The position numbers and the translations under genes are program-made. A stretch of DNA of 38,746 bases from Dyella sp. EPa41 (GTDB lineage: Bacteria > Pseudomonadota > Gammaproteobacteria > Xanthomonadales > Rhodanobacteraceae): positions 1 through 38,746 of the forward strand of contig NZ_BCPR01000042.1 of NCBI RefSeq assembly GCF_016586165.1. Direction: 5' to 3'. The notes beneath the pieces are model-generated. The model searched no databases, had not been told where the DNA came from, and worked only from the letters and a program-made list of their open reading frames with translations. Numbering within the stretch: the stretch's first letter is position 1; the number at the start of each line of letters is the position of its first letter. This document shows positions 1 to 38,746 of the stretch, piece after piece.

Positions 1-343
1 CCATCAAGGCACGCTCGAACTTGTGCTTGATGTGATCCTCGCCGCGTTCCACTTCCTGCACGACGGCCTTGTTGGTCTTGCTCATGTGCGCGCGAAGATC
101 GAGAAAGACGCGATGGGCGGAGGCGAGGGCCGTGCCGTCTTCCGGCGGTTCGCCACCAAGCGTGCGAACCGCCGCGCGAAGCTCCGCGCTGACCTGGTGC
201 CGTTGCGTGGACCAGTGCCTGAACAGCTCGGCAAGCATCACGTTCTTCGCCTGCTCCGCGGCTTCGCGGTAGCCGTCGCGACTGTCGAGCAAGGCCTCGA
301 TGAGGCCATTGAGAATGCTGATGTCGTGCCTGTGGTCGCCCAT
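1..343 (-). CDS. PA2169-type four-helix-bundle protein (partial, C-terminus cut by window edge)
   Basis: The gene runs off the left edge; 114 codons are visible from an ATG at 343. The product begins MGDHRHDISILNGLIEALLD and is a helical, ferritin-like bundle protein with the DxxxLNxLIE...DSRDGY start typical of the PA2169/DUF2383 family, normally about 150 residues. Visible acidic and histidine positions include the RHWSTQRHQ helix. Members are often stress-induced in gammaproteobacteria but their biochemical role is not established. No strong ribosome binding site is seen before the ATG. It is divergent from zwf, with 435 bases between them. Family assignment is from pattern recognition only. 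Confidence 0.8.
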   Translation of the reverse strand, partial: MGDHRHDISILNGLIEALLDSRDGYREAAEQAKNVMLAELFRHWSTQRHQVSAELRAAVRTLGGEPPEDGTALASAHRVFLDLRAHMSKTNKAVVQEVERGEDHIKHKFERALM

Positions 344-778
344 GGAAAGTTTGCGTGTTGCCTCAACCGAAGGAGTGAAAGCCGGGACAGCGGGCCGCGA
401 GGTCACGCTGCCCCGGTGCGTCCCTCCCGCGGACAGCAGACGGGAAGGGGCGATCCCTTGCGCCCGGGCGGTCGAGACGCGCCATCGAATCTAGGCTCGA
501 TGCCGTCCAGTCGCGATGAAGCGTGAATGCAGGAGCCCGTTCACCGGTTCACGCCGGGCCTGTTCGCTGCGTTGCTTGCCTTGCATATACGCGTCGATGC
601 GCGTGATTTCCTGCGTGACCACAAGCAAGCGCGTTCGCCGGGGACGGATGAACGATTCGGGCGAGCATCACGTGATGGCCATGAACCTCATGCCCGACCT
701 TGACGTTCATCACGCCACGGTGGTTGAACGCCAAATGAGGCATCGGGCCCACCAGCGACAGGGAGTGAACCGGCGATC
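344..778. other. Intergenic region between the PA2169-type gene and zwf
   Basis: No convincing gene is seen. The stretch must hold two divergent promoters. It contains a perfect 12-bp palindrome CATCACGTGATG at 666-677 and an FNR/Anr-like box at 700-713 (listed separately). A minus-strand frame at 549-752 is open, but its third-position GC is lower than in the neighbouring genes and it would need a frameshift to read as a helical protein, so it is not called. Confidence 0.5.
700..713. promoter_or_regulatory. Candidate FNR/Anr box upstream of zwf
   Basis: The sequence TTGAC-GTTC-ATCAC matches the FNR/Anr consensus TTGAT-N4-ATCAA at 8 of 10 defined positions. The left half TTGAC is a variant accepted by Anr-type proteins. 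Its centre is 72 bases before the zwf ATG, so a class II position (about -41.5) would give a leader of about 30 bases. Binding is inferred; an FNR-type regulator is encoded at 9328 in this window. Confidence 0.35.
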
Positions 779-2170
779 ATGAGCGTCATTTCATCGGATG
801 CATTCGTCTTCTTTGGAGCGACCGGCGATCTCGCCTACAAGATGATCTTTCCGGCGTTGCAGGCCTTGATCGGTTCCGGCGGCCTGCGCATGCCCATCAT
901 CGGCGTCGCCCGCGGCAAGATGACCCTGGACCAACTGCGGGAACGCGCACGCGGCAGCCTGCGGGAGCACGGCGGCATCGATGCCGTCGCTTTCGATCGC
1001 CTTGCCGCGCAGATGCAGTACATCGACGGCGACTACAACGATGCCGATACCTATGCGCGCCTGAAGCAGGCCCTTGGCAAGGCGAACCACCCGCTTCATT
1101 ACCTGGCCATACCGCCCGACATGTTCGGCATCGTGGTCGAGGGCCTTGCAAGGTCGGGTTGCGCGACAGGCGCGAGGATCGTGGTCGAAAAGCCCTTTGG
1201 TCGTGACCTGGCCTCCGCGAAGCGCTTGAATCGCATCCTGCACGACGTGTTCCCCGAGTCGTCGATCTTTCGCATCGATCATTACCTGGGCAAGGAGGCG
1301 GTGGAGAATCTCCTGTATTTCCGTTTCGCCAATACGTTTATCGAGCCGGTGTGGTCGCGCACGCATATAGACAACGTACAGATCACCATGGCCGAGAACT
1401 TCGGCATCCAGGGGCGTGGCAGTTTCTATGACGATGTGGGGGCCCTGCGCGACGTAGTGCAGAACCACCTGCTGCAGGTGACGGCCTTGCTCGCCATGGA
1501 GGCGCCGTTGGGATACGAGCCCGAAGCAATGCGTGCGGAAAAGCTTCGCCTGTTCCAGGCCATGCGACCCCTCAAGCCGAGCCAGCTGGTGCGTGGCCAG
1601 TTCCGTGGTTATCGCGGGGAGCGGGGAGTCGCGGCCGATTCGAGCGTGGAAACCTTCGCGGCGTTGCGCCTGCACATCGATACCTGGCGCTGGGCGGGCG
1701 TGCCGTTCTTCATCCGCACCGGCAAATGCCTGCCGCTGACCGCCTGCGAAGTGATGGTCAGCCTGAAGGAGCCGCCCCTGGCCGTCTTCGACGCGGCATC
1801 GACCGCGCGGACCAATTACTTCCGTTTTCGCCTTGGCCCGGAAGTGACCCTGGCCGTAGGCGCGCGGGTGAAACGGGCGGGGGAGCGGATGCGCGGCGAG
1901 TCGGTGGAACTGCTGGCCAGGCACCGGTCGGTGGGCGAGGAACTGCCCTATCAGCGGCTGATCGGGGAAGCCATACGTGGCGATCCTTCGCGATTCACCA
2001 GCGATGCGTGCGTGGAAGCGGCCTGGGCCGTGCTCGACCCCGTATGGGACAACGCGGGCCCCGTGCACGAGTACGCGCCCGGCAGCTGGGGGCCGGAGGC
2101 CGCCGACGCCATCGCGTCAAGGCATGGCGGTTGGCATGACCCGAAGAAGGAGAAGGCGCGTCCTTGCTGA
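779..2170 (+). CDS. zwf: Glucose-6-phosphate 1-dehydrogenase
   Basis: This enzyme oxidises glucose 6-phosphate to 6-phosphogluconolactone with NAD(P)+, feeding the pentose phosphate and Entner-Doudoroff routes in the cytoplasm. The product is 463 aa, slightly shorter than the usual about 490. The dinucleotide-binding GATGDL motif is at residues 13-18 and the active-site signature RIDHYLGKE at 165-173, with VEKPFG ahead of it. The C-terminal domain carries the usual FIRTGK motif. The ATG at 779 follows an AGGGAG at 760-765, 13 bases upstream, so the initiation signal is moderate. No pgl, edd or eda lies nearby, so it is a stand-alone copy. A possible FNR/Anr box lies 66 bases upstream. Confidence 0.95.
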   Translation: MSVISSDAFVFFGATGDLAYKMIFPALQALIGSGGLRMPIIGVARGKMTLDQLRERARGSLREHGGIDAVAFDRLAAQMQYIDGDYNDADTYARLKQALGKANHPLHYLAIPPDMFGIVVEGLARSGCATGARIVVEKPFGRDLASAKRLNRILHDVFPESSIFRIDHYLGKEAVENLLYFRFANTFIEPVWSRTHIDNVQITMAENFGIQGRGSFYDDVGALRDVVQNHLLQVTALLAMEAPLGYEPEAMRAEKLRLFQAMRPLKPSQLVRGQFRGYRGERGVAADSSVETFAALRLHIDTWRWAGVPFFIRTGKCLPLTACEVMVSLKEPPLAVFDAASTARTNYFRFRLGPEVTLAVGARVKRAGERMRGESVELLARHRSVGEELPYQRLIGEAIRGDPSRFTSDACVEAAWAVLDPVWDNAGPVHEYAPGSWGPEAADAIASRHGGWHDPKKEKARPC

Positions 2171-2238
2171 CGGCGATTCTTCAGGCGGTGATCCGCGCAT
2201 CGGGCCTGGTCGCGAAAGTCTTCGGGTGTCCTGCGCGA

Positions 2239-2970
2239 CTATCGAGGGCAGCCGGCAATACTCCAGCGCCACTCGCGCGCATGACTGTTTCGGCGGATGC
2301 GCCTTGGCCGTCCCACCGCCAGCGGAACCGCTTGCAGGATCGACGCGATCTGCACGGCGCTGCGTCGATGGGTCAGGTCGATGGCGTGGGGGCGATATCC
2401 CAGGCCGAGCGCATGGACGATCGAAGCGCCGCGGAAGCTCGTGGGTCGTTCCGAGGATGCATGTGCCGTCATGAGGGCAATCCCTTCCAGCGGCTCGATG
2501 CTGGCAAGTGCGACCGCCGACATGTTGGCCGGATGCCCACAGAGGACGCAGACCTTGGGCTCGGGGCTCTCCTCAGACACCACCAGGCGGCCGATGGCAT
2601 CGGGAGGCAGGTCGGCGTCACGCGGTGCTTGCTCGCAGGTCACCACCTCGGCGATGCGGGCGGCGCGTCCGTCATCGGTGACGATGATGTTGCCGAGCAG
2701 CCCGGGGCCCACCAGTTGCGAAGAACGGCTATAGAACGCGCGTTGCAGGATCAGCCACGGATTGGCCTGGATGAGCAGATTGATGCGCCACTTGTGCAGA
2801 ACACCGGTCAGGCGTGCGTGCAGGTAATCGGCGTCGCGGTCGTCGGTCTGTTGCTCCAGTTCCATCACCGACAGGCGCAAGGTATCGATCACCGGGCCAT
2901 GCCGGCGAAACTGCGCGCCCAATTGCGCCCTGAGGGCACGTATTCCCAGTTCGGTCTTGAGATGGCTCAT
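2239..2970 (-). CDS. Conserved-looking protein of unknown function (243 aa)
   Basis: I do not recognise this protein. The ATG at 2970 is preferred over one at 2988 because GAGGGA lies seven bases before it. The N-terminal 70 residues are predicted helical and amphipathic (MSHLKTELGIRALRAQLGAQ...), the middle contains a VCVLCGHP segment with two cysteines, and the end is rich in basic residues. There is no signal peptide or membrane segment. It ends 68 bases from the zwf stop, tail to tail. A plus-strand open frame covers the same stretch, but codon usage and the good ribosome binding site favour the minus strand. Confidence 0.6.
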   Translation of the reverse strand: MSHLKTELGIRALRAQLGAQFRRHGPVIDTLRLSVMELEQQTDDRDADYLHARLTGVLHKWRINLLIQANPWLILQRAFYSRSSQLVGPGLLGNIIVTDDGRAARIAEVVTCEQAPRDADLPPDAIGRLVVSEESPEPKVCVLCGHPANMSAVALASIEPLEGIALMTAHASSERPTSFRGASIVHALGLGYRPHAIDLTHRRSAVQIASILQAVPLAVGRPRRIRRNSHAREWRWSIAGCPR

Positions 2971-3205
2971 TGCGTCGTCCCTCGCCATGGATGACGACCG
3001 CCCCGGGCGAAAGGCGCAAGCGAGCTGAACAACGGGCCTCTCGGCATGGGTGATCCACCCCGATGGTCAAGGCTCGCGTGTCAACCGGCTGTGCAGTTCA
3101 TGCCTAGCTGGCATCAAGCGGCGGCGCAGTCCGGTGTTTCTTCACGCTGCGGTGGGATGACCGGGTGTCACCGTGCCCGGCGACTCTCCTTGCAACGCCC
3201 ATCGG

Positions 3206-3580
3206 CTAGTGCCGGAGCATGGATTTCAGGCAGGCGATCAATGCATGCATGCGAACCGGTTTCTGCAGGCGCCGGATATTGGCGTAGGCCGGCGGAATCG
3301 CGTCCTCGTCATAGCCGGTCGTCAGCACGATCGGCACGCCGCTCTCGACCAGTCGATCGATGAGGGGAAAGGCATGCTCGCCGCCGAGATTCACGTCGAG
3401 CACGGCAATGGCTGCGGCCTGTCCTTCGTCCAGCGCGCGTTGCGCAGTGGCCACGCTCGGGAAGGGTCCGAGAACCCGCCAGTCCGCCAGCTCGAGCGCT
3501 GCGCTCATGGTGCTGGCGATGAGGTAGTCGTCCTCGACGATGAGGACGGTTGCAGGGGAGGTCTGTTCGTCGTCGGTCAT
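3206..3580 (-). CDS. Single-domain response regulator (orphan receiver protein)
   Basis: This 124-aa protein is a receiver domain without an output domain. The acidic pocket is E16-D17-D18, the phosphoacceptor is D62 (LDVNLGG), the switch threonine is T88 and the conserved lysine is K107 in QKP. The sequence LIVEDDYLIA and the GG after the phosphoacceptor resemble receivers that work with HWE/HisKA_2-type kinases, but no partner kinase is adjacent. The start is taken at MTDDEQT. A start six codons upstream at 3598 is possible, and neither has a strong ribosome binding site. Its promoter would lie in 3581-3989, where it is divergent from the SulP gene. Confidence 0.85.
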   Translation of the reverse strand: MTDDEQTSPATVLIVEDDYLIASTMSAALELADWRVLGPFPSVATAQRALDEGQAAAIAVLDVNLGGEHAFPLIDRLVESGVPIVLTTGYDEDAIPPAYANIRRLQKPVRMHALIACLKSMLRH

Positions 3581-3989
3581 GGGCTGGTGTTTTAGCATCC
3601 GCGTGGTGTCTTGCCGTGTGAAATGAAACAGGCATGCGTGGTGGTGCCGATCCAGGAAATGCGAAGACGCCGTCGGTCCCGGGCGACGAGCTCGATCGAA
3701 GCGATGGAGCGCCTTCGCGGCTGCCCGCACCTCTCCTGCTGCCTGGATCGGAACTCCGCGTCGCGTCGACAGCTGGCAACCATCGATGCACAGGCACGCC
3801 ACGACACGGTGCGCCGCGCGCAGCACCCGGACAACTCCCGATGGTCACGTAAGTAGAACTACGCAAGGCGACTTCCGGGACGGAAGAGAGCGCCTCGATG
3901 GATCGCGGGAAGCTGCGCCATGGTTGTGGTCGCCACGTGGCTGCAAGCCTATGATCCGTACGGTCGCGTCTCGATGGGGAATGGTCCCG
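3581..3989. other. Intergenic region between the orphan receiver gene and the SulP gene
   Basis: About 410 bases without a gene I can support. Several short frames are open, but none has a matching family or a good ribosome binding site. The only clear element is the CGTA...TACG dyad at 3848-3863, which resembles the core of the dyad at 31240-31251. Confidence 0.5.
3848..3863. promoter_or_regulatory. CGTAGTTCTAC dyad upstream of the SulP gene
   Basis: On the minus strand this reads CGTA-GTTC-TACT-TACG. It shares CGTAGTT(C/T)TAC with the core of the dyad at 31240-31251 (CGTA-GTTT-TACG), upstream of another envelope gene. It ends 126 bases before the SulP start. It looks like a binding site for a dimeric regulator; the regulator is unknown. 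Confidence 0.3.
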
Positions 3990-5720
3990 ATGCCTTCCGA
4001 CAGATCCGTCGCTCAAGGCGAAGTGGTGCCGGTTACGCCGCAAGGCTGGTTGCGCTGGCTTCCCGGCCTGTCGACGTTGCGCACTTACCAGGCCTCATGG
4101 CTGCCCAAGGACGTGGCTGCCGGACTGGTGCTGACGACCATGCTGGTGCCCGTGGGCATCGCCTATGCCGAAGCATCGGGCGTGCCGGGTGTGTATGGCC
4201 TTTACGCCACCATCATCCCGCTGCTTGCCTACGCGATGTTCGGGCCGAGCCGGATCCTGGTGCTGGGCCCGGACTCTTCGCTGGCGGCGCCGATTCTCGC
4301 GGTCGTGGTGGCCGTCGCCGGCAGCGACCCTTCGCGCGCCATCGCCGTGGCCAGCATGATGGCGGTGGTCTCGGGCCTGTTCTGCATCATCCTTGGCTTC
4401 TTGCGCCTGGGCTTCGTCACCGAGCTGTTGTCCAAGCCGATCCGCTATGGGTACATGAATGGCATCGCATTGACCGTGCTGATCAGCCAGTTGCCGAAAC
4501 TGTTCGGCATTCGCGTGGACGACCAAGGGCCGTTGCGCGAGATCGTGAGCCTGGGAAGGGCCATCGCCGAGGGTCAGGCCAACGGCTACAGCGTCGCGGT
4601 GGGCGCGGGAAGCCTGCTGCTCATCCTTTTCCTCAAGCGTTTCGAGCGAGTGCCCGGCATCCTGATCGCGGTGGTGCTGGCCACGCTTTGCGTTGGCGTC
4701 TTCAAGCTCGATGCGGCAGGCGTGAAGGTGCTCGGCGCGATTCCGCAGGGCTTGCCCGCCTTCGCGGTCCCCTGGGCGAGTGGCGCCGACGTGGTGAAGA
4801 TCGTGCTCGGCGGTTGCGCCGTGGCGTTGATCTCGTTCGCCGATACCAGCGTGCTGTCGCGCACGTACGCGGCGCGTTTCCATACGCGCGTGGATCCCAA
4901 CCAGGAGATGGTGGGCCTGGGCGCGGCCAACCTGGCAGCGGGTTTCTTCCAGGGTTTTCCGATCAGCAGCAGCTCCTCGCGCACGCCGGTGGCCGAAGCC
5001 GCGGGCGCCCGGACGCAGCTGACCGGCGTGGTGGGCGCGGTGGCCGTGGCGGTGGTGCTGATCGCGGCGCCCAACCTGATGCGACACCTGCCCAACAGCG
5101 CCTTGGCGGCGGTGGTCATCGCGGCCGCGCTCGGCTTGTTCGAGTTCGCCGATCTGCGGCGCATCCATCGCATCCAGCAGTGGGAGTTCTGGTTGTCCAT
5201 CGCCTGCTTTGTCGGCGTGGCGGTTTTCGGCGCCATCCCCGGCATCTGCATCGCCGTGGTGCTGGCCGTGCTTGAATTCCTATGGGACGGCTGGCGGCCG
5301 CACTACGCCGTGCTGGGTCGCGTCGACAACCTGCGCGGATACCACGACACCAAGCGCTATCCCGACGCCGAACGCATTCCCGGGCTCGTGCTGTTCCGCT
5401 GGGACGCGCCATTGTTCTTCGCCAATGCCGAACTGTTCCAGGAGCGTCTGCTGGAAGCGGTCGAGGCGTCGCCGACATCGGTAAAGCGGGTCGTGGTGGC
5501 CGCCGAGCCCGTCACCAGCGTCGATGTCACCTCTGCGGACATGCTGCGGGAACTCTGCCGCATCCTGGGCGAGCGAGGCATCGCGCTGCACTTCGCCGAA
5601 ATGAAGGATCCGGTCCGCGACAAGCTCAGGCGCTTCGAACTGGGCGACATCCTCGGCGAGCACCATTTCCACCCCACCGTGGGCAGCGCGGTCGACGCCT
5701 ATCTGCACACGTCCCCATGA
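3990..5720 (+). CDS. SulP-family anion transporter with C-terminal STAS domain
   Basis: An inner-membrane transporter of the SLC26/SulP family, which moves sulfate, bicarbonate, dicarboxylates or related anions. The 576-aa length is normal. The membrane core spans roughly residues 30-430 with the family segments LTTMLVPVGIAYAEASGVPG, VLGPDSSLAAP and the PISSSSSRTPVAEAAGA stretch. A STAS domain follows at about 460-570 (GLVLFRWDAPLFFANA...). The start at 3990 is chosen because GGGGA lies nine bases before it; the frame is open further upstream. The STAS loop reads SVDVTSAD, keeping a hydroxyl residue at the usual regulatory position. The substrate cannot be told from sequence. No carbonic anhydrase is adjacent. 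Confidence 0.92.
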   Translation: MPSDRSVAQGEVVPVTPQGWLRWLPGLSTLRTYQASWLPKDVAAGLVLTTMLVPVGIAYAEASGVPGVYGLYATIIPLLAYAMFGPSRILVLGPDSSLAAPILAVVVAVAGSDPSRAIAVASMMAVVSGLFCIILGFLRLGFVTELLSKPIRYGYMNGIALTVLISQLPKLFGIRVDDQGPLREIVSLGRAIAEGQANGYSVAVGAGSLLLILFLKRFERVPGILIAVVLATLCVGVFKLDAAGVKVLGAIPQGLPAFAVPWASGADVVKIVLGGCAVALISFADTSVLSRTYAARFHTRVDPNQEMVGLGAANLAAGFFQGFPISSSSSRTPVAEAAGARTQLTGVVGAVAVAVVLIAAPNLMRHLPNSALAAVVIAAALGLFEFADLRRIHRIQQWEFWLSIACFVGVAVFGAIPGICIAVVLAVLEFLWDGWRPHYAVLGRVDNLRGYHDTKRYPDAERIPGLVLFRWDAPLFFANAELFQERLLEAVEASPTSVKRVVVAAEPVTSVDVTSADMLRELCRILGERGIALHFAEMKDPVRDKLRRFELGDILGEHHFHPTVGSAVDAYLHTSP

Positions 5721-5870
5721 GACACGGGTGCTTGCCGGGCCGGTGTTTCGTTCGATCGAAGATCGTCGCTGGACCCGGGAATGGTCATCGCCGCGCCGGT
5801 ACCGCCTCGTCCCGGTAAGCCGCTCGAAGGCCGGGCTTGCGCCGGCCGTTGTCCTGTTTCTGTCCACGCA

Positions 5871-5884
5871 GTGTCCGCGGACAC
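5871..5884. promoter_or_regulatory. Perfect 14-bp palindrome, probable enhancer-binding-protein site
   Basis: GTGTCCGCGGACAC is a perfect palindrome centred about 67 bases before the start predicted for the sigma-54-type promoter at 5919-5934. The core TGTCCGCGGA recurs twice before the second sigma-54 promoter at 25130. The position fits an upstream activator site. Confidence 0.5.
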
Positions 5885-5918
5885 CATCGCGACAGGGCAA
5901 GTGATTGAAAACCGGTGC

Positions 5919-5934
5919 TGGAGCGCATCTTGCT
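5919..5934 (+). promoter_or_regulatory. Sigma-54 (RpoN)-type promoter
   Basis: TGGAGCG-CATC-TTGCT keeps the GG-N10-GC spacing of -24/-12 promoters (GG at 5920-5921, GC at 5932-5933) and most of the TGGCACG-N4-TTGC consensus. It predicts transcription from about 5945, 21 bases before the GTG at 5966. This supports that start over the ATG at 5915, which would lie upstream of the transcript. Confidence 0.5.
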
Positions 5935-5965
5935 TGCCTTTGCTGACAACGGACGGAGGCAGGGC

Positions 5966-6208
5966 GTGGGAGCGACGATCAGGAAGCGGCTCAGGCGTTC
6001 GACTCTTCGGGAAGGCGCGACGCCTTTCGACCGGCTTCCCTGGAGCATCCAGGGTTTTGTCATCGATTTCCTGCGCTGCCACCAATGCGAAGTGACGCCG
6101 GCCAATTGCCAGGCCGTGGCCGAAGCGGTGGAGCTTCGCCTGAAGCAGGGCCCCATCTGCTACAGCCACCTCGCCGTGCTCATCGAAGACGACATCTTCC
6201 TCGAATGA
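5966..6208 (+). CDS. Small protein of unknown function (80 aa), sigma-54-type promoter
   Basis: I do not recognise this protein. GTG at 5966 is chosen because GGAGG lies six bases before it (5955-5959) and because the likely promoter start lies at about 5945. The N-terminus is basic (RKRLRR), followed by FDRLPWSIQGFVIDFLRCHQC, a segment with two cysteines three apart, and an acidic C-terminus ending EDDIFLE. A third cysteine lies in GPICYSHL. There is no signal peptide and no transmembrane segment, so a cytoplasmic or adaptor role is possible. A 13-bp perfect hairpin follows the stop. Confidence 0.6.
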   Translation: MGATIRKRLRRSTLREGATPFDRLPWSIQGFVIDFLRCHQCEVTPANCQAVAEAVELRLKQGPICYSHLAVLIEDDIFLE

Positions 6209-6228
6209 GGGTGCTGCGACGCCAAGGC

Positions 6229-6263
6229 GCGCCGGGCGCATATCCGTGTCATGCGCCCGGCGC
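6229..6263 (+). terminator. Strong hairpin after the 80-aa gene
   Basis: A perfect 13-bp stem (6229-6241 with 6251-6263, arm GCGCCGGGCGCAT) with a nine-base loop starts 21 bases after the stop. There is no T run, so factor-independent termination is uncertain. It may instead stabilise the upstream RNA or separate this unit from the Nramp gene. Confidence 0.4.
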
Positions 6264-6340
6264 TAAAGTGCATGCACGCCGCGGCCCGGCACCGCGGCCG
6301 ATGCCGGCGACATGAGGCGCTGAATCCAGGGGAGGCTTGC

Positions 6341-7615
6341 ATGGCGACGGATGGTGTTCCGGTGGCGATCAGACAGCGCTCTTTGCTCCGCGTGCGCCGG
6401 TTGGGCGCCGGGCTGGTCACGGGTGCGGCGGACGACGATCCCAGCGGCATCGCCACCTATTCCCAGGCCGGCGCGGGCTGGGGTTACTCGGCGTTGTGGA
6501 CGGTGATCGTCACGGTGCCATTCATGATCGGCATCCAGATGATCTGTGCGCATGTCGGGCGCGTGACGGGGCGCGGGCTGGCGGCCAACATGCGCGAGCA
6601 CTTGCCGAAGCCCGTGGTGTTCGCGCTGGTGATGCTGTTGCTCTTCGCCAACGTGATCAACCTGGCTGCCGATGTCGGCGCCATGGGCGCTGCCTTCAAC
6701 CTGCTGGTGGGCGGGCCGGCCTGGCTTTATGCCGCGGTGTTCGCCTTGTTCTCGCTGGCGCTCGAGGTATTCGTTCCGTTTTCGCGCTACTCGCCTTTCC
6801 TGAAGGTGCTTACCGTCAGCCTGCTGGCCTACGTCGCCACTGCGCTGGTGATTCAGGTGCCCTGGTCGACCCTGCCTGCCGCGATGTGGCCGCGCGAGCT
6901 CGCGGACAGGAGTTATCTGGTGATGATCGTCGGTGTGTTCGGCACCACCATCAGTCCCTACCTGTTCTTCTGGCAGGCGTCGGAAGAAGTGGAAGAAGAG
7001 GAGGCCTCGGCCATCGAGACGCCTTTGATCGAAGCCCCGGCGCAGTCCGTGGAGGCGTTTCGCCGGATCCGCTTCGATACCGTGTTCGGCATGAGCTACT
7101 CCAACCTGGTGGCGTTCTTCATCATGGTGACCGCGGCTTCGGTGCTGAGGTCGCACGGCATCACCACCATCGAGACATCGGCGGATGCGGCTCGCGCCCT
7201 GGAACCCGTCGCGGGTCGATTCGCCTCGCTGTTGTTTGCGCTGGGCATCGTGGGAACCGGCATGCTTGCCCTTCCGGTGCTGGCGGGGTCGGCGGCTTAC
7301 GCGGTGACGGAGGCCGTGGGCAACCGTTCGAGGCTCAGCGACAAGCCCGCGGACGCCCGGCTGTTTTACCTGATCATCGTGGGCGCGATCCTGCTCGGCG
7401 TGATCCTCAGCTTTTCGCCGGTGGATCCCATTCGCCTGCTGTTCTGGGCCGCGGTGGTGAATGGCGTGATCTCCGTACCGCTGATGGTCGGCATCATGTG
7501 GATCGCCTCGTTGAAGGCGGTGATGGGGCCGTTCGTGGTGCAGCACTGGCTTCGCTGGCTGGGTTGGGGTGCGACCGGACTGATGGCGCTGGCGGTATTC
7601 GGCATGTTGCTTTGA
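6341..7615 (+). CDS. Nramp-like divalent metal transporter with altered metal site
   Basis: An inner-membrane transporter of the SLC11/Nramp superfamily, 424 aa with about 11 membrane segments. The ATG at 6341 follows GGGGAGG at five bases. The first-helix motif is DPSG where classic MntH proteins have DPGN (VTGAADDDPSGIATYSQAGA). The helix-6 motif reads GTTISPY where classic proteins have a methionine before the proline. Losing both the asparagine and the methionine is known from Nramp-related magnesium transporters and other non-canonical branches, so Mn2+/Fe2+ uptake should not be assumed. The cytosolic loop after helix 6 is very acidic (SEEVEEEEASAIE). The alcohol dehydrogenase gene follows 24 bases downstream, so co-transcription is likely. 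Confidence 0.9.
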   Translation: MATDGVPVAIRQRSLLRVRRLGAGLVTGAADDDPSGIATYSQAGAGWGYSALWTVIVTVPFMIGIQMICAHVGRVTGRGLAANMREHLPKPVVFALVMLLLFANVINLAADVGAMGAAFNLLVGGPAWLYAAVFALFSLALEVFVPFSRYSPFLKVLTVSLLAYVATALVIQVPWSTLPAAMWPRELADRSYLVMIVGVFGTTISPYLFFWQASEEVEEEEASAIETPLIEAPAQSVEAFRRIRFDTVFGMSYSNLVAFFIMVTAASVLRSHGITTIETSADAARALEPVAGRFASLLFALGIVGTGMLALPVLAGSAAYAVTEAVGNRSRLSDKPADARLFYLIIVGAILLGVILSFSPVDPIRLLFWAAVVNGVISVPLMVGIMWIASLKAVMGPFVVQHWLRWLGWGATGLMALAVFGMLL

Positions 7616-7639
7616 GCCGGGATGAAGAGGGCACAAGCC

Positions 7640-8629
7640 ATGAAAGTCATGCTCCTGAGTCGCCCGGGACAGCCGCTGTCCCTGGTCGAGCGCACGTTGC
7701 CCGCGCCTGCCGCAGGCGAAGTGCTTCTGCGCGTCGCCGCCTGCGGTGTCTGCCGGACCGACCTGCACGTGCTGGACGGGGAGCTTCCGCAGGCGCATTA
7801 CCCGATCGTTCCGGGACACGAGATCGTCGGCACGGTGGAGGCGGTGGGCGAGGGCGTCGCATCGCCGCGTGTCGGCGAGCAGGTGGGCGTGCCATGGTTG
7901 GGCGAAACCTGCGGTACCTGTTTCTATTGCCGCCACGACCAGGAAAACCTGTGCGACAACCCGGTATTCACGGGCTGCTCGCGCGATGGCGGTTACGCCA
8001 CCCACGTACTCGCCAAGGCAGCGTTCTGCCTTGCCCTGCCGAAGGCGCTCTATCCCGACGCGGCGCAAGCCGCACCCTTGCTGTGCGCCGGCCTGATCGG
8101 GGGCCGCGCCTTGTCCCTGGCGGGCGATGGCGAACGGATCGGCTTGTACGGCTTCGGCGCCGCCGCGCACCTGCTGATCCAGGTGGCGACATCGCAAGGG
8201 CGGCAGGTCTGCGCATTCACGCGCGAAGGCGATGCGGAGGCGCAGGCGTTTGCGCTGTCCCTGGGTGCGACCTGGGCTGGCGCCTCCACGCAGCGACCAC
8301 CGTTCGAACTGGATGCCGCGATCATCTTTGCGCCGTCGGGTGAACTCGTGCCCTTGGCGTTGCGTGCGGTACGCAAGGGCGGGAGCGTCGTTTGCGGCGG
8401 TATCCACATGAGCGATATCCCGGGCTTTCCCTATCGGCTTTTGTGGGAGGAGCGACGCCTGGTGTCCGTGGCCAATCTCACTCGCCACGACGGACATGCC
8501 TTCCTGGCCGCGGCAGCCTCGGCCAAGGTGGTGTCGCATGTGCGCAGGTATGCGCTGGAACAAGCCAATGAGGCGCTCGATGATCTTCGGCGCGGCGCGC
8601 TGCAGGGCGCGGCGGTGCTCATCCCCTAG
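7640..8629 (+). CDS. Zinc-dependent alcohol dehydrogenase family protein
   Basis: A cytoplasmic medium-chain dehydrogenase of 329 aa. Catalytic-zinc residues are visible: the cysteine of ACGVCRTD, the histidine of GHEIVG and a later cysteine in LLCAGL. The structural-zinc cluster is CGTCFYCRHDQENLC. The nucleotide-binding turn is GFGAAAHL. The ATG at 7640 follows a GAGGG nine bases upstream; an in-frame ATG at 7622 is less well placed. It probably shares a transcript with the Nramp-like gene. The actual substrate is unknown; this group includes NAD(P)-linked alcohol dehydrogenases often induced at low oxygen, which fits the nearby usp-fnr pair. Confidence 0.9.
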   Translation: MKVMLLSRPGQPLSLVERTLPAPAAGEVLLRVAACGVCRTDLHVLDGELPQAHYPIVPGHEIVGTVEAVGEGVASPRVGEQVGVPWLGETCGTCFYCRHDQENLCDNPVFTGCSRDGGYATHVLAKAAFCLALPKALYPDAAQAAPLLCAGLIGGRALSLAGDGERIGLYGFGAAAHLLIQVATSQGRQVCAFTREGDAEAQAFALSLGATWAGASTQRPPFELDAAIIFAPSGELVPLALRAVRKGGSVVCGGIHMSDIPGFPYRLLWEERRLVSVANLTRHDGHAFLAAAASAKVVSHVRRYALEQANEALDDLRRGALQGAAVLIP

Positions 8630-8644
8630 CGCGGCGCCGCCGTT

Positions 8645-9082
8645 TCAATGGCAGATCAGCACCGGGACATCGGCTGCCAGCAGCAATTTATTGGCCTGGC
8701 TGCCGAGCAACAGCTTGTCCAGGCCCGAGCGCCCGTGGGATCCCATCACGATCAGGTCGCAATGCCGGTCGCGCGCGGCGCGCACGATGCCTTCATAGGG
8801 GCGGTGCTCGAACTCGGATACGGCATCGCAGGCGACATGCGCGGCCTTGGCGCGCTCGCGCACCTGCTCCAGGTAATACACGGCATGCTCGTTGGCCTGA
8901 TCGATGTAGACATTCTCCGGAAACGCCATCATTTCCGTGTCATAGGGCAAGGAGATAAAAGGCTCCATCGCGTGGTATGCGAGCACCTTGGCCCCGAGGC
9001 TGGCAGCCAGTGTGATGCCGATGTCCACGGCGCGCTGCGAAAGATCCGAACCATCGGTAGGCAGCAGGATGTGCTTGAACAT
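8645..9082 (-). CDS. Universal stress protein (UspA family)
   Basis: A 145-aa single-domain UspA-fold protein. It starts MFKHILLPTDGSDLSQRAVD and ends with the ATP-binding type motif G-x2-G-x9-G (MGSHGRSGLDKLLLGSQANKLL), which suggests it binds ATP. It converges with the alcohol dehydrogenase gene (15 bases between stops) and diverges from the fnr gene over 245 bases. That region holds a candidate FNR-type box at 9190-9203, consistent with redox control. Confidence 0.93.
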   Translation of the reverse strand: MFKHILLPTDGSDLSQRAVDIGITLAASLGAKVLAYHAMEPFISLPYDTEMMAFPENVYIDQANEHAVYYLEQVRERAKAAHVACDAVSEFEHRPYEGIVRAARDRHCDLIVMGSHGRSGLDKLLLGSQANKLLLAADVPVLICH

Positions 9083-9189
9083 GGCCTTGCTCCGGCATAT
9101 GGCGACTGTGGGCGCCCGGTGCGCGACGGATCGCCTGGTGCGGGCATCCCGGGTGCCGGAAAGCTTGCTATGGCGCCACCGGATCGAAG

Positions 9190-9203
9190 TTGACCACGGT
9201 CAG
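9190..9203. promoter_or_regulatory. Candidate FNR-family box between usp and fnr
   Basis: TTGAC-CACG-GTCAG is an inverted repeat with FNR/Dnr-type spacing. It contains a perfect TGACC-AC-GGTCA dyad and lies between the divergent usp (start 9082) and fnr (start 9328) genes. The same TTGAC-N4-GTCAG pattern recurs on the other strand at 10122-10135. Both half sites carry C:G where the E. coli FNR box has T:A. Confidence 0.4.
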
Positions 9204-9327
9204 TTGCGGCGCTCGCGGGCGTCGTGTCCATGGTCGGGCCCCCGGCCTTTCGCGCCCATCCGCCGCCCCGGATGCACCGTGATAGCATCAAAAGCACCGT
9301 TTCCTCTCCCCGGCGGGAGGGCGTGCC

Positions 9328-10125
9328 ATGCAGCAGCCCAGCGCGGAAATGCTCGACCTCAGTCGGCTGCGCCGAAGCTGCGCTTCGTGTGGATTGCGTG
9401 AATTGTGCCTGCCCGCCGGGATATCCAACGGCGAACTCACCCGGCTCGATGCCACGGTCCGGGACAAGCGCCTGCTGGAGCGCGGCCGGTCGTTGTATCG
9501 GCTCGACGAAGCCTTTCACTCGCTGTTCGTGGTCCGCTCCGGCTCCCTCAAGACCTACGTGCTCGATGATGACGCCGAGCAGCAGGTGATCGGGTTTCAT
9601 CTGCCGGGAGAAATCGTCGGCGTGGATGCGCTGGCATCCGGGCGACATGCCTGCCATGCCGAAGCGCTGGAGCGCACCAGCATCTGCGAGCTCCCGTATT
9701 CGCAACTGCAGCGCGTTCTGGCCGAAGTCCCGGCCCTGCACCGGCAGCTGTTGCGTGTCATCAGCCGCGAAGTGATCCAGGAGCATGAACACCTGGTCAC
9801 CATGGGCCAGCAACAGGCCCAGGCGCGGCTCGCGATCTTCCTGAAGAACCTGTCGGAACGCTACGCCGCGTTGCAGCGCGACGGCTCGCGCCTGTCGCTG
9901 CCCATGTCGCGGCAGGACATCGCCAGTTATCTCGGGCTGGCGGTGGAAACGGTGTGCCGGCTGTTCACGCGGCTGGAGGAGCTGGGCGTGCTCAGCGTGC
10001 GTCGCCGGGCGGTGACGATCCTTCAGCCGGACCTGCTCGCCGGGCTTTGCCATCCCTCTTCACGGGTGGGCGAAATGAAGGGCGAGCCATTCGCGCCTGC
10101 GAGTGACAAGGCGGCTCGAAACTGA
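9328..10125 (+). CDS. fnr: FNR/Anr-type Crp-family transcriptional regulator (probable 4Fe-4S oxygen sensor)
   Basis: A 265-aa Crp/Fnr regulator. The N-terminal cluster C18-x2-C21-x5-C27 plus C109 matches the four iron-sulfur ligands of FNR/Anr, so it should switch on or off with oxygen. A cyclic-nucleotide-fold domain (about 40-165) leads to a dimerisation helix and a winged helix. The recognition helix reads VETVCRL with E207, C210 and R211. In FNR and Anr the third position of ExxSR is serine, so a cysteine here may alter half-site preference. GGGAGGG lies before the ATG. The N-terminus resembles Anr of pseudomonads in spacing, while the last 25 residues are a variable tail. It probably controls its neighbours and itself. 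Confidence 0.93.
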   Translation: MQQPSAEMLDLSRLRRSCASCGLRELCLPAGISNGELTRLDATVRDKRLLERGRSLYRLDEAFHSLFVVRSGSLKTYVLDDDAEQQVIGFHLPGEIVGVDALASGRHACHAEALERTSICELPYSQLQRVLAEVPALHRQLLRVISREVIQEHEHLVTMGQQQAQARLAIFLKNLSERYAALQRDGSRLSLPMSRQDIASYLGLAVETVCRLFTRLEELGVLSVRRRAVTILQPDLLAGLCHPSSRVGEMKGEPFAPASDKAARN

Positions 10126-10135
10126 CGGCAGTCAA
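10122..10135. promoter_or_regulatory. Candidate FNR-family box upstream of the GNAT gene
   Basis: CTGAC-GGCA-GTCAA is the reverse-strand form of TTGAC-N4-GTCAG, the same pattern as at 9190-9203. It overlaps the fnr stop codon and is centred 120 bases before the acetyltransferase ATG. Confidence 0.35.
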
Positions 10136-10248
10136 CTTGGCGTGCATCCGGCCAGCGTACAACTCGATTGTGCTGGATGCCATGCCATTCCCGACGGCGT
10201 CGTGATCCCGGAGCGGTCCGGCCGCCTCGCTCAGCCAAGGTCACACCC

Positions 10249-10830
10249 ATGCCTGCAGCCATGCCCAACACCGCCGAACTGGCGAGGCCTTTCCTGCCCT
10301 TTCTCCATGCGATCGAGGGCGATCACTGGATAGAACCGCTGCGTGACGGCACGCCGGTACTGATCCGTCCATTGCGTCCCGAGGACCGGGAACGCGAAGA
10401 AGATTTCCTGGGCCGCCTGTCGCCCCACGCACGACGGCTGCGCTTCCTGGGCACGTTCGACGAGGTGCCGCCTGCGCTCGTCGACCGGCTGATGGCGGTC
10501 GACAACATGGGGCGTGTGGCGTTCGTCGCGCTGGTGCACGAGGGCGGCAAATTGCGTGAAATCGGCGTGAGTCGTTACCACGTGAGCGATGACGGCAAGC
10601 AGTGCGAATGCGCCGTGACGGTGGCCGAGGACTGGCAGGGGCGCGGCCTCGGCGTGCTGCTGATGCGCCATTTGATCGACATGGCGCGCCGCAAGGGCTT
10701 TGCACGCCTGTTCTCCATCGATGCGACGGACAACCAGCCCATGCGTGACCTGGCAAGCTACCTGGGGTTCCATCGCAGGCTCGATCCGGGCGACAGCACG
10801 CAGGTCATCCATTCGCTGGATTTGCGTTGA
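10249..10830 (+). CDS. GNAT-family N-acetyltransferase
   Basis: A 193-aa cytoplasmic acetyltransferase. The acetyl-CoA pyrophosphate loop is visible as EDWQGRGLGVLLMRHL, and the C-terminal substrate-fold strand pair ends in YLGFHRR. The N-terminal half (VLIRPLRPEDREREEDFLGRLSPHARRLRF) is the pattern of GNAT domains found alone or fused to acyl-CoA synthetase in protein lysine acetyltransferases (Pat type). The start at 10249 has AAGG eight bases before it; ATG 10261 is an alternative. It lies 123 bases after fnr, with a candidate FNR box between them, and 90 bases before the CBS gene. Confidence 0.88.
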   Translation: MPAAMPNTAELARPFLPFLHAIEGDHWIEPLRDGTPVLIRPLRPEDREREEDFLGRLSPHARRLRFLGTFDEVPPALVDRLMAVDNMGRVAFVALVHEGGKLREIGVSRYHVSDDGKQCECAVTVAEDWQGRGLGVLLMRHLIDMARRKGFARLFSIDATDNQPMRDLASYLGFHRRLDPGDSTQVIHSLDLR

Positions 10831-10920
10831 TGCGCAACAGCGCTAACGTCATTCGCACGGGCGCCGAGGGCCGGTGCCACGACAGCGCCGCGTAATGGCA
10901 TTCATGCCGAGGCACGACCC

Positions 10921-11616
10921 ATGAACGTAAGTGACGTGATGAATGCGCAGGTCAGGACCGCCCTGGCCACCGACAGTGTCTCCCTGGCCATGCGCATCAT
11001 GCTGGGTGCGCGGGTGAGCGGCCTCCCCGTGGTGGATGACAAGGGCCAGCTCGTCGGCATGATCACCGAAGGCGATCTGCTGCGGCGCGCCGAAGTGGGC
11101 ACCGACCATCACCGGCCACGCTGGCTGGAGATCGTGCTGGGGCCGCGGCGCATGGCGCAGGAATATGTCGATACGCACAGTCGGCGCGTCGGCGACCTGA
11201 TGACCAGCGACGTGGTGACGATCGAGGAGTCGGCGCCCCTGGGCGAAGCGGTCGCGCTCATGGAGAAGCATCGTATCCGCCGTCTTCCGGTGACCCGGCA
11301 GGGGAAACTCGCCGGCATACTGAGCCGCTCCGATTTCATGCGCGCGTTTCTCCACGCCTTGCCCGAGACGACGGCGGCGGAAACGTCCGATGCCGACATC
11401 AGCCGGCGCATCGACCAGGAGATGCTGCGCTGCCCGTGGATCACGCGTTCGGCCATCAAGGTCGGCGTGGCGAAGGGCGCGGTGGAAATCGACGGCGTGG
11501 TCACCAATGGCGCGATGCGCGACGCGCTGCGCGTGCTGGTGGAGAACGTGCCGGGCGTTACCGGCGTCCGTGACAGGCTGGTCGTCGAGGAACCCGCGCG
11601 AGGCTATTTCAAATAG
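10921..11616 (+). CDS. CBS-CBS-BON domain protein
   Basis: A 231-aa soluble protein. CBS domain 1 spans about residues 1-60 (VSDVMNAQVRT...LVGMITEGDLL) and CBS 2 about 92-147 (VGDLMTSDVVTI...LAGILSRSDFM). A BON domain follows at about 160-225 (ISRRIDQEML...GVTGVRDRLVV). CBS pairs usually bind adenine nucleotides; BON domains bind membranes or phospholipids. A linker between the CBS domains carries a basic, histidine-containing stretch. The ATG has GAGG eight bases upstream. The combination is common in stress clusters beside usp and fnr genes; the target is not known. Confidence 0.92.
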   Translation: MNVSDVMNAQVRTALATDSVSLAMRIMLGARVSGLPVVDDKGQLVGMITEGDLLRRAEVGTDHHRPRWLEIVLGPRRMAQEYVDTHSRRVGDLMTSDVVTIEESAPLGEAVALMEKHRIRRLPVTRQGKLAGILSRSDFMRAFLHALPETTAAETSDADISRRIDQEMLRCPWITRSAIKVGVAKGAVEIDGVVTNGAMRDALRVLVENVPGVTGVRDRLVVEEPARGYFK

Positions 11617-11633
11617 CCGTCCGAACGGTGCGG

Positions 11634-11930
11634 CTAGCTGATCACGGTGATCAGCGCGGCAAGCCAGATCAGTGCGGTGCCGATGGCGAAGGCCCGGCGT
11701 GCCGCCACGATGCGTTCCTCGCTTTCGTTTTCGACGGGCGTGGTGACGATCCATGGCGTCGAGGCCAGCGCGGCGAAACCCAGGAAGGCGAGGGTGACGG
11801 CGACCACGTCGGGCCAGTGCCAGGGCGAGGCTTCGTGCACGCCCCAATATCCGAGGAAAGCCATGCCGAGGGCGCTCATGGTGGCCGAGGCCGCGCAGAG
11901 CCCGACGACTGAACCGGTGGGGGCACGCAT
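11634..11930 (-). CDS. Small membrane protein of unknown function (98 aa)
   Basis: The protein has three hydrophobic stretches (about residues 8-32, 41-62 and 80-98) joined by a short charged loop (VENESEERIVAARRAF), so it is probably an inner-membrane protein. The ATG at 11930 has GGGAG nine bases upstream. I do not recognise the family. It lies tail to tail with the CBS-BON gene (17 bases between stops) and downstream of the LysR gene on the same strand. Confidence 0.7.
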   Translation of the reverse strand: MRAPTGSVVGLCAASATMSALGMAFLGYWGVHEASPWHWPDVVAVTLAFLGFAALASTPWIVTTPVENESEERIVAARRAFAIGTALIWLAALITVIS

Positions 11931-12004
11931 GTCGGCAAACTCCCGGTAGTTCCCTTGGCCAAGCGTAGCGCAGCGCCGCCGGGGGAACGTGATGACCGCG
12001 TGCG

Positions 12005-12949
12005 TCAGCGGGCGCGCGGTTTGGTCTTGGGGAGGGATGCCGGCTGCGCGGGCGCGTCCGCCTTCACGAAATCGACGAAGGCGCGCAGCGGCGCGGGAAG
12101 ATGCCGCCGCCCGGCGTAGTAGAGAAACGGGCCGCTGAAATCCTGCCACCACGGTTCGAGGATGGCCTCGAGCGCGCCGCTGTCCAGATGCGGGCGCAGC
12201 ATGTCCTCGTAGAGATGAATCACGCCGAGGCCGGCAACAGCCGCGCCGATGGCGACATCGATGGCGGAGCCGGGACGCATCACGAGCGATCCCGGCGGGT
12301 CGAGGCGCAGCACCTCGCCGTCGCATTCGAAATCCCAGGTCGGCATGGCGCCACCAGCGAAGCGGCCGCGCAGACAGGCGTGGTCGAGCAGATCGCGTGG
12401 ATGCTTCGGGCGGCCGCGGGCTTCAAGATAGGCCGGCGCGGCCGCCGTGGCAAAGCGCTGCACGCGGGGGCCGATCGGCGTGGCGATCATGTTCGGCTCC
12501 AGCCGTTCGTCGTAGCGGATGCCCGCGTCGCAGCCGGCGGAGGGGAGGTCCACGAAGCTGTCCTCGACGGTGATCTCCACGCGGATATCGGGGTACTGCT
12601 TGAGAAAGCGAAACAGGATCGGCGGCAATACGGTGCGCGCGACACCGGCCGGCACGTTCAGGCGCAAGGTGCCCGCGGGGCGGTCGCGAAAATGATTGAG
12701 CACATCCAGCGCCGCTTCCATGTCCGCAAGCGCGGGCATCAGTCGTTCCAGCAATCGTTCGCCTGCTTCGGTGGGCGCCACGCTGCGGGTCGTGCGATGG
12801 AGCAGTCGCACGCCAAGGCGCGCCTCCAGTCGACGTACCGCCGTGCTGAGCGCCGAGGCGGACACGCCGCTGGTGCGCGCCGCGTCGCGGAAGCCGCCGG
12901 CGCGCGCTACCGAAACGAAGGCGGCGAGGTCATTCATCTCCACGCTCAT
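12005..12949 (-). CDS. LysR-family transcriptional regulator
   Basis: A 314-aa LysR regulator. The N-terminal winged helix-turn-helix is at about residues 5-62 (FVSVARAGGFRDAARTSGVSASALSTAVRRLEARLGVRLLHRTTR), followed by a type 2 periplasmic-binding-fold effector domain at about 90-300. The VEMNDLAAFVSVA start places it among LysR proteins next to small oxidoreductases. It is divergent from the aldo/keto reductase gene with 95 bases between starts. By the usual LysR arrangement it should control that gene and itself. The effector is unknown. The last 15 residues are basic and proline-rich. Confidence 0.93.
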   Translation of the reverse strand: MSVEMNDLAAFVSVARAGGFRDAARTSGVSASALSTAVRRLEARLGVRLLHRTTRSVAPTEAGERLLERLMPALADMEAALDVLNHFRDRPAGTLRLNVPAGVARTVLPPILFRFLKQYPDIRVEITVEDSFVDLPSAGCDAGIRYDERLEPNMIATPIGPRVQRFATAAAPAYLEARGRPKHPRDLLDHACLRGRFAGGAMPTWDFECDGEVLRLDPPGSLVMRPGSAIDVAIGAAVAGLGVIHLYEDMLRPHLDSGALEAILEPWWQDFSGPFLYYAGRRHLPAPLRAFVDFVKADAPAQPASLPKTKPRAR

Positions 12950-13044
12950 TGTTTGCCTTTTTGCACAGCCCGTGCGGATTCGACGGGATTATCGGACAGG
13001 GCAATCTCTCTCATATTGGCTGTGCCACCGCAAGGAGATTCCCC

Positions 13045-13908
13045 ATGTCCGCACCCACCCTCACCTACCCATTCGCCGGCCGCACCGTGAACCGCATGGG
13101 GTATGGCGCCATGCAGCTTGCCGGCCCGGGCGTATTCGGCCCACCGAAAGATCGGCCCGCGGCGCTCGCCGTGCTACGCGAAGCCGTGGCCTCGGGCGTC
13201 AACCACATCGACACCAGCGACTTCTACGGCCCGCACGTTACCAACCAGATCATCCGCGAGGCCTTGCATCCGTACCCGGACGATCTGCTCATCGTGACCA
13301 AAGTGGGCGCCGTGCGTGGCGACGACGGCGCGTGGCTTGCCGCGCAGGAACCTGGCGATCTCCGCCGTGCCGTGCACGACAACCTGCGCAACCTCGGCCT
13401 GGACGCGCTGGACGTGGTCAACCTGCGCGTGATGGGCAACATCCACGAACCTGCCGAAGGCTCCATCGCGCGACAGGTCGAAGCGCTCGCGCGCCTGCAG
13501 CAGGAAGGTCTCGTGCGGCACGTGGGTCTGAGCAACGTCACCTCCGCGCAGGTCGCCGAAGCGCAGCGCATCACGCAGATCGTGTGCGTGCAGAACCAGT
13601 ACAACCTGGTGCAGCGCGCGGACGATGCACTGGTCGACGAACTGGCGGGCCAGGGCATTGCCTTCGTGCCTTTCTTCCCGCTGGGCGGCTTTACCCCGAT
13701 CCAGTCGTCCGGGTTGTCGGCGCTGGCCGCGCGCGTGCAGGCGGCACCCATGCAACTTGCGCTGGCCTGGCTGCTGCACCGTTCGCCGAACCTGCTGCTG
13801 ATCCCGGGCACATCGTCGATAGCCCATCTGCGCGAGAACATCCAGGCCGCCCAATGGGCGTTGAGTGACGCCGTGCTGGCCGAGTTGAACGCCATCGCCG
13901 CCGAATGA
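13045..13908 (+). CDS. ydbC: Aldo/keto reductase, YdbC type
   Basis: A 287-aa cytoplasmic aldo/keto reductase with a (beta/alpha)8 barrel. It closely follows E. coli YdbC, which is reported to act on pyridoxal. Shared segments include GYGAMQLAGPGVFGP, NHIDTSDFYGPHVTNQIIREAL and SPNLLLIPGTSS. Catalytic Asp and Tyr (DTSDFYG) and Lys (IVTKVG) are present. The position of the usual active-site histidine is occupied by arginine (VVNLRVMG), as in other YdbC members. The ATG at 13045 has AAGGAGA eight bases upstream. The adjacent LysR gene is the likely regulator. The substrate is inferred from the family only. Confidence 0.9.
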   Translation: MSAPTLTYPFAGRTVNRMGYGAMQLAGPGVFGPPKDRPAALAVLREAVASGVNHIDTSDFYGPHVTNQIIREALHPYPDDLLIVTKVGAVRGDDGAWLAAQEPGDLRRAVHDNLRNLGLDALDVVNLRVMGNIHEPAEGSIARQVEALARLQQEGLVRHVGLSNVTSAQVAEAQRITQIVCVQNQYNLVQRADDALVDELAGQGIAFVPFFPLGGFTPIQSSGLSALAARVQAAPMQLALAWLLHRSPNLLLIPGTSSIAHLRENIQAAQWALSDAVLAELNAIAAE

Positions 13909-14068
13909 CGGCGCAGCCACCGCTTGCCGGCCGCGGCGAGCGATGGCTGGTGGTCGAGCCGGGTCGCGCCATGCCCTCGCGAGCGCGGCGCACGGCACGG
14001 GCGAGCGGGTACGCCATGGCGCTATAAGACGCTTCCAGGGAAACGCGTTGCAGGCGACGATCGAGCGA

Positions 14069-14521
14069 ATGACAGAGAGCCTTGTTCCCGAGCGCTTCAC
14101 CGAAGTCGTGCAGATCGCCGCGCCCGTCGCAGCGGTGTGGAACGATCTGGTGTCCAGCGAGCACATGGGCCTATGGATGGGCGATCCGTCGATGGACGTC
14201 CGCGTGGAAACCACGTGGCGGGTGGGAAGCCGCTTCGTCGTGCGCGGCGTTCATCATGTGCCCTTCGAGAACAGCGGCGTGCTGCTGGCCCTCGAGCCGA
14301 TGAAGCGGCTGGCTTATAGCCATCGCAGTTCGCTGTCCGGCTTGCCGGAGCGGCCATCGAGCTACACGACGCTCGACTTCGCGATGGAAGGGGATGGCGA
14401 TGGCACGCTGTTGTCGCTCTCAGCCACCGGTTTTCCCTCGGCGTCGATCTACCACCATCTCCGGTTCTACTGGGCGGGAACGCTCGAGGTGTTCAAGCGA
14501 TACGTCGAGTCGCGCGCCTGA
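14069..14521 (+). CDS. SRPBCC-fold (AHSA1/START-like) protein
   Basis: A 150-aa single-domain protein of the START/Bet v 1 fold. It begins with the characteristic strand TEVVQIAAPVAAVWNDLVSSEHMGLWMGDPSMDV, continues with VRGVHHVPFENSGVLLALEP, and ends in the long C-terminal helix WAGTLEVFKRYVES. Such proteins carry a hydrophobic ligand cavity; AHSA1-like members often act in stress or as uncharacterised binding proteins. The start at MTESL is chosen by homology to the first strand; the frame is open upstream. A GC-rich hairpin at 14529-14548 separates it from the convergent outer-membrane gene. Confidence 0.85.
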   Translation: MTESLVPERFTEVVQIAAPVAAVWNDLVSSEHMGLWMGDPSMDVRVETTWRVGSRFVVRGVHHVPFENSGVLLALEPMKRLAYSHRSSLSGLPERPSSYTTLDFAMEGDGDGTLLSLSATGFPSASIYHHLRFYWAGTLEVFKRYVESRA

Positions 14522-14528
14522 AACACGA

Positions 14529-14548
14529 GCGGCGCCCGAAGGCGCCGC
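14529..14548. terminator. Hairpin between convergent genes
   Basis: A perfect 8-bp stem (GCGGCGCC / GGCGCCGC) with a CGAA loop lies eight bases after the SRPBCC stop and about 50 bases after the stop of the convergent outer-membrane gene. It has no long T run on either strand, so it is a probable but weak bidirectional terminator. Confidence 0.45.
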
Positions 14549-14595
14549 CGTGAACTCCGCAAGCGGCGCCACACGGCACCGTCGCATGGGGTCGG

Positions 14596-15438
14596 TCAGA
14601 ACGAGTAAACCACCGTCGCGCCGACGCCCCAATCCGGGCTGCCATCGGTGAAGCCCTTGGTCACATAGGCCTGGGCCTTCCAGCCGCTGGCGAACTTGTA
14701 CGCGTAATAGCCGGTGAGCTCGTTGCGCGCGAAGCTGGTGTCCGAGGCCTTCTCGCGATAGTCGTAGTACGCGCCGAAGCTGCTGTGGCTGTCGAGCTTG
14801 TAGCTCGCGCCCACGTTCGCGCCGAACACGTCGTTGAGCTGGATGTACTGCGAGCTGCCGAGCCAGGTGTAGCTCACGCCGCCGAACACGGTCCAGGCAC
14901 CGAAGCCCTTGTACGAGTCGATGCTGACGGTGTAGTCGTTCTTGCCCGTGCCCAGGCCCTTGTCTTCATCGGCCGTGCCGAACTTGACCTTGCCGGTGAG
15001 GTCGATGCCGAACTGCGCGGCGTTGTTGGTGTAGGCCTCGTACGTGGCCGCCGCCGTGACGTCGCCCAGGCCCGAGGCCGAGCCGGTCGTTTCGGTGGTC
15101 GGCGGCGTGGTGCCGCCCTGCGAATTGCCCTTGCCCTTGCCTTTGCCACGGCCATTCGGGTTGTTGTTCTTCACCGGGCCGATGCCGGGAATGACGTTGT
15201 CGGCACCGGACACGTGGATGTACGGCACCGCCAGCTTGAACGACCAGCTGTCGATGTCGTAACCGAGGGTGACCGGTACCTGCGTGATGTCGGTCGTGGT
15301 CGACGTGCCGTACTTGCCGGTGGTGTAGTCGATGCCGGCGCCGACCTTGATGGTGGAGCTGTCGTCGGCGTGCGCTGCCTGCGCCATCAGGCCCAGTACG
15401 CCGAGGGCGCAAAGGGTGCTGGTGTTCTTCAGATTCAT
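14596..15438 (-). CDS. Outer-membrane beta-barrel protein (transporter-like) with Gly/Lys-rich loop
   Basis: A 280-aa exported protein. A signal peptide (about 1-24, cleaved near AHA-DD) is followed by alternating beta strands and a C-terminal phenylalanine (VVYSF), the usual outer-membrane barrel insertion signal. The pattern KVGAGIDYTTGKYG...VPVTLGYDIDSWSFKLAVPYIHVSG recalls the Phenol_MetA_deg/outer-membrane transporter group. At about residues 90-118 a long probable surface loop is rich in Gly, Lys, Asn and Thr (NPNGRGKGKGKGNSQGG), which is unusual for the family. AGGAAGG precedes the ATG at 15438. It follows the charged-tail secreted protein on the same strand, with a terminator-like hairpin in the 83-base gap. 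Confidence 0.85.
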   Translation of the reverse strand: MNLKNTSTLCALGVLGLMAQAAHADDSSTIKVGAGIDYTTGKYGTSTTTDITQVPVTLGYDIDSWSFKLAVPYIHVSGADNVIPGIGPVKNNNPNGRGKGKGKGNSQGGTTPPTTETTGSASGLGDVTAAATYEAYTNNAAQFGIDLTGKVKFGTADEDKGLGTGKNDYTVSIDSYKGFGAWTVFGGVSYTWLGSSQYIQLNDVFGANVGASYKLDSHSSFGAYYDYREKASDTSFARNELTGYYAYKFASGWKAQAYVTKGFTDGSPDWGVGATVVYSF

Positions 15439-15459
15439 GAGTCCTTCCTAGGGCGTAGC

Positions 15460-15493
15460 AAAAAAAGGTCGGGAGGCCTCAATGGAGGCCTCC
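15460..15493 (-). terminator. Terminator or attenuator between the two envelope genes
   Basis: On the minus strand a 9-bp perfect stem (15485-15493 with 15472-15480, arm GGAGGCCTC) is followed within five bases by a run of seven T (15460-15466). It lies after the stop of the charged-tail protein and before the outer-membrane gene, so it may reduce read-through into that gene. Confidence 0.6.
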
Positions 15494-15521
15494 ACGCGAG
15501 TCGCGATGGATGTTGTTGTAA

Positions 15522-16250
15522 TCAGCGGCCGCCGCGTTCGGGCTTGTCGGGGCGCTCGGGTTTCTCGGGCTTTTCGGGCTTGTCCGGATGATCCGGCTTG
15601 TCCGGGCGATCGGCCTTGTCGGGGCGATCAGCCTTGGCGACCTTGTCCGCCTTGTCGGCGTGACCGGCCTTGTCGGTCTTCTCGCCATGCGCGATGTCGG
15701 CGCTATCGGGCACCGGGCCGTGCGCCTTGGCGGCGCTCATGACGTCGCCCAGCTTGAAGCCGAGCGCCTTGGCGATGTTGCCCCAGCCCTGGCCATCGGC
15801 ACGCAGCGCGAGCACGCCGGTGAGCTGCACCGGGCCGTTCGGGCCGGTCACCGTGCCGCCGTTCAACGCGGCTTCGAGCTGCGCGGCCGTGGGCTGCGTG
15901 ATGCCAGCCGCCGTCAGCTCGGCCTGGGCCAACGCGAGCGAGATGTTGACGTTGCCGTAGCCCATCTGACCCGTGCTCGGGGTGAAGGTGGTCTGCACGG
16001 CGAGCGAGGTCGCCGTCGCCGGCGTCACCAGCACGATGGCGGTGCCGCTGCGCAAGCCGGTCACCAACGCCTGCGCGTTGCCGGTGGAGCCGGCGAGCGT
16101 GGTGTACGAGGCGGCGAGCTTGGTGCTTTCCTGACCGCTCACCGGCGCCGTATGCGTGGTCGGCGCGGTGTCGGCCATGACCAGCGAGCTGCCCATGCAC
16201 AGGCCGACGGCGACACTCAACGCGGTGAGTACATGTACGTGCTTTTTCAT
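15522..16250 (-). CDS. Secreted protein with repetitive charged Asp/Lys/Pro tail
   Basis: A 242-aa exported protein. A signal peptide (about 1-26, ending VMADT) leads to a domain with ALVTGLRSGTAIVL, QMGYGNVNISLALAQAEL and GVLALRADGQGWGNIAKALG. The same pattern occurs in uncharacterised secreted proteins of Xanthomonadales and Burkholderiales. From about residue 183 the chain becomes a low-complexity tail of DKA, DKP, EKP and RPDKP units with no aromatic residue. It is probably disordered and polyampholytic. AAGGGG precedes the ATG. The neighbouring barrel protein carries a Lys/Gly-rich loop, so an interaction at the cell surface is possible but unproven. Function unknown. Confidence 0.8.
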   Translation of the reverse strand: MKKHVHVLTALSVAVGLCMGSSLVMADTAPTTHTAPVSGQESTKLAASYTTLAGSTGNAQALVTGLRSGTAIVLVTPATATSLAVQTTFTPSTGQMGYGNVNISLALAQAELTAAGITQPTAAQLEAALNGGTVTGPNGPVQLTGVLALRADGQGWGNIAKALGFKLGDVMSAAKAHGPVPDSADIAHGEKTDKAGHADKADKVAKADRPDKADRPDKPDHPDKPEKPEKPERPDKPERGGR

Positions 16251-16683
16251 CGATTGCCCCTTGAAGGTGATGATTCGTTCCCTTCGAGGCGCCCCGTGGG
16301 GCATCAGATGAACTCCGCATCTGCCGTGCGGTAGTGCAGCAAACGCGTGCTCACCCGACGGCCTCGGCGGCGGATACTGGCGGACTCGGCGGCGCAAGAA
16401 AAGAGCGCGCGTACGCAAGTTCAGCAAGCAGAAGAAAATCCTTCAGCCGCGAGTCAAGGAGCGCTTTTTTCCGTGCGCGAAGTCGCATAAAACAAGGGCC
16501 TTTCTTGCGCGAGGCTGTGCCTGGCGAACCGTAGGGAGGCTGGGGATATAGCGCTTTTGCTTAGTACTTCCTTACACGGCCTGGCGCGCCCATCGATTTT
16601 TTGTGCGATGTTGTAGCGGTGTCGCCGTGGGTGAACGCGCGCGACACCCATCGAACATTTCCACGTCCTCGTACGGAGTCAAC
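16251..16683. other. Intergenic region between the charged-tail gene and the rcnB-like gene
   Basis: About 430 bases holding two divergent promoters. It is more AT-rich than its surroundings around 16480-16620. Short open frames here have no recognisable product and no ribosome binding site. I see no repeat, RNA gene or strong operator. Confidence 0.5.
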
Positions 16684-17082
16684 ATGAAGCGCCTATTTTC
16701 ATTTGTCGTTGCGGCCGCCTTGCTCGCCGGTAGCGGCATGGTCTTCGCCTCGCCGCAAGGCCACGGTCATGGGAACGGCCATGGCAATGGCAATGGTGGC
16801 GGCAACGACGACGATGCCCGTTGGGACGACGGTGATCATGGCCACGGCCATAACCCCAAGGACGAAGGGCGTCACGACAACGGCAAGCACAAGGGCTGGT
16901 ACAAGAAGGGGGATCGCCTGCCCGATCAGTACTACACGCGCGAGTACTACGTGACCGACTACGAGCATTACCACCTGCGCCGTCCGGACCCGGGCTATCG
17001 CTGGGTGCGCGCCGACGGTGGACAGTTCTACCTGACGCTGATTTCCAGCGGCGTGGTCATCGACATCGCCGCGGGTTTCTGA
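16684..17082 (+). CDS. RcnB-family periplasmic protein
   Basis: A 132-aa exported protein. The signal peptide (about 1-23, cleaved near VFA-SP) is followed by a low-complexity stretch rich in His, Gly, Asn and Asp (about 24-60), which could bind transition metals. The C-terminal RcnB domain follows at about 70-132 (KKGDRLPDQYYTREYYVTDYEHYHLRRPDPGYRWVRADGGQFYLTLISSGVVIDI). E. coli RcnB works with the nickel/cobalt exporter RcnA; no exporter is adjacent here, so metal homeostasis is only suggested. A strong bidirectional terminator lies 28 bases after the stop. Confidence 0.88.
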   Translation: MKRLFSFVVAAALLAGSGMVFASPQGHGHGNGHGNGNGGGNDDDARWDDGDHGHGHNPKDEGRHDNGKHKGWYKKGDRLPDQYYTREYYVTDYEHYHLRRPDPGYRWVRADGGQFYLTLISSGVVIDIAAGF

Positions 17083-17110
17083 GCGACGCCATCGGCCCGA
17101 CGAGAAAAAA

Positions 17111-17141
17111 GCCACCGCCTGCGAGGGCGGTGGCTTTTCTT
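17111..17141 (+). terminator. Rho-independent terminator after the rcnB-like gene
   Basis: A perfect 9-bp stem (17111-17119 with 17126-17134, arm GCCACCGCC) with a six-base loop is followed by TTTTCTT. A run of six A precedes it, so it could also act on the opposite strand. Confidence 0.85.
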
Positions 17142-17219
17142 GTGGATATCCCAGCGAACGGCGCGGCAGGTTCACGCTCTCGCGCTGCGATCGGTTCAAC
17201 GATTCGCGCACCGGGAAAC

Positions 17220-17242
17220 GGGGCCTTCGATGCGAAGGCCCC
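17220..17242 (-). terminator. Hairpin after the sedolisin gene
   Basis: A perfect 10-bp stem (GGGGCCTTCG / CGAAGGCCCC) with a three-base loop lies 24 bases past the minus-strand stop of the sedolisin gene. Only a short T stretch follows, so termination strength is uncertain. Confidence 0.5.
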
Positions 17243-17265
17243 GCATGGCTACCGATGCAACGAGG

Positions 17266-18867
17266 TCAGAGGTTGCTGTTGAGGTTGGTCACGATCGTGC
17301 TGCCGAAACCGCTGGCGTAATCCCAACCCGCGGTCGCCGTCTCGCCACCGTTACTGCCCGAGGTGATGTCGTGGTAGCTGTTGGTCGGCACCTGGTACAG
17401 GTGCGGGCCGGCGAAGCCCAGCGTGGCGTGCCCGGCGAGCATGCGAGCCCAGGTCGCCGCGAACAGCGGCGCGGCCAGGCTGGTGCCGCCGTACTGCGCA
17501 TTGCTGCCGTTGACGATGATGATGGAACCCGAGTTGGGGTCTGCGTCCATCGCGACATCGGCGACGTCACGCGTGGTGCCACCCCCCTGCGTCTGCCAGC
17601 TGGGCTTCGGTTCGACCGTGCTGGGGCTGCCGCCGGCCTTCGACCACAGCGTTTCGCTGGCCCAGCTATTGCCGGTGCCGGTGCTGAGCGTGGTGCCGCT
17701 CACCGCCACCACATACGGCGAACTTGCCGGATAGCTCGGCGTGGTGCCGCGCGGCGCCTTGCTGCATTCGTTCGAGCCGGAGTCGCCGGTGGAGACGGAG
17801 AACGTCTGGCCCTGCGATACGCCGAGCGCGAAGATCTGGTCGTCGGCGGCCATCGAGCCGTCGTTGTAGGCGCTGGTTTCGCATTCGCCGAGCGACACGT
17901 TGATCACGCGTGCCTGGTTGTCGCTGACGGCCTGGTTGTAAGCCGCGGTGAGCGCGCTGTTGCTGAGCGAGTTGGCGGCATAGAAGATCAGCTTGCCGAC
18001 GCCGCCCGACATGCCGACGATGTCCTGGCTGTCCAGGTCCCACTCCGGCGTGCCGCTGGTGTCGGTGCCGGGCGTGCCGACCACGATCACCTGCGTGTTG
18101 ACGGCCGGCAGGCCGTTCGCGGTGGTGAAGGCGGTGAGGTCCTTCAGCGGCTGCGTCATGTTGCCGTCGCTGATGATGCCCACCGTGATGGTCGAAGCGG
18201 TCGGCGTGCTGCCGGCGTTGTAGATGGTGGGGAAGGTGGTCGGGTTATGGCCCGTCACGCCCGTGGTGGCGCTGGTGCCAACGCGATCGGCAGGCTTGAG
18301 CATGGTGTGCGCGTGCGACACGGTCTGCAGGCCGACCACGGAGAGCACGGCATCGGCGAGTTCCGCCGGCACCTTGGCGTCGTCGATGTTGGCGTAGGCG
18401 TCGCGACCTTCGGCGTCGTGCGCCTTGATCAGTCGCGTGCTGAAAGCGGCCTGCGCGGCCCCGGCGTTGCCGTCGGCGGAGACCAGCATGCGGTTCGGCG
18501 CCACCGTGATGTGGCTGAAGCCGGCCTTGCCCAGGTGATCGACCACCGCCTGCACCTGCGCGGCGCTCGGGGAGAACATTGCGATGGTGTCCGACGCGCT
18601 GAGCCTGGTGTGGTAGGCGGCGCTGTTCGGGTTGTGCGAGGCCGCGATGAAATCGTCGAGCGTGGAACGATTCTGCAGTTTCATCACCACTTCGACGTGC
18701 ACCGGCGTGCTCGCATCGGCGAGGTCGGCGGCGGTGGCGGTGGCGGCGAGTTCATGGGCGTGCGTCGCCGTGGTCTTCCATGTGGTCCCCGCCGTTGCCT
18801 GCGCACAAGTCATCACACCCAGCGCGGCAACCAGTGCAACGCACAGCGAGGATTTCTTCATCTGCAT
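17266..18867 (-). CDS. Secreted S53 family serine-carboxyl peptidase (sedolisin, pseudomonalisin/xanthomonalisin type)
   Basis: A 533-aa secreted acid protease precursor. A signal peptide (about 1-26) is followed by an S53 pro-domain (about 45-190). The catalytic domain starts near residue 205. Catalytic residues are visible: E275 and D279 (TPEWDLD), oxyanion D362 (STGDSG) and nucleophile S463 (YGGTSLAAP). The C-terminal calcium site follows the pattern HDITSG...GWDYASGFGS (D500, D516). The ATG at 18867 has GAGGGAGAA eight bases upstream. It sits close to a second secreted protease of another clan (S8 at 21890). It should act outside the cell at acid pH after self-cleavage, as known for the family. 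Confidence 0.95.
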   Translation of the reverse strand: MQMKKSSLCVALVAALGVMTCAQATAGTTWKTTATHAHELAATATAADLADASTPVHVEVVMKLQNRSTLDDFIAASHNPNSAAYHTRLSASDTIAMFSPSAAQVQAVVDHLGKAGFSHITVAPNRMLVSADGNAGAAQAAFSTRLIKAHDAEGRDAYANIDDAKVPAELADAVLSVVGLQTVSHAHTMLKPADRVGTSATTGVTGHNPTTFPTIYNAGSTPTASTITVGIISDGNMTQPLKDLTAFTTANGLPAVNTQVIVVGTPGTDTSGTPEWDLDSQDIVGMSGGVGKLIFYAANSLSNSALTAAYNQAVSDNQARVINVSLGECETSAYNDGSMAADDQIFALGVSQGQTFSVSTGDSGSNECSKAPRGTTPSYPASSPYVVAVSGTTLSTGTGNSWASETLWSKAGGSPSTVEPKPSWQTQGGGTTRDVADVAMDADPNSGSIIIVNGSNAQYGGTSLAAPLFAATWARMLAGHATLGFAGPHLYQVPTNSYHDITSGSNGGETATAGWDYASGFGSTIVTNLNSNL

Positions 18868-19228
18868 GAGTTGTTCTCCCTCTTGTCGAGCCGATGCCCG
18901 GCTCTGGAATGTTGTGATCGCCCGGTCAGGGCGAGAGGCTGCTCACCTTAGGTCCGCCGTTCCGTGGCGTGCTCCCCAGCACGCTCCCTTGTTTGGAAAG
19001 AAGGTCCGCTCCCCAGCTCGACGCTAGCACGGTGTGCATGCATCGCTGCATTGGCAAAATTCCGAAGTGCGCACTCGTGCGCGCTCGCAATTTCGTGCGG
19101 AAAAAGTGCGAAAGTCTTCGTTGATTCGATGCTGACGCAGGCCTTTCGAAAGGCCGTGGCGTGATGTGCTGGACATGGCGCACGCGATGGCGCGTGCGCG
19201 CTGCATGCATCGACAAGAGAGGTTGGGT
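18868..19228. other. Intergenic region between dodecin and sedolisin genes
   Basis: About 360 bases with no gene. It holds a perfect 16-bp palindrome GGCCTTTCGAAAGGCC at 19140-19155 and a 9-bp stem-loop at 19178-19199 (arm GCGCACGCG). The stem-loop lies about 30 bases past the dodecin stop on the minus strand and may end that transcript. The sedolisin promoter must be in the rest. Confidence 0.55.
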
Positions 19229-19438
19229 TCAGCCTTCGAGGGTGAAGCCGATCTTCAGCGTGACCTGCCAGTGCGCGATCTTGCCGCCGTCCACATGGCC
19301 GCGGACGTCCGTCACGTGGAACCAGCGTATGTCGCGTATCGTCTTGGACGCACGCTCGATGGCGACGCGGATCGCGTCGTCGCTGCTCTTGCTGGATGAG
19401 CCCGTCAACTCGACGGATTTGTACACGTGTTCGGTCAT
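19229..19438 (-). CDS. Dodecin family protein
   Basis: A 69-aa protein with the dodecin pattern: HVYKSVELTGSSSKSSDDAIRVAIERASKTIRDIRWFHVTDVRGHVDGGKIAHWQVTLKIGF. Dodecins form hollow dodecamers that bind flavins or coenzyme A and buffer or protect these molecules. The flavin-stacking aromatic residue (W in RWFHV) is present. The start at 19438 has AGGAG about ten bases upstream. It is a single gene between secreted-protein genes, with no obvious functional link to them. Confidence 0.93.
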   Translation of the reverse strand: MTEHVYKSVELTGSSSKSSDDAIRVAIERASKTIRDIRWFHVTDVRGHVDGGKIAHWQVTLKIGFTLEG

Positions 19439-19777
19439 GGCGCGGCTCTCCTGGTTCGGGTGGGTGCGCGTTGGCGCGCGTGCTTGCCCTCGGCACTGCA
19501 CACCCGGCTGCGCCTAGGTGACGTGAAGAACCGCTGGCATCGCCGTGCTGCGATGCCGGTCTCGTTTCATGGCGGGGTTTCGCGAAGTCTTCACGCGCGA
19601 GCTAAGCGGTGCGAAAGGTCCCGGGGTTACGTTCCCTCGACCTTGCCCTGGGGACGCAGCGAATGGCCGCGGCAGGCGAGGGATCCCCGGCTGTGTCAGT
19701 CGCGGCTCAAGGTTTCGCGTGCGCGTGTCACGCAGCCAGGTCACCGGTTAGATCACTTGCATCTTCTGGAGGGGAAC
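19439..19777. other. Intergenic region upstream of the 531-aa secreted protein gene
   Basis: About 340 bases without a gene. The plus-strand frame of the downstream gene is open through here, but the clear signal peptide starts only at 19778. I see GC-rich imperfect dyads but no recognisable promoter, RNA or operator. Confidence 0.45.
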
Positions 19778-21373
19778 ATGGCTCTTCATTGCATCACCCG
19801 TCTCAGCGTGGCGTTGGGCTCGGTCATCGCCCTGGCCGCAGGCAACGCCTACGCCGATGACAATGGCACTGCCGAGGTGACGTCCGCCGTACAGCATGAC
19901 GTACTGCATTCCCTGCGCGGCACGATGCCCAGGCCCGATGATTTTTCCAAGGGGCCGCGCAATCATCCGTTGCATCCCTTGCCGTGGCTGGATGGTCCAG
20001 GCAATCCACCCGAAGGCGCCCTGCAAGGCAGCCCCGGCGGCGCGTTCGCGCCGACGCTGGGTTCGGGCGTGGACGGTGTCGGCAACGGCTTCAGCGGTCC
20101 GCAGGGCTCGTTCACCGTGAACAGCGCGCCGCCGGACACCAATGGCGCGGTGGGCGCCACGCAGTACGTGCAGATCGTCAACACCGGTTTTGCGGTGTTC
20201 GACAAGGCCACCAAGTCGGTGGTGTACGGACCGGTGCAATCGAACACGTTGTGGTCGGGCTTTGGCGGGCCCTGCGAAACCGACAACGACGGCGACGCGA
20301 CGGTGGTGTACGACAAGGCGGCCAATCGCTGGGTGATCTCGCAGTTCGCGGTAACCGCCGCGCCGTATTACCAGTGCGTAGCGGTGTCGGCGACCAGCGA
20401 TGCGACCGGCGCGTACTACCGCTATGCGTTCCCCTACGGCAGCGTGTTCCCCGACTATCCGAAGATGGGCGTGTGGCCCGACGCGTATTACGAGACATTC
20501 AACATGTTCAACGGCAACACCTTCGCCGGCGCGAAGCTGTGTGCCTATGACCGCAATGCGATGCTGAGCGGCGCGGCCGCCACGCAGCAGTGCTTCCAGT
20601 TGTCCACCAGCTACGGCGGCGTGTTGCCGGCCGATCTCGACGGCAGCACGGCGCCGCCGGCGGGGTCACCGAACTACATGCTCAACTTCGGCGCGAACTC
20701 GCTCAACCTGTGGAAGTTCCATGTGGATTGGGCCAATACCGCCAACACCACGCTGACCGGTCCGGTCTCGATCCCGGTGGCATCGTTCTCGGCGGCATGC
20801 GGTGGCGGCACCTGCGTCCCGCAGGGTGGCGTGAAACAGAAGCTGGATTCGCTGGGTGACCGGCTGATGTTCCGCCTGGCTTATCGCAACTTCACCGATC
20901 ACGAATCGCTGGTGGTCACGCATTCGGTGAAGGTCGGCACCAGCAGGCAGAACCCGTACACGGGCGTGCGCTGGTATGAGATCCGCACCCCGGGCGCGAC
21001 GCCGACGGTGTACCAGCAGTCCACGTTCTCGCCCGACACCAGCTACCGCTGGATGGGCTCGGTGGCGATGGACAAGCAGGGCAACATGGCGCTGGGTTAC
21101 AGCACGTCGAGCAGCACGCTGCATCCGGCCATCCGCTATACCGGCCGCCTCGCCACCGATGCGCTCAATACCATGCAGGCCGAAAACAGCATCCTCGAAG
21201 GCCTTGGGTCGCAGACGGGCAGCAACCTCGCGCGTTGGGGCGACTACAGCGCGATGACCATCGATCCGGTGGACGACTGCACGTTCTGGTACACCAACGA
21301 GTACCTGAAGACGAACGGCGCGTTCAACTGGAGCACGCGCATCGCGTCGTTCAAGTTCCCCGGCTGCCAGTAA
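19778..21373 (+). CDS. Large secreted protein of unknown function (531 aa)
   Basis: A signal peptide (about 1-26, cleaved near AYA-DD) and a strong TGGAGGGG ribosome binding site set the start at 19778. After a proline-rich segment, the body carries conserved-looking motifs: APPDTNGAVGATQYVQIVN, TLWSGFGGPCETDNDGDATVVYD, FPDYPKMGVWPDAYY, SPNYMLNFGANSLNLWKFHVDW and RWGDYSAMTIDPVDDCTFWYTNEY. These repeat a strand-turn-Trp/Tyr rhythm like a beta-propeller. I have seen this pattern in uncharacterised exported proteins of Xanthomonadales and Acidobacteria. There is no protease triad or known enzymatic motif. Cysteines probably form disulfides. A strong terminator follows. It lies between two secreted proteases, so a degradative or surface role is plausible. 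Confidence 0.85.
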   Translation: MALHCITRLSVALGSVIALAAGNAYADDNGTAEVTSAVQHDVLHSLRGTMPRPDDFSKGPRNHPLHPLPWLDGPGNPPEGALQGSPGGAFAPTLGSGVDGVGNGFSGPQGSFTVNSAPPDTNGAVGATQYVQIVNTGFAVFDKATKSVVYGPVQSNTLWSGFGGPCETDNDGDATVVYDKAANRWVISQFAVTAAPYYQCVAVSATSDATGAYYRYAFPYGSVFPDYPKMGVWPDAYYETFNMFNGNTFAGAKLCAYDRNAMLSGAAATQQCFQLSTSYGGVLPADLDGSTAPPAGSPNYMLNFGANSLNLWKFHVDWANTANTTLTGPVSIPVASFSAACGGGTCVPQGGVKQKLDSLGDRLMFRLAYRNFTDHESLVVTHSVKVGTSRQNPYTGVRWYEIRTPGATPTVYQQSTFSPDTSYRWMGSVAMDKQGNMALGYSTSSSTLHPAIRYTGRLATDALNTMQAENSILEGLGSQTGSNLARWGDYSAMTIDPVDDCTFWYTNEYLKTNGAFNWSTRIASFKFPGCQ

Positions 21374-21889
21374 GGCGGCGGCAGGCCGTTCGGACGTCCC
21401 CGCCAAGGCGGGGACGTTTTTTTTTGGCGGCCGCCACCTTGCATCGTTGCAAGGCAGTCGATTTCACGCGCCACATCACACTTCGGCAGCGCCGACGTTT
21501 TTGGATCGTTCTACGCCAGCCCGCCGTCAGTTTTTCTTGGCGTCTCCTTCACATCGCAAATGAATGATGGAACGGCCGCGACTTCTTGCGGTCGTTGGCG
21601 CTGGGGAGGCGGGTTCGTCCCGCTGAATTCTTCTTGGAAGGAGTGATGCCGGTGTGGCCAGGCCACGCCGCCACGGGCGGCTGCGCGCTTTTCCAGTGCA
21701 TCGGCATGACAGGTCTGCGGACGCCCTCTGCGTCCGTCACTGTTTGCGGCGTGTCCGGGAGGGACACATCGATCGGGGAAAACCACCGTCGCAGGCTCGA
21801 CGCCTCGAGCGGCCGGTCACGGGTTGACTGGCCAGGTTCGGACAGGAGGTCACGGAACCACTGCGACCCATACTTGGACGAGGATCTGC
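21374..21889. other. Intergenic region upstream of the S8 protease gene
   Basis: After the terminator at 21395-21425 this 516-base stretch has several hairpins. One is CCTTGCA-TCGT-TGCAAGG at 21437-21454, and an 11-bp stem with two G:U pairs lies at 21571-21596. A GTGTCC-N5-GGACAC inverted repeat is at 21751-21767. No gene is convincing. A long structured leader for the protease mRNA is possible. Confidence 0.45.
21395..21425 (+). terminator. Strong rho-independent terminator after the 531-aa secreted protein
   Basis: A perfect 10-bp stem (CGTCCCCGCC / GGCGGGGACG) with an AA loop is followed by nine T (21417-21425). Confidence 0.93.
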
Positions 21890-23488
21890 ATGAGCATGCA
21901 TAGGAAATGGTTGGTCGCTTCGCTTTGGCTTGCCCTCGGCACTTCGGCGATGGCCGCGGATTTCGGTACATCACCGCCGCCGTCGTCGAAATTCGACGTG
22001 AGTCCGCTGCAAGGCGACCAGACGTATACCGGCTTCATCGTCACCTACAGGAACGGCAGCAGTGAACGCGGCAACGCCGCGGCCGCCGTGCAGAACGTGG
22101 GCGTGGCCGCGGGCCGCGCAAAACTCGGTAGCGGCGCCGCGGCCTTCGCGCGCGGGCTCAACATGCACTACGGGCGCAAGCTCGCTACGGGTGCCGACCT
22201 GGTGCGCAGCGACCGCGCCTTGTCGTCGGCCGAAGCGTCGGCCTTGATCCAGCAGATCGCCGCCGATCCCGCGGTGGAGTTCGTGGAGCCCGAGTATCTG
22301 TTGAAGAAGGTCGACGGCATCAAGCCGGCCGGCGCGGCCACGTTCACCGTGCCAAACGACCAGTACTACGCCTCGTACCAGTGGGATTACCTGGCCGCGA
22401 CGGGCGCCAACTTCCTGGACAACACGCTCAACGCGAACGTCGCCAACTGGGGCGGCGCCAACATCCAGCAGGCATGGAGCCTCGCCGACGGCACGGGCAT
22501 CGTCATCGCCAGCCTCGATACCGGCGTGACCAGCCATCCCGACCTCAACCTGTCACTCGCCAATGCGGGTTACGACTTCATCAGCACCGCGTCGGTGTCT
22601 GGCCGCTCCACCAATGGCCGAGTTGCCGGCGGTTGGGACACGGGCGACTGGGTGACCGCCGGCCAGTGCGGCGCCGGGCAGCCGGCCGAGGACAGCAGCT
22701 GGCACGGCACCCACGTGTTCGGTACGGCAGGCGGCGAATACACCAACAACAGTACCGGCATGGTGGGCACGGCGTTTGGCGCGCAGGTGCTGCCGGTGCG
22801 CGTGCTCGGCCATTGCGGCGGTTCCAACGCCGACATCGCCGACGCCATCACCTGGGCCTCGGGCGGCAGCGTGTCTGGCGTGCCTGCCAACGCACATCCT
22901 GCGCAAGTGATCAGCATGAGCCTGGGCGGTTCAGGCAAGTGCACGTCCAGCAGCGTGCTGGGCCAGGCGATCACCGGCGCCATCGGCCGCGGTGCGACGG
23001 TGGTGGTGGCGGCCGGCAACAGCAACGCCAATGCGTCGAACTACTCGCCGGCCAGTTGCGCGGGCGCGGTGACCGTGGCGGCCACGGGCATTACCAGCGC
23101 GCGTGCCTATTACTCCAACTACGGTTCGCTCGTCGCGATCGCCGCGCCGGGCGGTGGCGTCTACAAGAACGATGCCTCCACCGGCACGCAGGTCACCACC
23201 GGCTTCATCTGGTCGACCATCAACGCCGGCACGACGACGCCGACCACGGCGACGTACGGCGGCATGGCCGGCACGTCGCAGGCGACGCCGCATGTGGCCG
23301 GCGTGGTGGCACTGATGCAGAGCTATCGACTCGCGCTCGGCAAGTCGCTGCTGACGCCGGCGCAGGTCACATCCTTGCTGAAGTCCTCGGCGACTTCACC
23401 GCATGTGAAACCCAGCGGCAGCAAGACGATCGGGGCAGGCATCGTCAACGCCTATGCTGCCGTGCAGGCGGCGGGTACACAGCCGTAA
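21890..23488 (+). CDS. Secreted S8 family subtilisin-like serine protease
   Basis: A 532-aa secreted protease precursor. A signal peptide (about 1-23) is followed by an I9-like pro-domain (about 46-138, ending VEFVEPEYLLKK) that should fold and inhibit the enzyme. The catalytic domain runs from about 155. The triad is D210 (IASLDTGV), H272 (SSWHGTHVFGT) and S463 (GMAGTSQATPHVAG), with oxyanion N377. Four cysteines can pair. There is no C-terminal P or PPC domain, so it is a short form of the xanthomonad extracellular proteases. The ATG at 21890 is preceded by CGAGGA at five bases. Secretion beyond the outer membrane would need a type II system not seen here. Confidence 0.95.
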   Translation: MSMHRKWLVASLWLALGTSAMAADFGTSPPPSSKFDVSPLQGDQTYTGFIVTYRNGSSERGNAAAAVQNVGVAAGRAKLGSGAAAFARGLNMHYGRKLATGADLVRSDRALSSAEASALIQQIAADPAVEFVEPEYLLKKVDGIKPAGAATFTVPNDQYYASYQWDYLAATGANFLDNTLNANVANWGGANIQQAWSLADGTGIVIASLDTGVTSHPDLNLSLANAGYDFISTASVSGRSTNGRVAGGWDTGDWVTAGQCGAGQPAEDSSWHGTHVFGTAGGEYTNNSTGMVGTAFGAQVLPVRVLGHCGGSNADIADAITWASGGSVSGVPANAHPAQVISMSLGGSGKCTSSSVLGQAITGAIGRGATVVVAAGNSNANASNYSPASCAGAVTVAATGITSARAYYSNYGSLVAIAAPGGGVYKNDASTGTQVTTGFIWSTINAGTTTPTTATYGGMAGTSQATPHVAGVVALMQSYRLALGKSLLTPAQVTSLLKSSATSPHVKPSGSKTIGAGIVNAYAAVQAAGTQP

Positions 23489-23495
23489 CGACGAA

Positions 23496-23522
23496 GGGCC
23501 GATGCCGCGCAGGCATCGGCCC
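23496..23522 (+). terminator. Hairpin after the S8 protease gene
   Basis: A perfect 11-bp stem (GGGCCGATGCC / GGCATCGGCCC) with a five-base loop starts eight bases after the stop. No T run follows, so it is a probable but unproven terminator. Confidence 0.55.
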
Positions 23523-23533
23523 TCGGCAATGAA

Positions 23534-23561
23534 TGTAGGAGCGCACCCAGTGCGCGACCGC
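23534..23561 (+). repeat. Palindromic extragenic (REP-like) repeat, copy 1
   Basis: The unit begins TGTAGGAGCGCACCCAGTGC and ends GCGACCGC. It forms an inverted pair with copy 2, 18 bases downstream, giving a long hairpin typical of REP doublets. The inner part GCGCACCCAGTGCGC is itself nearly palindromic. Confidence 0.85.
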
Positions 23562-23579
23562 GGCCCATCGATCACCTCT

Positions 23580-23607
23580 GCGGTCGCGCACTGGGTGCGC
23601 TCCTGCA
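23580..23607 (-). repeat. Palindromic extragenic (REP-like) repeat, copy 2, inverted
   Basis: The same unit as copy 1 on the opposite strand, differing only near the end (TGCAGGAG in place of TGTAGGAG). Copies 1 and 2 together resemble a REP doublet. Confidence 0.85.
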
Positions 23608-23772
23608 AGGGAATGCCACGTAGAGAAAGTGACCCGGGTCGCGGCAGTGGCTCGGAAGCCAGCGTCCCCACGGGGACTCCCTGCGATCGCAGGCGAGACC
23701 CATCGCGATAACGCGACGATCAGGGCACAACGACTGTGCCGGTGAGACTGGCAATCAGGACTGAGGCGAAAG

Positions 23773-23800
23773 GCGGTCGCGCACTGGGTGCGCTCCTACA
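23773..23800 (-). repeat. Palindromic extragenic (REP-like) repeat, copy 3, inverted
   Basis: Identical to copy 1 in reverse orientation over its full 28 bases. It ends 15 bases before the stop of the ClpP-like gene. Confidence 0.85.
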
Positions 23801-23815
23801 TGATGTCCATGAAAT

Positions 23816-24949
23816 TCAGCGCTTGGCGGCGGTGGATGCCTTGGCCATCTGCGCGCAGGCCTCGCCATAGCCCTGCAGGCGATTGCGTACCGATTCGAGA
23901 TAGATGGTGAAGCCGTAGCGTACGGCGCCGCCACGATCGGCCAGCCAGGCGCCTACGGATCGCGCGGACAGGAACTGAGTCACCTGGGCGAGCGGCACCG
24001 GGCGGCTGATCATCACCGATTCGCTGGTGGCGCTGAAGGCGTCACGGTCGCCCGGCAAGGTCTGCTGGTTGTCGATCTCGAAGTACGAACGGTTGGCGCG
24101 CGACACCAGCTTGCGCGCGCGTTCCACCCCGACCATGTAGTAGGCCGTGACCGTGAGGCCATCGGGCTTGCACAGCAGGGTGATGCGATACTGGCCGTCG
24201 CGCGCGCTCTGGCCCAGCGTCAGCAAGGGCGCGTTGCCCATCATGTGATAGCTGACGGTAGGCGCGAGGCGCCCATTGTTCGCGAGCCCCGAGTTGATCA
24301 TCTCATCGCCCGTCATCACGCTGGCATCCGCCTGGATCTTGCGGCCGTACTGCGCCTCGGCCGTCAGGTTGAGTTCTTTCAGGTACGCATCCGCTTCGTC
24401 CGGCGCCTGCGTCGCGTTGCCTGGCGTGCGCAGGGGCAACGCGCCAAACCGGTCGTTGCCGGTGGGCGACCAGCGAAACAGGCCGCCCAGGTAGGCGAGC
24501 GTGCAGGCGTCCATGCATACCGCCACCTTGGAGGCCGGCGTGGTCGAGCGCGATGGCTTGCGCGGCACGCCCAGGTGGGTGGCGATCGACTGGGCGCGAA
24601 ACAGGCGGCCCAGGGCGATGCCGGCCTGCAGGTCGCCGCCGGGAGAATTCAAATAGACGTCCGAACCCGGCGGCACCTTGCCTGATCGCACCAGTGCCTC
24701 GAAGCGGTCGGGTGCACCTGCGTCGATGGTGCCGTACAGGTAGATCTGCGGAACCTTGGCGACGGCAAGGGTGAGCTTGTCGGCGTTGACCTGGATGGCG
24801 AGCAGGCCAGGCGTGCCCGCACGGTTGTCCGGCGTGGCGCCATGCGCGATGGCGGCGAACGCCAGGCCAACGCAAGCCGGCAGTGCAGGCTTCAGGCGGC
24901 GAAGGCGTGCGCGTTTGAGCTGTTTCGCGTCTGTATCAATGGCCTGCAC
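23816..24949 (-). CDS. ClpP/crotonase-fold periplasmic protein lacking the catalytic Ser and His
   Basis: A 377-aa protein starting at GTG 24949, with a basic N-terminus and hydrophobic segment (about 22-37, ACVGLAFAAIAHGA) that look like a signal peptide. Residues about 68-215 match the ClpP-fold group often annotated as COG3904-like periplasmic proteins: IYLYGTIDAG, DVYLNSPGGDLQAGIALGRLFRAQ and CMDACTLAYLGG. Relatives have CxSAC, with serine as nucleophile; here the position is D147. The catalytic histidine expected in a GVH-like motif is missing (FGALPL). It is therefore probably not a protease of the usual mechanism, and may bind peptides or partners. It is divergent from the S33-type hydrolase gene over 300 bases. 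Confidence 0.72.
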   Translation of the reverse strand: MQAIDTDAKQLKRARLRRLKPALPACVGLAFAAIAHGATPDNRAGTPGLLAIQVNADKLTLAVAKVPQIYLYGTIDAGAPDRFEALVRSGKVPPGSDVYLNSPGGDLQAGIALGRLFRAQSIATHLGVPRKPSRSTTPASKVAVCMDACTLAYLGGLFRWSPTGNDRFGALPLRTPGNATQAPDEADAYLKELNLTAEAQYGRKIQADASVMTGDEMINSGLANNGRLAPTVSYHMMGNAPLLTLGQSARDGQYRITLLCKPDGLTVTAYYMVGVERARKLVSRANRSYFEIDNQQTLPGDRDAFSATSESVMISRPVPLAQVTQFLSARSVGAWLADRGGAVRYGFTIYLESVRNRLQGYGEACAQMAKASTAAKR

Positions 24950-24995
24950 GTGACTGACTCTGGCATGGAGGCCGCACAGTCTGCCTTGCCGGACC

Positions 24996-25064
24996 TGTCC
25001 GCGGAGTTAAATGGGGACGAAGGGCGTCCGCAGGCCGGACGTCCGTGCCGTTGTCCGCGGACGC
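24996..25064. promoter_or_regulatory. Cluster of TGTCCGCGGA elements, probable enhancer-binding sites
   Basis: TGTCCGCGGA occurs at 24996-25005 and again at 25052-25061, the latter inside the palindrome GTCCGCGGAC. Between them lies the inverted repeat GTCCG-N5-CGGAC near 25026-25040. The same 10-bp core forms the centre of the palindrome at 5871-5884. The sites lie about 98 and 155 bases before the start predicted for the promoter at 25130, a usual distance for sigma-54 activators. Confidence 0.5.
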
Positions 25065-25129
25065 ACGGCATTTTCAGCGCTCACTGCGCAAGTCATGGTG
25101 TCCAAACGATTTTTTCCTGGCGCGCGACT

Positions 25130-25145
25130 TGGCACGGCGCTTGCC
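25130..25145 (+). promoter_or_regulatory. Near-perfect sigma-54 (RpoN) promoter
   Basis: TGGCACG-GCGC-TTGCC matches the consensus TGGCACG-N4-TTGCW at every position but the last, with GG at 25131-25132 and GC at 25143-25144. It predicts a start near 25156 and a 94-base leader to the ATG at 25250. Confidence 0.72.
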
Positions 25146-25249
25146 ATGGCTATCAGCAACGGCATGTCCCGGCGACATGCACCCATGGCTTCCCGCCGGC
25201 AGATGAATCACCGGACGGGCTCAAAGAACCGCAGACAGGAGTCTTACGC

Positions 25250-26425
25250 ATGTCCCGCAAGTCGTATCTCATTTCGTTGCTGTTTGCCGCCGGCGTTGTC
25301 CTCAGCCATGCGTTCGCTCCCGCCGCGGTGGCGGAGGAAGCGCATGCGCCTGCCAAGGACAAGTCGATGATGTCGCGCGAGCAGGTCACGCGCATCCTCG
25401 ACAGCAACCGCATGATCCTCGCCTCGCAGGGCGTGGATGAGAAGGTCAGGTTGCACATCAACGGCATCGACCAGTGGGTATCGATCCGCGGCAAGGATCG
25501 TCGCAACCCGATCCTGCTGTTCCTGCATGGCGGCCCGGCCGCGCCGGCGATGCCCGAGGCCTACACCTTCCAGACGCCATGGGAGGACTACTTCACCGTC
25601 GTGCAATGGGACCAGCGTGGCGCCGGCAAGACGTATCGCGCCAACACGGAGGACGCGATGGCGCCCGGCATGTCGGTAAAGGGCATGACGGATGATGCCG
25701 AACAAGTGGTGACCTATCTGCGCGAGCGCTTCGGCAAGCAGAAGATCTTCCTGCTGGGCCATTCGTGGGGTTCCATCCTCGGCGTCACGCTGGCGCAGCG
25801 CCATCCGGAATGGTTCTACGCATACATCTCGACGGGGCAGGTGGTGAACGGTCGCCGCAATGAAGAGGTGGGCTTCAATTACGCCCTGCGCAAGGCGAAG
25901 GAGGAAGGCAACCAGACGGCCATCCGCGAGCTGGAAGCGATGGCGCCGTATCCGGGCAGTGGCCCGCTGACGCTCGACCGCATCGGCATGCGCAGCAAGT
26001 GGGAGATGTACTACGGCGGCCTTGCCTGGGGCCGCAAGGATTACCAGTTCGACGTGGACGCCGAGGAACTCTCGCCCGACTACAGCCGCGAGGACCTGGA
26101 TGCGATCGACAAAGGCAGCCTGTTCTCGCTCAACCACCTGTTGCCCGCGTTGCTCGCCACCGACTTCGACCAGGTGACGACGTTTGCTTGCCCAGTGATC
26201 GTGTACGTGGGCGCGCACGACTACACCACGCCGCACGAACTGACCGAAGCGTGGTACGCGAACATCCATGCGCCATCGAAGAAGCTGGTGTCCTTTGCCG
26301 ACTCCGCGCACATGATGATGCAGGAGCAGCCCGGCCGCTTCCTGATGCACCTGGTGACGGACGTGCTGCCGCTGGCGCAGCAGGCGGGCGACGTGGCACC
26401 GGGCGAAGCCGTGCGCGACCGCTGA
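25250..26425 (+). CDS. Exported alpha/beta hydrolase, S33 (proline iminopeptidase-like)
   Basis: A 391-aa exported hydrolase. A signal peptide (about 1-28, ending AVAEE) precedes an alpha/beta-hydrolase domain with the oxyanion motif HGGP (93-96), nucleophile S172 (LLGHSWGS), D324 (VGAHDYTTP) and H354 (DSAHMMM). WDQRGAGK follows the proline iminopeptidase pattern, so cleavage of N-terminal proline or related amides is the best guess; esterase activity cannot be excluded. The ATG has AGGAGT upstream. A sigma-54 promoter with upstream activator-like elements precedes it, so it is probably switched on by a specific signal and not constitutive. Confidence 0.88.
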   Translation: MSRKSYLISLLFAAGVVLSHAFAPAAVAEEAHAPAKDKSMMSREQVTRILDSNRMILASQGVDEKVRLHINGIDQWVSIRGKDRRNPILLFLHGGPAAPAMPEAYTFQTPWEDYFTVVQWDQRGAGKTYRANTEDAMAPGMSVKGMTDDAEQVVTYLRERFGKQKIFLLGHSWGSILGVTLAQRHPEWFYAYISTGQVVNGRRNEEVGFNYALRKAKEEGNQTAIRELEAMAPYPGSGPLTLDRIGMRSKWEMYYGGLAWGRKDYQFDVDAEELSPDYSREDLDAIDKGSLFSLNHLLPALLATDFDQVTTFACPVIVYVGAHDYTTPHELTEAWYANIHAPSKKLVSFADSAHMMMQEQPGRFLMHLVTDVLPLAQQAGDVAPGEAVRDR

Positions 26426-26676
26426 CGGGGTACAGGCGCGGCGGGTGGCCCAACCGGACCGCCTGCCGCATGTCCACGCACCGGCCCTGCCAAGGCGCTC
26501 CCCAACCCACGCGGTGCGCGTCTTCGCGCGCCGTTGAGCATCCACCGCCTAGGATGCCCCCGGCCCAAGTGCAAGCGATGTTCGCCGGGCGATGGGGCAT
26601 GGGCTCTTTAGCGGCGGTCCACGCGCGGGCCGCCACCGTTGCGACTCGCGCATGGGGCATGCGAAGGAGAGTCGGG

Positions 26677-26927
26677 ATGAGCGTCACCGAAACGGGCAAG
26701 ACGCCGTGTGTGCTGATCGTCGACGACACGCCGGACAACCGGCTGCGGATGTCCGAACTGCCCAGTCCCCTCTACCGCGTCCTCGCGGCTGCCGCCGACC
26801 TCATCCTGCCCGACGTGATGACGCCCGGCATGTACGGCTTCGGCGCGCCTCGCCAGCTCAAGTCGAAGCCTCGGACACGGTCGCCACCCATCTTCGCCCC
26901 AAGGCGGGGGCGAAAGAGCCATCGCGC

Positions 26928-26931
<4 letters not shown>
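26677..26931 (+). pseudogene. Eroded response-regulator receiver gene, coupled to the hybrid kinase
   Basis: An 84-codon frame with an excellent AAGGAGA ribosome binding site. It begins like a receiver domain (CVLIVDDTPDNRLRMSEL, YRVLAA) and resumes at ADLILPDVMTPGMYGF, RQLKSKPRTR. About 20 residues normally found between these blocks are missing. The part after the phosphoacceptor strand is replaced by a basic tail, so the conserved Thr/Ser and Lys are absent. It cannot fold as a normal receiver. Its stop overlaps the kinase start (ATGA at 26928-26931), so translating the remnant may still matter for kinase expression. It could also be a short leader peptide under selection. Confidence 0.65.
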
Positions 26932-31094
<4,163 letters not shown>

Positions 31095-31210
31095 CGCGGC
31101 GTGCGGGATTCGGCCGGCGGCTCACCGCGACGATGCGCACGTAGTTGCGCATGGGCGCAGCGGGCACGACGTAGCCGCTCGCCGCAAGCCTGCAAGCCGT
31201 AGGTGACGGC

Positions 31211-31280
31211 AACAAGCGCAAATCCATGGTCCTCGTCTCCGTAGTTTTACGTAGAACGGCTAGGTGGAATTGCGCTTGTT
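31211..31280. promoter_or_regulatory. Nested 70-bp dyad upstream of the outer-membrane protein gene
   Basis: The outer arms AACAAGCGCAA (31211-31221) and TTGCGCTTGTT (31270-31280) are perfect inverted repeats, extendable to 16 bases with one mismatch. Exactly at their centre (31245.5) lies TCT-n-CGTA-GTTT-TACG-n-AGA (31236-31255). The structure ends about 100 bases before the gene at 31381 and is probably a compound operator. The core resembles the motif at 3848-3863. Confidence 0.5.
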
Positions 31281-31380
31281 CCACATCGCGCGGGCAACGA
31301 CCCTGAGCCCGATCCCACGGCCCCAGGCGCCCACCGCCCCACGGCAAGCCTGGCCGGCCCACCCCATCCGTCGAGCTGCC

Positions 31381-32325
31381 ATGAAACGACTCGCGCTTGT
31401 TCTCGTTCTGCTGGCGACCGTGGTGGTCGCCCCCGCTCACGCCACGGAAGGTGCCCTCGGGCGCGCGATCACCGGCGTGCAGGCCACCTCATACGCGGGC
31501 CTGGTGCCGCCGACGCCTGGTTGGAACTGGGGCCTGGCCTATGCCTACTACAGCGGTTCCATCAGCGCCGCCAAGCAGGTTCCCATCACCGGTGGCGGTG
31601 TTTCGCTCGGCCTGAAGGCGGAGTTCCAGCTGCTGAACCTGGCCGGCGTCTACATCTGGAACACCAGGCCGTCGGCCTGGAATTTCGCCACCATGGTCAC
31701 GGTGCCGTTTGCCTACGTGGATGCGAACGTGAATACGTCGTTCGGCAATTTCTCGCGGGGCCTCAGCGACCACGACAGCGGCCTGTTCGACATGACCTTC
31801 GTGCCGGTGATCGCCAGCCATCATTTCAGCCAGACGCAGCACCTGTCGCTCGCGCTCTACATCTATGCGCCCACCGGCAGCTACAGCAAGGGCCAGCTGG
31901 CTAACGTCAGCCTCAACAACTGGACGTTCTCGCCCACCGTGGGTTACACGCAGCTGTTCCAGCAGGGTTCGCTGGAGTGGAGCCTCACCTCGGCGGTGGA
32001 CTTCTACACCAGGAACGACGACACCGATTACCAGAACGGCGCGGTGTTCCGCATCGATTCCCTGCTGGTCAAGCGTTTCCCTTCGGGATGGGGCGTGGGC
32101 GCGGTGGGCGGCTGGATCGAGCAGATCGAGAAAGACAGCGGCCCGACCGCCGATCGCCTCAACGGCTTCAAGGGCCGGGCGCTGGCGCTGGGGCCGATGG
32201 TGAATTACCTGAAGAAATGGCAGGGCGGCCAGGTGGAGTTTTCTGCGCGCTGGATGCACGAGTTCGACGTGAAGAACCGCCTCGAAGGCAACCCCTTCAT
32301 GCTGTCGGCGACGATTTCACTCTGA
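31381..32325 (+). CDS. Outer-membrane protein of the phenol/MetA-degradation (SphA-like) family
   Basis: A 314-aa exported protein. A signal peptide (about 1-22, ending AHATE) leads to a barrel with alternating strands: WNWGLAYAYYSGSI, VSLGLKAEFQLLNLAGVYIW, NFATMVTVPFAYVDANV, WTFSPTVGYTQLF and VEFSARWMHEFDVKNRLEGN. This is the pattern of the PF13557-type proteins found with aromatic or alcohol catabolism, thought to form outer-membrane channels for hydrophobic substrates. No catabolic gene is nearby. A nested dyad lies upstream, so expression is probably regulated. The last residues (LSATISL) differ from the common final Phe. Confidence 0.85.
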   Translation: MKRLALVLVLLATVVVAPAHATEGALGRAITGVQATSYAGLVPPTPGWNWGLAYAYYSGSISAAKQVPITGGGVSLGLKAEFQLLNLAGVYIWNTRPSAWNFATMVTVPFAYVDANVNTSFGNFSRGLSDHDSGLFDMTFVPVIASHHFSQTQHLSLALYIYAPTGSYSKGQLANVSLNNWTFSPTVGYTQLFQQGSLEWSLTSAVDFYTRNDDTDYQNGAVFRIDSLLVKRFPSGWGVGAVGGWIEQIEKDSGPTADRLNGFKGRALALGPMVNYLKKWQGGQVEFSARWMHEFDVKNRLEGNPFMLSATISL

Positions 32326-32350
32326 CGCCGGGCATCAAGGAGACGCCGTG

Positions 32351-32623
32351 TCAGTGCGGTTCGTCCGCCGCGTCGTAGATGCACGACAACACCGCCGCCG
32401 CCGCCGCGTACAACGTCGCCGGCACTTCCTGCCGCAATCGCAGCGAGGCGAGCAGGGCGGCCATCTGCGGATCGTGGTGCAGCGGAATGCCCAATGCGCG
32501 TGCCCGCGCCAGCAGCGTTTCCAGCGATTCGGGTGGCAGCCCGGCCGTGGGGGCGGCGTCGCTCGGCCCGCCGGAAAGACGAAGGGTGACGCGTCGACGG
32601 GCGGGAGGCAGCGGCGTGCTCAT
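32351..32623 (-). CDS. FlhB C-terminal-domain homologue (FlhX/FlhB2-like)
   Basis: A 90-aa protein matching only the cytoplasmic C-terminal domain of FlhB/YscU: GLPPESLETLLARARALGIPLHHDPQMAALLASLRLRQEVPATLYAAAAAVLSCIYDA. The membrane part and the self-cleaving NPTH motif are absent, as in other stand-alone FlhB-tail proteins encoded beside fliK. In full FlhB this domain switches export from hook to filament substrates. Its ATG overlaps the fliK stop (ATGA at 32620-32623), so the two are translationally coupled, in keeping with the known FliK-FlhB partnership. Confidence 0.85.
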   Translation of the reverse strand: MSTPLPPARRRVTLRLSGGPSDAAPTAGLPPESLETLLARARALGIPLHHDPQMAALLASLRLRQEVPATLYAAAAAVLSCIYDAADEPH

Positions 32624-33762
32624 GCCATGGTCTTCAGCAGGATGGCGCTGTGCGGGCTGCTGGCATGCGGCAGGCCCTGCTGGCAGCTCAACTGGTCGAG
32701 GATCAGGCCGGTGGCGGCAAGTTGCTGGCGCAGCGGGCCGAACAGATGCTCCAGCTTGCGCACGGTGCCTGCGCGTTCGGCCCACAGGCGAACGGCAAGG
32801 CGCAGGTCGCGCATCTGCAGTTCGCCCTGCACCGGGCCGAGCGCGGGCAGGTCGAGCGTGAAGCCCAGCGTCCACGCGGATGCTTCCTCCGCATCGATGT
32901 TGTGCTGCAACTGGATCTGCAGGATGTCCGGGCCGCCATCGCCCTGCAGCGGAATCTCGATCATCCATGCCGGCACCGTGGTGGCTTCCAGCTGCGCCAC
33001 TTCCACGCGTGCGAGCGCGGCATGCACTTCACCGTGCAGTCGGCTGAGCAATGCGTCGACGTCGTCGTTGAGCAGCTCCGGCGGCAGCGCGATGCGCGGC
33101 TGCGGCTGCAGGCCCCGCTGCTGCAGCGGCGGCGGCGTTTCGCTGCCGCCCGAGCTGCTTGCGCGCCGGGCGGGCAGGTAGTCGTCCAGCAGGCTGGCCA
33201 GGCGCAGCAGCGCGCCTTTCCAGTCTTCCTGGCTCAGCGCGGCCATGTCCAGATGCGACTGGGCGAGTTGGGATTCGAGGAACAGGCCGCTGCGGCTGAT
33301 CGCTTCGCGCAGGCCTTCGCCGCGCGTCACCTCGGCCGGCGTGCGCACGACATGCTCGAGCAGGGCGAGCGCCGGGCGAAGGTAGGCAGGCAACTGGCGC
33401 AGCGCAGGCCGCTGCGCCAGCGCATCGAGCGTGGCGAGCAAGGGCGCGTAGCCGTTCTGCTGCGGCAGGCGCTCGCGCATCGCCACCTGGATGGCGGGCT
33501 CGGGCGTGTGCGGCATGATCACTTCCAGCTGCGGCTGCGCGCCCAGCGTGAGCACGCGCACCTGGAACTGCGACGGCAGCTGGCTGCGCGGCGCCTCGGC
33601 TTCGACCGCCAGGGCGCCTATCTGCAGCACCATCATGCCATCCGGGTTGAGTCCCAGCGGCCGCGCGGCCAGCACCGTGCCGATGCGCCAGCTCTCGGCA
33701 GCACTGCCGGAAGCGGCGCCGGCCCAGGTGAGGGCGGCAAAGCTGGTGGGTTGGATGACCAA
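32620..33762 (-). CDS. fliK: Flagellar hook-length control protein FliK
   Basis: A 380-aa protein starting at TTG 33762, chosen because AAGGAG lies six bases before it; no ATG fits. The N-terminal two thirds is variable and rich in Ala, Gln and Leu, as expected for the ruler part. The C-terminal domain (about 260-365) carries the Flg_hook pattern VPAWMIEIPLQGDGGPDILQIQLQ...WTLGFTLDLPALGPVQGELQMRDLRLAVRLWAERAGTVRKLEHLFGPLRQQLAATGLILDQL. In flagella it measures the hook and triggers the export switch through FlhB. It is divergent from the STAS-cheY-cheA-MCP unit. Confidence 0.85.
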   Translation of the reverse strand: MVIQPTSFAALTWAGAASGSAAESWRIGTVLAARPLGLNPDGMMVLQIGALAVEAEAPRSQLPSQFQVRVLTLGAQPQLEVIMPHTPEPAIQVAMRERLPQQNGYAPLLATLDALAQRPALRQLPAYLRPALALLEHVVRTPAEVTRGEGLREAISRSGLFLESQLAQSHLDMAALSQEDWKGALLRLASLLDDYLPARRASSSGGSETPPPLQQRGLQPQPRIALPPELLNDDVDALLSRLHGEVHAALARVEVAQLEATTVPAWMIEIPLQGDGGPDILQIQLQHNIDAEEASAWTLGFTLDLPALGPVQGELQMRDLRLAVRLWAERAGTVRKLEHLFGPLRQQLAATGLILDQLSCQQGLPHASSPHSAILLKTMA

Positions 33763-33890
33763 TCGAGACTCCTTGCGGACAAGGGAACCGCGCGCGTCCC
33801 TTCCGTGCCCTGTTGATCGGCCGATCCGGCAGGAACTTGAGGGCCTGCCTTTGTCGGGCCCGTCACAGGTTTTCGGGGCGGCGAAATCGC

Positions 33891-33917
33891 TAAAGCAGTC
33901 GCCGATATGGCCGATAA
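33891..33917 (+). promoter_or_regulatory. Exact FliA (sigma-28) promoter of the chemotaxis operon
   Basis: TAAA (33891-33894), 15 bases, then GCCGATAA (33910-33917) equals the flagellar sigma-28 consensus at every defined position. The predicted start near 33924 lies about 34 bases before the STAS gene ATG at 33958, so an upstream in-frame ATG at 33907 cannot be used from this promoter. Confidence 0.85.
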
Positions 33918-33957
33918 GCACCCCGTAGACGCCCGTGGGGCGCAGCGAGGACAGGCC

Positions 33958-34278
33958 ATGGGAAGCAAGTCGAACCCACAACGCAAGGCTGGCGAGGCGC
34001 GCGTGATCGCGCTGCCCGCGGATTTTCGCCTGACCGAGCTGGCCGACGTGAAAGCCGGCCTGCTCCAGGCACTGGAGGCGGCTTCCGTCGAGATCGACGG
34101 CGCAGGCGTGGAGCGCGTGGACACCGCCGCGCTGCAGCTGCTGCTGGCGTTCCGGCGCGCGGCTTCCGCGCGGGGTCTGCCGGCCTCCTGGTCGGGCGTG
34201 AGCGAAACGATGCGTGACGCGGCAGGCGTGCTTGGCCTGACGCAGGCACTGGAATTGCCGGCAACCATGCCGGCCTGA
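33958..34278 (+). CDS. STAS-domain protein (anti-anti-sigma-like) of the chemotaxis operon
   Basis: A 106-aa single STAS domain: VIALPADFRLTELADVKAGLLQALEAASVEIDGAGVERVDTAALQLLLAFRRAASARG. The loop reads ERVDTAALQL, with a threonine in the position phosphorylated as serine in SpoIIAA. The start at 33958 is supported by GCGAGGA and by the FliA promoter just upstream. It is 14 bases before cheY. Such proteins sit first in xanthomonad cheA operons; a role in tuning kinase activity or a partner switch is possible, but the target is unknown. Confidence 0.88.
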   Translation: MGSKSNPQRKAGEARVIALPADFRLTELADVKAGLLQALEAASVEIDGAGVERVDTAALQLLLAFRRAASARGLPASWSGVSETMRDAAGVLGLTQALELPATMPA

Positions 34279-34292
34279 AACTGAGGTGGAAG

Positions 34293-34655
34293 ATGGCAAA
34301 GATTCTTGCAGTGGACGATTCGGCTTCGATGCGCGGCATGGTGGCCTTCACGCTACGCGGCGCCGGTCATGACGTGAGCGAAGCCGAGAACGGCCAGCTC
34401 GCGCTCGACGCCGCCCGTGGCGGTCGTTACGACCTGGTGCTGGCGGATGTGAACATGCCGGTGATGGACGGCATCAGCATGGTGCGCGAGCTGCGCACCA
34501 TGCCCGAATACAAGGGCGTGCCGATCCTGATGCTGACCACCGAGTCGCATACCGACAAGAAGATGGAAGGCAAGGCTGCCGGCGCCACCGGTTGGCTGGT
34601 GAAGCCGTTCGACCCCGAACAGCTGCTGGCCACCGTCAAGCGCGTGCTGGGCTGA
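34293..34655 (+). CDS. cheY: Chemotaxis response regulator CheY
   Basis: A 120-aa receiver-only protein with D8, D9, phosphoacceptor D52 (LADVNMP), T82 and K104 (VKPF), the full CheY set. It should be phosphorylated by the CheA encoded next and act on the flagellar motor or as a phosphate sink. The ATG is 14 bases after the STAS stop with GAGGTGGAAG upstream. A structured 186-base gap separates it from cheA. Confidence 0.92.
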   Translation: MAKILAVDDSASMRGMVAFTLRGAGHDVSEAENGQLALDAARGGRYDLVLADVNMPVMDGISMVRELRTMPEYKGVPILMLTTESHTDKKMEGKAAGATGWLVKPFDPEQLLATVKRVLG

Positions 34656-34841
34656 AGCTCCAGCCTCCTCGATCCGAGGGAGTGCGGGCTCAGCCCCGCT
34701 CCCTCTGGGAGAGAGGGTGCCGGGCTTGCGCAACCTTCAACGGAGCGCTCCGCCCGCACCCTCATCCGCCTGCCGGCACCTTCTCCCGACGGGAGAAGGG
34801 TTTCGATCTGCAAGTCACCGTTCCGTTAGAGAAGCATCCCC
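34656..34841. repeat. Structured spacer between cheY and cheA
   Basis: This gap holds an imperfect GAGGGAG...CTCCCTC dyad (34676-34705). A perfect GGTGCCGG/CCGGCACC pair spans 34716-34780, and a perfect 9-bp hairpin CCTTCTCCC-GAC-GGGAGAAGG lies at 34779-34799. The CT-rich, repeatedly inverted content resembles dispersed xanthomonad intergenic elements. It could lower expression of cheA relative to cheY. Confidence 0.5.
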
Positions 34842-36827
34842 ATGAGCAAGGCCGGTCTGGCGCAGTTCCAACAGGTGTTCATCGAAGAGAGTCTGGAAGG
34901 ACTCGACACGATGGAGTCGTCGCTGCTCGCGCTCGACAACGGCGGTGATGGGGAGCTGGTGCACACCATTTTCCGCGCGGCGCATTCGATCAAGGGCGGC
35001 GCGGCGACCTTCGGTTTCCCGGAGATCTCCTCGTTCACCCACGAGGCCGAGTCGCTGCTGGACGAGGTGCGCAGCGGCAAGCGCGCCATCGACGCCGCCA
35101 TCATCGAAGTGATGCTGCGCGCGGTGGACTGCCTGCGCGGCATGTTCGCCCGCGCCCAGGCCGGTTCGCCGCTCAACGATGCCGTCGCCGAGAGCCTGCG
35201 CAACGAACTCGCGGCCCTGATGGGCCGGGGTGCGCCCGCCGGCGGCGTGCAGGCGCGGCGCAACGTGGACCAGGCCGATGCCTGGACCATCCGCTTCCGT
35301 CCGCATGCGGGCATGCTCGCGGGCGGCAACGAGCCGCTGCGCCTGATCCGCGAACTCGCCGGTATCGGCGAGCTCACGGTGACGCCCGAACTGGATCGCG
35401 TGCCCGAATTCGCCAAGCTCGAACCCACCGAGTGCCACCTGGGCTGGACCATCGAACTGAAGGGTCCGGCCAAGCGCGCCGACATCGCCGGCGTGTTCGA
35501 CTGGGTGGAGGGCGAGTGCGATCTCGCCATCGAGGCGAAGCACGTCGTGGCCGAGGTGGCGCCGGCGGCCGCCGCAACGCCTGCCGCGCCCGCCGCCAGC
35601 GTCGCCGATGCCGGCGCGGTGCGCGCGCAGCGCGAAGCCAGCGCGGAATCCAGTTCGGTACGCGTGTCGATCGACAAGATCGACGGGCTGATCAACCTGG
35701 TGGGCGAGCTGGTGATCACCCAGTCCATGCTCGACACCTTCCGCGAGGGCGGGATCGATGCCGCCCGCATGGCCGTCCTCGAACAGGGCCTGGCCCAGCT
35801 GGCGCGACACACGCGCGAGCTGCAGGAAAGCGTCATGGGCATCCGCATGCTGCCCATCGCCTCCGTGTTCAACCGTTTCCCGCGCATGGTGCGCGACATC
35901 AGCCAGAAGCTCGGCAAGCAGGTGAAGCTGGAGCTGGTGGGCGAGCAGACCGAGCTGGACAAGACGGTGCTGGAGAAGATCGGCGATCCGATGGTGCACC
36001 TCGTGCGCAACGCGATCGACCATGGCCTGGAGACGCCGGACAAGCGCCGCGCCGCGGGCAAGGGCGACACCGGCACGCTGACGCTGGCCGCCTCGCACCG
36101 TGGTGGCAACATCGTGGTGGAAGTGTCCGACGACGGCGCGGGCCTCAACCGCGACGCCATCGTGGCCAAGGCGGTGCAGCGTGGCCTGGTCGCCAGCGGC
36201 GAAGGCATGAGCGATGACGCCGTGGCCGAGCTGATCTTCCAGCCGGGCTTCTCCACCGCGGCCGTCACCACCGATCTTTCCGGCCGTGGCGTGGGCATGG
36301 ACGTGGTTCGCCGCAACGTGGCCGACCTCGGCGGCACCGTCACCATCCGCAGCACGCAGGGCAAGGGCAGCGTATTCACCATCACCCTGCCGCTGACACT
36401 GGCGATCATCGATGGCCTCACCGCCGCCGTGGGCGACGAGCGCTACATCGTGCCGCTGGTGTCCATCGTGGAGTCGGTGCAGCTGAAGGCCGAGGCCGTG
36501 CGCAGCGTGGCCGGCGGCGGCGAGCTGTTCCGCTTCCGCGGCGAATACCTGCCGGTGATCCGACTGCATGACGTGTTCGGTTGCGGCGAGGCGATCCAGG
36601 CCATCGACGAAGGCCTGATGGTCGTGGTCGAAGGCGAGGGTACCCGCGTGGGCCTGTTTGTCGATGGCCTTATCGGCCAGCAGCAGGCGGTGGTGAAATC
36701 GCTCGAGGCGAACTATCGCCGCGTGCAGGGCATTTCCGGCGCCACCATCCTCGCCGATGGCTCGGTGGCGCTGATCGTGGATATCGCTGGCCTCGTGCGC
36801 CTGCAGAGTCGACGCAAGGCGGCCTGA
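34842..36827 (+). CDS. cheA: Chemotaxis histidine kinase CheA
   Basis: A 661-aa cytoplasmic kinase. P1/Hpt with phosphorylated H48 (FRAAHSIKGG), a P2-like CheY/CheB-binding segment (about 145-230, AWTIRFRPHAGML...LGWTIELKG), an Ala/Pro linker, P3 dimerisation (about 268-330), P4 kinase with N-box HLVRNAIDHGLE (about 386-397), G1 DDGAGL (about 430) and G2 GRGVGMD (about 481), and a CheW-like P5 from about 528. It should take signals from the chemoreceptor encoded next and pass phosphate to CheY. The ribosome binding site is modest. No cheW, cheR or cheB is visible before the window ends. Confidence 0.95.
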   Translation: MSKAGLAQFQQVFIEESLEGLDTMESSLLALDNGGDGELVHTIFRAAHSIKGGAATFGFPEISSFTHEAESLLDEVRSGKRAIDAAIIEVMLRAVDCLRGMFARAQAGSPLNDAVAESLRNELAALMGRGAPAGGVQARRNVDQADAWTIRFRPHAGMLAGGNEPLRLIRELAGIGELTVTPELDRVPEFAKLEPTECHLGWTIELKGPAKRADIAGVFDWVEGECDLAIEAKHVVAEVAPAAAATPAAPAASVADAGAVRAQREASAESSSVRVSIDKIDGLINLVGELVITQSMLDTFREGGIDAARMAVLEQGLAQLARHTRELQESVMGIRMLPIASVFNRFPRMVRDISQKLGKQVKLELVGEQTELDKTVLEKIGDPMVHLVRNAIDHGLETPDKRRAAGKGDTGTLTLAASHRGGNIVVEVSDDGAGLNRDAIVAKAVQRGLVASGEGMSDDAVAELIFQPGFSTAAVTTDLSGRGVGMDVVRRNVADLGGTVTIRSTQGKGSVFTITLPLTLAIIDGLTAAVGDERYIVPLVSIVESVQLKAEAVRSVAGGGELFRFRGEYLPVIRLHDVFGCGEAIQAIDEGLMVVVEGEGTRVGLFVDGLIGQQQAVVKSLEANYRRVQGISGATILADGSVALIVDIAGLVRLQSRRKAA

Positions 36828-37004
36828 CCCAGGCCTGGTCTTCCACGGCGATGCCGATGTCGATCGGCGTCGCCGCCCCGGACAAACCCGGACAAGTCGC
36901 GACAGGAAGCCGCGGCCGCTGGCTTGCGGCCAGCGAATGGCAGTGCAGGGAATGAATCCGGGCCATCGCAGAACCGCCCATTTCATTTCTGAAGGTTGCA
37001 GACC

Positions 37005-38687
37005 ATGACATCGCCGCTTCGTTACCTCGATCAACTCAGCCTTGCCGCGAAGGTGTGGCTGGTCATCGCCTTCGTGGTGGCGGGGTTGGCGGCGCTCACC
37101 GTCGTGTCCGCGCTCGACAGCCGTCGCCTGCAGATGGCGGCCCGTGTCAGCGCGCTCAGCGATGAAGTGAACACGGCCATCTCCTTGCTCGACAGCTATC
37201 ACGCGCGCGCCCTTGCCGGCGAAATGACCGACGAAGAGGCCAGGAAGCGCGGCCTGGCCGCCGTGGCGAAGCTGCGCTGGAACAAGGGCGCCGGCTACGT
37301 GTTCGCGTTCGATTCGAACTTCATCATGCAGATGCATCCCATCATGCCCAAGCGCGTGGGCATGACGATTCGCGACGAGGCGGATTCGCAAGGCACCTTC
37401 ATGTATCGCCACATGATGGAAGCCGACCAGCGCGACGGCTTTGGCGCGACCGAATACATGTGGCCGATGCCGGGCGGCAAGCAGGACGAGCACAAGATCA
37501 CCTATACCACCTGGTACAAGCCGTGGGACCTACACGTGGCCTCCGGTGCGTACTTCGTGGACATCAACGCGCAGTTCCGTCACGCACTGATGATCAGCCT
37601 GCTGGAAGCGGCGCTGGTTGGCCTGCTGGTGATCGGCGTGGTGTGGCGCTCGATGCGCAGCATCCGCCAGAGCATCGGCGGCGAACCGGCCTTCGCGCTG
37701 GCGATGGCCGCGCGCATCGCCGACGGCGACCTGGCCGGACACGGCGACGTGCACTTCCGGGAGGGCAGCATGCTGCACGCGCTGGAGCGCATGCGCACCA
37801 AGCTGGTGGAGATCGTGAGCGAAGTGCAGCAGGGCTCGCAGATCGTCTCGACGGCGGCGCAGGAGATCTCGCGCGGCAACGACGATCTCTCGCATCGCAC
37901 GCAGGAGCAGGCTTCCAGCCTCGAAGAGACGGCGGCATCGATGGAAGAGATGACCTCCATCGTGCGCCAGAGCGCCGACAACGCCAGCCACGCCGACCAG
38001 CTCGCCCGCAGCGCGCGGACGCAGGCCGAGCGCGGTGGCGAGGTGGCCGAGCGCACCAGTGGGGCCATGCGTGAGATCGAGGCGGCCAGCCGCCAGATCA
38101 CCGAGATCGTCAGCCTGATCGACGAGATCGCCTTCCAGACCAACCTGCTGGCGTTGAACGCCGCGGTGGAAGCGGCGCGTGCCGGCGAGCAGGGCCGCGG
38201 CTTCGCCGTGGTCGCTACCGAAGTGCGCCACCTCGCCCAGCGGAGCGCAGGCGCGGCCAAGGAGATCAAGGCGCTGATCGGCGACACCGTGGAGAAGGTG
38301 CAGGCCGGTTCGGTACTGGTGGACGAGTCCGGCCAGGTATTGGCAGGCATCGTGCAGAGCGTGAAACAGGTGACCGACATCGTGGCCGAGATCGCCGCGG
38401 CCAGCCAGGAGCAGTCTTCCGGCATCGACCAGGTCAACCGCGCCGTGATGCAGATGGACGAGGTGACCCAGCAGAACGCCGCCTTGGTGGAAGAGGCGGC
38501 CGCGGCAGCCCGCGCCATGCAGGAGCAGGCCGACGAGCTGGAGCGTCAGATCCGCTACTTCCGGCTGCAGGAGGGCGCTGCGAAGACCGCACCGGCTCGA
38601 CCGGCCCGGTCACGCCTGCCGGCACCGGGCGCCGCCCCGAAGGCCGCACCCCAGCTGGCCACGGCCGGCGGCTGGGCGGAGTTCTAG
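37005..38687 (+). CDS. Methyl-accepting chemotaxis protein with single Cache sensor
   Basis: A 560-aa inner-membrane chemoreceptor. A membrane segment (about 17-37), a periplasmic single Cache domain (about 40-190, [16 protein letters not shown]...[14 protein letters not shown]), a second membrane segment (about 195-215), a HAMP-like region and the signalling domain (about 265-520). The highly conserved tip [31 protein letters not shown] is intact. Methylatable Gln/Glu pairs are visible ([17 protein letters not shown]). The C-terminal GWAEF fits the xWxxF docking peptide for CheR/CheB. The start at 37005 has GAAGG nine bases upstream. The Cache family suggests small organic acids as ligands; the true ligand is unknown. 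Confidence 0.93.
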
Positions 38688-38708
38688 GCAAAAAAAAACA
38701 CGCCCCCT

Positions 38709-38746
38709 TGTGGGAGCGCACCCTGTGCGCGAGCGCGCGCGCGCGC
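38709..38746 (+). repeat. Palindromic extragenic (REP-like) repeat, copy 4, running into a GC run at the window edge
   Basis: The unit TGTGGGAGCGCACCCTGTGC followed by GCGAGCGC matches copy 1 (23534) with three changes over 28 bases, then becomes an alternating GC run to the end of the window. It starts 22 bases after the chemoreceptor stop. Confidence 0.75.

Follow-up and report, generated by a model that had tools for sequence, protein, structure and literature searches.

The core motif and its promoters in the window

The DNA analysed here (the window) is the entire contig C42 of Dyella sp. EPa41, 38,746 nucleotides from a genome of 4.92 Mb. It holds two genes that are preceded by copies of one short core, encoding an exported hydrolase and a small protein (Table 1). 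The core TGTCCGCGGA was found at 5872-5881, 24996-25005 and 25052-25061 in a search of both strands, which confirmed the three positions given in the original prediction. Four matches were returned at these three places, a palindrome being counted once per strand. In dinucleotide shuffles of the window, the expectation was 0.25 matches per window with a maximum of 3, and none of 100 shuffles reached four or more, in agreement with the earlier estimate of fewer than one. Additional TGTCC half-sites were located at 5850, 5861 and 25099, and those at 5850, 5861 and 5872 stand at 11-base steps. The half-site density of the window at large is 0.14 per 60 bases. All three cores lie upstream of -24/-12 promoters as predicted, but the copies at 24996 and 25052 share one, so that there are two promoters and not three.

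Table 1. Features of the window and of the pump locus on contig C53
Feature	Position	Strand	Remarks
TGTCC half-site array (5850, 5861, 5872), ending in the palindrome GTGTCCGCGGACAC (5871-5884)	5850..5884	+	
Weaker -24/-12-like site CTGGAGCGCATCTTGCTT	5918..5935	+	GG-N10-GC; 10/12 scored consensus positions
Small protein, 80 residues, GTG start	5966..6208	+	Tentative regulon member
Upstream core copy TGTCCGCGGA	24996..25005	+	
Proximal core TGTCCGCGGACG, 78 bases 5' of TGG	25052..25063	+	
-24/-12 promoter TTGGCACGGCGCTTGCC, near consensus	25129..25145	+	Matches the core and promoter pattern across genomes
Exported alpha/beta hydrolase, 391 residues	25250..26425	+	Pfam: Hydrolase_4, Abhydrolase_1
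Pump gene array (L028/L029)	G000:C53:12144-30362		
Candidate activator, response regulator	G000:C53 about 27115-28452		Receiver, AAA+ Sigma54_activat, Fis HTH (Pfam); GAYTGA

The promoter of the hydrolase gene, TTGGCACGGCGCTTGCC, has the GG-N10-GC arrangement of sigma-54 promoters and is close to TGGCACG-N4-TTGC. The 25052 core begins 78 bases ahead of the TGG of this promoter.

The core and promoter pattern across genomes

A combined pattern of core and -24/-12 promoter gave 248 matches in the 117 genomes of the same family, compared with a single match for the reversed control. Positive genomes numbered 96 of 117 and represented 24 of 26 genera. As a background check, the pattern with N8 in place of N7 was found in 2 of 59 genomes. 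In a class-wide draw of 369 genomes, one of the 364 outside the order matched, and the control also gave one. The core is thus enriched before -24/-12 promoters, the outcome on which the original prediction depended, and the opposite outcome was absent.

Sixty sites, spread over the genera, were picked by hand from the listed matches and fetched; the pump-operon sites adjoining the regulator (see below) were omitted except one, as were a number of others, and since the sites were chosen by hand, their proportions do not represent a random sample. The distance from the start of the core to the TGG of the -24 element was 76-81 bases at 58 of these sites, within a permitted range of 60-90. Further half-sites in the 60 bases 5' of the core averaged 1.95, against 0.14 in the window. 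These comparisons make it very likely that a sigma-54 regulon marked by the TGTCCGCGGA core is real, and they give strong support to the shared regulon originally predicted, in which a common protein would bind the core.

Small membrane peptides (26, assigned by reading) were the commonest class among the first genes at the 60 hand-picked sites. BLAST identified 13 homologues of the window hydrolase (45-94% identity), 10 MacB/FtsX permeases and one pump adaptor, and Pfam identified two proteins with a DUF4440/SnoaL-like domain and one with DUF899. Two further genes were assigned to the beta-lactamase family, one from its Pfam match and the other by likeness, and the remaining five included both spacing outliers. 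A fleQ-like gene (L189) and a TolC-like gene (L237) were discounted as members, because they are these outliers (spacings of 66 and 90). In the family search, the motif was followed by a hydrolase of the 25250 type in each of the eight further genomes of the genus, and also in five genomes from other genera. The sequence comparisons therefore point to the hydrolase as a solid, conserved member of the predicted regulon, with a promoter typical in every respect.

The peptide set contained 37 rows, one of which (L135) was dropped as an apparent false open reading frame. The family (L001, L008 and most rows of this set) has 31-73 residues and the core MKFExLMLRGLFVACLLVCGLVLGAM. Its long form carries a two-cysteine C-x6-8-C tail, CALPPDGVVCPR-like, and is mostly encoded 5' of a TrmL-like gene, while the short form is without the cysteine tail. 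Two of the peptides were scanned and gave no Pfam and no NCBIfam match.

In the genome of Dyella sp. EPa41, the word TGTCCGCGGACA with at most one mismatch was found at 20 sites compared with 13 for the reversed word, and is therefore only mildly enriched by itself; several of its sites fall inside genes without a good promoter. An array with a good promoter was found at four places, C53:12005 (the pump operon), C1:169227, C5:38039 and 25052 in the window (the hydrolase), where the TGG begins 78, 79, 79 and 78 bases after the start of the core, respectively. The C1 site precedes a membrane peptide of 67 residues and the C5 site one of 51 residues. The strict sigma-54 word TGGCRN6TTGCW occurs at 80 sites in this genome, against 31 in the control. 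Among 40 of the 80 sites that were examined, at least three upstream half-sites were found at one, the C5 peptide promoter (L267). The promoter at C53:12083, known from inspection of the TGTCCGCGGACA sites, likewise has at least three half-sites upstream.

At C38:26764 (L002), a perfect TGTCCGCGGACA palindrome was observed with a weak -24/-12 at 73 bases. It precedes a gene pair that was named by eye as isoaspartate-methyltransferase-like and TolC-like.

The pump operon and a candidate activator on contig C53

The original prediction stated that no activator is encoded in the window, and this was borne out: none of the 12 PF00158 matches of the genome lies on C42, and no G(A/S)(F/Y)T(G/D)A motif occurs in the six-frame translation of the window. 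It had also held that the activator could not be named; here a candidate is proposed, a response regulator encoded on contig C53. The gene order on C53 is adaptor, ABC ATPase, eight MacB/FtsX permease ORFs, DUF885 protein, response regulator and histidine kinase, and the pump genes probably form one transcript. The regulator combines a receiver, a Sigma54_activat domain, a Fis HTH and a GAFTGA-type loop, the composition of a two-component sigma-54 activator. It scored below the curated cut-offs of the named equivalogs among the 25 NCBIfam families listed of 103, the best being AtoC, PrsR and NtrC. The adaptor matched RND_mfp above the cut-off and DarC and MacA below it. MacB_PCD and FtsX domains were found in the two permeases scanned, and the other six were assigned by similarity to those two. 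Permeases of this kind, an ABC ATPase and an adaptor are the components of a MacB-type ABC exporter.

The operon of the regulator is headed by the half-site array, with a link over about 15 kb, which bears on the question, put with the original prediction, whether a sigma-54 activator gene carries the motif in its own promoter. The adaptor and its Dyella jiangningensis counterpart share 97% identity. Among 79 adaptor loci, which belong to Dyella, Rhodanobacter, Frateuria, Fulvimonas and Luteibacter together with some unplaced bins, exact TGTCCGCGGACA was present upstream of 77 orthologues, and the remaining two carry TGTCCGCGGACG. A fixed HTH string gave 44 hits in 47 loci, a count that cannot show internal variation because the string is fixed. 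Several adaptor leaders (last 45 bases, L040-L118) contain an inverted repeat of the GGCCGC...GCGGCC type close to the ribosome-binding site. The adaptor 5' leader folds into a hairpin slightly more stable than in mononucleotide shuffles (mean of -15.5 against -13.1 kcal/mol), but since these shuffles do not keep the dinucleotides, the hairpin is not claimed.

The regulator query used for the family and order searches began inside the receiver, its first residues being absent. The regulator was found in 111 of the 117 family genomes, at 66-100% identity. In 250 genomes of the order, it was present in 118, while core and promoter were present in 77 and the reversed control in none. All but one (G023) of these 77 genomes also had the regulator, in counts that take no account of relatedness. 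Outside the own family of the strain, the regulator accompanied core and promoter in 31 of 31 genomes and occurred in 67 of 198. A fixed spacing (58 of 60 sites at 76-81) and the presence of the activator (76 of 77 genomes), as expected of one regulon, were thus both found. The strict pattern was missing from 42 of the 118 regulator-bearing genomes of the order. Six family genomes gave no hit for the regulator, and four of them (G023, G079, G100 and G108) keep one or two core and promoter matches; some of the regulator-less family genomes with matches are fragmented assemblies.

Fourteen regions 5' of the regulator were inspected, 13 of them in genomes that lack a strict match and one in a genome (G091) that has a match. 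The adaptor was present in 12 of them, each headed by a -24/-12 promoter and TGTCC half-sites, mostly rearranged, as judged by eye. In ten regulator regions of genomes that belong to other families within the order, the adaptor was recognized by eye in nine, and the same inspection gave exact TGTCCGCGGACA at five of these adaptor loci and imperfect arrays at the others. In the f2-family genomes inspected (L302-L311), the array and pump promoter follow the end of a glmS-like gene (by eye), and the regulator-adaptor distance is only about 5 kb in several cases.

A proposed two-component sigma-54 regulon and its alternatives

Judged from sequence, it is highly probable that the core is the activator site of a two-component sigma-54 regulon, with the C53 regulator as the most likely activator, acting with the downstream kinase and with its own operon as a target. 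In the mechanism that we propose, the kinase would sense a signal, probably at the envelope, and the phosphorylated C53 regulator would bind the TGTCC(G) half-sites of the array, among which the 12-base palindrome TGTCCGCGGACA is the best site. This site begins some 78 bases upstream of the -24 TGG, from where the bound regulator could contact the sigma-54 polymerase at -24/-12 by DNA looping and drive open-complex formation. Since the pump operon would be the regulator's own target, positive autoregulation is expected. The operon appears to be the most widely kept and probably the ancestral, autoregulated target, and in the own family the regulon may have spread to stand-alone MacB/FtsX permeases, membrane peptides, the 25250 hydrolase and a few others. 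Its predicted role would be in export or in envelope (antimicrobial) stress.

The C53 regulator resembles enhancer-binding proteins (EBPs) of the NtrC/AtoC type in its receiver, Sigma54_activat domain, Fis HTH and GAFTGA-type motif, and the regulon resembles theirs in having sites tens of bases upstream of -24/-12. It differs in that its best matches among the NCBIfam families listed (AtoC, PrsR and NtrC) score far below their cut-offs, and TGTCCGCGGACA is not known to be the site of any NtrC/AtoC-type regulator. With MacAB/DarC-type tripartite exporters the C53 operon shares an adaptor, an ABC ATPase and MacB_PCD/FtsX permeases, but it differs in having eight tandem permease ORFs together with a sigma-54 regulator and a kinase in one array. 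A 2025 computational study reported sigma-54 sites before ABC antimicrobial-peptide permeases (COG0577) in several classes, including gamma-Proteobacteria (PMC12316311), and the link between sigma-54 and FtsX-like permeases is therefore no novelty in itself. The accessible part of that study contains neither an activator nor a binding word, a spacing, a peptide family or a hydrolase. A predicted sigma-54 site also precedes the HlyD-family gene XF2093 of Xylella (PMC3224663), for which the accessible part of the source establishes no tie to the C53 operon. A literature search with TGTCCGCGGACA returned a sole match, which concerns a human gene, and the binding word, proposed activator, regulon and peptide family were found in none of the matches listed. 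For a regulon conserved across much of a single bacterial order, the binding word, proposed activator, promoter geometry and target list are now given, and the fixed spacing makes it readable from sequence in related genomes. It also adds a small membrane protein family without a name in Pfam or NCBIfam.

MgrB is a small membrane feedback inhibitor of PhoQ. The peptides are like it in being predicted targets of a two-component system, in a short cytoplasmic start and one hydrophobic span, and, in the long form, in a two-cysteine tail; this likeness is drawn from shape and not from sequence, and unlike MgrB, part of the peptide family is without the cysteine tail. We consider it rather doubtful that the peptides act as the functional link within the system, whether as membrane feedback regulators of the kinase, in the manner of MgrB and PhoQ, or as exported peptides that are sensed. 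If they were exported by the MacB-type pumps and sensed by the kinase, they would form a self-sensing peptide circuit under sigma-54.

The regulon could be real and yet another protein bind the core, the C53 regulator being only one of its targets. The genome encodes eight full-length PF00158 proteins, among them EBPs named by eye as FleQ, NtrC and PilR, and the four family genomes that carry core and promoter without the regulator would suit a different activator. Profiles of rival activators covered the C4 and C38 EBPs; at E <= 1e-110 the C4 EBP was found in 20 and the C38 EBP in 54 of the 250 order genomes, and both were rejected as the activator because these profiles are too narrow for the 77 genomes with the motif. 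Of the eight EBPs, none but the C53 regulator was seen in an array-headed operon. No core lies within 1.5-2 kb of any of the eight EBP genes, and it is the C53 regulator that is linked to one, at about 15 kb. Control by FleQ, NtrC, PilR, the C38 EBP or the C4 EBP is thus judged improbable. A chance origin of the shared word in a G+C-rich genome, with the promoters picked by eye, is hardly credible. The modest excess of TGTCCGCGGACA over its reversed word indicates that single sites are not rare, and the sites inside genes without a good promoter would fit such an origin. However, it leaves the 248 combined matches against one and the fixed spacing without explanation, as well as the finding that at least three upstream half-sites stand at only one of the 40 examined sigma-54-like sites (C5) and at C53:12083.

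Within the regulon proposed for the C53 regulator, the two genes of the window are not on the same footing. The original prediction of one regulon spanning both is well supported for the hydrolase, which is typical and conserved, and is weaker for the small protein at 5966. It is quite possible, if somewhat short of an even chance, that the hydrolase promoter alone belongs to the regulon and that the 5872 palindrome is a chance occurrence or is used differently, for instance with the same protein acting in a repressor-like or alternative way. The TGG of CTGGAGCGCATCTTGCTT begins 47 bases after the start of the 5872 core compared with the usual 76-81, and its -24 element is weaker. The 5966 protein has no Pfam match, and homologues were found in 2 of 20 genus genomes, namely its own and the near relative G078. 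On the other hand, three half-sites at 11-base steps lead up to this promoter, and G078 retains the block from half-site to -12, whereas the DNA 5' of the block differs; CTGGAGCGCATCTTGCTT is identical in that genome, which also conserves the final part of the array, TGTCCACGCAGTGTCCGCGGACAC. The spacing deficit of 31 bases would also be close to three helical turns. Because of this deficit and the block kept in G078, the 5966 gene is left as a possible recent member of the regulon, an atypical and weaker candidate than the hydrolase gene.
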